From: Hymenobacter taeanensis
GTDB taxonomy: Bacteria; Bacteroidota; Bacteroidia; Cytophagales; Hymenobacteraceae
Reading direction: 5' to 3'
Assembly (NCBI RefSeq): GCF_013137895.1
Contig: NZ_CP053538.1
Location: 1,487,501 to 1,551,500, forward strand
DNA: 64,000 bases
The position numbers and the translations under genes are program-made. The notes below the pieces were generated by a model. It was not told the DNA's origin. It was given only the letters and a program-made list of their open reading frames with translations, and searched no databases. Below, piece by piece: positions 1-64,000 of this stretch; positions within the stretch are counted from its first letter, which is position 1, and every line of letters begins with the position of its first letter.

Positions 1-1777
1 CACGGCGTACCTGGATATTACCTTAGCAAAGGGGTTGAGCTTCCGTTCCACCTTCGGCATTAACTACAACAACAGCCACCCCAAAAACTACCAACCTCAG
101 TACTACCTTGGCCCCACTGACCAGCGGGCCCAGAGCGCGCTCATTGAAACGCGTAACGAGTCGGTGTCGTGGGTATGGTCGAACTACGCCAACTATACCC
201 GGGACCTGGGCAACAACAGCTCCTTCTCCGCCACTCTAGGCCAGGAAGCGCAGCGTAATTATGGTAACGGCATTTCCGTGACGGGCTATAACGTGCCCGC
301 TGATGCCTCCCTACAGTATATCTCGGCTTCGCGCAGCTCCAGCAATGCCATCCGTAGTTCCCAGTATGACAGCGGCCTGCTCTCCTACTTCGGCCGGGCC
401 AATTACAACTTCCACGATAAATACCTACTCACGGGTACGTTGCGCTTCGACCAGACCTCCAAGTTTCTGGGGCCGGTGCGCACGGGCACATTCCCTTCGG
501 TGGGCGCCGCCTGGAACATCTCCAATGAGGATTTCCTGAAAGGCATCTCGGCCATCTCCTCGCTGAAGCTTCGGGCCAGCTACGGGGCGGTAGGTAATCA
601 AAACGCAGCTCCCAACTATGGTTATGCTTCGGTGGCCCGCGGCAACCAGACCTACACTTTTAACGGTGTAGCGGCTCCTGGCCTGGCCATCACGCAGCTC
701 AATAACCCCGACCTGAAATGGGAAACCGCAGTTACTCAGGATGTCGGTATTGATGGAGAGTTCTTCGATAGCAAAGTGACCATCACCGCCGACTACTTTA
801 TCCGGCGCACCAAGGATATGATTGCCCTGCTGCCCGTGCCCGACTACGTAGGCCAGGCCCCAGCCAGCGCCAATGTGGGCTCCCTGCGCAATCGTGGCCT
901 GGAACTGGCCTTGGGCTACCGCAACCAGATCGGGAAGCTGCAATACAACCTGGGGCTGAACTTCACCAAAATCAGCAACGAAATCACGGATCTGGGTGGG
1001 GCTAACCCTATTGCCAGTGGCAACGTGCTGGTGCAAACCGGCAACACTACGCTTACCAGCGTAGGCCGCGAAATAGCGTACTTCTACGGACTGAAGGCCG
1101 ATGGTATTTTCCGCAATCAGAGCGAGGTTGATGCTTACAAAGGTTCTACTGGTGCCCTCATCCAGCCCGGGGCCAAACCCGGCGACGTGAAGTACCGCGA
1201 CGTGAACGGCGACGGTCAGATTACCTCCCTGGATAATACCTACCTGGGTAGTGCTACGCCCAAGTTCACCTATGGTGGCTCCGTTAACCTCTCCTACAGC
1301 AACTTCGACTTTAAGGTGCTGCTGTATGGGGTGCAAGGCGCCGAAGCGGTTAATGGTGGTGCCTTCCGGCTGTTGGAGTCAAGCAATTTTGTGGGTGCCT
1401 GGAACAACTTCTACGCGTCTCGGATGGACCGCTGGACGCCCAGCAACCCCAACGCCAGCCAGCCCCGCGTGACCTCCAACGACACCAACGGCAATGACCG
1501 GTTCAGCAGCCGCTACGTGGAGGATGCCAGCTACCTGCGCGCCCGCAATATGGAACTGGGCTACACGCTGCCTACCACGGTAGGCTCGCGTTTCCACGTG
1601 AACGGGTTCCGGGTATTTGCCTCGGTTGATAACGTGTTTACCATCACCAAATACACCGGCTACGACCCCGAGATTTCTACGGCAGGATTCTACAACAACC
1701 CCCTGGCCTACGGCGTGGATTACGGTAATTACCCTCAGGCCCGCACCTACCGCCTGGGCTTCAACCTGCAGTTTTAA
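1..1777 (+). CDS. SusC/RagA-family TonB-dependent receptor, C-terminal part (5' end outside window)
   Basis: The reading frame is open from base 2, so the gene starts upstream of the window; about 591 residues are visible. The sequence is typical TonB-dependent outer-membrane beta-barrel: alternating aromatic and polar strands, an SVGAAWNIS stretch, an NPDLKWE motif, a GDVKYRDVNGDGQI loop and a C-terminal strand ending GFNLQF. These are seen in SusC/RagA receptors, which import oligosaccharides or peptides across the outer membrane with a SusD partner. The plug and TonB box lie outside the window. The SusD gene starts 21 bp after the stop, so the two are almost certainly co-transcribed. The substrate cannot be read from the sequence. 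Confidence 0.95.
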   Translation, partial: TAYLDITLAKGLSFRSTFGINYNNSHPKNYQPQYYLGPTDQRAQSALIETRNESVSWVWSNYANYTRDLGNNSSFSATLGQEAQRNYGNGISVTGYNVPADASLQYISASRSSSNAIRSSQYDSGLLSYFGRANYNFHDKYLLTGTLRFDQTSKFLGPVRTGTFPSVGAAWNISNEDFLKGISAISSLKLRASYGAVGNQNAAPNYGYASVARGNQTYTFNGVAAPGLAITQLNNPDLKWETAVTQDVGIDGEFFDSKVTITADYFIRRTKDMIALLPVPDYVGQAPASANVGSLRNRGLELALGYRNQIGKLQYNLGLNFTKISNEITDLGGANPIASGNVLVQTGNTTLTSVGREIAYFYGLKADGIFRNQSEVDAYKGSTGALIQPGAKPGDVKYRDVNGDGQITSLDNTYLGSATPKFTYGGSVNLSYSNFDFKVLLYGVQGAEAVNGGAFRLLESSNFVGAWNNFYASRMDRWTPSNPNASQPRVTSNDTNGNDRFSSRYVEDASYLRARNMELGYTLPTTVGSRFHVNGFRVFASVDNVFTITKYTGYDPEISTAGFYNNPLAYGVDYGNYPQARTYRLGFNLQF

Positions 1778-1798
1778 CGATACTTTTACGCACTCAAG

Positions 1799-3409
1799 AT
1801 GAAAACTTCCCACGCAGCCCGGCTTGTTGCCTTCACGGTGATGGCGGCGCTTTCACAAGGATGCGACAGCTTCCTGGATAAAGATCCCCTGGGTACTACT
1901 ACGCAGGACAACCTATTCAAAGACCCCACGAACGCGGTGCAAGCCGTAAACGCAGTGTACGACGTAGCCGCCTGGGACCAGGGCCCCAAGTGGGGTGACC
2001 CTAACGGACAGTTCGTGCCTCAAACGTACGAGTGGATGTTCGGGGACGTGATGTCGGATGATGCCGCTAAGGGCAGCTCCCCCAGCGACTTCCCGACCCT
2101 CACGGAGCTAAAGACCTGGAACATTCCTGCTTCTAACCCGCCCGTAACTACGCTGTGGGTTCACAGCTTCACCGGCATTGCCCGAGCCAACACGGTCATC
2201 AACAACATTGACGCGGGCACCATTGACGCCGCACTGAAGGCTCGTTTGAAAGGTGAGGCCTTATTTCTGCGGGGATATTTCTACTTCAACCTCGTGAAGT
2301 CATTCGGTGGAGTACCGCTGTTCGATAAGTCGCCCACGCCCACTGAGGCTCCTAACGTAACGCGTGCCAGCATAGCCCAGACCTATGCTTTCATTGAGAA
2401 AGACTGGAAGCAAGCCGCCACGTTGCTGCCCGAGAAAAGTGCTTATGCCGCCGCTGATTTAGGCCGCGCTACCAAAGGGGCTGCCAATGCCTACCTGGCC
2501 CGCGCCATTATGTACCAGCTGGGTACCGTAAACGGCAACAACCATACCTGGCAGGAGGTGTATGACCTCACCAGCACCGTAATTACCTCCAACCAATACA
2601 GCCTGCTCCCCAACTATGCGGCTATTCATCAGGAGATAGGCGAAAACAGCAGCGAGTCACTCTTCGAGATTCAGTTTGCGTCATCTAACGACACGTACGG
2701 CCCTATTTCGGTGGGTACTACCAACAACATCTTCCAGAACAACCGCAAAACATTTGGCTACGGCTTCAACAACCCCACCCAAAATCTGGTGGATGAGTTT
2801 GAGCCGAATGACCCACGCCTGGAGGCTACCGTTATCAAAGATGGCGACGTGGTGTTAGGCGTGTTGAATACCATTGACCGCACCGAGAACGAGACGGGGT
2901 ACTTAAACCGCAAAGCTGCTATTATCCGGCCTAATGCTCCGGAATCGGGCCCGCAAAACATCCGCAAAATGCGTTACGCTGATGTGCTGCTGATGAAAGC
3001 CGAGGCAGCCGCTCAGCTCAACAAAAACAGCGAAGCAATAGCCCTGGTAAACCAGGTGCGGCAACGTGCCCGTACCTCTACTCGCCCGCCCGGTACTACA
3101 GTTGGCACTCTAACCTACGCGCCCGCCAACACGCCTCCCGGCACCCTCCCCGACCTGGCCTCTGGCCTTGCGGGGCAAGCCCTGCTGAACGCCATTTGGC
3201 ACGAGCGCCGGGTAGAGTTCGGGGAAGAGTCGTTGCGCCTGTGGGACCTGATCCGGACGGGCCGCTACCTGAACACTCTGCCCGCTGACGTTCGGGCCCG
3301 GGCCCTGTCGCATGCCGCCACTGAAACGTCAGTGAATCCTTTCCCGCTGCTGCCTATTTCCCTGAATGATGCACAGAGTTGGAAGCTCCCGCAAAACCCT
3401 GGCTATTAA
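1799..3409 (+). CDS. SusD/RagB-family outer-membrane nutrient-binding lipoprotein
   Basis: A 536-aa protein with a lipoprotein signal: a short basic N-terminus, a hydrophobic core and a lipobox ending at Cys22 (LSQGC), followed by DSFLDKDP, the usual start of mature SusD proteins. TPR-like helical segments follow (for example GRATKGAANAYLARA near the middle). The C-terminal part has the family's MRYADVLLMKAEA helix and the ERRVEFGEESLRLWDLIRTG block. SusD proteins sit over the SusC barrel as a lid that captures ligand. It follows the SusC gene by 21 bp and is closed by a strong hairpin, so the pair forms the end of an operon. Confidence 0.96.
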   Translation: MKTSHAARLVAFTVMAALSQGCDSFLDKDPLGTTTQDNLFKDPTNAVQAVNAVYDVAAWDQGPKWGDPNGQFVPQTYEWMFGDVMSDDAAKGSSPSDFPTLTELKTWNIPASNPPVTTLWVHSFTGIARANTVINNIDAGTIDAALKARLKGEALFLRGYFYFNLVKSFGGVPLFDKSPTPTEAPNVTRASIAQTYAFIEKDWKQAATLLPEKSAYAAADLGRATKGAANAYLARAIMYQLGTVNGNNHTWQEVYDLTSTVITSNQYSLLPNYAAIHQEIGENSSESLFEIQFASSNDTYGPISVGTTNNIFQNNRKTFGYGFNNPTQNLVDEFEPNDPRLEATVIKDGDVVLGVLNTIDRTENETGYLNRKAAIIRPNAPESGPQNIRKMRYADVLLMKAEAAAQLNKNSEAIALVNQVRQRARTSTRPPGTTVGTLTYAPANTPPGTLPDLASGLAGQALLNAIWHERRVEFGEESLRLWDLIRTGRYLNTLPADVRARALSHAATETSVNPFPLLPISLNDAQSWKLPQNPGY

Positions 3410-3472
3410 GCCAGGAATAAGGACCCTTTTGCTTTAGAACTGGCCTAGGCATACCTCATAATTAGCTTGCGC

Positions 3473-3509
3473 AAGAGGCCCACTCTACCACCCATAGAGT
3501 GGGCCTCTT
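3473..3509 (+). terminator. Rho-independent terminator after susD
   Basis: A 14-bp perfect stem (3473-3486 pairs with 3496-3509) with a 9-nt loop is followed by a T-rich run. It lies 64 bp past the SusD stop and closes the SusCD operon. Confidence 0.85.
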
Positions 3510-3967
3510 TGTGTGTTTATTCGACTGTACAGAGCCTAAAGCCCCAGCCGCGGCAGTTTGATACCCCAAACCAACTCGGAGGTTACAGGCAAAAGAACTC
3601 TTCTCTTACCCTGTTAACACACGCTGAACAATACCCCACTCTTAATTGTATGCTGACCTGATATGAACTCGAAAATCAATATTTCATCTTTACGCTTCTA
3701 CTGAAACAATACTATTTATTTAACGTTACCACCGGGAGCTTATTTCTCGAATAAGTAAAATTTTTTGTCATGCTCTAAACAAGCTTAGCAATACAGTACT
3801 GCTCTGCAGGTACATTAAACAAACTATTAAGCCATTCACACTTTATTGAGTCATATTTATATATTATAAAAATTATAAATTTTCACAAATCAGTTATATA
3901 ATAATAGACATATTCATTGGCTCCACTTGTTATATTTGTCTCTTTATCACTTTGCGTATTTGACTGA
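3510..3967. other. AT-rich non-coding gap upstream of the hybrid kinase
   Basis: About 460 bp with no convincing gene. From about 3660 onward it is far more AT-rich than its surroundings, with runs such as TATATATTATAAAAATTATAAA. TATATTTG at 3931-3938 fits the Bacteroidota -7 consensus TAnnTTTG and lies 30 bp before the kinase start, but I see no TTG at the expected distance upstream. The promoter is therefore only a candidate. Confidence 0.5.
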
Positions 3968-6793
3968 ATGTCTGCTGTTGAGCTCTCTAGCTGTCTCACC
4001 ACCCCGCCTGTTGCCCCCTCCGACGACCAAGCATGGCGCGTATGGGCGGAGAATCATATAGCAGCCCTACAAAATGCCTTGGCCACTGCCCAAGCGCAAG
4101 TTCAGCTTACTGAGGCTCGTTTGGCCGGATTGCTGGAAGCCTTGCCTGGTAGCAACGTGTTAGTTTCAAAGCAGGGCCAGTTAATAACCGCCAACCAGTG
4201 TGGCCTAGATTGGCTTGGCTGCGCAAGTGATAAAAAGTCAGAACCCGATTGCACCGTTGCGTTGCAGCATCACTTTCAAAACTCGGCGGCTTTTGTAACG
4301 CGCGCCCAACAGCTGCGAGCGGCAGGGCAGGCAATGCGGGGCGAAGTGGCAGTGCTAACCGATGGGCAGACTCTGGAGTGGGATTACTTACCACTCGGTG
4401 AAGGCGAGGAGGGACACCTCCTGCGTTTCCAGCCACTGTCGACGACTACTGCTCAGCGCGATTTCTACGAAACCATTCTGCAACAGCTTCCCGTGGAGGT
4501 GGCCGTCTTCGACGCGGAGCACCGCTACCGCTTCGTAAATGTCAATGGCATTCTGAATGCCACCACGCGGGCGTGGGTAATTGGCCATACCGACTTTGAG
4601 TATTGCGCTCATTTCCAGCGCCCCCTGGAACTGGCCCAGGAACGCCACCGCTGCTTTGAGCAGGCGCTGCAAACCCGCGCGCCGATTACGTGGGAAGAAA
4701 TGCAGGAAACGGCCGATGGTACGCAGTATGTGCGGCGGTATTTTCTGCCGGTGTTTGCCCCCGATGGCACCTTGCACATGATGGTAGGCCTGGGCGAGGA
4801 CATTACGGAGCGCCGCCGCGTAGAAAACCAGCTTGCTGAACAACGGGCCTTTTACGAATATGTGCTGGACCATCTCCCGTGTGATGTGGGGGTGTTCGAC
4901 CACAAATTCCGGTACCTGTTTGTAAATGCCAGCGGTATTAAAGACCCGGAGCTGCGCAAATGGGTGATTGGCAAAGACAACTACGCCTACTTCTCCCGTA
5001 CTAATCGCCCGGTTTCCATGGCGCACGAGCGCCATGCGCAGTTTGAGCAGGCAGTTCAGCAACGAGGCCTAGTAACGTACGACGAAACGTTTCTGCGGCC
5101 TGATGGTGACCGGTACATGTACCGGTGCCTGCAACCCGTGTTTCACCCCGATGGCTCCCTGCACATGATTTTGGGCTATGGCCTTGATGTGACGGAGCGC
5201 GTAGCCACGGAGCGGGCCCTGCGCCACGCCAAGCTGGCAGCAGAGTCGGCGGTGCGGGCCCGGGAGCTTTTCCTGGCTAACATGAGCCACGAGATTCGGA
5301 CGCCCATGAACGCTATTCTGGGCATGAGTCAGCTACTGGCTAAAACTCCGCTTACGCCCACCCAAAGCAGCTACCAGCAGGCCATCACCACCTCCGCCGA
5401 CAACCTGCTGGTCATCATCAACGACATCCTGGATCTTTCTAAGCTGGAGGCAGGTAAAATGGTGCTGGAGCAGGTAGGCTTCTCACCCGCCCATCTGCTG
5501 GCTCAGGTAGAGCAGACTCTGCAGTATAAAGCCGCCGAAAAAGGTCTGTGCCTGCGCACGCAAGTGGGGCAGGGCCTGCCGGCGGTACTCCTCGGCGACC
5601 CTTACCGCATTACTCAGGTGCTGCTCAATTTGGCTGGTAATGCCATCAAATTCACGGAAAAGGGTCACGTGGCAGTTTCGTGTGAGGTAGTAGCTGCCGA
5701 CGCACCCAGCGGCACCGTAGATGTGCAATTTGAGGTCAGTGACACCGGCATAGGGATTGAGCCCGAGTTTCTGGCTCATATCTTCCAGGAGTTCAGCCAG
5801 GAAGACGCCTCCGTGACCCGTAAGTTTGGCGGTACGGGCCTAGGCCTGCCCATTTGCCGCAACCTGGTAAAGCTAATGGGCGGCGATGTGCAGCTGGAAA
5901 GCGAAAAGCACCGCGGCACGGTCACCCGCTTTACGCTGCGCCTGCCCGTTGGCACGGCCAATGACCTACTGCCTCAGGCACTGTTACCCGAAGACAGCCC
6001 CCTACGGCAGCACCTGCGCCACAAACACGTGCTGCTGGTAGAAGACAACCGCTTCAACCGCCAGATTGCCAAAACTTTCCTGCAGCAGGCGCACGTGCAG
6101 GTAACTGAGGCCGTGCATGGCGCTGAGGCCCTGGCCCTGGCGCAGGAGCAGTCTTTTGACCTGATTCTGATGGATATTCAGATGCCCATTCTGGATGGGT
6201 ATGGGGCCACTACCGCGCTCCGCCAGCAGTTGCAGCTCACCACGCCCATCATTGCCCTAACGGCTAATGCCATTAAAGGAGAGCGAGAAAAATGCCTGGC
6301 GGCGGGTATGAACGGCTATCTGGCCAAGCCTTTTCAGGAGGCTGAGCTGCTGCGGGTGGTTAGCGAGTGGGTATTGCCGCAGGCCGGGTCAACAACGCCT
6401 GCTTCACAGTTTCCTACCCCTGCCACTCCCACATCAGAGCTATACCGGACTGATGAGCTTCTGAAAGTGGGCCAGGGCGACCTGACCTTCGTGAATTTTA
6501 TGCTGGAAACTTTTGTGGAAAGCAGCGAAGAGGGTTTGCAGGAACTGGCAACAGGGCTTCAGGAAGGTAACGTGGCCCGGCTAAAAAGCGCGGCGCACAC
6601 CCTTAAGCCCAGCCTGGCCCACTTGCACGTGACTCACCTGCTTCCGGCCGTTACCGAGCTCGACCAGTGGCAGGGCGAGTTCCAGCACGAGGCTCTGACG
6701 GCGCTGGTAACTACCATTACCCAGCATTTGCGGGAAGTTATCAGCCATATGCGTTTAGCGTTGGCTGCGCCGCAGACTATAGCTGCTGAATAA
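3968..6793 (+). CDS. Hybrid sensor histidine kinase: PAS x3, HisKA, HATPase, receiver, Hpt
   Basis: A 941-aa cytoplasmic-looking sensor kinase with no clear membrane segment. An N-terminal helix is followed by a degenerate PAS (about 50-155) and two closely similar PAS/PAC units (about 163-283 and 292-410). The dimerisation domain carries phospho-acceptor His441 in SHEIRTP. The ATPase domain has the N box (NLAGNAIKF), DTGIGI and GGTGLGLPI. A receiver domain carries Asp736 in LILMDIQMP and LAKPF. A C-terminal Hpt domain has His877 in SAAHTLKPS. All phosphorelay residues are present, so this is a full His-Asp-His relay in one chain. No response regulator lies next to it, so the final target is unknown. 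It stands alone between SusCD and moeA. Confidence 0.95.
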   Translation: MSAVELSSCLTTPPVAPSDDQAWRVWAENHIAALQNALATAQAQVQLTEARLAGLLEALPGSNVLVSKQGQLITANQCGLDWLGCASDKKSEPDCTVALQHHFQNSAAFVTRAQQLRAAGQAMRGEVAVLTDGQTLEWDYLPLGEGEEGHLLRFQPLSTTTAQRDFYETILQQLPVEVAVFDAEHRYRFVNVNGILNATTRAWVIGHTDFEYCAHFQRPLELAQERHRCFEQALQTRAPITWEEMQETADGTQYVRRYFLPVFAPDGTLHMMVGLGEDITERRRVENQLAEQRAFYEYVLDHLPCDVGVFDHKFRYLFVNASGIKDPELRKWVIGKDNYAYFSRTNRPVSMAHERHAQFEQAVQQRGLVTYDETFLRPDGDRYMYRCLQPVFHPDGSLHMILGYGLDVTERVATERALRHAKLAAESAVRARELFLANMSHEIRTPMNAILGMSQLLAKTPLTPTQSSYQQAITTSADNLLVIINDILDLSKLEAGKMVLEQVGFSPAHLLAQVEQTLQYKAAEKGLCLRTQVGQGLPAVLLGDPYRITQVLLNLAGNAIKFTEKGHVAVSCEVVAADAPSGTVDVQFEVSDTGIGIEPEFLAHIFQEFSQEDASVTRKFGGTGLGLPICRNLVKLMGGDVQLESEKHRGTVTRFTLRLPVGTANDLLPQALLPEDSPLRQHLRHKHVLLVEDNRFNRQIAKTFLQQAHVQVTEAVHGAEALALAQEQSFDLILMDIQMPILDGYGATTALRQQLQLTTPIIALTANAIKGEREKCLAAGMNGYLAKPFQEAELLRVVSEWVLPQAGSTTPASQFPTPATPTSELYRTDELLKVGQGDLTFVNFMLETFVESSEEGLQELATGLQEGNVARLKSAAHTLKPSLAHLHVTHLLPAVTELDQWQGEFQHEALTALVTTITQHLREVISHMRLALAAPQTIAAE

Positions 6794-6824
6794 TTACCTG
6801 AGCACGCTTACCGCTTTGCCCTGC

Positions 6825-8054
6825 TTACCGAAACCGCCACGCCGGCAGCACAGTACCCACCGGGAACAACTCCTGCTCAGGCGGTAGCTCCAGAAATGCC
6901 TGGCTGGGCAGCAGGCTGGCCTGGTCGCCGGAGCCACCAGCCCGCTCGGGGTAGGCTAGCAGACGGCCGTCGGGGGCATGCTCCAGGCTCACGAGCAGGA
7001 AATGTGTGAGCCTGGGCTTGAACTGTACCTCCTGGGCCAGCACCGCCGGTACCGGGCCGCCCAGGCCGGTGGTATCAGCTGCTATGGGTTGCTGCACGGC
7101 CAGCAGCCAGGGGCGGGCGTAGCGGTAGAAGTTCACGAAGGTAGAAACCGGATTGCCGGGCAGCGCAAATACCACGGCCCCGCCGGGTTGCTGCCCAAAC
7201 CAGAAGGGCTTGCCGGGGCGCTGCTGCACCTCATGAAATAGTTGCTCCACGCCCAGCTCCCGCAGTATTTCGGGCAGAAAATCGGCCTTGCCCTTTGACA
7301 CGCCCCCGCTAAGCAACACGGCATCGTAGTCGGCTAGTAAGGCAGGCAGGCCTTGGCGCAGGGCGGCGGGGTCATCGTTGAAGTGGAAGCCCGCAGTTTC
7401 GGCACCGGCTTGTTGGGCGGCGGCTTGCAGCATCAGGCCATTGGAGCGCCGTATCTGGTGGGGCTCAGGCTGCTGGGTAATGGGCACCAGCTCGTCGCCG
7501 GTGCTAACCACGGCCACCCGGGGCCGGCGCGTAACGGCCACGGTGGCGGCGCCCACGGTAGCCCCTACGGCCAGCTCGGCGGGGCCCAGCACGGTGCCAG
7601 CGGGGAGCAGCAGGTCGCCCTGGCGGCGGTCGGCGGCTTGGGCGTGCACATTGTGGCCGGCGCGTGGGGCACCCACTTGCACCTGAGCTAGGCGGCGCCC
7701 GGCTTCATCAGTGCGAATGAGTAGGTCTTCGTAGCGGATAACGGTGTCGGCTCCGGCGGGCAGGGAGGCGCCGGTCATGATTTCTACGGCGGCGTACGGG
7801 TTCTGGAGTGGCCTAGGGGGCTGGCCGGCAAACTGGGTATGCTCAATCAGAAACTCTGTTTGGCCTTCAGCCAGCGCGGCGTAGCGGAGGGCAATGCCGT
7901 CCATGGCCACACGGTTGAAAGGCGGAAAATCCCGGTCGGCATACAGCGGCTCCCGCAGCACCCGCCCAAGGGCTAGGGGTAGAGAAAGGTACTCGGGCGG
8001 CAACGGACGGATGGTAGCAGCAACTAAGCGGGTGGCTTCTTCGACGGAGAGCAT
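6825..8054 (-). CDS. moeA: Molybdopterin molybdotransferase MoeA
   Basis: A 409-aa protein of the usual MoeA length. MoeA inserts molybdate into adenylylated molybdopterin to give Moco. The sequence shows FPPFNRVAMDGIAL near the N-terminus, MTGASLPAGADTVIRYED, the SGGVSKGKAD motif of the MoCF-binding fold and LPGNPVSTFVNF. It is convergent with the kinase gene and divergent from moaC, about 216 bp apart. That gap contains two copies of the TGGCCTA motif and a fragment of an interspersed palindromic repeat. Confidence 0.97.
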   Translation of the reverse strand: MLSVEEATRLVAATIRPLPPEYLSLPLALGRVLREPLYADRDFPPFNRVAMDGIALRYAALAEGQTEFLIEHTQFAGQPPRPLQNPYAAVEIMTGASLPAGADTVIRYEDLLIRTDEAGRRLAQVQVGAPRAGHNVHAQAADRRQGDLLLPAGTVLGPAELAVGATVGAATVAVTRRPRVAVVSTGDELVPITQQPEPHQIRRSNGLMLQAAAQQAGAETAGFHFNDDPAALRQGLPALLADYDAVLLSGGVSKGKADFLPEILRELGVEQLFHEVQQRPGKPFWFGQQPGGAVVFALPGNPVSTFVNFYRYARPWLLAVQQPIAADTTGLGGPVPAVLAQEVQFKPRLTHFLLVSLEHAPDGRLLAYPERAGGSGDQASLLPSQAFLELPPEQELFPVGTVLPAWRFR

Positions 8055-8149
8055 GGCAGGGGAAAGGACGGTATAGAGACGCAGCCGGGCAGTGTAGTGT
8101 TGCGGAAGCTGCTGTTCTGAGAGTGGCGGAGGAGTGGCCTAGGAGTTAA

Positions 8150-8180
8150 CTCAAATTCCTCGCCTCACTCAGAATGACAA
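8150..8180. repeat. Fragment of an interspersed palindromic repeat
   Basis: The minus strand reads GTCATTCTGAGTGAGGCGAG, resembling one arm of the larger palindromic elements at 13962-14053 and 53101-53183. It lies in the moeA-moaC gap. The relationship is by visual similarity only. Confidence 0.4.
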
Positions 8181-8270
8181 TCTTAGCGGTTGCGAAAGCA
8201 AAGTACTGGCCTAGCCGGTTTGTTCTACGTTCGCAACGCCCAAACGCAAAGTTGCGTCTTTACCGCTACC

Positions 8271-8759
8271 ATGTCTGATTCTCCTAAATTAACTCACCTC
8301 AACGCCGCCGGCCAACCGGCCATGGTTGATGTGGGCGCCAAAGTTCCTACCCGCCGTGTGGCCCGTGCCCGCAGCCGCGTTGTCCTCGGCGCCGAGATTG
8401 TGGCGTTGGTCCGCGAAGGCGACCTGCCCACCCGCAAAGGCCCCGTGTTCCAGACGGCTATTCTGGCCGGCATTATGGGCGCTAAGCGCACCTCGGAGCT
8501 GATTCCGCTGTGCCACCCCCTCGGCCTAGACGACTGTCAGGTGCGCGTTGACTTAGATGGCCCCGATGCCGTGGTAATTGAGTGCACTGCTACCGTAACG
8601 GGTAAAACCGGCGTGGAAATGGAAGCGCTGACCGGTGCTTCAGTGGCGGCCCTCACCATCTACGACATGTGCAAAGCCCTGTCCCACAACATTGTCATTC
8701 AGGAAACGCGCCTGCTGGAGAAAACCGGCGGCAAGCAAGATTTTCATCATGTCGGATAA
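8271..8759 (+). CDS. moaC: Cyclic pyranopterin monophosphate synthase MoaC
   Basis: I start the gene at the ATG at 8271, giving 162 aa, close to the 161 aa of E. coli MoaC. An earlier in-frame start at 8190 would add a tail unlike the family. MoaC converts the MoaA product to cyclic pyranopterin monophosphate. Visible signatures are MVDVGAK near the N-terminus, [20 protein letters not shown], the ELIPLCHPL motif and [21 protein letters not shown]. The mobA-fusion gene starts 11 nt before the moaC stop, implying translational coupling. Confidence 0.97.
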
Positions 8760-9981
8760 CCAAGCTTCCACCGGAGCAGCCCCACGCACCAAGCATGCCC
8801 AGCTTGCTCGCCCTAACCTGGGCGAGTTCGGCCGCCAGGAGCTGGCCATTCTGGGAGCACCCTGTGGCAAAATAAAGGACTTGGCGGCTCGCCTTCTGCC
8901 CCTGCTCTCGCCTGAGTTGCGCGTGACCTACGTCGACGCCGACCATGCCGCCGGCGACGACGCGGCCCAGGGCGGCAGTGGCGGCCAGGATGCTATTCTG
9001 CAGGCCGGCGCCGCGGCGGAGCTGACCGACAAAATCACGTTTGCACGGCTGGATGTGAAGCGTGGGTTGGATAAGTTCAGTCAGCAGGAGTGGCTGCAGC
9101 ACCAGAGCCTGGTGCTGGTGAATGGCAACCACTTTCGGGCCCAGCAGCAGCTTGTAATTCTGGACCCCACCAAGCCGGTGGAGAAAAAGCTGGACCGCCT
9201 CACCAACGTGCGCGCCCTGCTCCTGCCCGAAGGCGTAACAGAAATACCGGCCTACCTGCGGGCTCACCTGAGTGCTAGTGAGGTACCAGTGCTCCCGCTG
9301 CACGACGCCCAAGCCATTGCCCACCTCATTCTGCAGGAATGGCACGCGGCAGCCCCCCCCCTGCGGGGCCTGGTGCTGGCCGGTGGCCGCAGCCAGCGCA
9401 TGGGCCGAGATAAAGGCAAGCTCACCTACCACGCCGGGCAGGAGCAGCGTGCCCGCGCCGCCGAGCTGCTGGCCGAGTTCTGCCAGGACGTGCACGTGTC
9501 CTGCCGCCCCGACCAGGTAGTGGAACTGGAAATTGCCGGCCTGCGCCCCCTGCCCGATACCTTCTCCGACCTTGGCCCTTTGAGCGGCATTCTCTCCGCC
9601 TTCCGCCTTGACCCCAACGCGGCCTGGCTGGTAGTGGCCTGTGACCTGCCCTTTCTCTCTCAGACTACGCTGGGCCACCTGGTAACACAGCGCCAGCCCG
9701 CCCGCATGGCCACCGCCTTTCAGAGCCCCGAAAATGAGTGGCCGGAGCCCCTCATTACCATTTGGGAGCCCAGCAGCTACGGCACGCTCCTGCGCTTCCT
9801 CAGCCTCGGCTACTCCTGCCCCCGTAAGTCCCTCATCAACTCCGACATTGAGCTGCTCGCCACGCCCGCACCCCAGGAGCTGCGCAACGTGAATACCCCG
9901 GAGGAGTTTGAGGAGGCTAAGCGGGATTTGGCCTCCCCCTTGACCTCATCTCCTCGGGGAAAGGGGCAGCCTGACAATTAA
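8749..9981 (+). CDS. mobA: MobB-like/MobA fusion: molybdenum cofactor guanylyltransferase with a degenerate N-terminal domain
   Basis: I place the start at the ATG at 8749, overlapping the moaC stop by 11 nt (410 aa). Residues from about 205 onward are MobA-like: [16 protein letters not shown] (the nucleotidyltransferase loop), VVACDLPFL, and a C-terminal [11 protein letters not shown]. MobA transfers GMP to molybdopterin to make the guanine dinucleotide form. The first 200 residues resemble MobB in layout: [10 protein letters not shown] at 32-41 sits where the P-loop should be, and LVLVNGNHF near 118-126 matches the position of the MobB LVLVEGF segment. The P-loop is one residue short and lacks the Ser/Thr after Lys, so GTP binding is doubtful. 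The MobB assignment is inference. Confidence 0.88.
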
Positions 9982-10003
9982 CTGCTTAGCTCATATGTAT
10001 ACA

Positions 10004-10042
10004 AGCAAACGAGCCGCTGCTGTTTGGGGCGGCTCGTTTGCT
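10004..10042. terminator. Bidirectional terminator between the mobA fusion and moaE
   Basis: A 14-bp perfect stem (10004-10017 with 10029-10042) and an 11-nt loop lie between the convergent mobA-fusion and moaE genes. There is a short T-rich stretch on either side. Confidence 0.7.
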
Positions 10043-10114
10043 TTCGGTCGTTTGGCTCCCCCTCTCCCGGGGGTAATGCACATCAAGCATTTGCAAGGAG
10101 CCGGAGGGGTGGGG

Positions 10115-10533
10115 TTACGGATGGGCGGCTACCCACACGTCGCCATCTTCATAAAACTCCTTCTTCCAGATGGTTACCACTTGCTTTAAGGTGTCGATGA
10201 TGTACTGGCAAGCGGCGAAGCTCTCGGCGCGGTGGGGCGTAGATACGGCCACGATAACGGCTACGTCGCCGATGTTGAGGGTGCCTTTGCGGTGGATGAC
10301 GGTTACTTTCCGCAGCATAGGCCACTGCTGCTGCGCTTGCTCGGCTACTTTGCGCAATTGGTGCAGGGCCATGCTGTCGTAGGCCTCGTACTCCAGGCGC
10401 ACCACGGGCGGCCGGTGCTTTTGTTGCGCACCGTGCCAATGAACGTGTTGATAGCGCCGGCGCCATCGTCCTCCACGGTTTGCAGAGCGGCGTGTACGTC
10501 AATGGGCTGAGCGGTTAGGTCGATGGTAATCAA
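10115..10533 (-). pseudogene. moaE: Molybdopterin synthase catalytic subunit MoaE, split by an apparent 1-nt frameshift
   Basis: MoaE, with MoaD, forms the dithiolene of molybdopterin. The first part, from the ATG at 10533, reads GAINTFIGTVRNKSTGRP, then runs into non-family sequence. From about 10405 another frame continues exactly where the family should, with VVRLEYEAYDSMALH, and ends after the WKKEF motif carrying the catalytic lysine. Restoring one base near 10406-10412, in a run reading GGCCGCCCGTGG on the coding strand, would give about 139 aa, a normal MoaE length. Everything else is intact. It could be a true lesion, a sequence error or a recoded gene; an error seems most likely because the pathway is otherwise complete. 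Confidence 0.88.
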
Positions 10534-10638
10534 GAGAGGGAACGAGGTAATAAGGTGATGAAGTGATAAGCAAAGAACCAGCGGGGTAAGTAGCCTTGCC
10601 CCTGTTCATTACTTATTCTTACTGGCTTATTGCCCAAC

Positions 10639-10881
10639 CTAGCCACCGCTTACGGGCGGGATGAGGGCAATTTCGTCGCGCTCATGCAAGGGAGCATCTT
10701 CGGCGGCGTACTCGTTATTAACGGCTACGGCCAGGCTGGAGAGGCGGTTCAGGGCCGGGTACTCCTGCTGCAAACGCGCCAGCAGCTCCTGCACCGACTG
10801 GCCTTCGGGAGCTGCCAGTTCCAGCGTCGGCTGGCCTACGATTTCTCGGGCAATGCCGAACAAAGCAATTTTCAGGTTCAT
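10639..10881 (-). CDS. moaD: Molybdopterin synthase sulfur carrier subunit MoaD
   Basis: An 80-aa ubiquitin-fold protein ending in the diagnostic Gly-Gly (PPVSGG). The C-terminal glycine is adenylylated by an E1-like enzyme and then carries sulfur as a thiocarboxylate to MoaE. The start MNLKIALFGIAREIVG is typical. It lies 105 bp upstream of moaE on the same strand and is divergent from moaA. The likely activating enzyme is the MoeB-like protein at 19240-20355. Confidence 0.96.
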   Translation of the reverse strand: MNLKIALFGIAREIVGQPTLELAAPEGQSVQELLARLQQEYPALNRLSSLAVAVNNEYAAEDAPLHERDEIALIPPVSGG

Positions 10882-11059
10882 ATACTCTTAGGTTACGCTG
10901 TTTTAACGCCGATTAGCCGGATATTACACGGCAGCGGGCGTGAAAGGTAAACTACTGCACCGGGTTGGTTGTTACCAGGCACGCCCCGCAGCTTCGGAAC
11001 ATCTTCCTGCCCCAAATTTGCGTACAGGCCCAAGTACGCAGATTCCCGGTTTTAGTGCG

Positions 11060-11081
11060 ACGATTATTCTTTAATAATCGT
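11060..11081. promoter_or_regulatory. Palindrome in the moaD-moaA divergent intergenic region
   Basis: An 8-bp perfect inverted repeat (CGATTATT at 11061-11068 and AATAATCG at 11073-11080), with one further pair outside, lies 44 bp before moaA in a 243-bp divergent gap. It could be an operator or part of a leader hairpin. I see no recognised riboswitch fold here. Confidence 0.4.
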
Positions 11082-11124
11082 TTATTCTGAGGTATCTGCG
11101 CCCCTTCTGCGTAATTCGCAACCT

Positions 11125-12132
11125 ATGTCTGCTCCTGTACCGTCCGTTTTGTTTGATAATCATGGCCGCCCGCTGGAATACCTGCGCCTGGCCGTCACGG
11201 ACCGCTGCAACCTGCGCTGCTTCTACTGCATGCCCGAAGAAGGCATCAAGTACATGCCCAAGCATGAGCTGCTGACCTACGAGGAAATGGAGCGCCTGGT
11301 AGCCATTATGGCGGGCCTGGGCGTGCGCAAAGTGCGCCTGACCGGTGGAGAGCCTTTCGTGCGCCGCGACCTGGTACCCTTCATGAGCCGCTTATCTGAA
11401 ATTCCGGGTATTGAGGAGCTAACCATGACCACCAACGGTGTGCTTACAGCTCCTCACGTACCGGAGCTGGCCCGCATGGGCGTGAAAGCGGTAAACCTGA
11501 GCCTCGATACCATGGACCGGGCCCGCTTCGCCAGCATTACGCGCCGCGATGAGCTGCCGCGGGTGATGGAGACGTTCTACGCCCTGCTGGCGGCTGGCAT
11601 TCGGGTGAAGATTAACGCCGTAGTGATGGATGGCCAGAACACCCAGGACATACTACCCCTGGCAGAGCTCACCCGCGACTTGCCCGTTGATGTGCGCTTT
11701 ATAGAGGAAATGCCCTTCAACGGGGGCAGCCACGCCGCCACGCTGCCCTGGAACCACGTGCGCATTCGGGAACACCTGGAGCTCAACCTGGGCACACTCC
11801 TACCCGTGGTTTCTCGCCCCGGTGATACGGCCTCTCACTACACTATAGCCGGCCATCAGGGGCGGGTGGGCATTATTGCGGCTTACTCGCGCACCTTCTG
11901 CGGCACCTGCAACCGCATCCGCCTTACGGCTGAGGGGGGGCTCAAAACCTGCCTTTACGACCAAGGCGTGCTGGATATTCGGGCGCTACTCCGCGGTGGT
12001 TCCTCTGATCAAGAAATAGCGCTGGCTCTCACTTCCGCCTTCCGCAACCGCGCTGCTAATGGCTTTGAGGCGGAGCAGCAGCGGCCCTTGCACCAGCTCA
12101 GTTTCGAGTCGATGAGCACGATTGGGGGGTAG
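11125..12132 (+). CDS. moaA: GTP 3',8-cyclase MoaA (radical SAM)
   Basis: A 335-aa protein of standard MoaA length. MoaA starts Moco synthesis by radical rearrangement of GTP. The N-terminal radical-SAM cluster motif is at Cys28, Cys32 and Cys35 (DRCNLRCFYC). The second cluster that binds substrate has Cys259 and Cys262 (CGTCNRIRLT) and Cys276. KVRLTGGEP is the SAM-binding segment, and the protein ends with the family's C-terminal Gly-Gly (STIGG). It is divergent from moaD. Confidence 0.98.
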   Translation: MSAPVPSVLFDNHGRPLEYLRLAVTDRCNLRCFYCMPEEGIKYMPKHELLTYEEMERLVAIMAGLGVRKVRLTGGEPFVRRDLVPFMSRLSEIPGIEELTMTTNGVLTAPHVPELARMGVKAVNLSLDTMDRARFASITRRDELPRVMETFYALLAAGIRVKINAVVMDGQNTQDILPLAELTRDLPVDVRFIEEMPFNGGSHAATLPWNHVRIREHLELNLGTLLPVVSRPGDTASHYTIAGHQGRVGIIAAYSRTFCGTCNRIRLTAEGGLKTCLYDQGVLDIRALLRGGSSDQEIALALTSAFRNRAANGFEAEQQRPLHQLSFESMSTIGG

Positions 12133-12207
12133 GCTAGCCTATTTCTTTTTGCGAGCCAAGGTGATAGTTGGGAGAAACGCTGATTAATACGCAGAATAGC
12201 ACCTCCT

Positions 12208-12798
12208 ATGACTGCATCCGCCTCACTTCTGTCCGCACCGATAGCCACTGCCTCCCTGCGGGATGAGCTGCTGGCCAACCGCACCAGTACCCTCACCCGC
12301 CTCTACCAGCGGACCTTCCCGATGGTGCGCCGCCATGTGGTGGAGCGTGGCGGCACTACCCAAGATGCCAAAGATGTCTTTCAGGATGCGTTGGTGGTGT
12401 TTTATGAGAAAACGGTAAACGGCCACCTGGTCCTGACCTGCTCACCCAGCACGTACCTCGTAGGCGTGTGCCGCCACCTGTGGCAGCAGGAACTCAGTCG
12501 CCGCCGCCGCCTGCCCCTCTCAGAGCTTGATGAGGCGCACGCGCAGCTTCCTGATACTGCGGTGGCTCCTGTTACCGAGCCCACGCCGGCTCTGGCGGTG
12601 CTGGAGTACGTGGCCAAGCTGAGCGAAAAGTGCCAGCGCATTCTGCTCTCGTTCTACTACTTCCAGCAACCTCTGGAGCAGATTGCGGCGGAGAATGATT
12701 ACGGCAGCGTCCGCTCGGCTACGGTGCAGAAGTTCAAGTGCCTGGAGCGGCTGCGGAAAGCCGTGCGCCAGGCCGTGGCCTTCACTTCAGCTCACTAG
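12208..12798 (+). CDS. ECF-type RNA polymerase sigma factor
   Basis: A 196-aa sigma-70-family protein. Region 2 is recognisable around residues 25-90 (DAKDVFQDALVVFYE, then CSPSTYLVGVCRHLWQQELSRRRR). Region 4 is near residues 130-185 (LSEKCQRILLSFYYFQQPLEQIAAEN, then ATVQKFKCLERLRK). It lacks regions 1 and 3, so it is an extracytoplasmic-function sigma factor. The gene for a 98-aa acidic-then-basic protein starts 4 nt after its stop codon and may be its cognate regulator. Targets are unknown. Confidence 0.93.
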   Translation: MTASASLLSAPIATASLRDELLANRTSTLTRLYQRTFPMVRRHVVERGGTTQDAKDVFQDALVVFYEKTVNGHLVLTCSPSTYLVGVCRHLWQQELSRRRRLPLSELDEAHAQLPDTAVAPVTEPTPALAVLEYVAKLSEKCQRILLSFYYFQQPLEQIAAENDYGSVRSATVQKFKCLERLRKAVRQAVAFTSAH

Positions 12799-12801
12799 GC
12801 T

Positions 12802-13098
12802 ATGCGTCCGGAACTCGAACATCTAGAGCGCCTGGAGTATCATCTGCTAGGCCACCCCACCCCCGCTGAAACGGCGCTGTGGCAAGCCCAGCTACAACTT
12901 GACCCGGAGTTGGCCGCCGATGTAGAGCTGCAACAACACCTGTATCATGGCCTTCTTCTAGCAGGACGCCAACAGCTTCGGCAGGAGCTGGAGGAGATTC
13001 ACGTCCAGCTTTACCGCCCCCGGCGCACCTGGCTGCGCCAGGCTGTAGCGCGCCTACACCAGGCTCTGCGGTGGCCTCTGCGGCCCGCTCACCGCTAA
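12802..13098 (+). CDS. Small hypothetical protein coupled to the ECF sigma factor gene
   Basis: 98 aa starting 4 nt after the sigma-factor stop. I do not recognise a family. The N-terminal half has the layout of a soluble anti-sigma domain (LEHLERLEYHLLG, then PAETALWQAQLQLDPELAADVELQQHLYHG). The C-terminal third is rich in Arg and Trp (RPRRTWLRQAVARLHQALRWPLRP) and could form an amphipathic helix. There is no zinc motif and no clear membrane helix. A role as an anti-sigma factor is inferred from position only. Confidence 0.75.
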   Translation: MRPELEHLERLEYHLLGHPTPAETALWQAQLQLDPELAADVELQQHLYHGLLLAGRQQLRQELEEIHVQLYRPRRTWLRQAVARLHQALRWPLRPAHR

Positions 13099-13197
13099 CT
13101 CTCCCTTCTGATTCTACCAGCTTTGGGTGCTCCTGCTTGGGGTGCCCAGGCCTCTCCATACCCTCATTTTTAAGAGCTCACTTCTAAGTTCTAAGCT

Positions 13198-13893
13198 ATG
13201 TTGATGACTCCCGAATTCCGAAAGTTCGCGGTGCACGGCCGCGGCCTGAATGGCCTCACCGTTGACCGTTACCTCCACCAGCTAGAGGGTGCCGCCTACC
13301 CTAACGTGACGGGCATGACCCGCTCCGTGATTGAGGAGAGGCCTACGCGCTTCGCAGAAATCGACGTGTTTTCGCGCCTGATCATGGACCGCATTATTTT
13401 CCTGGGGCAGGCCGTGGATGATAATATTGCCAACATCATCAACGCCCAATTGCTCTTCCTGGAGTCAGTAGACAACCGCAAGGACATTCTGCTGTACATC
13501 AACTCGCCCGGCGGCTCAGTATACGCGGGGCTGGGTATGTACGACACCATGCAGTACGTAAACCCCGACGTGGCCACCATTTGCACTGGCCTGGCCGCCA
13601 GCATGGGCGCGTTTCTGCTGTGCGGTGGGGCGCTGGGCAAACGCTCGGCGCTGCCCCATGCGCGCGTCATGATTCACCAGCCCAGCGGTGGGGTGCAGGG
13701 CCCATCGGCGGATATTGAAATTACGGCGCGTGAGGTGGTGAAGCTGCGCCAGGAGCTCTACGGCATTTACGCCGAGCGCACCGGCAAGACCCCGCAGCAA
13801 ATTCACGACGACTCCGACCGCGACTACTGGCTACGCGCCGACGAAGCCAAAGAGTACGGCCTCATCGATGAAGTTCTGGAGCGTAAGCCCTAA
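13198..13893 (+). CDS. clpP: ATP-dependent Clp protease proteolytic subunit ClpP
   Basis: A 231-aa serine peptidase. The catalytic triad is visible: Ser135 in [11 protein letters not shown], His160 in [12 protein letters not shown], and an Asp in the DSDRDYW segment near the C-terminus. [17 protein letters not shown], the oxyanion and strand segment, is conserved. ClpP forms the tetradecameric chamber degrading proteins fed by Clp ATPases. No clpX or clpA lies next to it here. The N-terminus, with two close Met codons, carries about 30 residues more than the E. coli mature form. Confidence 0.96.
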
Positions 13894-13961
13894 AAACGAT
13901 GTAGAGGCGCGGCACCTCGCGGCCCCCGCGTGCTGATACTACAATGGTAACCTAACAGCTT

Positions 13962-14053
13962 GCACGTCATCCTGAGTATGCGAAGTACCTTCTTACGGCA
14001 CGAGGCCACTTGTTCATGCGTGAGAAGATACTTCCTGCGTCAGGATGACGTGC
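13962..14053. repeat. REP/MITE-like imperfect palindrome of about 92 bp
   Basis: Outer arms of 14 bp match perfectly (13962-13975 with 14040-14053, core CACGTCATCCTGA). Inside, GAAGTACCTTCT pairs with AGAAGATACTTC with one mismatch. It lies in the 257-bp gap between clpP and a hydrolase gene and encodes nothing. It resembles the element at 53101-53183 and the fragment at 8150-8180, suggesting a dispersed family. Confidence 0.65.
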
Positions 14054-14150
14054 TGTAGTAAGTTGTAACTACCTTGAACTGCTCATCTATAAAACCAGAG
14101 AAAGCTCTCACAATACCAATCCACCTTAAACCTCGTATTCTTGGGGCGCG

Positions 14151-14945
14151 ATGAAAGCTCTCTTATGGATACTAGGCCTGGGGGCCGCCCTATATGTGGC
14201 CGTTTGCCTGCTGCTCTATTTCCAGCAGGAGCGGCTGTTGTTCTTCCCGAATAAGCTGGCCAAAGACTACCATTTCCGCTTCCCTGGCCGGTTTGAAGAG
14301 CGGTGGATTACAACCGCCGACGGCACCAAACTGCACGGCTTGCTTTTCCCCGCTGATTCATCTCGGGGCCTCGTCTTCTACCTGCATGGCAATGGCGGGG
14401 CGCTGGATAGCTGGGGCGACGTGGCTACCACCTATACCCGCCTCAGCTACGATGTATTCCTGCTCGATTACCGGGGCTACGGCAAAAGCGAGGGCCGCAT
14501 CAGCAACCAGCAACAGCTCCTCGCCGATGCGGATACGGCATACGGGCAACTGCTGAAAGAGTACCCTGAAGAGCGTGTGGTGTTACTGGGTTACTCACTA
14601 GGGACTGGCCTAGCGGCGTGGCTGGCGGCGCATCATCAGCCCAAGCTACTGGTACTGCAAGCGCCTTATGCCAGTATGCGCGCCACAGCCCGGCAGCACT
14701 ATCCCTGGGTGCCGGAACTAGTGGTGCGCTACCCCTTGGCCACCGACCAAGTGCTACCCCGCGTGAAGGCGCCCATCGTCATCTTCCACGGCGACCAGGA
14801 TGAGGTAATCGACTACCACACCACTCTGAAACTAAAGGCGCTCCTAAAACCGCAGGATCAGTTTATCACCCTGCCCGGCGTAGGCCACAACGGCATGACG
14901 GAGAATCCAGCGTACCGGCAGATGATTAGGCAGTTATTGACTTAG
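14151..14945 (+). CDS. Membrane-anchored alpha/beta hydrolase
   Basis: 264 aa with one N-terminal hydrophobic segment (about residues 3-23) and an alpha/beta-hydrolase fold. The oxyanion HGNGG motif is near residue 81. The nucleophile Ser149 lies in GYSLGTG, an acid in FHGDQDEVIDY and the histidine in PGVGHNGM. The arrangement resembles the BEM46/YfhR-like hydrolases, which carry one membrane anchor and an outward-facing domain. The substrate is not known. The gene follows the palindromic repeat and precedes GH88 on the same strand, about 60 bp apart. Confidence 0.9.
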   Translation: MKALLWILGLGAALYVAVCLLLYFQQERLLFFPNKLAKDYHFRFPGRFEERWITTADGTKLHGLLFPADSSRGLVFYLHGNGGALDSWGDVATTYTRLSYDVFLLDYRGYGKSEGRISNQQQLLADADTAYGQLLKEYPEERVVLLGYSLGTGLAAWLAAHHQPKLLVLQAPYASMRATARQHYPWVPELVVRYPLATDQVLPRVKAPIVIFHGDQDEVIDYHTTLKLKALLKPQDQFITLPGVGHNGMTENPAYRQMIRQLLT

Positions 14946-15007
14946 ACGGGCTAAGCGCCCAACAACTGACTTTCCAACCGTAGCAAATTTGCCGTAGCTT
15001 GTCGCCT

Positions 15008-16198
15008 ATGCTCCGTCCCGTTTCCGTTCCGCGTCTGTTGGCAGCGCTCTGCCTTGCCCTATCCATAGCCCTGAGTGCGCACGCGCAGCAACGTAAGATT
15101 AATGTCAAGCAGGAGTTTGACCGGGCGGGGCAGCAGCTCACGCGGCTGCTCCAGACTCACCCCGACGTCACGAAGTTTCCTTACTCCAGCAAGCCCGACG
15201 GCTCCCTCAAGGATACGCCTTCGGAGTGGTGGACCAGCGGCTTTTTTGGCGGCACACTGTGGTACATGTTTGAGTATACGAAGCAGCCTCAATGGCAACA
15301 GGCCGCCGACCGCTGGACGATGGCCATGGCCCAGGAGCAGACCAACACCGGCACCCACGACCTGGGCTTTATGTTGTATTGCCCCTTCGGAAATGGCCTG
15401 CGCCTCACCCAAAACCCCGCTTACAAGCCCGTATTGCTTACCGGCGCCAAGTCATTGGCTACGCGATTTAACCCCGAAGTGGGCCTGATTAAGTCGTGGA
15501 ATAACTTTCAGGGCTACAAGTACCCGGTCATCATTGATAACATGATGAACCTGGAGCTGCTATGCTGGGCCGCCCGCACTACCGGCGACTCTACCCTGCG
15601 CCGCCTCAGCATCACGCATGCCGACAACACCCTGCGTAACCACTTCCGGCCCGATGGCAGCACCTACCACGTAGTGTGCTACGATGAGCATGGCCAGGTA
15701 CTGGCGAAGAAAACCGCCCAGGGTGCCGCCGATAACTCAGCGTGGGCGCGGGGTCAGGCCTGGGCTATCTACGGGTACACCACCATGTTCCGCGACACCA
15801 AGCTGGCGCGTTACCAGGAGCAGGCCCGCAAAACCGCCGACTTCTTCCTTAACCATCCCAACCTGCCCGCCGATAAGATTCCGTACTGGGATTTCAACGC
15901 CCCCAACATTCCGCAGGAAGAGCGCGATGCTTCTGCGGCGGCCATTGTGGCCTCGGCGCTGCTGGAGCTGCAGCAGTACTGCCCCGCCGCCGATGCCAAG
16001 CGCTACCGCAAAGCGGCTGAGCAGATGCTAGTGAGCCTAAGCAGCCCCACCTACCGGGCCGCCGTGGGTGAGAACAATAACTTCCTTATCAAGCACTGCG
16101 TGGCCCACAAACCGGCCAAAACCGAGGTGGATGCACCCCTCACCTACGCCGACTATTACTACCTGGAAGCCCTATTACGCTATAACCAGCTGAAATAA
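15008..16198 (+). CDS. Glycoside hydrolase family 88 (unsaturated glucuronyl hydrolase-like), secreted
   Basis: I choose the ATG at 15008 (396 aa); the TTG at 14999 is less likely. A signal peptide ends near SAHAQ. The family cleaves unsaturated uronic acids from oligosaccharides made by polysaccharide lyases, by hydrating the double bond. Family blocks seen: SEWWTSGFFGGTLWYM, HDLGFMLYCPFGNG with the first conserved Asp, IIDNMMNLELLCWA with the second, and ARGQAWAIYGYT. It probably acts in the periplasm. No lyase or SusCD pair is adjacent. Confidence 0.93.
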   Translation: MLRPVSVPRLLAALCLALSIALSAHAQQRKINVKQEFDRAGQQLTRLLQTHPDVTKFPYSSKPDGSLKDTPSEWWTSGFFGGTLWYMFEYTKQPQWQQAADRWTMAMAQEQTNTGTHDLGFMLYCPFGNGLRLTQNPAYKPVLLTGAKSLATRFNPEVGLIKSWNNFQGYKYPVIIDNMMNLELLCWAARTTGDSTLRRLSITHADNTLRNHFRPDGSTYHVVCYDEHGQVLAKKTAQGAADNSAWARGQAWAIYGYTTMFRDTKLARYQEQARKTADFFLNHPNLPADKIPYWDFNAPNIPQEERDASAAAIVASALLELQQYCPAADAKRYRKAAEQMLVSLSSPTYRAAVGENNNFLIKHCVAHKPAKTEVDAPLTYADYYYLEALLRYNQLK

Positions 16199-16394
16199 AG
16201 CCGCTTGACATTGGCCTACCAGGCCTGCCCAATGTGACCGAAGCTGCTACACTACCTTCGGCTGCCTGCGACTCGGGCGACGCTTCTCATAACAACACAA
16301 AGTACCTGTAGCAGTAGCCCCCCTCACACACCACCAAAGCACTGCTACCCTAGTGGCCTAGCCCGGTCTGTGTTGGTTTTGGTCTCTTACCGGG

Positions 16395-16787
16395 TTAGTT
16401 GCTATAGCTGGGCCGTACCGGCCCCGGAATTTTCCCTGTGCCAGCCAGAACAGGCACGGGCGCCTCGGTAGCGTTGGGTATCAGCTTGAGGGTGAGTGTG
16501 TGGCGGTCCTGGTCGGCGTAGAGCATGTGCAGCTCCAGCACCAGATACTGCGTAGTAACCGCCTGCACCAGCAGATAGAGTGCTTTTTCGTTGTCAGTGC
16601 GGGTGATTTTATCGGCGTAGCGGGTCCAGTGCGCTGCCTCCGGAGCGGCAGGCTTTTCTACTTGTGTGTTTAGAAAGCGGAAATCAAACAGCATACTTTC
16701 CCCGAGGCTATAGTACCCCTGAAAAGGCTGAGGACCTGCCTCTACCCGCACCGTTTTCCAAACCTGACAAAGTAAATTTTCTTCCAT
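16395..16787 (-). CDS. Hypothetical protein
   Basis: 130 aa if started at the ATG at 16787, where the protein begins MEENLLCQVWKTVRVE; a longer frame upstream adds 13 residues of doubtful value. It is a soluble single-domain protein without signal peptide or membrane helix. The alternating pattern (SMLFDFRFLN, KALYLLVQAV, QYLVLELHMLY, RHTLTLKLIP) suggests a beta-barrel such as a lipocalin-like fold, but I do not recognise the family. It is divergent from the DUF2490 gene. Confidence 0.65.
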   Translation of the reverse strand: MEENLLCQVWKTVRVEAGPQPFQGYYSLGESMLFDFRFLNTQVEKPAAPEAAHWTRYADKITRTDNEKALYLLVQAVTTQYLVLELHMLYADQDRHTLTLKLIPNATEAPVPVLAGTGKIPGPVRPSYSN

Positions 16788-16998
16788 GTGCCGTTCATTT
16801 CCTAGGCCTATCCTGGAGGGCCGCAATTACCAACAGCGCCGGATTTTCCTTCGGGCCTACAAGGTAACCATCCAGCGGCAGTCAGCGGTACAACCAGCGC
16901 GCTTCCTTTAGTTGCTGATGCCTAACTACATGCCCGCTTTTGCTGTAGCTAGCCCTAACTTTTCTACTTTCGCTCTGCCAAACTCCTCCCCCTCCCAT

Positions 16999-17820
16999 AT
17001 GCTGCCCGCCAGACTTCGCACTTCCCTTTATCTGCTGGCTGCCGTTGGCGGAAGCAGCACCCAGCTGGCGCAGGCGCAAACCAATGCCACATATGACCCG
17101 CGCTGGGGCAGTTGGTTTATTGCAACGGTGCAGCTTCCGCCCGGGCAAAAAGGCTGGGGGGCATTTGCAGAAGTACAGGGTCGTGCAAACGCGGTAGCGC
17201 GCCAGTTTTTCTACTATGAGCTGAAAAGCGGCGTCACCTATAATCTGAGCAAAAGCTTTACCCTGATGGTGGCCGGAGGCCGCTACTCCACCTCCGACTA
17301 CCGTGACCTGGATGACGGCCCACTAAACCGAGAAAACCGGCTCTGGGAGCAGCTCACACTTACCCAGAACCTGGCCCGCCTAAAGCTGGAGCACCGCTAC
17401 CGGGTGGAGCAGCGCTGGTTTTCCTTTCGGGATGATATTAAACCCGCCGGCTCCTTCACCTACCGCAACCGCATCCGCTACCGGTTTAATGCGTTTTTGC
17501 CGCTCAACCAAACCACTATTACCGACAAAACCGTGTTTCTGTCAGTGTACGATGAGGTGTTTCTAAATCCGCGCGGGCCGGCGTTTGAGCGTAACCGGGT
17601 ATATGCGGGCGTAGGCTATCAGTTTGATTCGCACTGGACGCTCCAGGCAGGCTGGGTAAACCAGGCGAATTACACGTCCGCAAACTTCCGCAACAACGTG
17701 TACACGCCCCAAACCACCCTCGACAAGAACAACCTGGTGCTGGCCCTTATGTACCGGATTAAGCGCACCAAAAGTGCGGTAGTACCTACTCCCGAGCGCC
17801 TTCCGTCTCAGCAAGATTAA
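16999..17820 (+). CDS. DUF2490 domain outer-membrane protein
   Basis: I start at the ATG at 16999 because it gives a clean signal peptide (MLPARLRTSLYLLAAVG, cleaved near AQAQ); the upstream extension looks non-coding. The 273-aa product has the DUF2490 pattern: WGSWFIATVQ, WGAFAEVQGR, LRLEHRYR-like KLEHRYRVEQRWF, YRNRIRYRF and a terminal strand ending LALMYRIKRTK. The strands indicate a small beta-barrel in the outer membrane. The function of the family is not known. It is convergent with the molybdate transporter gene. Confidence 0.88.
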   Translation: MLPARLRTSLYLLAAVGGSSTQLAQAQTNATYDPRWGSWFIATVQLPPGQKGWGAFAEVQGRANAVARQFFYYELKSGVTYNLSKSFTLMVAGGRYSTSDYRDLDDGPLNRENRLWEQLTLTQNLARLKLEHRYRVEQRWFSFRDDIKPAGSFTYRNRIRYRFNAFLPLNQTTITDKTVFLSVYDEVFLNPRGPAFERNRVYAGVGYQFDSHWTLQAGWVNQANYTSANFRNNVYTPQTTLDKNNLVLALMYRIKRTKSAVVPTPERLPSQQD

Positions 17821-17851
17821 CCTGGCTTAGCTTCACAGGCCCAGGAGCGGC

Positions 17852-19015
17852 CTACTTCCCTAGGCCTACCCACCCGCGCTGCATGGCGTAGTACAAGCTA
17901 GTGCCTACTAACAGGCCCACCAGATAGCCGTATGGCAGCCCGCTGCACAGTAACCCCACCAGCAGGGCCAGCAGCAAATCGGAGCGGGAACCGCTGATGT
18001 CGCGCAGCAAGGTAGCCAGGGTCAGGGCCTCAAACAGGAGCAGTACGCCCAGCACCGGCAGCGGAAAGATGTGTACAATCTGCTGGAAACCCTGGCTGAA
18101 GAACAGGCCCAGCACCAGAAACAATAGCCCGTACAACACCACCGAGCCGCCCGTGCGCCCACCAAACGTATAGTGGCCTACCATACCGCCCGAGCCGTGG
18201 CACACCGGGAAGCCCCCCAGAAACGGGTTCACCAGGTTCATGAGGGCATAGGTAAAGCTGATTTTACGCACCGTGAGGGGCCGGTCGGGGAAGTAGTCAT
18301 CCACTACCTGCTTGGTAGCCAGCACCGAGTTGCCGAGCGACAGCGGAATCTGGGGCAAAGCCAGCAACACCGCGCCCAGCAGAATATCGGCGCGGGCGGG
18401 CACGTGCCAGCTGGGCAGGTGCAGACCTACGGCGCGCTGGGCGTTAGCAAAGTCAAGCTTGAAAATGAGGCCGTAGGCCACTCCCAGCGCCAACACAACA
18501 AGAGCAGCGGGCCAGCGCCGGTTGCCCAGCAGCACCACCGTTACCAGAAAGCCGGCGGCGGCCAGCCCGTAGCCGGGTAGGCCATCGGCGGGTATATACT
18601 GTTTCAGGGCCAACGTGGCCAGCTGCAGGGCCAGACCAAACTGAATACCACGAATTACGGTTTTGGGCACCAACCGGGCCAGGCCATCAATCAGCCCCGT
18701 TACCGACAGCACCAGCATACTAACCCCCACGGCCAACCCGCCACCCCAAATCACGCGGCCCGGAATTTTCTGGGCAATGACCAGCGCGGCAAAGGCCTTC
18801 AGAGGCTGTACCGGCATGGGCATTCCATACCACAGCCCCGAAAACAGCTGCATCAGCCCAAACATGATCAGTACCCCGGCGCTATCCATGCCTGAAGCGG
18901 CAATTACCCCAATGAGCAAGGGCAGATCCGTGCCTAAATCCCCAAACGCCCCGGCCAGCTCATTGCGGTCAAAGCGAATTCTAGGGCGGTTAGGAGACGG
19001 AGCTGTGATGGGCAT
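17852..19015 (-). CDS. Putative molybdate/sulfate transporter, MOT1-like (SulP superfamily)
   Basis: A 387-aa polytopic membrane protein with about ten hydrophobic segments. It shows the MOT1 signature FGDLGTDLPLLIG near residue 27, PMPVQPLKAFAALV near residue 67, PLSLGNSVLATKQV and GGFPVCHGSGGMVGHY. MOT1-type transporters take up molybdate with high affinity. Its stop codon overlaps a TAGGCC motif. It sits 224 bp downstream of the MoeB-like gene on the same strand and near fdhD and a molybdoenzyme, which favours molybdate over sulfate. Confidence 0.9.
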   Translation of the reverse strand: MPITAPSPNRPRIRFDRNELAGAFGDLGTDLPLLIGVIAASGMDSAGVLIMFGLMQLFSGLWYGMPMPVQPLKAFAALVIAQKIPGRVIWGGGLAVGVSMLVLSVTGLIDGLARLVPKTVIRGIQFGLALQLATLALKQYIPADGLPGYGLAAAGFLVTVVLLGNRRWPAALVVLALGVAYGLIFKLDFANAQRAVGLHLPSWHVPARADILLGAVLLALPQIPLSLGNSVLATKQVVDDYFPDRPLTVRKISFTYALMNLVNPFLGGFPVCHGSGGMVGHYTFGGRTGGSVVLYGLLFLVLGLFFSQGFQQIVHIFPLPVLGVLLLFEALTLATLLRDISGSRSDLLLALLVGLLCSGLPYGYLVGLLVGTSLYYAMQRGWVGLGK

Positions 19016-19166
19016 ATGGTGAGCTTGTGGAGTGGTAAACTTGTGAATAATGCAGAACCATCATAATGAGCTTGCCGAAGCATTTCGCGTGCTGATGTGA
19101 TGTAGTGACGCAACACTTTGCATATCCTAGTTGAAAGGCCGAAGTAGCACGACACTATGTAAACAA

Positions 19167-19210
19167 CATCAGCAATACAAGACGCAAAATAGTGCGTCGC
19201 TACATCCTAC
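19167..19210. repeat. Short dispersed hairpin repeat, copy 1
   Basis: AACATCAGCAA, then GACGCA, a 6-nt loop, TGCGTC and CTACATC. The copy at 56346-56384 shares this order and spacing. It lies in the gap between the transporter and the MoeB-like gene. Confidence 0.5.
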
Positions 19211-19239
19211 TCAGCATAATGCGCGTAGCTGGTCAACCC

Positions 19240-20355
19240 TTACGCGTCAATGGCTTGTTCATCCCAGGCCAGGATGCCGCCGTCGAGGTTGAGCAGATTG
19301 GAGAAACCGTATTGCGTTTGCAGGCGCTCAATGGCCTCGGCACTGCGCCGGCCGGAGCGGCAGTATACTACTACCGGGTGGTGACGCGGCACGGCGCCCA
19401 CCCCCTTGTCGAGATTACTCAGGGGCAGCAGGGTGGCGCCCGGAATGTGACCGGAAGCAAACTCGTCGGGCTCGCGCACATCCAGCAGAAACGGTGGGTG
19501 CTCAGATGCCAGCTGCACCTGCAGCTCCTGCGCCGACACGGCATTTACACCGGCACCGCAGAAGTCAGCGTAATCGTTCGGGTTGGCGTTGTCCAGGCCT
19601 ATGGTGGCTTGATCGGGGCGGCAGGCGAACTTTAGCAGGCGCGTCTGGAAGGTCAGGGCATCAAACATCCAGAGCCGGCCCGACAGCACTTCGCCAATAC
19701 CCAGAATCACCTTCAGCACTTCCGTAGCTTGGGCCGTACCCACCAAGCCTGGTAGTACGCCCAGCACGCCGGTGGCGTCGCAGTTGGGCGCTTCTTCGGC
19801 AGAAGGTGGCTGCGGGAACAGGCAGCGGTACGTAGGCCCCCCTTGGTAGTTGAACACCGAAACCTGCCCTTCAAACTTATAGATTGCCCCCGATACCAGC
19901 GTTTTTTTTAGCGTGACGCAGGCGTCGTTGAGCAGGTAGCGGGTGGGGAAGTTGTCGGTGCCATCCACTACCACATCGTAGGCCTCCAGCAGCTTGCGCA
20001 CGTTGCCCAGGGTAGCGCGGCAGGTTTGCGCCTCCACCTGAATGTGCGGGTTGATGCGCCGGACGGCCCGGGCCGCGGCTTCGGCCTTGAGGTGGCCCAG
20101 GTCGGCGGGGCCGTACAGAATCTGGCGCTGCAGGTTGCTGGCCTCCACTTTATCGGCATCCACAATGCCGAGGTGGCCTACGCCGGCCGCCGCCAGATAC
20201 TGCAGAATGGGGCAGCCCAGCCCTCCGGCACCTACCACGAGCACCCGGGCATTTTTCAGGCGAAGCTGGCCCTCCTCCCCAATTTCAGGGAGTTGCAGGT
20301 GTCGGCGGTAAATCTGGCGTTCTTCGGAAGTGAGCATGGGGAAGGGCAGGTGCAC
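19240..20355 (-). CDS. moeB: MoeB/ThiF-family adenylyltransferase fused to a rhodanese domain
   Basis: 371 aa; the start may instead be the internal ATG at 20337 (MLTSEERQIYRRH). An N-terminal E1-like domain carries VVGAGGLGCPILQYLAAAGVG (ATP loop), DADKVEASNLQRQILY and DGTDNFPTRYLLND. A C-terminal rhodanese domain (about 275-371) has the active-site loop YCRSGRRS with its cysteine. Such fusions adenylylate MoaD or ThiS and bring sulfur to it. The Zn-binding CxxC pairs of E. coli MoeB are incomplete: YRC has Thr where the first Cys should be, and a single Cys remains in FACRPD. Given the neighbours, MoaD is the likely partner; ThiS is possible. Confidence 0.9.
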   Translation of the reverse strand: MHLPFPMLTSEERQIYRRHLQLPEIGEEGQLRLKNARVLVVGAGGLGCPILQYLAAAGVGHLGIVDADKVEASNLQRQILYGPADLGHLKAEAAARAVRRINPHIQVEAQTCRATLGNVRKLLEAYDVVVDGTDNFPTRYLLNDACVTLKKTLVSGAIYKFEGQVSVFNYQGGPTYRCLFPQPPSAEEAPNCDATGVLGVLPGLVGTAQATEVLKVILGIGEVLSGRLWMFDALTFQTRLLKFACRPDQATIGLDNANPNDYADFCGAGVNAVSAQELQVQLASEHPPFLLDVREPDEFASGHIPGATLLPLSNLDKGVGAVPRHHPVVVYCRSGRRSAEAIERLQTQYGFSNLLNLDGGILAWDEQAIDA

Positions 20356-20466
20356 AAGTGGGGCGGCGCGCCGTACTATTAAATGTACGAACCGTTGGAT
20401 TACGCCTTCAAACTTAGTTCTGGCCTATAAGGTTAAAGAGCTGCAGCCCTACCCTCTTTCTTTTTT

Positions 20467-21363
20467 ATGTCAGCGCCAGTTTTTCTACCTCCCACCAGCT
20501 ACGATTACGTGACCGTGCACAAAGTGCAGGGCCAGAACACCACCGAGGCCACTGATGTGCTGGCCGCCGAAGAACCCCTGGAAATCAGGGTGGGCTACGG
20601 GCCTAGCGGGCAGCGGGAACACCGCACCCTCTCCATTACCATGCGCACCCCGGGCCACGACTTTGAGTTGGCCGCCGGTTTTCTGCTCACTGAAGGAATT
20701 ATCCGTAATCGGCAGGAGCTGCAAGGGGTGATTTACTGCCCTGACGTGGAGAAAGAAGAGGAGCGCGAAAATGTGGTGCGCGCGGAGCTGGCCCCCAGCG
20801 CCGCCGTAGACCTGCCCCGCCTGGAGCGCCATTTTTACACCAGTAGCAGTTGCGGCGTGTGCGGCAAAACCAGTATTGAGGCCGTGCACGCGGCGGCCTG
20901 TCCCGTGCTGCCCACCCAGGGCCCCTACGTGCACCCGGCCGTACTACATCAGTTGCCGGAGCGGCAGCGGGCGGCGCAGGCCTTGTTCGAGCAAACGGGT
21001 GGCCTACACGCGGCGGCGTTATTTTCGCCAGCGGGTGAGCTGCTGCTGCTGCGCGAAGACGTGGGCCGCCACAATGCCCTCGACAAAGTAATTGGGGCGG
21101 CGCTCCTGCAGGAAATGCTGCCCCTGCACAACGCGGTGCTGCTGGTGAGTGGGCGGGCATCGTTTGAGCTGGTGCAAAAGGCCGCCGTGGCGGGCATTCC
21201 GGTGCTGGCGGCCGTGGGCGCGCCCAGCTCCCTGGCTGTGGCCGCCGCAAAAAACTTCGGAATGACGCTCTGCGGCTTTGTGCGCCAGGGCCGCTACAAT
21301 GTGTATTGCCACGAGTGGCGTATCTTTTCGGAAGCTGAAAAAAGTGATGCAGCAACAAAGTGA
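20467..21363 (+). CDS. fdhD: Formate dehydrogenase accessory sulfurtransferase FdhD
   Basis: 298 aa. FdhD passes sulfur to the molybdenum centre of formate-dehydrogenase-type enzymes and binds Moco. The key cysteine pair is Cys129 and Cys132 in SSSCGVCGK. Other family blocks are TPGHDFELAAGFLLTEGII, LREDVGRHNALDKVIG and VSGRASFELVQKAA. It is divergent from the moeB-like gene by 111 bp and upstream of a small unknown and the oxidoreductase gene on the same strand, so it probably serves that enzyme. Confidence 0.97.
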   Translation: MSAPVFLPPTSYDYVTVHKVQGQNTTEATDVLAAEEPLEIRVGYGPSGQREHRTLSITMRTPGHDFELAAGFLLTEGIIRNRQELQGVIYCPDVEKEEERENVVRAELAPSAAVDLPRLERHFYTSSSCGVCGKTSIEAVHAAACPVLPTQGPYVHPAVLHQLPERQRAAQALFEQTGGLHAAALFSPAGELLLLREDVGRHNALDKVIGAALLQEMLPLHNAVLLVSGRASFELVQKAAVAGIPVLAAVGAPSSLAVAAAKNFGMTLCGFVRQGRYNVYCHEWRIFSEAEKSDAATK

Positions 21364-21390
21364 AAAGAAGGGAAGGTGGCCTAGCCCCCT

Positions 21391-21450
21391 TCATCACCCC
21401 GTCACTCTATCACCCCGTCACTTCACTCCCCCATTACCCCATCACCGTCT
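21391..21450. repeat. Short direct repeat in the fdhD downstream gap
   Basis: TCACCCCGTCACT occurs at 21394-21406 and again at 21410-21422, followed by a degenerate third unit ending just before the next ATG. It sits where the ribosome-binding region of the 108-aa protein should be. Confidence 0.5.
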
Positions 21451-21777
21451 ATGAAACTTCGCCTCGAAGACAACACCCTTCGCCTCCGCCTCGACCCGCC
21501 CGAAGTTGATGCGTTTCAGCAGAACGGTAAACTGGAAACCATTGTACCGCTGGGGTTAGCCGCCGCCGACCAGCTTACGTATACGCTGGAACGTGACCCG
21601 GCAACGCCGGCCCTTACGGTGCGCCATGAGGCCAACCGAATCAGGGTGGTGGTACCAGCCCTTGTAGCCGACGGCTGGACGTCTACTGAGGAGGTGAGCT
21701 TGCGCGGCACAACTCAGGTTTCTGGTAATCAGGTATTGCATATATTAGTAGAGAAGGACTTAGGCTGTAAGCACTAA
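21451..21777 (+). CDS. Hypothetical 108-aa protein between fdhD and a molybdoenzyme
   Basis: A small soluble protein with no signal peptide. It reads as a beta-rich domain: MKLRLEDNTLRLRLDPPEVD, then LETIVPLG, LTYTLERD, ALTVRHEANRIRVVVP and VLHILVEKDLGC near the C-terminus. A Cys-Lys-His tail could bind a metal or be coincidental. I do not recognise the family with confidence. Its place between fdhD and the oxidoreductase gene (46 bp downstream) suggests a role in maturation or binding of that enzyme; this is inference from position. Confidence 0.8.
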   Translation: MKLRLEDNTLRLRLDPPEVDAFQQNGKLETIVPLGLAAADQLTYTLERDPATPALTVRHEANRIRVVVPALVADGWTSTEEVSLRGTTQVSGNQVLHILVEKDLGCKH

Positions 21778-21823
21778 GCCCGGTCTGCCTCCACTTTCTT
21801 ACCCCACCCTTCGTTCTTGCAAC

Positions 21824-24376
21824 ATGGAAGATTCTCCTATCAACGACCCTGGCAAAGCTGGTAAAACCGAGCAGCAAGGCGCTGAATCCAACGTCCCGAA
21901 AAGCGGCCAGCGGCCCGACCAGGGCACGGCTCCTACCAACGACCACTACCGCCCCGACCCGCAGGCAGACCGCGACGAAAGTAGCATTCCGGCTCCCGAC
22001 GTAGCCAACGCCAAGTACATTCATCCCATTCTGGCCCAGCCCCCAGAGGCCCTGACTGGCCTCCAGCTGGAGGAGCGGGCAAAAGTTGCGGCAGGCGTTA
22101 CGGCGGTTATCAAGTCGATGGAGTTCAGCTGGACGGAGGGTGGCCTAAACCGTGGTACCCGCGGCCTGCTCAATATGAACCAGAAGGATGGGTTTGACTG
22201 CTCCAGCTGCGCCTGGCCCGATCCCGACGACCACCGCTCCGTAGCGGAGTTTTGCGAGAACGGCGCGAAAGCCACTGCTTCTGATGCCGATGACAAAGCT
22301 GCCGGCCCCGAGTTTTTTGCCAAGAACAGCTTGGCGGAGCTCTCTAAAATGACTGACCGCGACCAGAACAACGCCGGCCGCCTCACGCACCCTTTGGTGA
22401 AGCGCCCCGGCGATAATCACTACTCTCCCATTGAGTGGTCGGAGGCATTCCAGATCATTGGCCGGGAGTTGAATGCGCTGGACTCGCCCAACGAGGCCGT
22501 GTTCTACACCTCGGGCAAGGTGCCCAATGAGCCGGCTTTCCTGTTTCAGCTGTTTGCTAAGCAGTTCGGCACCAACAACCTGCCCGACTGCTCCAACATG
22601 TGCCACGAGAGCAGCGGCGCGGCCCTGAGCCCCACACTGGGCCTGGGCAAAGGCTCCGTAACGCTGAATGATATTTATGAGGCCGAGGTAATCCTGATTA
22701 TTGGTCAAAACCCCGGCACCAACCACCCCCGCATGCTCACGGCTCTGCAGAAGGCCAAGCGCAATGGGGCTAAAATCATCAGTGTAAACCCGCTGCTGGA
22801 GGCTGGACTCAATCACTTCAAAAACCCCCAGGATTTCATGAACCCCCTGAGAGCCCTGGGCGCCCTGCTCGGCGACGGCACTCAGATTACCGACCTGTTC
22901 CTGCAGGTGCGCGTAGACGGCGACATGGCCCTGCTGCGCGGTATCATGAAACACCTGTTTGAGGCCGAGGACGTGAACCCTGGCCAGGTAGTTGACCGCG
23001 CGTTTATTGCTGAGTATACCACCGGCTTTGAGTCGTTTGAGCAAAACATCCGCAATACCCGCTGGGAAGATATTGAGGAGCTAAGCGGCATTACCCGCGC
23101 GCAGCTGCTGGAAGCCGCTAACATGCTGGCCACCAAAAAGAAGATTATCACCTGCTGGGCCATGGGCGTAACCCAGCAGCGCCAGGGCGTACAAACTATT
23201 CAGGAGATTGTAAACCTGCATCTCATGAAAGGTGCCATTGGTAAGCCCGGTGCGGGCACCTGCCCGGTGCGGGGCCACTCCAACGTGCAAGGCGACCGGA
23301 CCATGGGCGTGTGGGAGCAGCCTACCAAGGAGTTTCAGGACTCCCTGGGTAAGGAGTTCAACTTCCAGCCTCCTTACGAACACGGCTACGACACTGTAGA
23401 AGCCATTAAGGCCATGTACAAGGGCAAGACCAAGGTATTCTTCAGCCTGGGCGGTAACCTACTGGCTGCCGGCCCCGATACCGAAGTTATTGCCGAGGGT
23501 ATGCGCAAGCAGAAGCTCACCGTATTTGTGGGCACCAAGCTCAACCGCGGCCACCTGGTTACGGGCAAAACCAGCCTGCTACTGCCCTGCTTCACCCACG
23601 CCGACGTGGATATGCAGCGCTCCGGCCACCAGATGACCTCCTGCGAGAATTCAATGGGCGTGGTAAGCCAGAACAAAGGCGTACTGGTACCCCTGGAGGG
23701 CCAGATGATGAGCGAAGTAGCCATCATCAGTGGTGTAGCTATTGCTACTCTGGGCGAGCGAACCAACATTGCCGACTGGGTAGCCATGACGGAAAACTAC
23801 GATGTCATCCGCGACCATATCTCGCGCGTGATTCCGGGTTTTGAGAACTTCAACGAGAAGCTGCGCCGCCCCGGCGGGTTCTACCTGCCCAATGGCCCCC
23901 GTGAGCGAAAGTTTACCACCAAGAACGGCAAGGCTAACTTCACCACCACGGAGCTGGAGAAGTACACCCTGGAACCCGACCAACTGATCCTGATGACGGT
24001 GCGCAGCCACGATCAGTTCAACACCACCATCTACGACTACAATGACCGCTACCGCGGCGTGCATAATGAGCGACGCGTGCTCTTTATGAACCGTGAGGAC
24101 ATGGCTGACCGGGGTATTAAGGCGAAAGACCTCATTGACATCACCAGTCACTTTAAAGGCGAGAAGCGTACGGTAGAGAAGTTCGTGGCAGTGCCCTACG
24201 ATATTCCGCGCGGCAACGTGTCGGCGTACTTCCCCGAGGCCAACCCCCTGGTTCCCATTGCCAGCGTAGCCAAGGTAAGCAATACGCCCACTTCCAAATA
24301 CGTGATTGTAACGGTGGAGCCCACCCGTAAAACCGTAGGTGCCCCCCTAAATATCCGGTTGGCCGTAGAGGCATAG
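21824..24376 (+). CDS. FdhF/YdeP-type molybdopterin oxidoreductase
   Basis: 850 aa, about 90 longer than E. coli YdeP because of a hydrophilic N-terminal extension of some 60 residues. It is a cytoplasmic molybdopterin-dinucleotide enzyme with no Tat signal. Seen: GFDCSSCAWPDP with Cys126 and Cys129, LPDCSNMCHESSG with Cys260 where formate dehydrogenases carry the metal-ligand region, IIGQNPGTNHPRM, and a C-terminal cofactor-binding domain (LMTVRSHDQFNTTIYDYNDRYRG). The usual four-Cys N-terminal Fe-S motif is not complete. The physiological substrate of this branch is not established; formate should not be assumed. Confidence 0.93.
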   Translation: MEDSPINDPGKAGKTEQQGAESNVPKSGQRPDQGTAPTNDHYRPDPQADRDESSIPAPDVANAKYIHPILAQPPEALTGLQLEERAKVAAGVTAVIKSMEFSWTEGGLNRGTRGLLNMNQKDGFDCSSCAWPDPDDHRSVAEFCENGAKATASDADDKAAGPEFFAKNSLAELSKMTDRDQNNAGRLTHPLVKRPGDNHYSPIEWSEAFQIIGRELNALDSPNEAVFYTSGKVPNEPAFLFQLFAKQFGTNNLPDCSNMCHESSGAALSPTLGLGKGSVTLNDIYEAEVILIIGQNPGTNHPRMLTALQKAKRNGAKIISVNPLLEAGLNHFKNPQDFMNPLRALGALLGDGTQITDLFLQVRVDGDMALLRGIMKHLFEAEDVNPGQVVDRAFIAEYTTGFESFEQNIRNTRWEDIEELSGITRAQLLEAANMLATKKKIITCWAMGVTQQRQGVQTIQEIVNLHLMKGAIGKPGAGTCPVRGHSNVQGDRTMGVWEQPTKEFQDSLGKEFNFQPPYEHGYDTVEAIKAMYKGKTKVFFSLGGNLLAAGPDTEVIAEGMRKQKLTVFVGTKLNRGHLVTGKTSLLLPCFTHADVDMQRSGHQMTSCENSMGVVSQNKGVLVPLEGQMMSEVAIISGVAIATLGERTNIADWVAMTENYDVIRDHISRVIPGFENFNEKLRRPGGFYLPNGPRERKFTTKNGKANFTTTELEKYTLEPDQLILMTVRSHDQFNTTIYDYNDRYRGVHNERRVLFMNREDMADRGIKAKDLIDITSHFKGEKRTVEKFVAVPYDIPRGNVSAYFPEANPLVPIASVAKVSNTPTSKYVIVTVEPTRKTVGAPLNIRLAVEA

Positions 24377-24405
24377 TGCACAAAAACTGAGGTAGACTTC
24401 AGCTT

Positions 24406-24468
24406 ACTTCCCAGTATCAAAAAGGCCCCGCCACTAGCAGTGGCGGGGCCTTTTTGATACTGGGAAGT
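24406..24468. terminator. Very long bidirectional terminator: 30-bp perfect stem
   Basis: The arms 24406-24435 and 24439-24468 are perfect inverted copies with a 3-nt loop (AGC). The stem contains a GC-rich core flanked by A/T runs, so it works as an intrinsic terminator for the oxidoreductase gene and the convergent BLUF gene. A palindromic GGCCTAGGCC follows immediately. Confidence 0.9.
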
Positions 24469-24488
24469 GGCCTAGGCCAGTCAGCTTG

Positions 24489-24911
24489 CTAGGTATGGCT
24501 GCGCATCATGTGGCCTTGCATGATGCGCAGCAGGAGCGCATCGGCATTGCTGAGCCCCTGCGTGGGTAGCTGCATCTGCTCGGGCAACAAAAAGCCTGAA
24601 ACATTGCTGAGGTCCTCGGACTGAACAGGCCAGAAGGCCATGCTCCAATCGGGGAAGCTACGGGTCTCCACCTCTTTCTCGGCTAGCTTGGCCGTATCGG
24701 CGTGGCGCTCATCCTGCTCAATGTGCCTGTAGAGCTTGTATACGACATCTGCGGGGCCTTCTATTAGTTGCATAAAGCGTCCCTCGTGGTAGAGCAGCAG
24801 GCCGGTAATACCATATTTGACGTTGTTCAGCCTGGCCTGCTCCAGCAATGCCTGTAACTCCTCATCCGTCATCAGACGGGTGGCCGTACTAATGTAAATG
24901 AGTTGATACAT
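24489..24911 (-). CDS. BLUF-domain blue-light sensor protein
   Basis: 140 aa, a stand-alone BLUF domain plus a short C-terminal tail. The flavin photocycle residues align with AppA by spacing: Tyr6, Asn30, Gln48, Trp89 and Met91. Motifs are LIYISTAT, YGITGLLLYHEGRFMQLIEG and FPDWSMAF. BLUF proteins bind FAD and sense blue light through hydrogen-bond rearrangement around the Gln. With no effector domain it probably acts by protein contact. The neighbours do not show the target. Convergent with the oxidoreductase gene. Confidence 0.95.
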   Translation of the reverse strand: MYQLIYISTATRLMTDEELQALLEQARLNNVKYGITGLLLYHEGRFMQLIEGPADVVYKLYRHIEQDERHADTAKLAEKEVETRSFPDWSMAFWPVQSEDLSNVSGFLLPEQMQLPTQGLSNADALLLRIMQGHMMRSHT

Positions 24912-25019
24912 ATGGTATCTACTTCTACTTTTTACTTAGCTGTCCAGTTCAACTTCAAAACGCAACCTGCTCACAGAAAGCTCGCCTAAGCGCCATTTCC
25001 GGTAAGTACAAAGGGCTCT

Positions 25020-25070
25020 ATACCCACTGAAGGCCGCGCAACGGAGGGGTGCGCGGCCTTCAGTGGGTAT
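25020..25070 (-). terminator. 21-bp perfect hairpin downstream of the small disordered protein gene
   Basis: Arms 25020-25040 and 25050-25070 match perfectly around a 9-nt loop (ACGGAGGGG). It lies 48 bp beyond the stop of the minus-strand gene at 25118. It has no T tract on either strand, so it may be an mRNA 3'-end stabiliser rather than a classic intrinsic terminator. Confidence 0.6.
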
Positions 25071-25117
25071 GAGGCTCAAGTAATGGTAACCACTAGCTTT
25101 TTCGGGGCCTGACAGGC

Positions 25118-25369
25118 CTAGAGCTTGTCCTGCTCGGGCTTCTGCACGCTGTCGTCTTTGTGCATGTCGCCGTTGATATAGTCTTCGTCGCCTTTGGCGG
25201 CGCTGTGCAGGTGGTAGGTGTCGTCGCCCATCGTCACGCCGGCCTCGGGGTCAGTTTGCTGCTGGCTGGGGCGCGGGTTGCCTACGGGCGTGTTGCCGTC
25301 TTGGCGCTGGTTGCTGACAGTCTGCTGACTATCTTCTTGTGGAGCGGGTTTCTGTGGTTGCTCTGCCAT
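25118..25369 (-). CDS. Small hydrophilic, probably disordered protein
   Basis: 83 aa, rich in Gln, Asp, Pro and Ser with almost no hydrophobic core (for example QPQKPAPQEDSQQ and HKDDSVQKPEQDKL). I do not recognise a family. The TAG stop is part of a TAGGCC motif. It looks like a stress-type hydrophilin, but that is speculation. The hairpin at 25020-25070 follows it. Confidence 0.6.
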   Translation of the reverse strand: MAEQPQKPAPQEDSQQTVSNQRQDGNTPVGNPRPSQQQTDPEAGVTMGDDTYHLHSAAKGDEDYINGDMHKDDSVQKPEQDKL

Positions 25370-25542
25370 AATGCGGGAGGGTAGGCTGCCAGGGAGGCAG
25401 CGATGCGGAATAGAGTGAAAACAACGCCAATAAGGCCATTGCGTAGCCCAGCTATTCTGGCCTAGGCCAGTTTAAACCAAGTAGTAGGCTATACGCACTG
25501 CGGCAGTAGTGGTTATGACCCGCCCAGCACCCGCTTGGTAGC

Positions 25543-27995
25543 TTAGAAGGGGTAGCCAATGGCAATGTTCAGGCGGCCCTTATTGTCCTGCACGTTATAC
25601 GAGGAGTTTATGCTTGGCCGAATGACTTCCGCATTGTTGTAAGGTACGCGCAGGGGGTAAGCATAATCAAAGCGAATCACGAAGAATTGCACGTCAATCC
25701 GGATACCAGCTCCGGCACCTACGGCCAGCTCCTTTAGGAAGGAGTTGAACGCAAACTGTCCGTCTTTACCGTCGGGGTTGCCATCGGCATCAACGGTCTG
25801 GCGGCTGGGGTCGGGGTTTACCAGCCAGATGTTGCCCGCATCAATAAACAGTGCACCCTTCACGTACGGAAACAGGTCTTGGCGGTACTCAGCGTTGGCC
25901 TCAAAGCGCAGGTCGCCCACTTGATCGTAGAAGTAGCTGTTCTCGCGCGAGACGGGCGTACGGTACGTACCAGGCCCAATGCCCCGAGCCGGGAAGGCCC
26001 GCACACTGTTGGGGCCGCCAATACCATACTGCTTCAGGTAGGGTAATACCGTGGAGTTCTTGTAGGGCAAGCCCGCCCCAATGAGCACCCGGGTAGCAAT
26101 TTTGTTGCCGCTGGTAGGGTCAGCACTGATACGGAAGTAGTTCCGAAATTCCAGGTCTACCTTGGTGTACTGCGCAAACTGCTGGCCAATGAGGGTGTAG
26201 GCCTGGCGGCCATCGGCTGTTTCGGCTTTGGGCTGGCTGGTAAGCGAGCTGAACAGGTAAGCCAGGTTGCCGGCCAACTCTATGCCCCCGCTGAAATATA
26301 CCTGGTTGCGCCGCTGCGCCAGCGCCTGTTGGTTGTAAGTATAGCGGTAGGAGCTGGCCAGAATGAACTGCTGCCGGAAGGAGTTAGCTAGGAAAGGCCG
26401 TTCTACCAGCAACGAGTCAAAGGAGGGAAAGGTATTGCCTAAGCGCAGGTACTGAATGTCAATGGGGCGCAGCGTTTGCTCGTTGGTGAGCTGGGTTTTC
26501 CAGGTGTAGCCGTAGTTCAGGTTAAAAAGGTCTTGCTGGAAAGCCTGGCGGCGCTCTACGCGCTTCACGCCCGCTCCAATAAAGGTGCGGGCTGAAAGTC
26601 GGAGTTGGGCAGACTCACATCCAGGAAAGGCAAGGGCGGCGTAATCAGGCGCGGAATCTGCAACTGAGCATCCACTCCCAGCTCGTAGCTGGTAAGGCCA
26701 ATGGTGTTAGAGTTGCTGCGGGTTTGGTTCTCAAATGAGCCGGTAGCATTCACCACCAGCTGCTCTGCTCCCCGCAAGGCCGAGCGGTTACGAAACTGCA
26801 CCCGGAAGCCAGGGCCCACAAATCCGTTTTCCTTGCTCACCAGCATCACCTCTGCCCGAATGCTCTTCTTGGGCTCCTGGGTCATGCGCACATACGAGTT
26901 CAGGAAGCCATAGCCCGCCGAGTCGGCCTTGGCCCGCGCGGGCCGAAAGCCGATATCGACGTACCGGAATACCCCTAGGCTCATCAGACGGCTAAGGGTC
27001 TGGTCCTGGCGGCGGCGGCGGTACACGCTGTCGGGGTACAGGAAGGTAGCATTGGTAATAGACTTGGCCGAGAATACGTCCTCACTGGGAAAGTACAGAT
27101 AACCCTTGTACCGAACGGGCCGGTCAGTCAGCGTTGTATCTGACAATGAGTAGTCGGTGTTAAGGCGTATGCGGTTGAGCACGTAGGGCTTGGCGGCCCG
27201 CGCTGGGGTTTTCTCCTTCACCTTCAGGTATACATTCACCTGATTATCCAGGGTGCTGTCCACCTGAAACAGAATGTAGTCGGGGGCAAAGTAGTAGTAG
27301 CCTTGGTTTTTGAGAGCCGCATCAATCCGCACCCGCTCATTGGTGAAGGTTTGCAGGTTGTAGGGGTCTCCTACTTTCAGCAGCGTGGCAGGCTGGGTGG
27401 CCCGCACGGCACTGGGCAGCAGAGAGTCACCCTCGGGGAAATGAATTTCCTTGATGGTGTAAGGCTTGCCAACGGTGGCCGTGTAGTTGACGTGGGCCGC
27501 CTGGCCCGTGGTTTCAATCTGACTCTGGACGGTGGGTTTGAAATAACCGTTATTGTAGAGGCGGTTAATCATCAGGCCCTTCACCTGTTGGGTGTCTACC
27601 TGGCTGAGCAGCACGGGCTTCTCGCCGTACTTGTTGGCCAGCCACTTGCCCAGGCCTTTAGTTTTGCCCTCACCCAAATGCCAGAAATAGATCTTGGGCC
27701 GAATGCCCAGGAAAGACGCATTGGGCTTGGGCGTAATCACGCTTTCCAGCTCAGTGGTAAGAGCCGCTTCCTGCGGAATAGGGTTTTCTGATGTCAGCTT
27801 AACCGCGCTACCCGTGTATAGCTTGCTGCCTTCAGGAATGTATTTGGTGCCTGAGCAGGAGGCTAGCAGTGAAGCAGAGAGCAGAGCGGTGTATACCCTG
27901 CTTCTCCACGCTCTTCCCTCGTGCGGAGGGAAAACCGAATGATTTGCCGCAATAGGCTTTGCGGCGGACAGGAGAGAGAGCAACCGTTGGTACAT
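25543..27995 (-). pseudogene. tamL: TamL, BamA/TamA-family outer-membrane assembly lipoprotein, split by an apparent 1-nt frameshift
   Basis: Two frames form one protein of about 815 aa. The upstream frame (26565-27995, 476 aa) has a lipobox (LLASC) followed by SGTKYIPEGSKLY and POTRA-like segments. The downstream frame (25543-26568, 341 aa) is the barrel end, with GGPNSVRAFPARGIGPG, FIDAGNIW and a final FVIRFDYAYPLRVPY, closing LNIAIGYPF. At the junction the upstream frame ends QPAPLLERA while the other frame reads RTFIGAGVKRVERR, as expected for continuous barrel sequence. One extra C in the coding-strand CCC at 26589-26591 restores the frame. TamL replaces TamA in Bacteroidota and works with TamB, encoded just upstream. 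Confidence 0.88.
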
Positions 27996-28058
27996 GAACA
28001 GCTATTTCGGGAAACAATAACAGGTGCGTAGGCCACCTAACTAATGGCCTACAGATAC

Positions 28059-31000
28059 TTAGCGTTTAGCCGCCCGCACCGTATCGGGGCGGTTGGGGCG
28101 GTGGGTAGAGTCGGGGCGGGTAGCGGGGAACTGGGCAGCAGCCGTAGAGTCGCGCTGCGAGCGGCGGTCTTGACGGCGGCGCTGCCGCTGCAGCTTAATG
28201 TCTTCTTTCACGTTTTCGTCAATGCCCTTAAAAAGGTCGGCCAGGGTCTGATAGTCGCGCTGGAACACAATGGAGGCGCCGTTTCGCACAAACTGCCCAT
28301 CTATATCACTGTAGGAGTTGTTGCGGAATACGCGCAGACGAATCCGGCCATTGGCCAGCACGTTGTACTCAATGCTCACATCGCCGGCAAAGGCGCTTAC
28401 GCCGCTGGCGCTTTGCCCCTGCGTACCCTGGTTGCCCCCGCCCAGTGGCACATCAGTACCTAAGCGTACGGTGAGGCGGTTGTTGAGCAGCTGCCGCCGC
28501 ACGGCCACGTTCAGATCGGTGCGGGTTTTCTCCTGGCCGCTGCTAAAGTCGGCGTAGGAGTTTACGCCCAGCTCTACGCCCAAATTAGAGAGGTAGCTGC
28601 CGGTGAGGTTATTGAGCTGCTGGGTAAGCACCTGGCTGGCGGAGCCACGTAACTGTTCAGCCACCAGATTGCCGCTGCTGCTCCGGAAGGGGTCATCGGC
28701 GAGGAAGCGGCCCAGCACCAGCAGGGAAAACACCTGCTTGTTCAGGTCACTTTCCTGCGAAGGCTGCCGTAACTGTGCTAGGCGGTTCTCAATGGGGCCA
28801 CGCAAATCAGTACGGGCATCTTCCGGCAGCCGGATATCAAACCCGATAACGGGCTTCAGCAGGTCGCCGGTTACTTTCAAATCCACCACGAATGGCACCG
28901 GGTTGCGGGCCAGTGCGCTCTGAGTTTCATCAGCAACGCCCTGCGCCGAGATAAGCTCAGCGGGGGCAGTCCGCACGTTGTAGAGCGCCGTTACGTTGGC
29001 TTGCCCATTGTAAGGGTCGCCACTCCAGGCAATGGAGCTGCCGGGAGCAATGTCAAACTCCCGCGAGGCCAGGTCATACAGCGACATCTGGTACTTGCCA
29101 TCGGCCACATCAAGGCGGCCCGTGAGGGTAATATTCCCGGTCCGGTCAATGGCGGTGTTCAGGGTGCCATTGGAGCGCACCTGCAGGTTGTCGCCGGAAA
29201 TGTCATCCACCACAATGGTGAACAAGGCCTTATCGGTTACCGTTACCAGCGCCTGAATATCAAAGCCAGCTACCGTTTCGGCGGTATCCAGGGGCACCTG
29301 GCGCGCCAGCATGGTATCCAGCGGGGCGCTCTTATCAATGAACTCCACAATTCCATCGCGCTCCACTTTCACGGGGTCGTCGGTGGGCAGGCCTACGAAC
29401 AGGCTGGAGCCATCGGCTACGCGGGCCCGGGTACGCACAATAGGCAGGTTGAGGTTGCCGGTAATGCGCGAGTCAGAGTCGACGAGCAGCTTACCCCAAA
29501 ACAATGGGTTGTCGCGCTGGGAGCTTTGCACGGCCAGGAAGTTGTTGGTGGTGGCTTCCAGATCGAAGCGGAAGTCGCTTACATAGTCGCGGGTGCGCAC
29601 GTAGCCGTTGATCAGGGCTTCACTCCCCAGCGAGTCGCGCACGGCAAAGTTGTCAAAGCGAATTCCCTCGTTGCTGAAGGCAATGGGCTGCGAAACCAGG
29701 AAGAACGGCGCCCCCAACTGCGTAAGCGTAAACGTGGCATCGGGGGTGGTAGTGAGCGTACCGTTAATGTCGGGCTGGCTTACGCTTCCCCCCACGGTAA
29801 GCTGGCCGGTTAGGCCGCCGCCCATATTTTGCAGCTGCCCCGCCGAGAAAGGCTCAATGATCTTAAGATCAAGCCGGTTCACGTTTACGGCGAACTGAAT
29901 GGGGCTGGGCGGCGTGGCCAGGTAATACCCTACGGCCTGCACATCCATACCCTGCGCATTGGTCAGGCGCACATCTACATTGTAACGGTCAGGGGTGGGG
30001 TTGGTGGCCTGCAGGTTTACATTGCCAATAGCCGTTTTGCTGTAGGCAAAGCCATTGAGCGCCATGTTGGCAGTGAAAGCCTGCTTGGGCTGGCCCAAAC
30101 TATAGGCCACCGCCTGCCCATTCAACGTACCCGCTACCATTGAGTCAGGCATGCCGGCAGCCTTTGCCAGGCCATTGATATCGAGGTTGGTGAGGTTTAC
30201 CTGCAACGGGAATTGGGCCCCGGCCAGCGTCTGGAGGGCAATCAGCTGGTTGCCCTGGCTCAGGCGTACATTCTCGGCCCGCACGGCCCCGGTGGCTGTG
30301 TTATAGCTCACGCTGTTGTTGGGCGCCACTGCCCACTGCTGGTTGCTGATCACCAGTTTGGGGTCGAAGCTAAATGCGTAAGCATTGCCCTGGTTGAGCA
30401 CCTGCAGCGCGCCGGCCAGGTCCAGGGTGGTCGTGCTGTCGTTCTCGGCAATGCGCAGGTGGGTTCCTACCGTATTATTTGCCACGCTGCCCTTCAGGCT
30501 AGGGTTAGGCAGGCGCAGGCTGGTGTCTTGTGAAATCTGGCGCAAGGTTAGTCCGTAATCCAGCTTCTGCGGGTCAGAGCCCACGTTCAGGCGCAGAGAG
30601 TCCATGGTGTAGCCCATGTACACAATGCGCGGAATGCGGGTGTTCAGGCGCAGGTCGGCGGCGCGGCTATCAAAGCTACCCGTGAGCTGGAAGGGCGAGA
30701 GGAACTTCAGATCAGGAACAAACTGCCGGACAATCTTGGTGTTCTTCAGGTTGGCCTCGAAGGTGAACTGCTGGTCAGTGTTACTAGGACGATACTGTAC
30801 GCCGGGCAAGTCAAAATACCGGTCAATGTGCTGCTGCAAGGCCGTGGCAATATCGCCGAGGCGGGTATTGCCGCGCAGGGTTACATCGGCCACGTTTGAG
30901 GCAAAGTCAACCTCCGTACGGCCCGTGCGCTGCAGAATGCGGCCACTCAAAGAATCGAGGGCAATGGGCTGGTTGTCGCTGACAATCACCACGCGGCTGC

Positions 31001-33311
31001 CGCTGAACGTGCCGTTCAGGCTATTCAGGTCAGAGCCGCTCAGGTTGGCCGTCAGGTCGCCCTGCACGCGCAGGTCGCCGCCGGTATAGAAGCCCAGGGC
31101 CGTGAGGTTGGCCCCGCGCAGGTTCAGGCGGTCTACGCTGTAGGTAGGGTTGGCGGAGTTGCGCAAATCCACCGTGGCCAGCAGATCCAGGTCGAGGTTG
31201 GGGTCTTCCTTGCTGCTGGCATCAATCACGTAGCGGTTGCGGTCGATGTCTACATTAGCCACAATGCCCCGGTAGGTGTAGCCCTGGTAGGTGGCTTTTT
31301 GTACCCGCGCAGTGAGCTTACCCCGCATCTGGTTAGGGTCGAGGCCACGGGCGTTGAGGGTACCAGAAGCCGTAATAGCCCCAATGGTGGGGTCGTTGAG
31401 GATTTTACCAACGTTGAAATTCTGCGTGCTGAAGGTGGCCCGCACGGGCTCCTGGCCGGCGGGGCCCGCGCCCATATCTACTTTGGCGGCTACGTTGCCA
31501 AAGGAGGTGGTAGCCCGCAAGTCAGTATCGAAGACCATTGCCGTGGGCCGGCCCTTAAACGTACCGGCCACCGTAATGCGGGGCGGCAGCGTATAGCCAG
31601 CCGGAATGGTGCCTGCGGGCACCAGGCTGCGAATGTCGTCGTCGGTGGTGGTAAACTGCTGAATATTCAGGTCGGTGTAGAGGCGGCGGTCTACCTCGGG
31701 CAGACCCTGAATGCGGCCACTGGCCCGCACAATGGTATTGCGGAAGCCTACCAGCTCCAGGTTTTGCACCCGGAAGTCTTTCACGCGCCCATTCACGCGC
31801 CCGCTCACCAGTATTGATTGGTTAGGGCCTGTGTTAAAGGGGGCGGTGCTGGCCAAATCGGGGGCCAGGTACAGAATATCCCGGAAGCCCAGGCGCGTAT
31901 TGCGCAAGTCGCCCTCAATCCCCAGGTTCGGGATATCGTCGGCAATAGCATCCAGTGACTTATACTGCATAGCCAAGGTGCGCCGGATGCGCGTGTGCGG
32001 CGTCACCAGGTCCAGGTTGTCGAGGCGGGTTTCTACTGAGTCAAACACCACATCGGCCTGGGCACTGGTTACGGCAAAGCCGCTCTGCTCTTTACCGGCC
32101 AGCTGATTGATGCGCACGGTAGTGCGGTTCTCCGAGTAGAACAGGTTCTGGGTATTGAGCGCTAGGCCAGTAAACCTGAGGTGGTTGTAGTCCATGCCGC
32201 GTACGGCGGTGCGCTGCCGGGGCTGGTTGAAGTTATCAAATGCTACCTCTACCCCTTCAATATCCGACTGCTTGAGCGTAACTACCCAGCTGGCTTCCTG
32301 GCCGGTAGCATTTTCTACTGACTTGTTTAGGTCGCGCACGGCCTCGGCGGGGTTTACTACGCGCTGCTCTACCGGTACGTTCTCGTTTTGGGCGTAAGCA
32401 AAGGTGGTGTTGCGCAGCCGCAGCGTATTCAAGTCTACCCGGCTGTTCACCAGGTCAATCCGGTCGGCGGTGATATCGGCCTCGCCCACGCGGGTACTGA
32501 TGAACTGCGCCGATGGTTCATTCTTGTACGTCAGGCTCACGTTATTGAGGCGGGCCCGGTTCAACCCAAACTCCAGTTCCAGCGCGGCCGTGTCGGCGGG
32601 GGTATCTGGCGGCACTTTGGTCTGCACAATCCCGATGCTGGTGTTGCGCAACGCGGCCTGATCTATGCGGTAGGTGGACCCATCCACGTCTACTTCGTCC
32701 ATATTCACGGCCAGCTCTCCCACCTTGGTGCGCACGTTCATGCCGTCTACCTCATCATTATAGGTAAGCAGCACGTTAGTCAGGCGTAGGTCGCCGATGT
32801 CGTACTTAAAGCCCGCGCCAGTGGTGTCGGCGGGCGTGGTAGTGGTGGTATCGCCGGTAGCGAAGGCATTCACAATGAAATCGTAGTTGCTGATGCTATC
32901 GGGCTCAGTGCGCTTAATTGCCACCCGGCCATCGTTAAGCTCCAGGCTCTTCACATTAATCTGCGACTTGGTCAGCGCCCAGATATCCAGGTCAACGCCC
33001 AAGTGGCCTACAGATAGCAGCGTGTCGCCTTTCTGGTCTTCCAGGTATACTCCATCCAGGCTGATGGCATGCTTGAAATCAGTACGAAATTTGGCGATTT
33101 GCACCTCGGTTTTCAACTTCCCACGTAGGTACTTCTCAGCCTGCCGGGCCGCGAAATCTTGGCCCGCTGGGAATTGCAGGAATAGCACCACCCCGCCCAC
33201 AAGCAGGATGATGAGCAGGAGCAGCCCCAACAGGGCATACAGGATACGGCTGATAGCTAGTGGCAAGGTGTAGAATAGTGCGGCGTAAGAAAAGACTCCG
33301 GCTTGATCCAA
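28059..33311 (-). CDS. tamB: TamB-family translocation/assembly module protein (formerly DUF490)
   Basis: 1750 aa. One N-terminal membrane helix (about residues 18-48, ILYALLGLLLLIILLVGGVV) anchors it in the inner membrane. The rest is an extended repeated beta structure typical of TamB/AsmA-like proteins, a hydrophobic groove spanning the periplasm. The C-terminal DUF490 region is clear: GTLNTAIDRTGNITLTGRLDV, KYQMSLYDLASREFDI, then QLRGSASQVLTQQLNNLTGSYLSNLGVELGV. The tail is Arg-rich. TamL follows 63 bp downstream, so both form one operon for outer-membrane protein or lipid transport. Confidence 0.95.
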   Translation of the reverse strand: MDQAGVFSYAALFYTLPLAISRILYALLGLLLLIILLVGGVVLFLQFPAGQDFAARQAEKYLRGKLKTEVQIAKFRTDFKHAISLDGVYLEDQKGDTLLSVGHLGVDLDIWALTKSQINVKSLELNDGRVAIKRTEPDSISNYDFIVNAFATGDTTTTTPADTTGAGFKYDIGDLRLTNVLLTYNDEVDGMNVRTKVGELAVNMDEVDVDGSTYRIDQAALRNTSIGIVQTKVPPDTPADTAALELEFGLNRARLNNVSLTYKNEPSAQFISTRVGEADITADRIDLVNSRVDLNTLRLRNTTFAYAQNENVPVEQRVVNPAEAVRDLNKSVENATGQEASWVVTLKQSDIEGVEVAFDNFNQPRQRTAVRGMDYNHLRFTGLALNTQNLFYSENRTTVRINQLAGKEQSGFAVTSAQADVVFDSVETRLDNLDLVTPHTRIRRTLAMQYKSLDAIADDIPNLGIEGDLRNTRLGFRDILYLAPDLASTAPFNTGPNQSILVSGRVNGRVKDFRVQNLELVGFRNTIVRASGRIQGLPEVDRRLYTDLNIQQFTTTDDDIRSLVPAGTIPAGYTLPPRITVAGTFKGRPTAMVFDTDLRATTSFGNVAAKVDMGAGPAGQEPVRATFSTQNFNVGKILNDPTIGAITASGTLNARGLDPNQMRGKLTARVQKATYQGYTYRGIVANVDIDRNRYVIDASSKEDPNLDLDLLATVDLRNSANPTYSVDRLNLRGANLTALGFYTGGDLRVQGDLTANLSGSDLNSLNGTFSGSRVVIVSDNQPIALDSLSGRILQRTGRTEVDFASNVADVTLRGNTRLGDIATALQQHIDRYFDLPGVQYRPSNTDQQFTFEANLKNTKIVRQFVPDLKFLSPFQLTGSFDSRAADLRLNTRIPRIVYMGYTMDSLRLNVGSDPQKLDYGLTLRQISQDTSLRLPNPSLKGSVANNTVGTHLRIAENDSTTTLDLAGALQVLNQGNAYAFSFDPKLVISNQQWAVAPNNSVSYNTATGAVRAENVRLSQGNQLIALQTLAGAQFPLQVNLTNLDINGLAKAAGMPDSMVAGTLNGQAVAYSLGQPKQAFTANMALNGFAYSKTAIGNVNLQATNPTPDRYNVDVRLTNAQGMDVQAVGYYLATPPSPIQFAVNVNRLDLKIIEPFSAGQLQNMGGGLTGQLTVGGSVSQPDINGTLTTTPDATFTLTQLGAPFFLVSQPIAFSNEGIRFDNFAVRDSLGSEALINGYVRTRDYVSDFRFDLEATTNNFLAVQSSQRDNPLFWGKLLVDSDSRITGNLNLPIVRTRARVADGSSLFVGLPTDDPVKVERDGIVEFIDKSAPLDTMLARQVPLDTAETVAGFDIQALVTVTDKALFTIVVDDISGDNLQVRSNGTLNTAIDRTGNITLTGRLDVADGKYQMSLYDLASREFDIAPGSSIAWSGDPYNGQANVTALYNVRTAPAELISAQGVADETQSALARNPVPFVVDLKVTGDLLKPVIGFDIRLPEDARTDLRGPIENRLAQLRQPSQESDLNKQVFSLLVLGRFLADDPFRSSSGNLVAEQLRGSASQVLTQQLNNLTGSYLSNLGVELGVNSYADFSSGQEKTRTDLNVAVRRQLLNNRLTVRLGTDVPLGGGNQGTQGQSASGVSAFAGDVSIEYNVLANGRIRLRVFRNNSYSDIDGQFVRNGASIVFQRDYQTLADLFKGIDENVKEDIKLQRQRRRQDRRSQRDSTAAAQFPATRPDSTHRPNRPDTVRAAKR

Positions 33312-33652
33312 CGCAGAATCGTGCTCTTAGGTTGGGAAAGGCCTTTTCCAGAAGCCTGTTGTGGCTAGCCTTGGGTACCCAATCAGCTCTAAAGAACAAG
33401 CTGGCCGCCCGGTTGAAATGGCCCTTGCTGGGCCCCACCCGCACTGTGCAATTCCATGCGTTTGGGGCGGGTGAGCGGCTGGTCACTTTTGCGCTGCTTA
33501 CAACCCATTTTCCGGAGCATTTATATCCCGACTGATACCCTATTACCCAATACTTGAGCTATGTGCTCATGTTTGCCAATTTGCCTGTAGGCCACTTCGC
33601 CCGCCCAACCTATCGTAGTATCTTTCGCTACAATTTCCGAAGCCCGCCCCTC

Positions 33653-36385
33653 ATGATTCTTCGTTTTACTCTGCCCTTCCGCACCGTCTGGGGCCAGCGT
33701 CTGGTTGTGTGTGGCTCCCTGCCCAGCCTGGGCCAGTGGAACCTCGACCAAGCACTTAGCCTGCACTATAACTCTGACTACGGACTTTGGAGTCAGGAAA
33801 TTAGCTTACCCGATGACCAGCTCGGCCAGATGGCCTACAAGTACGTATTGCTGGATGAGCGCGATGGTGGCAAGCACTGGGAATGGGGCCCCAACCGCAC
33901 GGTGAGCTACGATGCGCAACGCTTCACCCGCATTGTGCTGGAGGACTTCTGGCGCCCTGCCGCTCAGCCTGAAAATGAGCTGCACACTGCCGCCTTTACC
34001 AAGGCCCTGATGCGCCGCGCGGCGCCCACTCAGCCTGCTCCTACCCACCCGGCTACGGGCTCCGTGGTGCGCTTCCAGCTATCGGCCCCGCGCGTAGATT
34101 CCAATCACCAGATTTGCGTGTTGGGCTCTGACCCCGCCTTAGGGGCCTGGGATGCCCAGCAGGCCGTAGTGCTTTCTGATACTGAGTACCCTACCTGGTG
34201 CGCCGATGTAACCCTGCAGAACCCTGAGCAGACGGCCCAATACAAATACGGCATCTGGGACCCGCAGGAGAGGAAGATTCTGCACCTGGAAGCCGGCGAA
34301 GACCGCCTCGTTTACCCTTCTCCCGACCAGCGCACCTTGCGCGTAAAGGCCGACGACAACTTTCGCTACTCTACTGGTAACTGGCGGGGCGCTGGCGTAG
34401 CCCTGCCGGTGTTTGCCCTGCGCAGCCGCCGCGGCTTGGGCGTGGGCGAGTTTCCTGATCTTAAGCTGCTCGTTGATTGGGCCGTGGCCTCGGGCCTGAA
34501 GCTGGTGCAGGTACTCCCCATCAACGACACCGTAGCTACCCACACCTGGGTTGACAGCTACCCTTACGCCGCCATTTCGGTGTTTGCCCTGCACCCTCAG
34601 TACCTTAACCTCGATGCCATTGCCGAGCTGCAAGACCGCGCCGCGCGAGAGGAGCTGGAGCAATTGCGGGAGGAGCTAAACGCTAAGGATTTCGTGGATT
34701 ACGAGCCCGTGATGAACGCCAAGTGGAAGTTCATAAGGCTGCTGTACCAGCAGGAGAAGGCCCGGTTTCTGGCCGACCCCGAGTTTCAAGCTTTCCGGGC
34801 CGAGCAGGAATCCTGGCTGGCACCCTATGCGGCCTTCTCAGCCCTGCGCGACCGGTTCCAGACCGCCGACTTCAGCCAGTGGCCCGAGGAGTTCCAGACG
34901 CCGGAGCGCGTGGCCGAGCTGACGGATGAGACTTCCCCCAATTTTGATGAGACTGGCCTACACTTCTTCACCCAGTTCCACCTCGATAAGCAGCTACGCG
35001 AAGCGGTAGACTATGCCCGCCAGCATGGCGTGGTAGTGAAAGGCGACCTGCCCATTGGCATCTACCGGCACTCCGTAGATGCCTGGACCCAGCCGGAGCT
35101 CTACCACATGCACCAGCAGGCCGGCGCCCCCCCCGACGACTTCTCGCTCACGGGCCAGAACTGGCGCTTTCCAACCTATAACTGGGAGCGAATGGCCGAA
35201 GATGGCTACGCCTGGTGGAAGCAGCGCATGGGCACCCTGGCCCGCTACTTTGATGCCCTGCGCATCGACCACATCCTGGGCTTCTTCCGCATCTGGGAAA
35301 TCCCGGGGCATTCCGTGGAGGGCCTGCTAGGCCACTTCTCCCCCGCCCTGCCCTTCTCGCAGCACGAGATTGAGCAGCGCCTGGGCTGGTTTGACTATGG
35401 CCGCCTGTGCGTGCCCTACATCCGGTGGCATATGCTACCCGGCATTTTCCACGGCCAGGCCCAACAGGTATTTGATGAGTTTATGGTAGCCGATGAGTAC
35501 GGCGCCATTCAACTCAAAGAGCACGTGCGCACTCAGCGCCAGATTGAGCAGGTTTTCGAGGAACGCATTGCCGCCGACCCCAGCAACACCGACCATTACA
35601 AGTGGCTACGCACTGGCCTATACAAACTGGTAAACGAAGTGTTACTGGTGCCCGACGACCAGCGCGCCGACTTCTACCACCCGCGCATTACGCTTCACCT
35701 CACGCAGTCGTTCCGCGAGTTGGATGAGCCCTCCAGCCACCGCCTGCGGGAGCTGTACGTTGACTTCTTCTACCGCCGCCATGAGGAGTTTTGGCGCGAG
35801 CAGGGCATGGTGAAACTACCACCCGTACGCTACGCCACCGACATGCTCATCTGCGGCGAAGACCTGGGCATGGTACCCGAGTCGGTGCCGGGGGTAATGA
35901 AGGCCCTGGGTATTCTGGGCCTGAACATCCAGCGCATGCCCTCTGACCCCAACGTGGAATTCGGCCACCCGGGCTCCGCGCCCTACCTTTCCGTGGTTAG
36001 CCCCGGCTCACATGATATGAGCACAGTGCGCGGCTGGTGGGAAGAAGACCGCGAGAAAACGCAGCGCTTCTTTGAGCACACCCTAGGCCACTATGGCCAG
36101 CAGGCGCCTCCGCACTGCGAGCCGTGGGTGGCTCGCGAAATCACGGCGCAACACCTCAACTCGCCCGCCATGTGGGCCATCTTCCCGCTGCAGGATCTGC
36201 TGGCTATGGACAGTGGCCTACGCCGCTCAGATGCTCAGGCTGAGCAGATCAATGTGCCAGCCAACCCCACCCATTTCTGGAAATACCGGTTACATCTGAA
36301 TTTAGAGGAATTGAATGCGGCTCAGAGCTTTACTCAGGAAGTAAATCAGCTGGTTGAGCACAGTGGCCGCGCTCAAACGTACTAA
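33653..36385 (+). CDS. malQ: 4-alpha-glucanotransferase, DPE2-like (two CBM20 domains plus GH77)
   Basis: I start at the ATG at 33653 (910 aa), because the upstream extension has no family features. Two starch-binding CBM20 domains come first (about 1-105 and 130-235; each has a LGxW motif such as PSLGQWNLDQ and PALGAWDAQQ). The GH77 domain carries the nucleophile Asp539 in RIDHILGFFR, the acid/base Glu736 in CGEDLGMVPESV and SPGSHDMSTVRGW. This matches plant DPE2, which moves glucose from maltose to glucans. It is the only starch-active gene in the window and ends in a strong terminator. Confidence 0.95.
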   Translation: MILRFTLPFRTVWGQRLVVCGSLPSLGQWNLDQALSLHYNSDYGLWSQEISLPDDQLGQMAYKYVLLDERDGGKHWEWGPNRTVSYDAQRFTRIVLEDFWRPAAQPENELHTAAFTKALMRRAAPTQPAPTHPATGSVVRFQLSAPRVDSNHQICVLGSDPALGAWDAQQAVVLSDTEYPTWCADVTLQNPEQTAQYKYGIWDPQERKILHLEAGEDRLVYPSPDQRTLRVKADDNFRYSTGNWRGAGVALPVFALRSRRGLGVGEFPDLKLLVDWAVASGLKLVQVLPINDTVATHTWVDSYPYAAISVFALHPQYLNLDAIAELQDRAAREELEQLREELNAKDFVDYEPVMNAKWKFIRLLYQQEKARFLADPEFQAFRAEQESWLAPYAAFSALRDRFQTADFSQWPEEFQTPERVAELTDETSPNFDETGLHFFTQFHLDKQLREAVDYARQHGVVVKGDLPIGIYRHSVDAWTQPELYHMHQQAGAPPDDFSLTGQNWRFPTYNWERMAEDGYAWWKQRMGTLARYFDALRIDHILGFFRIWEIPGHSVEGLLGHFSPALPFSQHEIEQRLGWFDYGRLCVPYIRWHMLPGIFHGQAQQVFDEFMVADEYGAIQLKEHVRTQRQIEQVFEERIAADPSNTDHYKWLRTGLYKLVNEVLLVPDDQRADFYHPRITLHLTQSFRELDEPSSHRLRELYVDFFYRRHEEFWREQGMVKLPPVRYATDMLICGEDLGMVPESVPGVMKALGILGLNIQRMPSDPNVEFGHPGSAPYLSVVSPGSHDMSTVRGWWEEDREKTQRFFEHTLGHYGQQAPPHCEPWVAREITAQHLNSPAMWAIFPLQDLLAMDSGLRRSDAQAEQINVPANPTHFWKYRLHLNLEELNAAQSFTQEVNQLVEHSGRAQTY

Positions 36386-36401
36386 CCTTTATACCTACCT
36401 G

Positions 36402-36443
36402 AAACGCAAAAAGCCCCGCCTAACGGTGGGGCTTTTTGCGTTT
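36402..36443 (+). terminator. Rho-independent terminator after the glucanotransferase
   Basis: A 16-bp perfect stem (36402-36417 with 36428-36443) runs directly into a T run, 17 bp after the stop codon. Confidence 0.9.
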
Positions 36444-36682
36444 TTATCATATGACTAAATCCAGTCATATAGGCTTTTTCGTAGGGCTTTGCGCACTTAT
36501 AAAATGATGAATTTCATTGGTTTTAAGCTCCTCCGTTTGCCAAGTAAAACTGAACCGTTTAGCGAGGTGTACCAGCCATTCACCGAAAACGCTTACCTCA
36601 CCTTTTACTGGTAGAATAGTTTTGAAGAGCCATAAAGTGCTATTGCCTTCGAAATACATAACTCACATACATTCTCCGGCTC
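36444..36682. other. AT-rich leader region of the giant surface-protein gene
   Basis: About 240 bp without a supported gene. TAGTTTTG at 36617-36624 fits the Bacteroidota -7 consensus TAnnTTTG and lies 59 bp before the ATG. I found no TTG at the proper distance upstream, so the promoter is only a candidate. Confidence 0.4.
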
Positions 36683-39600
36683 ATGAAAACACTCTTACGA
36701 GTCTTGCTTCTCCTCTTAACCTGGACTAGTCTGGGTAGATCGGCTGGGTGGGCAGCACCTATCGTACCGTACGTAACAAGCACAGTACGGACCAGCACCA
36801 CTGGTAGTGATGGCTACCGTATCACTGCTTTGGCAGCCGCACCAGATAATGGCACCACAATCACAGGATACACGCTTAACAACGTACCCACTGCCGCCCA
36901 AGGTGGCCGATTGGCCTATTTCTCGGACGCAGGCGGTACCACAGGTACTCTAACGGCTGTTACCCTCAATAATACTACTCTCACTACTGGCCAAGCTGCG
37001 AATCTGTATTTCGTGCCAGCGGCTAACTTCACTGGAGCGGTGCTTAATGGGAGTACTAATTTTAATGCTCGTTCCTTCACGTTTACGGCTAACCAGTCAA
37101 ATGGCCAGAGTACAACGGCTGATTACACTGTGTTTGTAGCTTCTTATAACACAACGAGCAATACCTTTAATATTCGGGGGGCAGACCAATCAGCGGTAAA
37201 TATTCCAAGCAAAAATGGCTTGATTACATTACCCAGTTTGAGTGCTACTACGGCAAATAACACTGTTCTGACTGGATACCGGATTTTGACTTTGCCAGCC
37301 GCTGCCGGAGGCACTTTGTTGCTTAATGGTTCTGCGGTAACTATTGGGCAGAACTTGACCACCACACAAGCTGGGCAGCTCTCTTTTCAGCCCGCAGCAG
37401 GATACCAAGGTGCCCCTTTTTTTACCTATTCAGGTTATGATAGCAACAACCAGTCAGGTAACCCAGGCTTCTATCTATTGCCTGTATCCAATGTACCTGC
37501 TGTAGCCATCAATCCACTTGATTTCAGCCGCCAGCCAAATGGCGAGGACTGGAAAGCTCACGCAAACCTCTTAGTACGCGGTACCAATATTAGCACAAGC
37601 GGGTTTACCTCGTCGGTAACTGGCACCAATACCAACACGTTTGCAATAGCAACAAACCAAGCGCTGCTTGTTCCTTCACTGGTATGGCAGCAGAACCCGC
37701 AGGGTGTACAGCCAGCCGACAGCAAGTCGCAGGTAACATTCACGTTTGACCGTCCAGTCAATAACCTATCAATGGCTGTATTGGATATTGACCGTGACTT
37801 AACGCTTGCTGGTAGCTTCATTGATGAGGTGACCTTTGACGGTTACACCACAGATGCAGCCACTACCCCAATCGCCCTGACGGCTACCAATTTTACGCTA
37901 GCCAACGCTGGCGTTAATCAGTTTATCGGCAATAATACTGTGCAGGGTATTGGCACCAGCAACTCCGATGTTAATGCCACTACGGTATTGACGTTCTCTT
38001 CGCCTGTTAAAAAACTGACGTTAACCTTCCGAAACGCGGCTCCTTATGTGGATGCTAACACCGCTCGAACCCATACAATTGGCCTAACCTCATTCATCTG
38101 GAGCGCGCAGGCCGATGTTACAACAACACTCAGGGCACAGGCTTCGCCCGTAGTCGCGGGAGCTCAAGGTCAGTTCAACGCTACCTTCACAAACAACGGT
38201 GTAGATGGGGCGGCCCAAGGAGTAGTGGCACAGATACAATTACCTTCTGGCCTAGCCAATGTAGTGGCTACAAACGGAGGCAGCTACAATAGCAATACAG
38301 GTCTGGTTACGTATCCAAACACCACTTCTCTGGACATAGGAGCTTCTCTAACTTCAACTATTACGTTTACGACTCCGACTTCTGGAACAGTAACCGCTAC
38401 CTCTGCTATCAGCACAACGTCTGATGAGGGCACCAATACCGCTCCCAACTCAGCTTCCGCTAGTATCAACGCAACCCCGATTGTACTGAGCGGCACAATC
38501 TTCGATGATGTTAACTATGGTGGTGGTGTTGGACGCAACTATACAGAAGCAAATGCGGCTGCAGTAGGCTTTACTTCTGGCGCTATCCGGCAAGCAGGTG
38601 CGGCTGTTGAGCTATATGATGCTAACGGCAATTTTGTTGCTACTACTACTACTAACGCATCAGGCTTATACAGCTTTAATGTTCCCTCCGCTGCTACCTA
38701 TACGGTGCGCGTAGTAAACTCTACCGTTAACTCTGTTCGAACCCTCAATACCGGCTTTACTACTGCCAATATTCAGGCAGTGCAAACCTTCGTGAACGGC
38801 GTTACCAACCGGGTAGGGGGCGAGGCCCCCGAAAAGCAGGATGCAGCTGCTAACACCGGCTCTCAAACCTTAGCTAGTCTTACTACAGGCACCGGAAGCA
38901 CGGGCTTAACGCCTCAATCCATCACTAGTGTAACCGTACCGGCTGCTGGCACCACAGGTGTTGATTTTGGTTTCAATTTTGATCTTGTAACTTCCACGCG
39001 AGACGCGGGTCAGGGCTCGTTACGCCAGTTTATTATCAACGCCAATGCCTTGGCTAATACCAACCTGGCGCAGAGTGGTCTAACTGCTGGTCGTGAAACC
39101 AGCATTTTTATGATCCCCTCAACCACAGCTACCCCGGGTTTGCGGGCTGGGTTGGCTACGGGCCTTACCAATGGCGTTGCTGTTATCAGCCCGGCCACGG
39201 TACTGCCTACCATCTCTGATGCTAATACTGCTATTGATGGCACCCGCCAGACTGCTATTGTTGGCAACACCAATAATATAGCTCTGGGTAATGGGGGCAC
39301 CGTGGGTGTAAATGCGACGGCGCTAAGTCAGCTAAACGGCCCAGAGGTACAACTTGTGGGCCCTGGAGCTACTAGTGCATTTAACGGCTTAACGTTAGCT
39401 GCCAACAACACGACTATAACAGGCCTGGCTATTTATGGCTTTGGCAACTCGGCCAGCAACACTACCTCGGGCAACATTTACGTGACTACTGGTGCTACTA
39501 GTGGTACCCTGATTACGGGCAACGTGATTGGCACCACCGCGCGTAGCTTCTCTGACCCTGGCGCTACTACACGGTCAGCAGCCCACGGCATTTTCCTGCA

Positions 39601-42600
39601 GAGCAGCGGCGATGTTACCACCCTTTTCAGCGGCACTATCTCGAATAACCTGATTGGCTACAACGCTACCGGAGGAATTGAACTCATTGTTAATAGCAAC
39701 GGCAACGGTACTTCTACAGGTTATTTCGTAGAAGGCAACGAAATCAGAGGCAATGCTATTAGTAATTCCTCTTCCGATGGTATTCGTTTGGGAGTGAATG
39801 GCGGCGTAGTGCGCAATAACCTGTTTGCCGCCAACCAAGGCCCAGGCGTAGATTTGGCAGGTAGCACCGGTAATGCTCTTGTCACCAACAACACCATTAG
39901 CAATAATGGCTTGAATGGCGGGGGTCAGACTCCTGGCGTGCGCTTGCAGGGTACGGCTAACACTATCAGCCAGAACATCATCAGCAACAACTACGGCGCC
40001 GGAATTCTGGCTCAGCCGTCTACTACGAATAGCACTTTCAGTCAAAACTCTATTTTCGGCAACGGCTCCGTACTAACCTCCGCCGGCGGAGCAGCTAGTG
40101 GCCAAATCGGCATTGACCTAGAGAGTAGCACAGATAATACTAACCAGGGCACTTCGCCTTTCGTTACGCTGAATGACAATGGTGATGCCGACACGGGCGC
40201 CAATGGCCTAACTAATATGCCAATTGTTCAGACTGCTACTATCCGGAACGGCATGCTTTACCTGACGGGTTTTGCCCGCCCAGGTGCGCTGTTGGAGTTC
40301 TTCATTTCCGCTCCCAATGCAGCTTCTCTGAATGCCGTCGGCGCTAACTTCGGTCAGGGACAAACCTACTTGTTCTCCCGCACCGAGGGCACGACAGGCA
40401 ACCCCAGTGCTACTCTAAACGACTTGGATGCTACTACGGGTAACTATACCGGGCTGATTAATGGATTTAACCAAGGTACAGAAACCGGCCAAAATCGCTT
40501 TTCTTATGCTATTGCGCTTTCAGCCCTCACTTCTGGGCAGCAAGCGGCTCTCACGGCTGGCACCGCAAAGCTTACTGCTACTGCAACCCAGGTGACACTG
40601 GTAAACGGCAACCAAGGCACCTCCGAATTCTCAGGTAATGCACCCGTTCAACTAGCTCCGGTTGCCAACAACGATTTCGCTTCTACTACTCCCGGAACCG
40701 CCGTTACGCTCTCAATTACCGATAATGACCAGAATGGCATTGATGGTGGCACAGTAGCGGTTAACGGCCAAGCAGCCGGTGGCACTACTGCTGTTACAGT
40801 AACGGGCGGCACGTTCACTTTCCTTGGCAACGGGCAGGTAAGTTTTGTACCAGCTGCGGGCTTTACAGGGGTCGCTACTGTTCCGTACACGGTGAATAAC
40901 ACCTCAGGCATTACTTCCAACACGGCTTTCATCTCAGTTGCCGTATCGGGCACTACCTTTAACCTGGCTACCAGCTTCTCCACGGTGCCTGCAGCCACAG
41001 TAAACGCTGGTTCTTCTGTTAGCTACACAGTAGTATCTAGCAATCCTGGCACTGTAGCTGCTACTAACGTAATAGAAACAGTACAGCTGCCAGCTGGTCT
41101 GAGCACGGGCTTCACTGTAGGCGGTTCCGCGGGTACACCTAATGCTTCTACAGGTATTACCACCTTTGCAGGCGGCAGCTACAACCAGAACACGGGCTTA
41201 CTGACGCTTACTATCGGCAACCTAGCCGCTAACGGCGGTTCGGCTTCTACTGCCTTAACGTTCCCAGCCCCGCTCAATAGCCCCTTAGTGGTTACCGCTA
41301 ATATCAGCGGTGCTGGTGGTGTCGAAACAACCACTACCGACAACACGATAGTATCTAAAATCGATATCACGCCTCGCTTCGACGTGACGACGGCCATCGG
41401 TGGTCCCACGACCGTAACCGCTGGCAACGAGGTAACCTACACCGTGGTTACCAATAACCTCAGTGGTACCACCACGCCGGCTAACGTCAACTCCATTTCT
41501 CCGGCCGTCAATGTAGAACAGACGGTTACTCTGCAGGGTAACCTTACGGGTGCGGGCATTTACGCTTCCAATGGTGGCATGGTGGCCTACAACTCTACGC
41601 TGAACGTTACGGTTGTTACTTTCCCCGCCATTGGGGTATTGGCTGCCGGGCAGTCGCAGGTAAACACCATCACCTTCACAGCTCCCAACACTAGTTTCTC
41701 TGCTCCGACGGCTGTAGTTACTTCAGGCTTCACCGGTTCCAATACCGGTGACCTGAACTCTCCTACCGCTGGCACAGACAATAATACTGCTCAGCTGAAC
41801 GGGGCTGCTACTCGTCCTACCATCACACCCGCCACGCGGACGGGTACGGCAGCCAACGTCTACACGAACATTTCGGCTTCGGCAGCTAATGTGGCTCCGG
41901 GTGCTAACATCACCCTCACCATTATGGCAGGCAACGCAGGCGCTGCCGCGGCTAGTGGCGTGCAGCAAACCATATCTCTTCCCACAGGACTGACCTTCAG
42001 CAACCTGGGGGGCGGTTCTTATAATGCTGTCACGGGGGTTCTGACCTTCCCGGCCCTGACGTCGCCGCTGGCGGCCGGTGCTACGCAACCGTACACGGTA
42101 ACCTTCGCGGCACCTCAGCAAGGCTTTGTGCTGGCTACGGCAGCCGTAACAACCACAACTCCAGACGCAATACCTGCCGATAACCTGGCTCAAACTAAAG
42201 TTGAGGTAACACCGCTGGTAGATGTGGCCACTACACTGGCTGGCCCTGTAGTGGCACTGCCAGGACAAACAGTAAGCTACACGGTTACTACAGCAAGCAA
42301 CGGCCCTGCGGCGGCTGATGGCGTGGTGCAAACGGTGCAGCTGCCAACGGGCCTGACGAACGTGCAGCTGAATTCGCTGAGTGCAGGTTCGCAGTACAAC
42401 GCAACCACTGGCACTCTTACTATCCGCTTCCCTGACCCGCTGGCCACTGGCTTTAGCCAGACCAACACCATCTCGTTTACAGCTCCTGCGGGGGCGGCTA
42501 ACCTGAACGTTTCTGCGGCTGTAAGTACCAGCTCTGCTGAAACCGTTGTGACCAACAATGCTGCTACCGTAGTAACAGCTCTAACCCCTGCGGCCGATGT

Positions 42601-45052
42601 AGCTATCCAGGTTACGGGTCCGCCCACTGTTACGGTAGGCAACCCTGTGCCCTATGTGGTATCTACCACCAACAACGGCGCAGCAGTAGCTACTAGCGTA
42701 ATTCCTACTTTGCAGCTACCTGCGGGCCTGGGAACGGCTAACGTAACCTTCCCAGCCGGAGCCGCTACTGGATCATACAACAACGCTACTGGCCTAGTAA
42801 CCTTCTCAACAGTAGCAGTACTGGCCAGCGGAGCTACTACCTCCAGCGTGATAGTCGTAACTATGCCGGATGCCTCACAACTTTCGGCCGTAGGCCAGGT
42901 TACGACCACCAGCACCGATACGAACCCGACTAACAATTACGCTACAGCCGCCACTACGGCCACCACAGTCACTACGGCCACGGCTGACTTACGTACCACG
43001 CTAACTCCGGCTACCACCACGGTAAATGCAGGAAGCAGCGTTACGCTCACCGCTACATTCAGTAACTTAGGTGCCGGCACGGCAACCAACGTGGTTCCGC
43101 AGCTGCTGTTGCAGCCAGGCCTGACGGGCGTTACCGTTACAGACAACGGCACGGTTCGCAATGCTGATTACAACGCCACCACGGGGGTAGTAACCTTCCA
43201 GTCGACGGCAGCGGCGCTGGCCTCCCTGGCAAGCGGGTCTTCGTTGCCCGGTACGTACACGGTATCGTTTAACGCTCCGGCCACTGGCCCAGTGTCGGCA
43301 GTGGCCAGCATTTACTCGGCTACCTCCGATGGAGTACTTTCCAACAATACGGCCTCAGCTACGGTAAACGTAACGCCTCAGGCAGATGCGCAAACCAGCA
43401 TTGCAGGTCCGCTCACGGCCCAGCCAGGCTCACGGGTAACGTATGAGATTACCACCTCCAACAACAGCACTGCGGTGTCGCCTTCCACAAATGTTGTGCA
43501 GACCGTAACTATACCTGGTACGCCTGCTAATCTAACGTTCTCGGCAGGTGCTTCTTCGGCGGTTGTAGGAGCCAACACGGTTGTTACTTTCCCCACGGTT
43601 GCCTCTATGGCTCCCGGCGTGGCCGGTGCAGTAACCAACTTCATCTCGTTCACGACCCCAGCTACGGCTACCACGCTAAACATTACAGCTAATGTAACCT
43701 CAGCCGCCGATATTAACATCTCGGCTGCTTCAAACTCAGCCAGCATTTCGACCATTGCGAACAATGCCCCAGTGGCCTACAACGTAGTGAACAACTTGCT
43801 GCCAGCGGGTGAGGTACGCTTTAATCAGGTGATTGAGAACACGGCTACCACGGCCCAGCCTATCTCGCCGCTGGTAGCTACGGATGTAAATGCTGGCCAG
43901 ACGCTGAGCTATACTCTTGCTTCGGTACCCACTTCCGGTGGCCTATATATAGGCACCAGCACGACGGCCCTGATTTCTGGCGCTACAATCTCGGCCTCAG
44001 AGGCTGGTCAGCTGCGCTATCTGCCAGTTAGCGGGTTCATAGGCAACGCCTTCTTTACGTACACAGCTACAGACAACGCCACCCCCACATCGGCCACTTC
44101 GAATGTTGCGCTCTACACTATTGCGGTGGGACAGGATGCTAACTCTTCGTACACAACAACCCCTGTGAAAGGCGGCGCGAGCCCCTACCTGACAGGTGAT
44201 GTATTGGCTAATGTGTTTGATGCAAATAGCGGCACGTACAACTCAGCTACGCCTCAGGCAGTAGTGAAAGATGGTGTTAGCTCGGCTACTCTCGTAACTA
44301 CTGGCCTACCCGCTGGTGTATCAGGCAGCTTCCCTCCCGGCGTTGATTTTAACACAACTAATCCTAATCAGATCGGGCAGATTGTAGTAACCAACAACCG
44401 ACTCTTGGTGGCTGGTACTTACACGGTTCAGATCAGAACGATTGATGCCAACGGTGGTACAAACACCCAGAACGTCACCTTCACCATTGGGGTACGTCCG
44501 CTGCCCGTGCAGTTGGCGAGCTTCACGGCCAAAGCCGCCGGCCCGAATGCAGAGCTGACGTGGCGCACGGCCCAGGAGCTGCGCAACGACCACTTTGTGG
44601 TGGAGCGTAGCTTCGACGGCCGCAGCTTCTCGGCCCTAGGCCAGGTACAGGGGCAGGGCACGACCACGCTGGCCACCGATTACCAGTTCCTGGATGCACA
44701 GGTAGCGGCCAAAGCCGCTGGCCAAACGGTGTACTATCGTCTGCGCCAGGTTGACACGGACGGCACCAGCAGCTTCAGCGCCGTGCAAGCTGTGGCCTTC
44801 ACTAAAACGGAAGTCGCTATCAGCCTGTACCCGAACCCCGCTTCAACCAGCACCACGCTCAACCTAACAAGTCTGCCCCAAGGCGCTTATCAGGTAAGCA
44901 TTATTGACGCAGTAGGCCGGGTAGTTCGCCAGGCACGCTATGAGGGCGGTACTACCCCAACGCTGTCGGTGCAGGAACTGCCCGTGGGTAGCTACCAGGT
45001 ATTGATTAGCGGTGCAAGCTTTAACAAGTCGTTGCGATTTATCAAAGAATAG
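36683..45052 (+). CDS. Giant T9SS-secreted surface protein (2789 aa) with eight DUF11-type repeats
   Basis: A signal peptide (MKTLLRVLLLLLTW, cleaved near GWAAP) starts the protein. In order I see two cadherin/Ig-like modules (about 30-270), a FTFDRPVNNLSMAVLDIDRD domain (290-475), the first DUF11-like module (near 477), an SdrD_B-like domain starting GTIFDDVNYGGG (603-700), a GQGSLRQFI segment and right-handed parallel beta-helix (773-1190), and seven further DUF11-like modules starting near 1426, 1565, 1726, 1845, 1970, 2100 and 2232. The C-terminus has an LASFTAKAAG module (from 2606) and a type A sorting domain with YPNPAS (about 2713-2789). T9SS would export it to the surface. Early parts are more AT-rich than the final 550 bp. 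Likely an adhesin or matrix protein; the ligand is unknown. Confidence 0.93.
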   Translation: MKTLLRVLLLLLTWTSLGRSAGWAAPIVPYVTSTVRTSTTGSDGYRITALAAAPDNGTTITGYTLNNVPTAAQGGRLAYFSDAGGTTGTLTAVTLNNTTLTTGQAANLYFVPAANFTGAVLNGSTNFNARSFTFTANQSNGQSTTADYTVFVASYNTTSNTFNIRGADQSAVNIPSKNGLITLPSLSATTANNTVLTGYRILTLPAAAGGTLLLNGSAVTIGQNLTTTQAGQLSFQPAAGYQGAPFFTYSGYDSNNQSGNPGFYLLPVSNVPAVAINPLDFSRQPNGEDWKAHANLLVRGTNISTSGFTSSVTGTNTNTFAIATNQALLVPSLVWQQNPQGVQPADSKSQVTFTFDRPVNNLSMAVLDIDRDLTLAGSFIDEVTFDGYTTDAATTPIALTATNFTLANAGVNQFIGNNTVQGIGTSNSDVNATTVLTFSSPVKKLTLTFRNAAPYVDANTARTHTIGLTSFIWSAQADVTTTLRAQASPVVAGAQGQFNATFTNNGVDGAAQGVVAQIQLPSGLANVVATNGGSYNSNTGLVTYPNTTSLDIGASLTSTITFTTPTSGTVTATSAISTTSDEGTNTAPNSASASINATPIVLSGTIFDDVNYGGGVGRNYTEANAAAVGFTSGAIRQAGAAVELYDANGNFVATTTTNASGLYSFNVPSAATYTVRVVNSTVNSVRTLNTGFTTANIQAVQTFVNGVTNRVGGEAPEKQDAAANTGSQTLASLTTGTGSTGLTPQSITSVTVPAAGTTGVDFGFNFDLVTSTRDAGQGSLRQFIINANALANTNLAQSGLTAGRETSIFMIPSTTATPGLRAGLATGLTNGVAVISPATVLPTISDANTAIDGTRQTAIVGNTNNIALGNGGTVGVNATALSQLNGPEVQLVGPGATSAFNGLTLAANNTTITGLAIYGFGNSASNTTSGNIYVTTGATSGTLITGNVIGTTARSFSDPGATTRSAAHGIFLQSSGDVTTLFSGTISNNLIGYNATGGIELIVNSNGNGTSTGYFVEGNEIRGNAISNSSSDGIRLGVNGGVVRNNLFAANQGPGVDLAGSTGNALVTNNTISNNGLNGGGQTPGVRLQGTANTISQNIISNNYGAGILAQPSTTNSTFSQNSIFGNGSVLTSAGGAASGQIGIDLESSTDNTNQGTSPFVTLNDNGDADTGANGLTNMPIVQTATIRNGMLYLTGFARPGALLEFFISAPNAASLNAVGANFGQGQTYLFSRTEGTTGNPSATLNDLDATTGNYTGLINGFNQGTETGQNRFSYAIALSALTSGQQAALTAGTAKLTATATQVTLVNGNQGTSEFSGNAPVQLAPVANNDFASTTPGTAVTLSITDNDQNGIDGGTVAVNGQAAGGTTAVTVTGGTFTFLGNGQVSFVPAAGFTGVATVPYTVNNTSGITSNTAFISVAVSGTTFNLATSFSTVPAATVNAGSSVSYTVVSSNPGTVAATNVIETVQLPAGLSTGFTVGGSAGTPNASTGITTFAGGSYNQNTGLLTLTIGNLAANGGSASTALTFPAPLNSPLVVTANISGAGGVETTTTDNTIVSKIDITPRFDVTTAIGGPTTVTAGNEVTYTVVTNNLSGTTTPANVNSISPAVNVEQTVTLQGNLTGAGIYASNGGMVAYNSTLNVTVVTFPAIGVLAAGQSQVNTITFTAPNTSFSAPTAVVTSGFTGSNTGDLNSPTAGTDNNTAQLNGAATRPTITPATRTGTAANVYTNISASAANVAPGANITLTIMAGNAGAAAASGVQQTISLPTGLTFSNLGGGSYNAVTGVLTFPALTSPLAAGATQPYTVTFAAPQQGFVLATAAVTTTTPDAIPADNLAQTKVEVTPLVDVATTLAGPVVALPGQTVSYTVTTASNGPAAADGVVQTVQLPTGLTNVQLNSLSAGSQYNATTGTLTIRFPDPLATGFSQTNTISFTAPAGAANLNVSAAVSTSSAETVVTNNAATVVTALTPAADVAIQVTGPPTVTVGNPVPYVVSTTNNGAAVATSVIPTLQLPAGLGTANVTFPAGAATGSYNNATGLVTFSTVAVLASGATTSSVIVVTMPDASQLSAVGQVTTTSTDTNPTNNYATAATTATTVTTATADLRTTLTPATTTVNAGSSVTLTATFSNLGAGTATNVVPQLLLQPGLTGVTVTDNGTVRNADYNATTGVVTFQSTAAALASLASGSSLPGTYTVSFNAPATGPVSAVASIYSATSDGVLSNNTASATVNVTPQADAQTSIAGPLTAQPGSRVTYEITTSNNSTAVSPSTNVVQTVTIPGTPANLTFSAGASSAVVGANTVVTFPTVASMAPGVAGAVTNFISFTTPATATTLNITANVTSAADINISAASNSASISTIANNAPVAYNVVNNLLPAGEVRFNQVIENTATTAQPISPLVATDVNAGQTLSYTLASVPTSGGLYIGTSTTALISGATISASEAGQLRYLPVSGFIGNAFFTYTATDNATPTSATSNVALYTIAVGQDANSSYTTTPVKGGASPYLTGDVLANVFDANSGTYNSATPQAVVKDGVSSATLVTTGLPAGVSGSFPPGVDFNTTNPNQIGQIVVTNNRLLVAGTYTVQIRTIDANGGTNTQNVTFTIGVRPLPVQLASFTAKAAGPNAELTWRTAQELRNDHFVVERSFDGRSFSALGQVQGQGTTTLATDYQFLDAQVAAKAAGQTVYYRLRQVDTDGTSSFSAVQAVAFTKTEVAISLYPNPASTSTTLNLTSLPQGAYQVSIIDAVGRVVRQARYEGGTTPTLSVQELPVGSYQVLISGASFNKSLRFIKE

Positions 45053-45066
45053 GTGAGAAAATCCAT

Positions 45067-45113
45067 CTTATAAAAAAAAGCCCTTAACTGAGTTAAGGGC
45101 TTTTTTTTATAAG
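45067..45113 (+). terminator. Rho-independent terminator after the giant surface-protein gene
   Basis: A 21-bp perfect stem (45067-45087 with 45093-45113), a 5-nt loop and an eight-T run. It begins 15 bp after the stop codon. An A run on the other side makes it potentially bidirectional. Confidence 0.93.
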
Positions 45114-45213
45114 TTAAGTTTAATGAATTACCATATGCAAAGAACGGTACACGAGATGATTTCATAAGCTCAGCACTATAAACATTATTCAATAATTAAT
45201 AAATATAATCAAA

Positions 45214-45243
45214 TTGATATCTATTATTTAACGCCTATTTTTG
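45214..45243 (+). promoter_or_regulatory. Bacteroidota-type promoter upstream of the second surface-protein gene
   Basis: TTG at 45214-45216 and TATTTTTG at 45236-45243 are separated by 19 bp. This fits the primary sigma consensus in this phylum (TTG, about 19 bp, TAnnTTTG). Transcription would begin near 45250, leaving a leader of roughly 180 nt. Confidence 0.7.
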
Positions 45244-45252
45244 CAAATCTCT

Positions 45253-45278
45253 AAAATCGAGAAGCAATTCTCGGTTTT
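45253..45278 (+). promoter_or_regulatory. Hairpin at the predicted 5' end of the surface-protein mRNA
   Basis: AAAATCGAGAA at 45253-45263 pairs with TTCTCGGTTTT at 45268-45278 (one G-U pair) around a GCAA loop. GCAA is a stable GNRA tetraloop. It would lie at the very start of the transcript and may protect it. The remaining leader to 45428 is AT-rich with nothing else recognised. Confidence 0.45.
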
Positions 45279-45428
45279 GGGAAATATTATAGTATCTAAT
45301 ATATAGCTACTTATACGTTCACCATGAATGCAGTTTCTAACATTGGTAATTAAAACTCTCAAAATTGAATCAATACTGTTTTCAGCAAAAACATGTATTA
45401 GAAAAATTTTCATACAACATAGTATTTC

Positions 45429-48400
45429 ATGAACAAAAATTTACACGCTATAGCGTTGTTGCTATGGAGCTTTATTGGGTTAAGTACCGCTCATGCACAA
45501 ACCGTCCCTACATTGGAGTTTTTCTCGGGAGCAGGTAACCCTACTGGTAACGGACCAACAATTGCTAACCAAGTCATTACGTTTCAGAGCAATACCAATA
45601 ATCCTACGGATAACACGCCTGCAACGTATACTCCGACGACCACAGCCACGCTTTCGTTAAGCAACCAGCAGTATACATTGCCTACAACAAAAATAGCAAC
45701 GGGTACTGGTGTAGCTTTTGGCGGCAATATCAGTACAACGACGGCCGCTCCTTCTACTGTATTATTTGATGTTCTTAGTGCATACGGGAGCTCTAACAAT
45801 ACACATTACACTTCGGCTAATGGGGTAAATCAAGGAATAGAGGTAACTGTCAATCGTGGAGTTGAATTATTCGTTTCTGTTGAGCCTTTACCCCAAACTG
45901 TACCACCCAATGCACGCTATCAATTTGCGGACCTAACCATCACATTTAATAGGCCAATTGCTAATCCAGTGGTTCATGTAACCGGCTTAGGTGGCAACTA
46001 TGGAGGCGGCATTGGCTTTACTACCGAGTTAGAGCTACTTACACCAGGGGTCATATTATCGAAATTAAGTGGTTCACCTGAACTCAATGTTACGGCGGAT
46101 AAAATTCTTAATAATGCTATTGTTCCTGGAGCTACAACTGGCTCCGGGGCTGCTAGTGGTTCGGTACTAGCATCTACCATTTCCAATGCCGGAGTAACTA
46201 CCTTACAATTCCGAATGTATTTGCGGCCAGACGCTGCCGGAGGAGAGATTCACACTAACAATGTGCGCCACACTGGCGATGCATTACTAATTTCGTTTTC
46301 TTCTACTGCAGTCACCCCAATCACAGGCTACGTATTTGAAGATGTTAACTACGGTGGCGGTGCTGGCCGGCCGCTCACGACTAGTGGCACTTCAGTTCGG
46401 CCAGGTGCCCGCGTAGAACTCTATAACTCGTCCGGAACTTTTGTATCCGCAGTAAACACTGACGCCAGCGGTCAATATAATTTTAATCCTGTCGCAGGTA
46501 ATTACAGTGTACGGGTGGTCAATAACACTGTGACCAGCAGCCGGCCGGGCTCCGTTAATACACTCATTCCAGTACAGACTTATAACGGTCGAACGGACTA
46601 TGTAGGAGGAGAAACCCCTACGAAAGTTGATGCTAGCGCTGGCACTACTGGTACTACGCTTGCTAGTTTGAACACAGCAACAACTATTGCCCAAAGCCAA
46701 GTAGGTGTAACGGTAGCAACTGGTACAACGGCCGTTGGCGCCGACTTCGGCTTTAATTTTGATGCTGTAGTAAATTCCAACAACTCAGGTCAAGGGTCTT
46801 TGCGGCAGTTCATCGTCAATAGCAACGCCCTGACCAATGCAGGCCTTGACCAGGAAGCTTTCAATGGCACCCCGGCTACTGGCACAACTGCCATTGACCC
46901 CGCCGCTGGTAGTGAGTACGCCATATTCATGCTCAACGATGGCCGCACTACTGGCACCGCGCTGCCTGGCTTGCGCCTAAACATGACGGCTTCGACTGGC
47001 TATAGTGCAACAAATAAGACCTTTACCTTTTCCGGGCTATCTGCATTGCCGACTATCACCGATAACAACACGGCTATTGACGGCAAACTGCAGACAATAC
47101 TAACCGGAGAAGGTACTACTCCTACTGCTAACAACTTGGCGGGTGAGATTATCTTAGACTTCAGCAACTCCACGACTGGTGGAATTTCCGCTACGGGTGG
47201 TAATACCCGTATTGCATCACTGAATATTACGGGTGCTGGTATAGCAGCTGGTAGTAGAGCCTTAAATACCACGGGTGCCGTGCTAGCAGATGGCGCTGCT
47301 ATAGTATTCACGGGTGCTACCTCCTCTGGCTCTATCGTGACGGACGTAACTGGTCAAAACAACACGATTGCCACTGTGCTTCTGAGTAATGGGGCCCAAG
47401 GGGTTACACTTCGCAATAATGTGTTTCGTACGGGCCGCTCAGTGGCAGCAACTGCTAATACAATTGCTTACGATGGAGCTGGTATCCTGCTATCAAACGC
47501 CTCTGGCAATACTATTAATAACAACAATATCAGCAACAACAATGGGTTTGGTATTGAGCTAATAAGTGCCAGCAACAATATCATCAGTGGCAATACCATT
47601 AGTTCAAATGGGGTAAGCACCACTACGTCAGATGATGCCGGTATAAGCATTACTTCAGGTAACAATAACCTGATTAGCACTAACACCATCACAGGCAACT
47701 CGGGGGATGGAATTGTAGCGCTGAGTGGAACTTCTGGCAACCGGTTCACAGAAAACAGCATTTCTGGAAACACCGGCTTAGGCATAGACCTTTCAGCTAC
47801 TACTACAATTACAGGGGATAACGTTACGAAGAACGCCAGCGGCAAAACAGCTTCCAGCGGCGCCAACGGGCTGCTAAACTTCCCGGTTATCACGCAGGCT
47901 AAAATCAGCAGCAGCCGTCTGATTGTAACTGGGTTTGCCCCTACCGGCTCCCTGGTAGAGTTCTATATTGCTGCCGCCGACCCAACCTCATTCGGGCAGG
48001 GCACTACTTACCTCTTCAACGCCACGGAAGGTTCCACAGCCGATGGCGATAATAAATCCAGTTCGTACAACAGTGCCTCCTTTGTTCCAAGCTTCGACCA
48101 AGGTTCTGAGACTTACGCTAGCCGGTTTATTTTCTCATTCCCTCTGACCGCAACACAAGTAACATCGATAACTAACGCAAAGCTTACTGCTACTGCTACC
48201 GTGTTGGCTACTGTTAACAACATAGCGGTTGGCAACACCTCCGAGTTCTCGGGTAATATCACGGCAACTTCGGGCCCACTCCCTGTCAGGCTGGTTAGCT
48301 TCACGGCCAAAGCGGCCGGTCAGGATGCCCAACTGGCATGGCGCACGGCCCAGGAACTGCGCAACGACCAATTCGTTGTGGAACGTAGCTTTGATGGTAA

Positions 48401-48830
48401 GAGCTTTAGCAGCGTAGGCCAAGTAAAAGGTCAAGGCACCACAACTCTGGCTACTACCTACCAGTTCACCGACGAGCAGGTAGCGCCCAAAGCCGCTGGC
48501 CAAACGGTATACTACCGCCTGCGCCAGGTTGACTCGGATGGCACCACCAGCTTCAGCACTGTAAAAGCTGTGGCCTTCACTAAAACGGAAGCCGCTATTA
48601 ATGTAGTGCCTAATCCTGCTTCCAACCAGGCACACCTAGATTTAAGCGCGCTACGCGAAGGCCCTTATCAGGTAACAGTGCTTGACGTGATGGGCCGCTT
48701 AGTACATCAGGCGGCAGCTAAGGGTGGCCTAGTGCACGAACTGCCCGTAGGCCAGTGGCCCGCGGGTGTCTACCTGATTCAGGTGAAGGGGCAGGCTGGA
48801 ACCAAGACTACCCGCCTGATTAAAGAATAA
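45429..48830 (+). CDS. T9SS-secreted surface protein (1133 aa), paralogue of the preceding giant protein
   Basis: A signal peptide is cleaved near STAHAQ. The first 290 residues are unlike the neighbour and unrecognised. From about 297 an SdrD_B-like domain (GYVFEDVNYGGGAGRP), a GQGSLRQFI segment (about 454) and a parallel beta-helix (about 570-820, with repeated NTIS/GN turns) follow in the same order as in the giant protein. The C-terminal VRLVSFTAKAAG module (from about 953) and the type A sorting domain with VPNPASN (about 1056-1133) are close copies at DNA level too. The DUF11 array is absent. Surface adhesion or envelope function is inferred. Confidence 0.93.
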   Translation: MNKNLHAIALLLWSFIGLSTAHAQTVPTLEFFSGAGNPTGNGPTIANQVITFQSNTNNPTDNTPATYTPTTTATLSLSNQQYTLPTTKIATGTGVAFGGNISTTTAAPSTVLFDVLSAYGSSNNTHYTSANGVNQGIEVTVNRGVELFVSVEPLPQTVPPNARYQFADLTITFNRPIANPVVHVTGLGGNYGGGIGFTTELELLTPGVILSKLSGSPELNVTADKILNNAIVPGATTGSGAASGSVLASTISNAGVTTLQFRMYLRPDAAGGEIHTNNVRHTGDALLISFSSTAVTPITGYVFEDVNYGGGAGRPLTTSGTSVRPGARVELYNSSGTFVSAVNTDASGQYNFNPVAGNYSVRVVNNTVTSSRPGSVNTLIPVQTYNGRTDYVGGETPTKVDASAGTTGTTLASLNTATTIAQSQVGVTVATGTTAVGADFGFNFDAVVNSNNSGQGSLRQFIVNSNALTNAGLDQEAFNGTPATGTTAIDPAAGSEYAIFMLNDGRTTGTALPGLRLNMTASTGYSATNKTFTFSGLSALPTITDNNTAIDGKLQTILTGEGTTPTANNLAGEIILDFSNSTTGGISATGGNTRIASLNITGAGIAAGSRALNTTGAVLADGAAIVFTGATSSGSIVTDVTGQNNTIATVLLSNGAQGVTLRNNVFRTGRSVAATANTIAYDGAGILLSNASGNTINNNNISNNNGFGIELISASNNIISGNTISSNGVSTTTSDDAGISITSGNNNLISTNTITGNSGDGIVALSGTSGNRFTENSISGNTGLGIDLSATTTITGDNVTKNASGKTASSGANGLLNFPVITQAKISSSRLIVTGFAPTGSLVEFYIAAADPTSFGQGTTYLFNATEGSTADGDNKSSSYNSASFVPSFDQGSETYASRFIFSFPLTATQVTSITNAKLTATATVLATVNNIAVGNTSEFSGNITATSGPLPVRLVSFTAKAAGQDAQLAWRTAQELRNDQFVVERSFDGKSFSSVGQVKGQGTTTLATTYQFTDEQVAPKAAGQTVYYRLRQVDSDGTTSFSTVKAVAFTKTEAAINVVPNPASNQAHLDLSALREGPYQVTVLDVMGRLVHQAAAKGGLVHELPVGQWPAGVYLIQVKGQAGTKTTRLIKE

Positions 48831-48848
48831 GTGTTTGAATTACCTTCT

Positions 48849-48881
48849 AAAAAAGGCTCCCAATGATTGGGAGCCTTTTTT
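48849..48881 (+). terminator. Rho-independent terminator after the second surface-protein gene
   Basis: A 15-bp perfect stem (48849-48863 with 48867-48881), a 3-nt loop and a T run, 18 bp after the stop codon. Confidence 0.92.
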
Positions 48882-48959
48882 TGTGCCTATCAAATGCCAA
48901 TCGGTGCTAACCACGAGGGCCTTTTAGCGGTATAGATACGTCGTTACCAACCCTGCTTT

Positions 48960-49925
48960 ATGCCTGCTGCAACCACTCCCCGCCACCGCGCCCCTGCCCA
49001 GCCTACTACCGACTACGATGTGATGATTATTGGGGCCGGCAGTGCGGGCCTGAGCGCGGCCCTGGTGCTGGGCCGCTGCCTGCGCCGCGTGTTGGTGTGC
49101 GACGGCGGCAAACCCCGTAATGCCCCCTCTCCGGCCGTGCATGGGTTCCTGACCCGCGACGGCATGCAGCCCGATGAGCTGCTACGCCTGGGCCGGGAGC
49201 AGCTCACGCCATACAAGTCAGTAGAAGTTCGGGAGGCACGCGTTACGCAGGTGGATGTGCTGAGTAAGTACTTCCGCCTGACTCTGGAAGGCGCCACCGG
49301 TCACAGCACTACGTATACCACCCGCAAGGTACTACTGGCTACGGGCGTTGATGATGAGTTGCCGCCCCTCGATGGCATGCGCGACCTGTGGGGCAGTGGA
49401 GTGCTGCACTGCCCTTACTGCCATGGCTGGGAAGTGCGCGATAAGCCCTTGGCGGTATATGGCAAACACAAGAGCGTGACCGGTCTAGCGTTGCTGGTAA
49501 GCCGCTGGAGCAACGACATTACGGTGTGCACCGATGGTTGGAAGGGCCTGACCCCAAACGCCCGCCGCCGCCTGCGCCGCCAGGGCATTACGGTACGAGA
49601 GGAGGAAGTGGAGCGCCTGGAGGGCACCCCGGAAGGGGACCTGAAGCACATCGTGTTCAAGACCGGAGAAAAGTTGGCCCGCACGGCGGTATTTATTCAC
49701 GCGCACCAGCACCAACGCAGCCCTTTTGCGGAGCAGCTGGGCTGCAAGCTCTCCGAAAAAGGCGCCATTGTGGTGGACAAGGACCAGCAAACCTCCGTGC
49801 ATGGCCTTTACGCCGCCGGCGACATTACGCCCGGCACCCAGCAGGCTTTGCTGGCCGCCGCAAAGGGCTGCCAGGCCGCCATCTGCATCAATGAAACCCT
49901 CACCCGTGAAGAATGCCCCAAATGA
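48960..49925 (+). CDS. Thioredoxin-reductase-like NAD(P)/FAD oxidoreductase
   Basis: 321 aa, a two-domain flavoprotein. The FAD motif is MIIGAGSAGLSAALVLG near residue 21. The redox pair is Cys151 and Cys154 in HCPYCHGWE, in the position used by thioredoxin reductases. YAAGDITPG near the C-terminus contacts FAD. The NADPH motif region (AVYGKHKSVTGLALLVSRW) deviates from the classical GxGxxA, so the electron donor may differ, as in stand-alone flavin-dependent TrxR-like oxidases. No thioredoxin gene is adjacent. It stands alone after the surface-protein terminator. Confidence 0.9.
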   Translation: MPAATTPRHRAPAQPTTDYDVMIIGAGSAGLSAALVLGRCLRRVLVCDGGKPRNAPSPAVHGFLTRDGMQPDELLRLGREQLTPYKSVEVREARVTQVDVLSKYFRLTLEGATGHSTTYTTRKVLLATGVDDELPPLDGMRDLWGSGVLHCPYCHGWEVRDKPLAVYGKHKSVTGLALLVSRWSNDITVCTDGWKGLTPNARRRLRRQGITVREEEVERLEGTPEGDLKHIVFKTGEKLARTAVFIHAHQHQRSPFAEQLGCKLSEKGAIVVDKDQQTSVHGLYAAGDITPGTQQALLAAAKGCQAAICINETLTREECPK

Positions 49926-50144
49926 TGTACGCACAGGCAGCTAGGCCAGGTGCAAGCCAGGCCCTCATCATTACAGCAGACACATATTGCCAACCACTTT
50001 TGCCACCACCACCACCTTCGACAGCTCATGTACGCAGAGTAGCCAGCTGAGAGAACTTACCGGGTTGCCGGCTTGGTTGTGTTTGGAACCTGTGTATCTT
50101 ACCCAGTACTACCTTCCCGCCCTCTGCCCTAATTTGTTTACCGC

Positions 50145-52652
50145 ATGAAAATCGTTTACCTGCTGCTACTGCTATTGCTGCTGGTAGGCGTAAGGCCCAC
50201 TTGGGCGCAGCGTGTAGTGTTTAGTGGCCGGATAACGGAGGCAGCCACGGGTAAGGCGGTTCCCTTCGCGTCGGTGTTTGTGCCGGGTTCCGGGCAGGGT
50301 ACCACCGCCGATGAGAATGGCCGCTATCAGCTCCCGGTGGCGGCACCCGTTGACTCGCTGGCGGCGTCCGCCATTGGTTTTGGCACGGTGCGCAAACGCG
50401 TGAGTGGCCTAGCCACCCATACGGTGAACTTTGCGCTGGGGGCGGGGGCGGTTTCGTTGGGTGAAGTGGTAGTGCGGCCCCGGGAGAACCCCGCTTATGT
50501 TATTCTGCGCCGGGTGCAGGAGCACAAGCCGCAGAACAATAAGCGCAACCTCAAGGCCTTTGAGTTCGACAGCTACAGCCGCACGGAGGTGGCCCTGAAC
50601 AACTTGCCCAGTCAGGTAAGCCGCCGCAAGCTGCTGCGCCAGATAACGCAGGTAGCCGATAGCATGGGCCTGCCGCGCGACGAACGAGGCCAGCCAATAG
50701 TGCCGTTTTTCGCCTCAGAAGTGCTTTCGCGCTTTTACCAGAACAACCAGCCCCTGCGCAAGCGGGAGGAGATTAAGCATACCCAGCTACACGGGGCAGC
50801 CCCTCGGGAAGGCTCCGTGACGTCGCAGATTCTAGGCTCTTCGTTTCAGGATTGGGATTTCTACCCCAACTGGCAACAGCTGTTGGGCAAAGATTTTATC
50901 TCGCCCATTGCCGATGGCTGGAAGTTTACCTACGAGTACGACCTGCTGGACTCTGTGTTTGTAGGCCAGGACTTCTGCTATAAGATTGGAGTGAAGCCCC
51001 GCCGGCTGCAAGACTTGGCTTTTGTGGGCACCATCTGGATAACGGCCGAAACCTACGCCCTGCGCCGGGTAGACTTGGCCGTTAGTCCCAAGGCGAACCT
51101 CAACTTTGTGGAGCAGGTGCGCGTGAAGCAGGACCTCACGCCCTCGCCGGCTGGGGCGTGGCTGCCCAAACGCACGGCGGTAGTTATCGGGATTAAGCCT
51201 ACTAAGGGCAGCACGGGTATTTTGGCCCGCTTCACCATCGTCAATTCCAATTTCGACGCCAACCATCCGAAGCCGCTTCCTTTCTATGACCGCCCCCTGG
51301 AAACGGCGGCCGATGCCTTCGATGACGCCAAGGACTTTTTCGAGCAGAACCGGCCCGATTCTCTAACCCAGCAGGAGCAAGCAACGCTCATGGTGCTGGA
51401 CTCAGTGCGCCAGCTGCCCGCCATGCGCAACCTGCTGGAGGTAGCCGATATTGCCGTGAATGGGTATTACCGCGCCGGTAAAATTGACTGGGGGCCCATT
51501 CTGACGGCGTATAGCTTCAACAACATTGAGGGCAACCGCTTTCGGGTGGGCTTCCGGACCACGCCGGAGTTTAGCCGCGACTGGCTGCTGCGCCCTTACC
51601 TGGCCTACGGCACCCGCGACGGGCGCTTTAAGTATGGCCTGCGGGCGCAGCGCATTCTGGAGCGCCGGCACTGGACGGTGCTAAATTTTGAGCATCGCCA
51701 CGACCTGGACCAGGTGGCTCTGCTTGATAACGACTACGCCCTGGAGAACCCACTGTTTGAGGCTTCGGCCAGGCTGGGCAACATTACCTCCAGCCGCCCC
51801 CTCCTCCGCGACCTGACCACCATTGCCCTGCAGACCGACCTATTTAGGGGCTTTACGCAGCGGGTAATGCTGCGGCGGCAAAGCTTCAACCCGCTGTACC
51901 CCTTTGCTTACTACACCCAGGAGCAACGGCCCGGCGCCCCCACCGACGACCACTTCGACTTGTCGGAGGTGGTGGTGGAGTCGCGCTACGCCCGCGATGA
52001 AGTGCTGGTGCCCAACAACCAAAACCGCCGCACGGCTATTGGCCTGAAGAAGTGGCCCGTGTTTACCGTGCGCTACACGCTGGGCGTAGATAAGCTGCTG
52101 GGCAGCGACTTCCACTATCAGAAATTTAACGTCCTTATTGACCAGAGCATACGGCTAGGCCAGGTGGGCCGCACCGATTACCGCCTGGATGCCGGCCTTA
52201 TTCCGAGCACGGTGCCCTACCCGCTACTGAAGTCGCACTTGGGCAACCAGTCGCCGTTTTATAACGCGGGAGCGTTTAACCTGATGCGCTACTTTGAGTT
52301 TGTGAGCGACCGGTACGTTGCCTTCCGGTTTGAAAACCAATTTGATGGCTTCCTGTTAAACTCCATCCCGGCTATCAAGCAGCTCAACTGGCGGCTGGTG
52401 GCCACGGGCAATGTGCTGTGGGGTGGCGTAAGCGACGCCAACCGCCGCATCAACCCCACCGAAGACCCCGTGAATGGTGGCCCGCTACCCACATTTCAGT
52501 CGTTGGGCCGCACGCCGTACGCCGAGGTGGGCTACGGTATTGAGAACATTTTCAGAGTGGCCCGCGTCGATTTCCTGCATCGGCTCACGTACCGTAACTC
52601 ACCTGGGGCCCGTACCTTTGGGGTAAAGGTGAGTTTTCAGTTTAAACTCTAA
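50145..52652 (+). CDS. DUF5686 outer-membrane protein with N-terminal carboxypeptidase-regulatory-like domain
   Basis: 835 aa. A signal peptide (MKIVYLLLLLLLLVG, cleaved near TWAQ) is followed by a CarboxypepD_reg-like beta domain at about 24-110 (GRITEAATGKAVPFASVFV, then GTTADENGRYQLP). The remainder is the DUF5686 region, ending in a beta-barrel (GYGIENIFRVARVDFLHRLTY, FGVKVSFQFKL). The family is widespread in Bacteroidota, located in the outer membrane, and without a settled function. It is not a SusC receptor: it is shorter and lacks the plug. Confidence 0.92.
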   Translation: MKIVYLLLLLLLLVGVRPTWAQRVVFSGRITEAATGKAVPFASVFVPGSGQGTTADENGRYQLPVAAPVDSLAASAIGFGTVRKRVSGLATHTVNFALGAGAVSLGEVVVRPRENPAYVILRRVQEHKPQNNKRNLKAFEFDSYSRTEVALNNLPSQVSRRKLLRQITQVADSMGLPRDERGQPIVPFFASEVLSRFYQNNQPLRKREEIKHTQLHGAAPREGSVTSQILGSSFQDWDFYPNWQQLLGKDFISPIADGWKFTYEYDLLDSVFVGQDFCYKIGVKPRRLQDLAFVGTIWITAETYALRRVDLAVSPKANLNFVEQVRVKQDLTPSPAGAWLPKRTAVVIGIKPTKGSTGILARFTIVNSNFDANHPKPLPFYDRPLETAADAFDDAKDFFEQNRPDSLTQQEQATLMVLDSVRQLPAMRNLLEVADIAVNGYYRAGKIDWGPILTAYSFNNIEGNRFRVGFRTTPEFSRDWLLRPYLAYGTRDGRFKYGLRAQRILERRHWTVLNFEHRHDLDQVALLDNDYALENPLFEASARLGNITSSRPLLRDLTTIALQTDLFRGFTQRVMLRRQSFNPLYPFAYYTQEQRPGAPTDDHFDLSEVVVESRYARDEVLVPNNQNRRTAIGLKKWPVFTVRYTLGVDKLLGSDFHYQKFNVLIDQSIRLGQVGRTDYRLDAGLIPSTVPYPLLKSHLGNQSPFYNAGAFNLMRYFEFVSDRYVAFRFENQFDGFLLNSIPAIKQLNWRLVATGNVLWGGVSDANRRINPTEDPVNGGPLPTFQSLGRTPYAEVGYGIENIFRVARVDFLHRLTYRNSPGARTFGVKVSFQFKL

Positions 52653-52746
52653 CTTACAGCCAGCCAATCTGCAACGCGCTCTTTTTGGGTGAAGTATGCC
52701 GATAAAAGTGAATTAAAAAGGCTGTTTTCTTGTAGAAAGATTCAAT

Positions 52747-53022
52747 ATGCCAAAGTACGAAGTTGAAAACCTGACCCTGGCGGAAGCCACCCGCCACGCC
52801 CCCTTCGTTGACTACGCCCGCTGCGTAGATGCCAGCCAGCGCCCCTACAACCACGTAGGCGACTGGCCCGAAGAAGGCCAGCTCTACCCCGTTCGGGTGG
52901 TAGACTCCCGCACCGAAGGGTTGCCCTTGGTGCACGTTCTCGGCTTCGAGGGCGAAGCCCCGTATTACAACGCCTACGCGCCTCACCGTTTTGAAATGCT
53001 GCTGACCGTTTGGCTGAACTAA
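52747..53022 (+). CDS. Small hypothetical protein
   Basis: 91 aa, soluble, no signal peptide. Compact composition with several aromatic residues and conserved-looking stretches (CVDASQRPYNHVGDWPEEGQLYPVRV, in short pieces; FEGEAPYYNAY). GQLYPVRVVDS resembles barrel segments of small SH3-like folds, but I do not recognise the family. It has its own terminator downstream, which supports it being expressed. Confidence 0.72.
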   Translation: MPKYEVENLTLAEATRHAPFVDYARCVDASQRPYNHVGDWPEEGQLYPVRVVDSRTEGLPLVHVLGFEGEAPYYNAYAPHRFEMLLTVWLN

Positions 53023-53044
53023 GCTAACACCCGTATCAGCACAT

Positions 53045-53088
53045 AAAAAAGCCCGGCCTTCTCATGAGTGAGAAGGCCGGGCTTTTTT
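53045..53088 (+). terminator. Rho-independent terminator after the small hypothetical gene
   Basis: A 20-bp perfect stem (53045-53064 with 53069-53088) with a TGAG loop. A and T runs flank the GC core on both sides, so it may also serve the minus-strand M28 gene. Confidence 0.92.
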
Positions 53089-53100
53089 GCTACCTGCCCG

Positions 53101-53183
53101 AACTGTCGTTTTGAGCAGGGCGAGTAATCTGGAGACTGGCCTAGAAGCTACCCCAGATTCAGCGCTGCACTCGGAATAACAGG
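53101..53183. repeat. REP-like imperfect palindrome
   Basis: The left arm (CTGTCGTTTTGAGCAGGGCG) and the reverse of the right arm (CTGTTATTCCGAGTGCAGCG) are similar, as are the inner CTGGAGA and CTGGGGTAGCTTCTAG segments. It resembles the elements at 13962-14053 and 8150-8180. A TGGCCTA motif sits in its centre. Confidence 0.5.
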
Positions 53184-53186
53184 TTA

Positions 53187-54686
53187 TTACCGCTCCAGCT
53201 TGAAATCCGGGTCTTGGGTCAGGCGCTGGGGCGTGGCAGAAACGGCCCAGCCGGTGGCGTACATCCAGCGCGTCATGCGGGTGAGCTTAGCCACATCAAT
53301 GCGCGAGGCCTCGTCACGGGGCGTGTGGTAGTCGGGGTGCAGTAACGTGGTGAAGAACAACGCCGGGATGCCGGCACGGGCGTAGGGCAGGTGGTCACTG
53401 CGGAAATACCAGCCCTCGGGGTGCTTGGCGTCGTCCCAGGAGTTATCGAGGGTGAACTTGCTGACGTTCTGGTTGGCTTTCAGGGCCATGTTAACCAGGG
53501 CCTCTGAGTTGCGGTGCGGAGCAGTAGAGCCCAGCAGCGCCGCCGAATCGGGGGAGTTGCGGCCCATCATGTCGCCGTTGAGTACGGCCACAATGGAGGA
53601 TTTTGGTACGGTGGGGTGGTCTACAAACCAGCGGGAGCCCAGCAGGCCGCGCTCCTCGGCGCCGTGCCACACAAACAGGGCCGAACGGGCGCCCGGCCGT
53701 TGCTTCCAGGCCCGGCCAATGGCCAGCAGGGCTACGCTTACGGTGGCGTTGTCGTCGGCGCCGTTCCAGATGGAGTCGCCAGCTACGGGCGTCCCGATAC
53801 CGTCGTGGTCGTGGTGGCCGCTGAACAGCACGTTCTCCTTGCGAAGTTCGGGGTCGGTGCCGGGTACGCGGGCCACTACGTTGATGGAGGGATACTCAAA
53901 ATCATTCAGGTCAAGCTCGGCCTGAAAACGGGCTTTCGGCGCCTGCAGCGTAGCAGCCATAGCTTGCCGCACGAGCAGCACTGGAATAGGCGCGGGCGGC
54001 ACCGGCATGGAGGGCAACAAGTACTGCCCATCCTGGTAGCGGTGGCCTACAAACTCCAGGCTGGGCTCAGTCATAGCATCGGCGGCCAGGATGATGCCCG
54101 CCACCCCGCGTGCCCGCAGCGCCGCGCTCTGCTGGCCAATAGCAGCCAGGGCGTAGCGCATACCGCGCAAACTGATGTTGGCAACCGGCAGCGGCGTGGG
54201 CGGCAGCAGCGACATGGCCACAATCTTGCCGCGCAAATCGCGCCGTACAGTATCAGCCAGGGAGTTAAGCCAGACTACCGGGCCAGTGAGGCGGGCGCTG
54301 ATGGGCGCCGTAACCCAGGCGTCTTTCCAGAGCGCGAGGGGTTGGCCGTTTAAGCTCATCCGGGAGTTAGGGGCTACCGTGATGCGGTGCAGGGGGTAGA
54401 GCTGGAAGTAAGTGCCATCGTCGCCGGCGGGTTGCAGGCCGGCGGCGCGGGCACGCTCCGCTACCCAAATGGCGGCGCGCAGCTCATCGGGGGTACCGGC
54501 GCGGCGGCCGCGCATGCTGTCGCTGGCCAATGAGAAAAGGTCGCGGCGAATTTCCGTTTCCCGGATGGCTTCCAGAGCAGGCGGCTCCGTGGGGGATGCT
54601 ACGCCCGAGGTAGAAGGTGTTCGGGCGCAGCCTGCCAGCAGGCCCAGCGCCAGTGCAGCACCCGGCAGAAGAGTAGTAAAACGCAT
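53187..54686 (-). CDS. M28-family metallopeptidase lipoprotein
   Basis: I start at the ATG at 54686 (499 aa), which gives a lipoprotein signal (LALGLLAGC); the frame is open for 60 more residues upstream without family features. M28 zinc ligands are visible in order: His and Asp in SGHHDHDG, Asp in NGADDNATVS, the Glu pair in HGAEERGLLGS, Asp in NGDMMGRNS and His in RSDHLPYARAG. A PA-type insert precedes the catalytic part (LRGMRYALAAIGQQSAALRARGVAGIILAAD, in short pieces). Such proteins are aminopeptidases acting outside the inner membrane. Confidence 0.94.
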   Translation of the reverse strand: MRFTTLLPGAALALGLLAGCARTPSTSGVASPTEPPALEAIRETEIRRDLFSLASDSMRGRRAGTPDELRAAIWVAERARAAGLQPAGDDGTYFQLYPLHRITVAPNSRMSLNGQPLALWKDAWVTAPISARLTGPVVWLNSLADTVRRDLRGKIVAMSLLPPTPLPVANISLRGMRYALAAIGQQSAALRARGVAGIILAADAMTEPSLEFVGHRYQDGQYLLPSMPVPPAPIPVLLVRQAMAATLQAPKARFQAELDLNDFEYPSINVVARVPGTDPELRKENVLFSGHHDHDGIGTPVAGDSIWNGADDNATVSVALLAIGRAWKQRPGARSALFVWHGAEERGLLGSRWFVDHPTVPKSSIVAVLNGDMMGRNSPDSAALLGSTAPHRNSEALVNMALKANQNVSKFTLDNSWDDAKHPEGWYFRSDHLPYARAGIPALFFTTLLHPDYHTPRDEASRIDVAKLTRMTRWMYATGWAVSATPQRLTQDPDFKLER

Positions 54687-54891
54687 AAGCAGAAAGGTAA
54701 AAAGTGGCTTGCCAAAGCAGGCCGAGGGGATGGTGTTTGTGGTGGGGTAAGATAGGCCGCAGGAGGCATCTATCATATTTCCGACAATAAATTGTAGGGT
54801 GGTAATGCAGAAGGAAGCGAGTACCCTGAGCAAGCTTTTAGGTGAGCTAGGATTTTCTCGCTTCACCTGGAGTAATATGGTAGGTAGTGGC

Positions 54892-55320
54892 CTAGGCGTT
54901 GCCTAGCTGCTGCAGCGTTTTCTGGTCTTTGGTGCCGTTGAAGAACTTCTGCAGTACTGCCTCAAATACCGGATCGGGGTTATGAAGCGCGGCAAACAAG
55001 GTCATGGAGGACTTCAGCTTTATATCATCGGGGCTGCCTAGCACTTGGGTAGCGTTGTGGCTGTCCAGAGACAATAGTGCCTGGCAGATAGCTACCAGCC
55101 GGGGGCCCAGCACGGGGTGGTGCAAGTAGGCCTCAGCCTCCTGCCTGTTCTTAATGGCATAGAACTTCGAGGTTTCGCTAAAGCCCAGCCCGTGTATTTG
55201 CGGAAAAATATACCACATCCAGTGGCTACGCTTGCGGCCATTCTTAATTTCGGCCAGGGCCGTGGCGTAATCCGATTCCTGGGCGGCAATAAATCGTTGC
55301 AGGGTGTTATCTAAGGCCAT
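54892..55320 (-). CDS. DUF1810 domain protein
   Basis: 142 aa from the ATG at 55320; an ATG three codons earlier is also possible. Family blocks: LQRFIAAQESDYATALAEIKNG, SHWMWYIFPQIHGLG, FYAIKNRQEAEAYLHHPVLG and DDIKLKSSMTLFA. DUF1810 is a common small cytoplasmic protein of unknown function. Its TAG stop overlaps a TAGGCCACT motif. Confidence 0.92.
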   Translation of the reverse strand: MALDNTLQRFIAAQESDYATALAEIKNGRKRSHWMWYIFPQIHGLGFSETSKFYAIKNRQEAEAYLHHPVLGPRLVAICQALLSLDSHNATQVLGSPDDIKLKSSMTLFAALHNPDPVFEAVLQKFFNGTKDQKTLQQLGNA

Positions 55321-55446
55321 TGCGGTCAATAGTTAGAGGAAAGAAGTAGCCCTTGGTGCTCATGTAGCCTGTAACCAAGCAGGGCTCGGCTAGTTTGGCG
55401 TGTATTGTTTTACTATGTGATGGCCTACCATCATTGTAAGCATCAT

Positions 55447-56160
55447 TTACGGGGCCACTGTAGCAGGCTGTTGCAGTATGGGCTGTAGCACAGCCCACAC
55501 GTTGCGGGCTACCAGGCGGTGACCGGCGGGCGTAGGATGAATCCCGTCGCGCTGGTTGAGTTTCCGGACGCCGCCCACTCCTTCCAGCAGAAAGGGAATG
55601 AGTTTGACCTGATTTTTCTGAGCCAGCTCGGCGTAGAGCTTCTTGAACTGCGTGGCGTAGTCGGGGCCCATGTTGGGTGGTATTTGCATGCCGGCCAGCA
55701 CAATCTGCGCCTGGGGGCTGCGGCGGCGCACGGTATCGATGATGGCCTGCAGGTTGCGGCGCGTATCGGGGAGGGGCAGGCCGCGCAGGCCGTCGTTGCC
55801 GCCCAGCTCTAGCACAAACACGCTCACCGGCTGGCGCAGCACCCACCCCACGCGGTTGCGGCCCCCGGCAGTAGTTTCTCCGCTCAGGCCAGCGTTTACG
55901 ATGGTGTAGGCCAGTCCCGCTGAGTCTAGCTTCTGGCCGATGAGTGCCGGAAAAGCTTCCTCAGGCTCTACCCCGTAGCCAGCCGTGATGCTGTTGCCGA
56001 AGAACAGAATAGTTTGCGGGGCAGCTTTGCTCGTGGCCTTCGGCGGCTGAGCAGCCGTAGTGGCCGCCGCAGTGGTTTGCGTAGTTGTTTGGGAATCGGA
56101 ATTACAGCTGACCAGGGCGCACAGGAGCGCGCCACTCAGCAGGGACAAAACAGTTCTCAT
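55447..56160 (-). CDS. TesA-like SGNH/GDSL esterase lipoprotein
   Basis: I start at the ATG at 56160 (237 aa), because it gives a lipobox (CALVSC). A Thr/Ala-rich linker of about 30 residues precedes the SGNH domain. Block I is FFGNSITAGYG, with the nucleophile Ser. The oxyanion Gly and Asn lie in GLSGETTAGG and LGGNDGLRG, and the Asp-His pair is in DGIHPTPAGH. This is the arylesterase/thioesterase I group. It is divergent from a YbbA/YbbP-type ABC pair, the same neighbourhood as E. coli tesA-ybbA-ybbP. Confidence 0.93.
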   Translation of the reverse strand: MRTVLSLLSGALLCALVSCNSDSQTTTQTTAAATTAAQPPKATSKAAPQTILFFGNSITAGYGVEPEEAFPALIGQKLDSAGLAYTIVNAGLSGETTAGGRNRVGWVLRQPVSVFVLELGGNDGLRGLPLPDTRRNLQAIIDTVRRRSPQAQIVLAGMQIPPNMGPDYATQFKKLYAELAQKNQVKLIPFLLEGVGGVRKLNQRDGIHPTPAGHRLVARNVWAVLQPILQQPATVAP

Positions 56161-56345
56161 GTAAGAAGTATTTACTGATAGTTGCGTAACGAGAGAAAGT
56201 ATGCGCAAGGTTAATGCGTCTGCTAATACGTAAGCGGTTATGTCTGGCCCATGAAGTGCCAGCAGGCGCAATAGCGTAGGCCTCATTGCCAGAAGTCCAG
56301 GTGGGTACAGCCAATGACTGGCCTGGTACGCGGCAGCCTAAACAA

Positions 56346-56384
56346 CCTCAGCAACGAGGAGACGCAAATCCGCGTCTCTACATC
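56346..56384. repeat. Short dispersed hairpin repeat, copy 2
   Basis: AACCTCAGCAA, then GAGACGC (56359-56365), a 6-nt loop, GCGTCTC (56372-56378) and TACATC. It matches the copy at 19167-19210 in order and spacing and lies in the divergent gap before the ABC transporter gene. Confidence 0.55.
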
Positions 56385-56418
56385 GTTCATTATTCCTGAT
56401 TCAACTTAGATATTTTTC

Positions 56419-57123
56419 GTGCTTAAAGTCGAAAACCTCACCAAGTCCTACTCCAGTGGCGGCCGGGCCCTGACCGTGCTGGAGTCCGTCAGCTTTGAGC
56501 TGACCGCCGGCGACACCTTTTCCATTGTTGGGCCTTCGGGCAGCGGCAAAACCACCTTGCTGGGCCTGTGCGCGGGCCTCGACCGGGCCACGTCGGGCAG
56601 CGTGTGGCTCAATGGGGTGCAGCTAGATACTCTCTCCGAAGACCAGCGCGCCGCCGTGCGCAACCAATACGTGGGCTTCATCTTCCAGAACTTCCAGCTC
56701 TTACCTACCCTCACGGCTCTTGAAAACGTGCAGGTGCCCCTAGAGCTGCGCGGCGAGAAAGGCTCAGCCCGCGCCGCGCAGGAGTTGCTGGCCCGCGTAG
56801 GCCTGGCCGGGCGCGGCCACCACTACCCCACCCAACTCTCGGGCGGCGAGCAGCAGCGCGTGTCCCTGGCCCGGGCCTTTGCCAACAGGCCTACCATCTT
56901 GTTTGCCGATGAGCCCACCGGCAACCTCGACGCCGAAACCAGTGCCACAGTAGTAGACCTGCTGTTTGAGTTGAACCGCGAGGCCGGCACTACGCTCGTG
57001 CTCGTAACTCACGACCTGGAGCTGGCCGCTAAAACCCAGCGAGTAGTCCGGATCAAGGGCGGCACCATGATTTCTGATTCCGGCACCCCTGTTTCATCTG
57101 CGGCCTCTTCCTCTGCCCTATGA
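56419..57123 (+). CDS. ybbA: ABC transporter ATP-binding protein, YbbA/LolD-like
   Basis: 234 aa with a GTG start. Walker A is GPSGSGKTT (38-46), the Q loop is in [10 protein letters not shown], the signature LSGGEQQR at 140-147 and Walker B ILFADEPT just after. These are typical of the MacB/LolD/FtsE group. It overlaps the permease gene by 4 nt (ATGA), so both are one unit. With the divergent TesA-like gene this matches the YbbAP arrangement. The substrate is not known. Confidence 0.94.
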
Positions 57124-59726
57124 GCCAGTTACCTTCTGCCGGGCCAGGGGCCGGCTGGTTGTGGCGCATGGCCTGGCGCGACAGCCGCCGCAGCCGGAGC
57201 CGGCTGCTGCTGTTTATCTCGGCCATCGTCCTCGGCATTGCGGCCCTGGTGGGCATCAACGGCTTCGGTGATAACCTGGCCCGCACCATTGATGAGCAGG
57301 CCCAGGAGCTGCTGGGTGCCGACCTGGTGCTGTCGGCGGGCCAGCCGTTTAAGCCAGATTTTCAGCCCGTTATTGGGCCAGCCGTTGTGAGTGCCAGCTA
57401 TGAGGCTGCCTTTCCCTCTCTAGTACAGTTCCCGAAGGGCAATGGTGTGCGGTTGGCACAAGTGCGAGCCATTCAGGGTGACTTCCCCTACTATGGTATA
57501 TGGCTTACTGAGCCCACCGCAGCTGCGCAGGAGTTCCGGCAAGCGTCGCGGACCAACCAGCCTATTGCCCTCGTCGATGATGCCTTGCTCGTGCAGTTTG
57601 CGGCCCGCGTCGGCGACTCTATTCGGGTGGGGCGGGTGGTATTCCGCATTGCGGGGCGGGTGCGCAAAACCCCGGGCCAGTCGGAGTTTAATGCGGCAGT
57701 GGCTCCCACCGTTTTTATTCCCGGCAACTACCAGCTTACCACTACAGGGCAGCCCGACTCCACCTCGCTGCTTGCACGCACGGAGCTCATTAAGCAAGGC
57801 AGCCGGGTTCAGTACCGCATCTATTACAAAATGCAGCCGGGTATAGCCCCGGAGCGGCTGCGCGACCCTTTGATGGACATCCCCAGCCAGGAAAACATTC
57901 GGGCCGAAACGGTAGTCAGCCGTAAGGAGCAAACCGGGCGCGCTTTCTCTGACCTTACTCGCTTTCTGAATCTGGTGGCCTTCGTGGCCCTGCTGCTCGG
58001 GTGCGTGGGCGTGGCCAGCGCCGTGAGCCTGTATGTGCGCGAGAAGGTGGCCTCAGTGGCGGTGTTGCGGTGCTTAGGAGCCAGCGGCCAGCAAGCCTTA
58101 CTCATTTACCTGCTGCAAACTGCGCTTATGGGCTTAGTGGGTGCCGTAGTGGGGGCAGCGCTGGGCACAGCCATTCAGCTGGCGCTGCCGCGGCTATTTG
58201 CGGGCTTTCTGCCGGTAGCCGTGAACATTACCATCTCCTGGAGCGCCGTAGGCCAGGGCATTTTAACGGGGCTGCTGGTGGCGGTGCTGTTTGCCCTGCT
58301 GCCCCTGCTCAGCATCCGGCGCGTGTCGCCGCTGCGCACCTTGCGGGCCTCGTATGAGGAAGACGCCACCCGCCCCGACCCACTCCGCTGGGTGGTATTT
58401 GGGCTGATTGTGCTGTTCATTCTGGGGTTTGCGTATCTGCAGACGCGCGACGTGAAGCAGTCATTAGGGTTTGTGGGCGGCCTGGTGGTGGCCTTTGGCG
58501 TGCTGGCGGGCGTAGGCCAGGGGCTGCGGCTCCTGGTGCGGCGCTTCTTCCCGGTGTCGTGGAGCTACGTGTGGCGCCAGGGCCTGGCCAACCTGTACCG
58601 GCCTAACAACCAGACGCTCCTGCTTACCGTGTCCATTGGGCTGGGGGTATTTCTGATGGCCACGCTCTACCTTCTGCAGGGGCTGTTGCTGAGCCGGGTG
58701 CAGCTTTCAGCCAGCGGTAAGCAGCCCAACCTGGTGTTGTTCGATATTCAGACGGAGCAGAAAGCCGGGGTAGGCCAGTTGCTGCAGCGGCGCGGCCTGC
58801 CCATCATGCAGGAAGTGCCCATTGTTACGATGCGCCTGACCTCCATCAATGGCCGCACCATCTCCCAGATGAAGAAGGACACGGCCAATGGCCCGTCCAC
58901 CCGCATGCTCACCCGTGAGTACCGCGTTACCTACCGCGACACGCTCAACCCGGGCTCCGAGAAGCTGGCCGCTGGCCAAACTCCACGGCTCGGGGCCGAT
59001 GGTATCCCGCGTATTTCCATGGACGAAGATTTTGCCCGCCGGCTCAAGCTTGAGCTCAACGACACCCTGGTGTTCAACGTGCAGGGTGCCCCGCTCACTA
59101 CCATTCTGGGCGGCACCCGCACCATTGACTGGAGCCGGGTGCAAACCAACTTTCTGGTGGTATTTCCGAAAGGCGTGCTGGAACAGGCCCCACAGTTTCA
59201 TGTGCTGCTCACCCGCGTGCCCAACAACCAGGCCCTGGGCGCCGTGCAGCGCGACTTGGTGGCGCAATTCCCCAACGTATCGGCCATCGACCTGGGCCTG
59301 ATTCTGCAAACCCTGGATGATATTCTGAGCAAAATATCCTTTGTGATTCGCTTTATGGCCCTGTTCAGTATTGCCACCGGCGTGGTGGTGCTCATCAGCT
59401 CAGTAGTTATCAGCCGCTACCAGCGCGTGCAGGAGAGCGTGCTGTTGCGCACCCTGGGGGCTAGCCGGCGCCAGATTCTGCGCATTACGCTGGTGGAGTA
59501 TGCCCTGCTAGGCCTGTTGGCGGCCGTGGCCGGACTACTGCTGGCGGTGGGTGCCGCCTGGGCGCTGGCCACCTGGATATTTGAAGTGGCCTTTGTGCCG
59601 CAGCTCTCACCCTTGTTGGTATTAGCAGCCTCTACTACGGCGCTTACGGTACTCATCGGCCTGCTCAATAGCCGCGACGTGCTGACTCGACCGCCGCTCG
59701 AAATTCTGCGCGGCGAGGCGGGCTAG
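57120..59726 (+). CDS. ybbP: ABC transporter permease, YbbP-like (FtsX family)
   Basis: 868 aa. An N-terminal membrane helix (about 25-45), a periplasmic domain to about 270, three helices (about 280-395, including FVALLLGCVGVASAVSLYV), a further pair of helices near 430-470, a large second periplasmic domain and three C-terminal helices (from FMALFSIATGVVVLI). Two FtsX modules in one chain match YbbP. FtsX-type permeases usually move lipophilic cargo or transmit force. Its TAG stop overlaps a TAGGCCACTT motif. Confidence 0.93.
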   Translation: MSQLPSAGPGAGWLWRMAWRDSRRSRSRLLLFISAIVLGIAALVGINGFGDNLARTIDEQAQELLGADLVLSAGQPFKPDFQPVIGPAVVSASYEAAFPSLVQFPKGNGVRLAQVRAIQGDFPYYGIWLTEPTAAAQEFRQASRTNQPIALVDDALLVQFAARVGDSIRVGRVVFRIAGRVRKTPGQSEFNAAVAPTVFIPGNYQLTTTGQPDSTSLLARTELIKQGSRVQYRIYYKMQPGIAPERLRDPLMDIPSQENIRAETVVSRKEQTGRAFSDLTRFLNLVAFVALLLGCVGVASAVSLYVREKVASVAVLRCLGASGQQALLIYLLQTALMGLVGAVVGAALGTAIQLALPRLFAGFLPVAVNITISWSAVGQGILTGLLVAVLFALLPLLSIRRVSPLRTLRASYEEDATRPDPLRWVVFGLIVLFILGFAYLQTRDVKQSLGFVGGLVVAFGVLAGVGQGLRLLVRRFFPVSWSYVWRQGLANLYRPNNQTLLLTVSIGLGVFLMATLYLLQGLLLSRVQLSASGKQPNLVLFDIQTEQKAGVGQLLQRRGLPIMQEVPIVTMRLTSINGRTISQMKKDTANGPSTRMLTREYRVTYRDTLNPGSEKLAAGQTPRLGADGIPRISMDEDFARRLKLELNDTLVFNVQGAPLTTILGGTRTIDWSRVQTNFLVVFPKGVLEQAPQFHVLLTRVPNNQALGAVQRDLVAQFPNVSAIDLGLILQTLDDILSKISFVIRFMALFSIATGVVVLISSVVISRYQRVQESVLLRTLGASRRQILRITLVEYALLGLLAAVAGLLLAVGAAWALATWIFEVAFVPQLSPLLVLAASTTALTVLIGLLNSRDVLTRPPLEILRGEAG

Positions 59727-59865
59727 GCCACTTGTTTACTGGGTGCAGAAGCCTTGCCGTTTCCAATAACAACCTTATGATTACTAGCACGTTAAAGACC
59801 TGCCGCAGCACAACAGGCAACTGGTGTTTCCTCGGCTATGTTTCATGCCCTTAATTCCCTTCCCC

Positions 59866-60192
59866 ATGAAAAAAGTATTGGCTGTTGCCGCTTTTCTTGT
59901 AGCGGGTGTTGCTACGTCTAACGCCCAAACAAGCACTACCACTACCACGCAGTCGCAGACTACCACCCCAACCCAGGGCACGGTAATCCAGACCACTCCC
60001 ACCACCACGGAGACAACCAAGTCGACGACGACCACCACCACAATGGACCAGCCAATGTCGGGCACCACGTCGGGTTCAATGATCGAAACACGGTCGGGCA
60101 CGGGCGTCACCCAAGGTACTGCCACGGGCAAGGCTGATGTAAAAGTCAAAGACAAGAAGCGTAAGTCGAAAGTGAAGGCTGACCCTCAATAA
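59866..60192 (+). CDS. Thr-rich secreted low-complexity protein
   Basis: 108 aa from the ATG at 59866, which begins a good signal peptide (MKKVLAVAAFLVAGVATSNAQ). The mature part is almost entirely Thr, Ser and Gln (for example QTSTTTTTQSQTTTP and TTETTKSTTTTTTM), then a Lys-rich tail (VKDKKRKSKVKADPQ). No family recognised. The biased composition suggests a disordered or glycosylated envelope protein. Confidence 0.72.
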   Translation: MKKVLAVAAFLVAGVATSNAQTSTTTTTQSQTTTPTQGTVIQTTPTTTETTKSTTTTTTMDQPMSGTTSGSMIETRSGTGVTQGTATGKADVKVKDKKRKSKVKADPQ

Positions 60193-60229
60193 ACTAGCCG
60201 TAGCGCTTCGCGCTTAGCCGCTAACTCCT

Positions 60230-60267
60230 AGAAAGCCCGACCGCCAGTGTGTGCGGTCGGGCTTTCT
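60230..60267 (+). terminator. Rho-independent terminator after the Thr-rich gene
   Basis: A 15-bp perfect stem (60230-60244 with 60253-60267) with an 8-nt loop, ending in TTTCT, 38 bp after the stop. Confidence 0.85.
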
Positions 60268-60336
60268 GCTTTAACTTGCTTACCGAAGGTGTGCCCTGTG
60301 CCGCCGACTGCCCCCTCGACCTGGCCTCGGCTTCTC

Positions 60337-61002
60337 ATGAACGACCCCGAAATCCGCGCCCTGCTCTACCCGCTACTCACTGAAGGCGTGTACGTTGATG
60401 AGCTGCCCACCGGCACTACCCGCGCCGATGTAGTGCACATCACGCCGGCCTTCATGCACGGCTACGAGGTAAAAGGCGACGGCGACACCCTGCAGCGGGT
60501 GGCGAACCAGCTCCGCTGCTATGGCGAGGTGTATGACTTCGTGACGTTCATCGTCACGGAGAAGCACCTGGCTAAGCTACTGCCGCTGGTACCCGAATGG
60601 GTGGGCGTGCTGGTGGCCGCACCGGGTCAGGAGCTGCGGGTGCACCGGGCGGCCTCCTACAACGCTACCGTAGAGCGCGCCCCGCTGGCTGGCCTGCTGT
60701 TACTGGAAGAAGTAAAGCAATACTTGCTGGCCTTAGGCCTCTCGGGCGTGAGCACGTTGCGGCGGCGTGAGGTCATGACCTTCTTGCGTACTACCCAACT
60801 GGTGCCTCTTTCCGGCCTGGCCCAGTACGTACGGGAGCGACTAATAGCGCGCCTACCCGAGCGTCTGCTGCACCGCGCTGAGCGCAAAGTCGAGCGGCAG
60901 CGCATCGGGAACCGGCGCCGTCGCAAGCCTACCCACAAGGCCAAGGTGAAGGCAAAGGCAAAACCTAAAGCCTCCAAACGCAAGCCGACAAAAGTGGCCT
61001 AG
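60337..61002 (+). CDS. sce7726-family protein with a basic C-terminal tail
   Basis: 221 aa from the ATG at 60337; the upstream extension lies over the terminator. The N-terminal domain reads MNDPEIRALLYPLL, then DELPTGTTRADVVHI and HGYEVKGDGDTLQRV, which places an Asp and a GxExK pair as in the PD-(D/E)XK nuclease fold seen in sce7726 proteins. QLRCYGEVYDFVTFIV follows. The last 30 residues are a Lys/Ala/Pro-rich tail like histone H1. DNA binding or cleavage is plausible but unproven. The stop overlaps a GTGGCCTAG motif. Confidence 0.78.
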   Translation: MNDPEIRALLYPLLTEGVYVDELPTGTTRADVVHITPAFMHGYEVKGDGDTLQRVANQLRCYGEVYDFVTFIVTEKHLAKLLPLVPEWVGVLVAAPGQELRVHRAASYNATVERAPLAGLLLLEEVKQYLLALGLSGVSTLRRREVMTFLRTTQLVPLSGLAQYVRERLIARLPERLLHRAERKVERQRIGNRRRRKPTHKAKVKAKAKPKASKRKPTKVA

Positions 61003-61009
61003 CGCCCCC

Positions 61010-62146
61010 CTATAAGGGTAGCAGCAGCTGGCGACCGGGAGTGTCTTCTCCCATCGTATCAAGGTTAGATAGCGAGGCGCCTAGCAGCCGGATGCCCTTA
61101 GGCAGGGGCCATAGGGAGCTGAGCACCTCCCGCCCTACTTGCTCTAGCGCGGCTTGGCTGGTAAAGGGCGCGGGGCAGGTGCGGCTGCGCGTGAGCAGCT
61201 GAAAATCGTTGTACTTCACCTTCACCGTGAGTGTACGCCCCAGAACGCCCGTGCGCTCACAGTAGCTCCACACTGACTCCAGCGCCGGCTGTAGGCCACT
61301 CATTAACTCCTCCTGAGTAGTTAGGTCTTCCTCAAAGGTGGTTTCGGAGCCCACCGATTTGCGGACCCGGTCGGCTACTACGGGGCGGTTATCGCGGGCG
61401 CGGGCAATGGCGTAGTAGTAGGCGCCGGCCTTGCCAAAGTTCTGGCGCAGAAAGGTTTCTGTTTGCTGGCGCAAGTCCCAGCCCGTGAAAATGCCCAACT
61501 GATTCATGCGCGCCGCCGTTACGTGCCCAATGCCATGGAACTGGCCTACCATGAGGGCTTCTACGAAGGCCAAGCCCTGCGCGGGCTTTATCACAAACTG
61601 CCCGTTGGGCTTGCGGTAATCAGAGGCCAGCTTGGCCAGAAACTTATTGTAGGAGATGCCCGCTGAGGCGGTGAGTTGGGTTTTCTCCAGAATTTTGGCC
61701 CTGATTTCCTGAGCCACCTGCGTAGCCGAGGCAAGCTGCTTCAGGTTGTGCGTCACGTCGAGGTAAGCCTCATCCAATGATACCGGCTCAATAAGAGGCG
61801 TGTATTCCGCAAAGATCTCCCGAATCTGCAGCGACACTTCCTTATACACCTCAAACCGGGGCTTCACGAAGATCAGCTCAGGGCACTTGCGCTTCGCCAC
61901 TGAAGAGGCCATGGCTGACCGGACCCCAAACTGCCGCGCCTCGTAGCTGGCGGCCGCTACCACACCGCGCTGCCGCGAGCCGCCCACCGCTACGGGCCGG
62001 CCCCGCAGGGCGGGGTTATCGCGCTGCTCCACAGAGGCGTAGAACGCATCCATGTCCAGATGAATGATTTTCCGGCTTTCTTCCTGCTCCACTAAATCGG
62101 GTACCTGACTACCCCACGAAGATACAACTCGGCCGCCGTGCCTCAA
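61010..62146 (-). CDS. dinB: DNA polymerase IV (Y family)
   Basis: 378 aa as drawn; a GTG at 62092 would start closer to the usual N-terminus. Y-family catalytic motifs are present: HLDMDAFYASVEQ with the metal-binding Asp, SLDEAYLDVT with the second acidic pair, and YNKFLAKLASDYRKPNG in the palm/thumb. Pol IV copies past damaged bases and is often SOS-induced; I did not find an obvious LexA box upstream. It is convergent with the sce7726 gene, 7 bp apart. Confidence 0.96.
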   Translation of the reverse strand: MRHGGRVVSSWGSQVPDLVEQEESRKIIHLDMDAFYASVEQRDNPALRGRPVAVGGSRQRGVVAAASYEARQFGVRSAMASSVAKRKCPELIFVKPRFEVYKEVSLQIREIFAEYTPLIEPVSLDEAYLDVTHNLKQLASATQVAQEIRAKILEKTQLTASAGISYNKFLAKLASDYRKPNGQFVIKPAQGLAFVEALMVGQFHGIGHVTAARMNQLGIFTGWDLRQQTETFLRQNFGKAGAYYYAIARARDNRPVVADRVRKSVGSETTFEEDLTTQEELMSGLQPALESVWSYCERTGVLGRTLTVKVKYNDFQLLTRSRTCPAPFTSQAALEQVGREVLSSLWPLPKGIRLLGASLSNLDTMGEDTPGRQLLLPL

Positions 62147-62255
62147 GGGGCCCTGTGCGGTACGCTCTCCCTAGAAAATCAGAAAGCCGGCCTGGGCCTC
62201 ACACGCAGTGAACTCAGGTCGGCTTTAGCTATGCCATCGATTGCGGTAGGTACGC

Positions 62256-62300
62256 TAGGCCACTTCCGGTAACCGGAGCAGCCGGGCGGCTAGTGGCCTA
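62256..62300. repeat. Inverted pair of the TAGGCCACT motif at the DUF3850 gene end
   Basis: TAGGCCACT at 62256-62264 and AGTGGCCTA at 62292-62300 are perfect inverted copies 27 bp apart; the second contains the TAG stop of the DUF3850 gene on the minus strand. Confidence 0.6.
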
Positions 62301-62633
62301 CCAGAGCTTGGTGTCGTGAATACCGGCGGGCAGCGGCGGCCGCTCACTCAGGCCCAGCACACACCAGCCGGCTTCAATGCCAAAAGAGCCGCCATGAATA
62401 ATATAGCTGACCCAGCGCGTAATGCTGCGGCCGCTATACTGCTCGCTTTCCGGCTCGTACTCCCGCAATACCAGCGTGTCGCCCACGCAGAAGTCACGGT
62501 CGTTTTCACGGACATCGAAGGGTTTGTCTCCGGCTTCAACCGCCGCGAAGCAGGCTGGCCAGATTTTTAGTTCATGCGTGTGCGCATGGGTATGGGCGGC
62601 CGTGGGGCCGAAGGTTGCTAGGGTAGACTGCAT
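62298..62633 (-). CDS. DUF3850 (ASCH-like) domain protein
   Basis: 111 aa. After about 18 linker residues rich in His and Thr comes the family pattern: HELKIWPACFAAVEAGDKPFDVRENDRDFCVGD, seen in short blocks HELKIWP, FDVRENDRDF and VGDTLVLREYEP, then SYIIHGGSFGIEAGWCVLGL. DUF3850 belongs to the PUA/ASCH group of RNA-binding folds and is often phage-linked, but nothing phage-like surrounds it here. Its role is unknown. Confidence 0.9.
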   Translation of the reverse strand: MQSTLATFGPTAAHTHAHTHELKIWPACFAAVEAGDKPFDVRENDRDFCVGDTLVLREYEPESEQYSGRSITRWVSYIIHGGSFGIEAGWCVLGLSERPPLPAGIHDTKLW

Positions 62634-63275
62634 GTGAATTCACCAGTAAAGAAAGGACCCGCCCGGGCGCTCAGCGCCAGTAAGTGCCATGGCCCTTTCG
62701 GGGTAGAAAATAATACCGGGCACGAAAGCCACCGGTAGTGGTGCATTATGGAGGAGCTTACAGCAGCTAATAACTCGATTTTGGCCGATACTGCTCGCTT
62801 ACTCCCTTGAGTTGTGCGGCGTTGGCCATTCCGTGGCCGGCGTTTGGTAGCTACTACTGCCTCCCGCCATTCAGCTGCCCTCCGCATAGTTCCTGCACCA
62901 CAGACTATAACCACAAAGGTAACTAATTCGTGCCGAATGGTTCAGATGGTTGGCTTGCCTGAGCGGGCGCCCCGACTCAAGCAGCTGCTTAAAATGCTTT
63001 ATGTAACAATAAGTTACCGTTTCCGCATTCATCAGAAAGCAAGGCCAGTGGTGCTAGGTTGGCCCGAGGTGCTCCGGTTTGCGCTACCGCTGCCAGCGGC
63101 AGATTGAGCTAATTTTTTCATCTCGCTAAAACCCGGGTTTCGGCCCCCTGAAAATCAAATTGAGGGCTTATATCGCACTATTCTGCCTCTACTATTGGTT
63201 TACCCATCTGGCTTCTGCCTACCTCACTTTTTGCCGCGAGCCTTATCTTTACAAACCGTAGCCTGCCTGCTTTCT
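62634..63275. other. Non-coding gap with no supported gene
   Basis: About 640 bp. Open frames here on both strands have no recognisable protein features and differ in codon use from the neighbours. I see no clear hairpin or promoter; it may hold the bphO promoter or the eroded remains of a gene. Confidence 0.5.
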
Positions 63276-63839
63276 ATGTCCATTACCTCCGGAACCCCTG
63301 TCATTCTGCAACGTCTGCGCAGTGAAACCCGCCCCTATCACGACGCCCTGGAGCAGAATGAATTCAACCAGTCTTTATCGGCTGGTCAGGCCTCAGCCGG
63401 AGCAACGCAGTGGTTTCTGGCTAAGCTATACGGTTTTCTGAAGCCCTATGAGGCGCGGCTAGACAACCACAGCTTTGGGCCGGCCTGGGACATAGAGCAG
63501 CGCCACCGGGCCCACCTGATTCTGGCCGACGTACCTACCAATGCCCCGTTACCCCTGTGCCCCGATATGCCGCCACTTACCACCTGGCCCCAGCTACTGG
63601 GGGCCATGTACGTACTGGAGGGCTCTACTCTTGGGGGCCAGGTAATTACGCGGCAGCTTGCCCAGGCGGGCATTGGGAGCCGCACCTACTTTACGGGCTA
63701 CGCCGAGCAGACGGGCCCCATGTGGAAGCGCTTCTGCCAGCTCCTTGCGGAGGAAGCCACCCCTGCCAACCAGGCCGAGATTGTAGCGTCGGCTAGCCTC
63801 ACGTTTCAAAAACTACACGCGTGGATCAATCAGCCGTAA
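63276..63839 (+). CDS. bphO: Biliverdin-producing heme oxygenase
   Basis: 187 aa from the ATG at 63276; a frame extending 27 residues upstream has no family features. Heme oxygenase opens haem to biliverdin, CO and iron. The proximal His is in TRPYHDALEQ near residue 22, and the distal helix is represented by AMYVLEGSTLGGQVI, a GxxxG-containing segment typical of bacterial forms. The bacteriophytochrome start overlaps its last 19 nt, so biliverdin for the photoreceptor is the evident purpose. Confidence 0.93.
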   Translation: MSITSGTPVILQRLRSETRPYHDALEQNEFNQSLSAGQASAGATQWFLAKLYGFLKPYEARLDNHSFGPAWDIEQRHRAHLILADVPTNAPLPLCPDMPPLTTWPQLLGAMYVLEGSTLGGQVITRQLAQAGIGSRTYFTGYAEQTGPMWKRFCQLLAEEATPANQAEIVASASLTFQKLHAWINQP

Positions 63840-64000
63840 TATATTCCGATGAGAGCCTGATTAATGCTCCTATCACGCTCACCAATTGCGACCGGGAGCC
63901 CATTCATATTCCGGGCTCGGTGCAGCCCTACGGCTTTTTGCTGTGCCTTGACCCCGACACCAAGCAAGTGGTGCACGCCAGCGAAAACACGCAGGCTCTT
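63821..64000 (+). CDS. bphP: Bacteriophytochrome, N-terminal part (3' end outside window)
   Basis: Sixty residues are visible. The first possible start after an in-frame stop (TAG at 63794) is the GTG at 63821, overlapping bphO by 19 nt. The sequence TNCDREPIHIPGSVQPYGFLL is the signature of the phytochrome PAS domain, and Cys23 matches the biliverdin-attaching cysteine (Cys24 in DrBphP). The downstream GAF, PHY and output domains lie beyond the window, so the signalling output cannot be read. Confidence 0.93.
   Translation, partial: MDQSAVIYSDESLINAPITLTNCDREPIHIPGSVQPYGFLLCLDPDTKQVVHASENTQAL

Follow-up and report, generated by a model that had tools for sequence, protein, structure and literature searches.

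The heptamer TGGCCTA, read on either strand, is iterated throughout the genome of Hymenobacter taeanensis at a spacing of about one copy per kb, and its enrichment is independent of codon choice. Other clades of the genus iterate other words sharing the trinucleotide CTA/TAG, so the words form clade-specific dialects. The favoured reading, to which we give a probability of about 0.4, is a repair or recombination drive of the HIP kind (highly iterated palindromes, as in cyanobacteria), acting through a putative sequence-specific reader.

The window (the whole analysed stretch of 64 kb) contains 73 copies of the heptamer (43 TGGCCTA and 30 TAGGCCA) and 108 of the hexamer (59 GGCCTA and 49 TAGGCC), so the totals of about 73 and 108 counted by eye in the initial annotation were exact. 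The Markov model that it had proposed as a check, taken at order 2, predicts only 14.6 heptamers, and the z value of the word is the highest among all 7-mers of the window. The sites found by the window word search are as follows (plus, TGGCCTA; minus, TAGGCCA).

237..243, minus, motif site
849..855, minus, motif site
1704..1710, plus, motif site
3441..3447, plus, motif site
4201..4207, plus, motif site
7809..7815, plus, motif site
8135..8141, plus, motif site
8207..8213, plus, motif site
10318..10324, minus, motif site
10832..10838, plus, motif site
12848..12854, minus, motif site
14606..14612, plus, motif site
14881..14887, minus, motif site
16212..16218, plus, motif site
16354..16360, plus, motif site
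18174..18180, plus, motif site
18474..18480, minus, motif site
18578..18584, minus, motif site
20174..20180, plus, motif site
20421..20427, plus, motif site
21000..21006, plus, motif site
21377..21383, plus, motif site
22141..22147, plus, motif site
24468..24479, full palindrome TGGCCTAGGCCA, overlapping sites 24468..24474 (plus) and 24473..24479 (minus)
25458..25469, full palindrome TGGCCTAGGCCA, overlapping sites 25458..25464 (plus) and 25463..25469 (minus)
28029..28035, minus, motif site
28045..28051, plus, motif site
30103..30109, minus, motif site
32163..32169, minus, motif site
33004..33010, plus, motif site
33588..33594, minus, motif site
33831..33837, plus, motif site
34954..34960, plus, motif site
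35328..35334, minus, motif site
35614..35620, plus, motif site
36084..36090, minus, motif site
36214..36220, plus, motif site
36912..36918, plus, motif site
38080..38086, plus, motif site
38248..38254, plus, motif site
40204..40210, plus, motif site
41583..41589, plus, motif site
42790..42796, plus, motif site
42891..42897, minus, motif site
43773..43779, plus, motif site
43939..43945, plus, motif site
44302..44308, plus, motif site
44637..44643, minus, motif site
45950..45956, minus, motif site
48415..48421, minus, motif site
48725..48731, plus, motif site
48748..48754, minus, motif site
49942..49948, minus, motif site
50405..50411, plus, motif site
50962..50968, minus, motif site
51601..51607, plus, motif site
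52156..52162, minus, motif site
53137..53143, plus, motif site
54043..54049, plus, motif site
54888..54894, plus, motif site
55421..55427, plus, motif site
55907..55913, minus, motif site
58249..58255, minus, motif site
58513..58519, minus, motif site
58771..58777, minus, motif site
59724..59730, minus, motif site
60995..61001, plus, motif site
61292..61298, minus, motif site
61542..61548, plus, motif site
62256..62262, minus, motif site
62294..62300, plus, motif site

The open reading frames (ORFs) of the window hold 53 sites, against 11.1 ± 3.1 in codon-preserving shuffles (300 shuffles, maximum 24), a control also suggested at the outset; plain codon usage is thereby ruled out as the cause. 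The remaining 20 of the 73 sites are not fully within ORFs (non-coding DNA amounts to 6.5 kb), bearing out the early remark that copies lie on both strands and in gaps as well as in genes. The excess over the shuffles is present in both coding orientations and extends to the gaps, where the word is denser than in genes. The remark that the copies use CTA for leucine holds in part: CTA belongs to some sites, but only 19 of the 194 CTA codons in the window ORFs lie inside TGGCCTA. In the whole genome (4.88 Mb) 4871 copies are found (2454 forward and 2417 reverse), compared with 418 (231 and 187) for the reversed word used as a control.

Enrichment of TGGCCTA thus extends well beyond the window, but the suggested comparison with related Hymenobacter confines it to four of 120 genomes of the genus (4871–7638 copies), which form one clade in the MalQ tree; the other 116 contain 432–1361 copies. 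This restriction, like the different words of the sister clades, could not be seen in the initial annotation. GGGGTAG is iterated in 14 of the 120 genomes, CCTAGG in six (and in three genomes of another genus), and GGCTAGCC in another clade, of which one genome was sampled; CTA/TAG is common to all four words. The three words counted genome-wide (TGGCCTA, GGGGTAG and CCTAGG) give 24 motif-bearing genomes of 120, and for each of them the copy numbers per genome are sharply bimodal. By contig coordinates, the carriers include H. fodinae and H. wooponensis for TGGCCTA, H. setariae and H. polaris for CCTAGG, and H. latericoloratus for GGGGTAG. The density in enriched genomes, ~0.7–1.5 sites per kb, falls within the ~0.5–2.5 per kb expected of HIP sites. 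A de novo word search in 29 named Hymenobacter loci (~13–23 kb each), judged by reading the result list, gave a clear word in 11 and none in the other 18, where weak signals such as GGCTACC occur.

The preferred sequence is longer than the heptamer. The favoured extension, A-S-W-GGCCTA-G/C, is wider than the form A(G/C)TGGCCTA initially noted. In its fuller form, RASWGGCCTAG, the word corresponds to a half-site of TGGCCTAGGCCA, and the complete palindrome also occurs in the window clade. CCTAGG and GGCTAGCC are palindromes as well, whereas neither GGGGTAG nor TGGCCTA itself is palindromic. Convergent pairs of sites at offset 5 are present, and pairs within 60 bp are overall near the random level (86 vs 75.1 ± 7.8 in genome G026; 20 vs 17.8 ± 3.8 in G000). 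Even spacing of the sites was looked for, and the spacing is random. With local GC skew as a proxy for the replication strand, no polarity is seen for TGGCCTA (138:159 in G000, 308:332 in G026) or TGGCCTAG (73:64 and 183:179, respectively), and GGGGTAG shows a mild preference for the G-rich strand (251:199 in G082).

These arrangements bear on two alternatives. The words might be recombination hotspots (Chi) or sequences orienting FtsK. Chi and KOPS are likewise iterated GC-rich words of similar length, and the lean of GGGGTAG points the same way; the lack of orientation bias of TGGCCTA and TGGCCTAG, together with the switching of words between sister clades, makes this explanation highly improbable. 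A site bound by an abundant nucleoid protein or another protein that organises the chromosome, with weak direct selection on each copy, would suit the dense coverage, the higher density in gaps, and the palindromic forms, which suggest a dimer. This too is improbable, though less so, as the spacing is not even, close relatives lack the word (116 of 120) or carry another one, and selection would need to act effectively on each of thousands of sites.

The sites are maintained between species. Window-clade genomes share pairwise 47–79% of aligned sites, against 25–35% for matched 7-mers, and retention between sister species is ~1.7 to 2.5 times that of matched words. For CCTAGG in G055, only 16–25% of sites are common with G071 and G087, which is below the control (each comparison rests on 14–20 sites), and the word seems to have been gained there independently. 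Sites arise largely by substitution. They often differ from outgroups at two or more bases (20 of 29 for G000 vs G044). TGGCCTA is missing from a plasmid-like island. Amino-acid identity at motif codons (0.76–0.84) is close to that at other codons (0.81–0.83), so a strong protein cost is not claimed. Across the genus, words appear to have been gained independently several times and fully replaced once, and in one species the word appears to be decaying.

Single-base conversion biased by the surrounding motif, through deamination or repair of the Vsr type, or codon usage by itself would account for the CTA codons within some sites, and repair of the Dcm/Vsr type can enrich a word. The shuffles contradict codon usage, the multi-base differences from outgroups speak against base conversion, and Vsr (PF03852), found in 25 of 120 genomes and only three of the 24 motif-bearing ones, does not track the motif. 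In G026 the one-base neighbours of TGGCCTA are present at 0.62–1.60 of the sister-species level, with only AGGCCTA raised (7.6); no neighbour is strongly depleted, and a single-base converter is therefore not needed. The neighbours vary more in G000, from 0.26 (2 copies vs 8 expected) to 2.73 (18 vs 7). We consider such an origin very unlikely.

Targets of restriction-modification are avoided or neutral in the host genome, unlike the strongly over-represented word described here. The initial suggestion of a methyltransferase target found no support in the families covered (PF00145, PF01555 and PF07669). None of the three tracks the motif, and each is missing from one or more of the four genomes of the window clade: the C5 family PF00145 occurs in 45 of 120 genomes (10 of the 24 motif-bearing), the N4/N6 family PF01555 in 72 (11 of 24), and the Eco57I-type PF07669 in 106 (E 0.001), being absent from five motif-bearing genomes (G002, G027, G030, G110 and G119) and from G044. 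Among all families searched, no gene setting the dialect was found.

The main rival is a drive like that of uptake sequences, in which a surface DNA receptor would prefer word-bearing fragments and transformation would spread and maintain the word. DUS (Neisseriaceae) and USS (Pasteurellaceae) resemble the window word in copy number, in occurrence on both strands, and in the lack of polarity, and the retention of sites between species and their absence from the plasmid-like island are also in line with uptake. Close inverted pairs are frequent among DUS and USS; here convergent pairs exist at offset 5, with no clear excess of close pairs overall. The palindromic words are also unlike the known DUS and USS. 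One study (PMC3630211) describes DUS dialects that differ by clade around an invariant three-base core, CTG, comparable to CTA/TAG. Naturally competent Bacteroidota exist, such as Riemerella (PMC8459023), and a competence report for Hymenobacter was not found in the openly licensed literature. ComEC is present in 119 of 120 genomes, that of the window included (the exception, G109, is 82% complete), and is therefore uninformative on the motif. The uptake route of the initial annotation finds no support in the type IV pilus motor ATPase PF00437, on which the pilus test rests: it exceeds the cut-off in three of 120 genomes, none motif-bearing, with sub-threshold matches in nine more, including motif-bearing G002. 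This search scored no more than 14 candidates per genome, and its control gave a match in all 14 known genomes (over the cut-off in 13). We consider the uptake explanation unlikely, although less so than the other rivals.

In the favoured repair or recombination drive, TGGCCTA would be the site of a putative sequence-specific DNA-reading factor, for which a methyltransferase, a nicking enzyme, or another binding protein are candidates, coupled to mismatch repair or homologous recombination. A heteroduplex with the perfect word on one strand would be resolved towards the word, so that thousands of sites could build up and persist. Dialects would result because the clades hold readers of differing specificity, whose targets share the CTA/TAG core; upon loss or exchange of a reader the old sites would decay and a new set would grow. 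We infer the reader, its coupling, and any benefit to the cell. The palindromic CCTAGG, GGCTAGCC, and TGGCCTAGGCCA fit reading by a symmetric DNA enzyme, as would be expected of such a factor. Weighing against this drive are the gaps of the tested methyltransferase families within the window clade, the non-palindromic GGGGTAG and TGGCCTA, and the wider range of one-base neighbours in G000.

By likeness, the words may work like cyanobacterial HIP sites, and the initial assignment to the class of iterated words of the DUS, USS, or HIP kind was right, as was the genus. As described by Elhai 2015 (PMC4390886), HIP1 and the alternate HIPs are short words at ~1 per kb on both strands, with palindromic forms and strain-specific alternates built on a shared element; likewise, sister species here carry words that look unrelated and have a core in common. 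A matching orphan methyltransferase generally accompanies HIP words, with exceptions noted by Elhai. The words here differ in bearing CTA/TAG, in two non-palindromic dialects, in a host from the Bacteroidota, and in not being tracked by any of the methyltransferase families tested.

Iterated genome words with dialects are known from Neisseriaceae, Pasteurellaceae, and cyanobacteria, and no description for Bacteroidota was found in the openly licensed literature. These bacteria seem to contain something that reads or spreads a short signature across the genome. We tentatively propose that Hymenobacteraceae possess a system of DNA self-signatures that is horizontally variable and so far undescribed, with clade words built on a CTA/TAG core, a drive that needs neither a type IV pilus nor a conserved methyltransferase, and wholesale switching between sister clades that may isolate these from one another genetically. 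Since gains, replacement, and decay appear within one genus, the rise and loss of such words can be traced among close relatives, and a few type strains make it possible to test what gives rise to iterated words and keeps them in place (uptake, repair, or selection), a question of long standing.

The heptamer TGGCCTA/TAGGCCA is the top over-represented 7-mer in the window, with 73 copies against 14.6 predicted by an order-2 Markov model. A recount returned motif numbers identical to those of the initial annotation, and the excess claimed there stands against both the Markov model and codon shuffling. Within ORFs (called longest first with a 100-codon minimum rather than taken from curated genes) 53 sites are observed, against 11.1±3.1 (maximum 24 in 300 shuffles) when synonymous codons are permuted inside each ORF, with proteins and per-gene codon usage unchanged. 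The remaining 20 sites are not entirely within ORFs; the ORF-free part of the window is 6.5 kb. The enrichment persists beyond the window, as the whole genome (G000, one contig of 4,879,662 bp, with the window at 1,487,501–1,551,500) contains 2454 + 2417 copies, versus 231 + 187 for the reversed-word control.

Position counts give the consensus (R)-A-S-W-GGCC-T-A-S, with weak flanks. With expectations from the sister species G082, G036 and G044, TGGCCTAG occurs in the related genome G026 in 494 copies versus 5.3 expected, and the palindrome TAGGCCTA in 170 versus 2.4 (both strands). One-base neighbours of TGGCCTA, AGGCCTA excepted, lie at 0.62–1.60 of expectation in G026 and, in small numbers, at 0.26–2.73 in G000. 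The palindrome TGGCCTAGGCCA is formed by two convergent sites with a 5-base offset.

Features of the window
24468: palindrome TGGCCTAGGCCA, convergent site pair
25458: palindrome TGGCCTAGGCCA, convergent site pair
25543–27995, minus strand: TamL-like outer-membrane lipoprotein, two overlapping ORFs
33554–36385: MalQ, 943 residues, marker protein matched in 119/120 genus genomes

The TamL-like ORFs align with consecutive parts of the profile (26565–27995 with 2–413, 25543–26568 with 435–747), reflecting a frameshift, a sequencing error or a true split.

Site spacing is Poisson-like and density rises with GC. No strand polarity of TGGCCTA relative to local GC skew was found; GGGGTAG in G082 has a mild lean of 251:199. 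In G026, a site-free stretch bears a Rep3 plasmid initiator and is flanked by 6 sites in 5 kb on the left and 1 site in 2.5 kb on the right; from this single island, foreign DNA seems to be without the word.

Locus L273 of G026, about 5000–17500: plasmid-like island, Rep3 initiator at 5674–7062, no motif in ~12.5 kb

Comparison with related Hymenobacter, proposed in the initial annotation, bears out the enrichment for one group. Four of the 120 genus genomes are enriched (G000, 4871 copies; G024, H. fodinae, 7212; G119, H. wooponensis, 7232; G026, 7638), and the other 116 are not (432–1361 each). The four head the MalQ identity ranking (100, 93, 92 and 86%), followed by G044 (84%), and form one clade with support 100/98 in a MalQ tree of the best 30 matches.

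In syntenic alignments, window sites are intact in 28/43 cases in G026, 38/57 in G024 and 41/52 in G119 (control 7-mers of equal composition, 0.27–0.32). All 12 ordered within-clade pairs give a retention of 0.47–0.79 versus 0.25–0.35 for controls, with the lowest values measured towards G000. In the outgroups G044 (3/29) and G036 (4/24) retention is under control. At 26 sites viewed in alignment the differences are mostly substitutions, a few of them next to small gaps, and no inserted cassette was seen; codons that overlap the motif and other codons have similar amino-acid identity. G000 alone has lost 9 sites, G024 alone 4 and G119 alone none, against equal losses of control words (117–120); these small numbers hint at relaxed upkeep in the window species.

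Named loci of other species carry different iterated words. In sampled DNA, such words exceed their codon-shuffle counts in either coding orientation, and the excess extends to gaps.

Dialect words in codon-shuffle excess in sampled DNA
GGGGTAG: G082, G036, G027; weak in G044
CCTAGG: G071, G087, G055, H. cavernae locus
GCTAGCCC/GGCTAGCC: G028

Genome-wide, GGGGTAG is enriched in 14 of the 120 genomes (3370–7943), and intermediate in G044 (2140); the remaining 105 do not exceed 1668. CCTAGG reaches 5585–8806 in six. The window clade has 1209–2331, a level probably owed in part to the CCTAGG inside GGCCTAGG, and none of the remaining 110 exceeds 888. One of the three words is in force in 24/120 genomes, or 26 carriers with G028 (from sampled DNA) and the intermediate G044. 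The family sample comprised 200 genomes, 84 from five other genera, in which CCTAGG was the only word counted; it has 5325–6212 copies in 3/8 sampled genomes of one other genus (G123, G132, G144), and stretches of two of these (L361, L362) show the form MCCTAGGK, with flanks as in G071/G087.

Loci of H. rigui and H. pini (L044, L050) show weak enrichment of GGCTACC/CCGGTAG, which may be faint forms related to the GGGGTAG dialect. TCCTGAA/TTCAGGA, perhaps another iterated word, ranks near the top of the word lists for three MAG loci from distant Bacteroidetes (L055, L056, L060), with 14–23 coding copies versus 4.5–7.8 by codon shuffle. In open-licence papers we found no description of such iterated words for Bacteroidetes or Hymenobacter, including Hymenobacter transformation and methylome literature.

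The MalQ tree separates the window clade from a group of six GGGGTAG genomes, each a supported clade; the sister clade of the latter comprises six genomes with none of the three words. Twelve of the 20 aligned GGGGTAG sites of G044 are common to G036, 12/40 G036 sites are kept in G044, and 4/45 are kept in G026, about the control level. From this sharing we infer that GGGGTAG was an ancestral dialect, which is decaying in G044 and has given way to another word in the window clade. CCTAGG sites common to G071 and G087 amount to 63/84 and 65/94 (control 0.40–0.41). Despite having the same word, G055 has 16–25% (14–20 sites) in common with them (control 0.30–0.34), and therefore seems to have acquired CCTAGG separately.

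Clade-wise dialects with a constant triplet are a likeness to DUS as described in PMC3630211, and the initial annotation had suggested an uptake sequence or an iterated palindrome. A type IV pilus ATPase exceeded the cut-off in 3/120 genus genomes, none of them motif-bearing, and was sub-threshold in nine more, including motif-bearing G002; the control search matched 14/14 known genomes. ComEC is present in 119/120, the sole miss being G109 (82% complete). An uptake drive is considered the main rival reading, somewhat less likely than the HIP-like drive named below. Strong T2SSE/PilB-type ATPases were noted only in G112, G037 and G100 (loci L301–L303) of the 120.

Four families were searched: among the 24 motif carriers, Vsr is found in 3, C5 in 10, PF01555 in 11 and PF07669 in 19, and all four were rejected as motif-linked, since they do not track the motif. 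Within the window clade, C5 occurs only in G024 and G119, PF01555 only in G026, and PF07669 is missing in G119. Because the pilus ATPase and the tested methyltransferase families fail to follow the motif, both textbook systems, HIP and DUS, are, as far as tested, short of one defining feature each. Palindromic dialects, wholesale switching and a common core are likenesses to HIPs, for which methylation-directed repair is the driver proposed by Elhai (PMC4390886). A HIP-like repair or recombination drive, to which we give a probability of 0.4, may underlie the iterated words of Hymenobacter.
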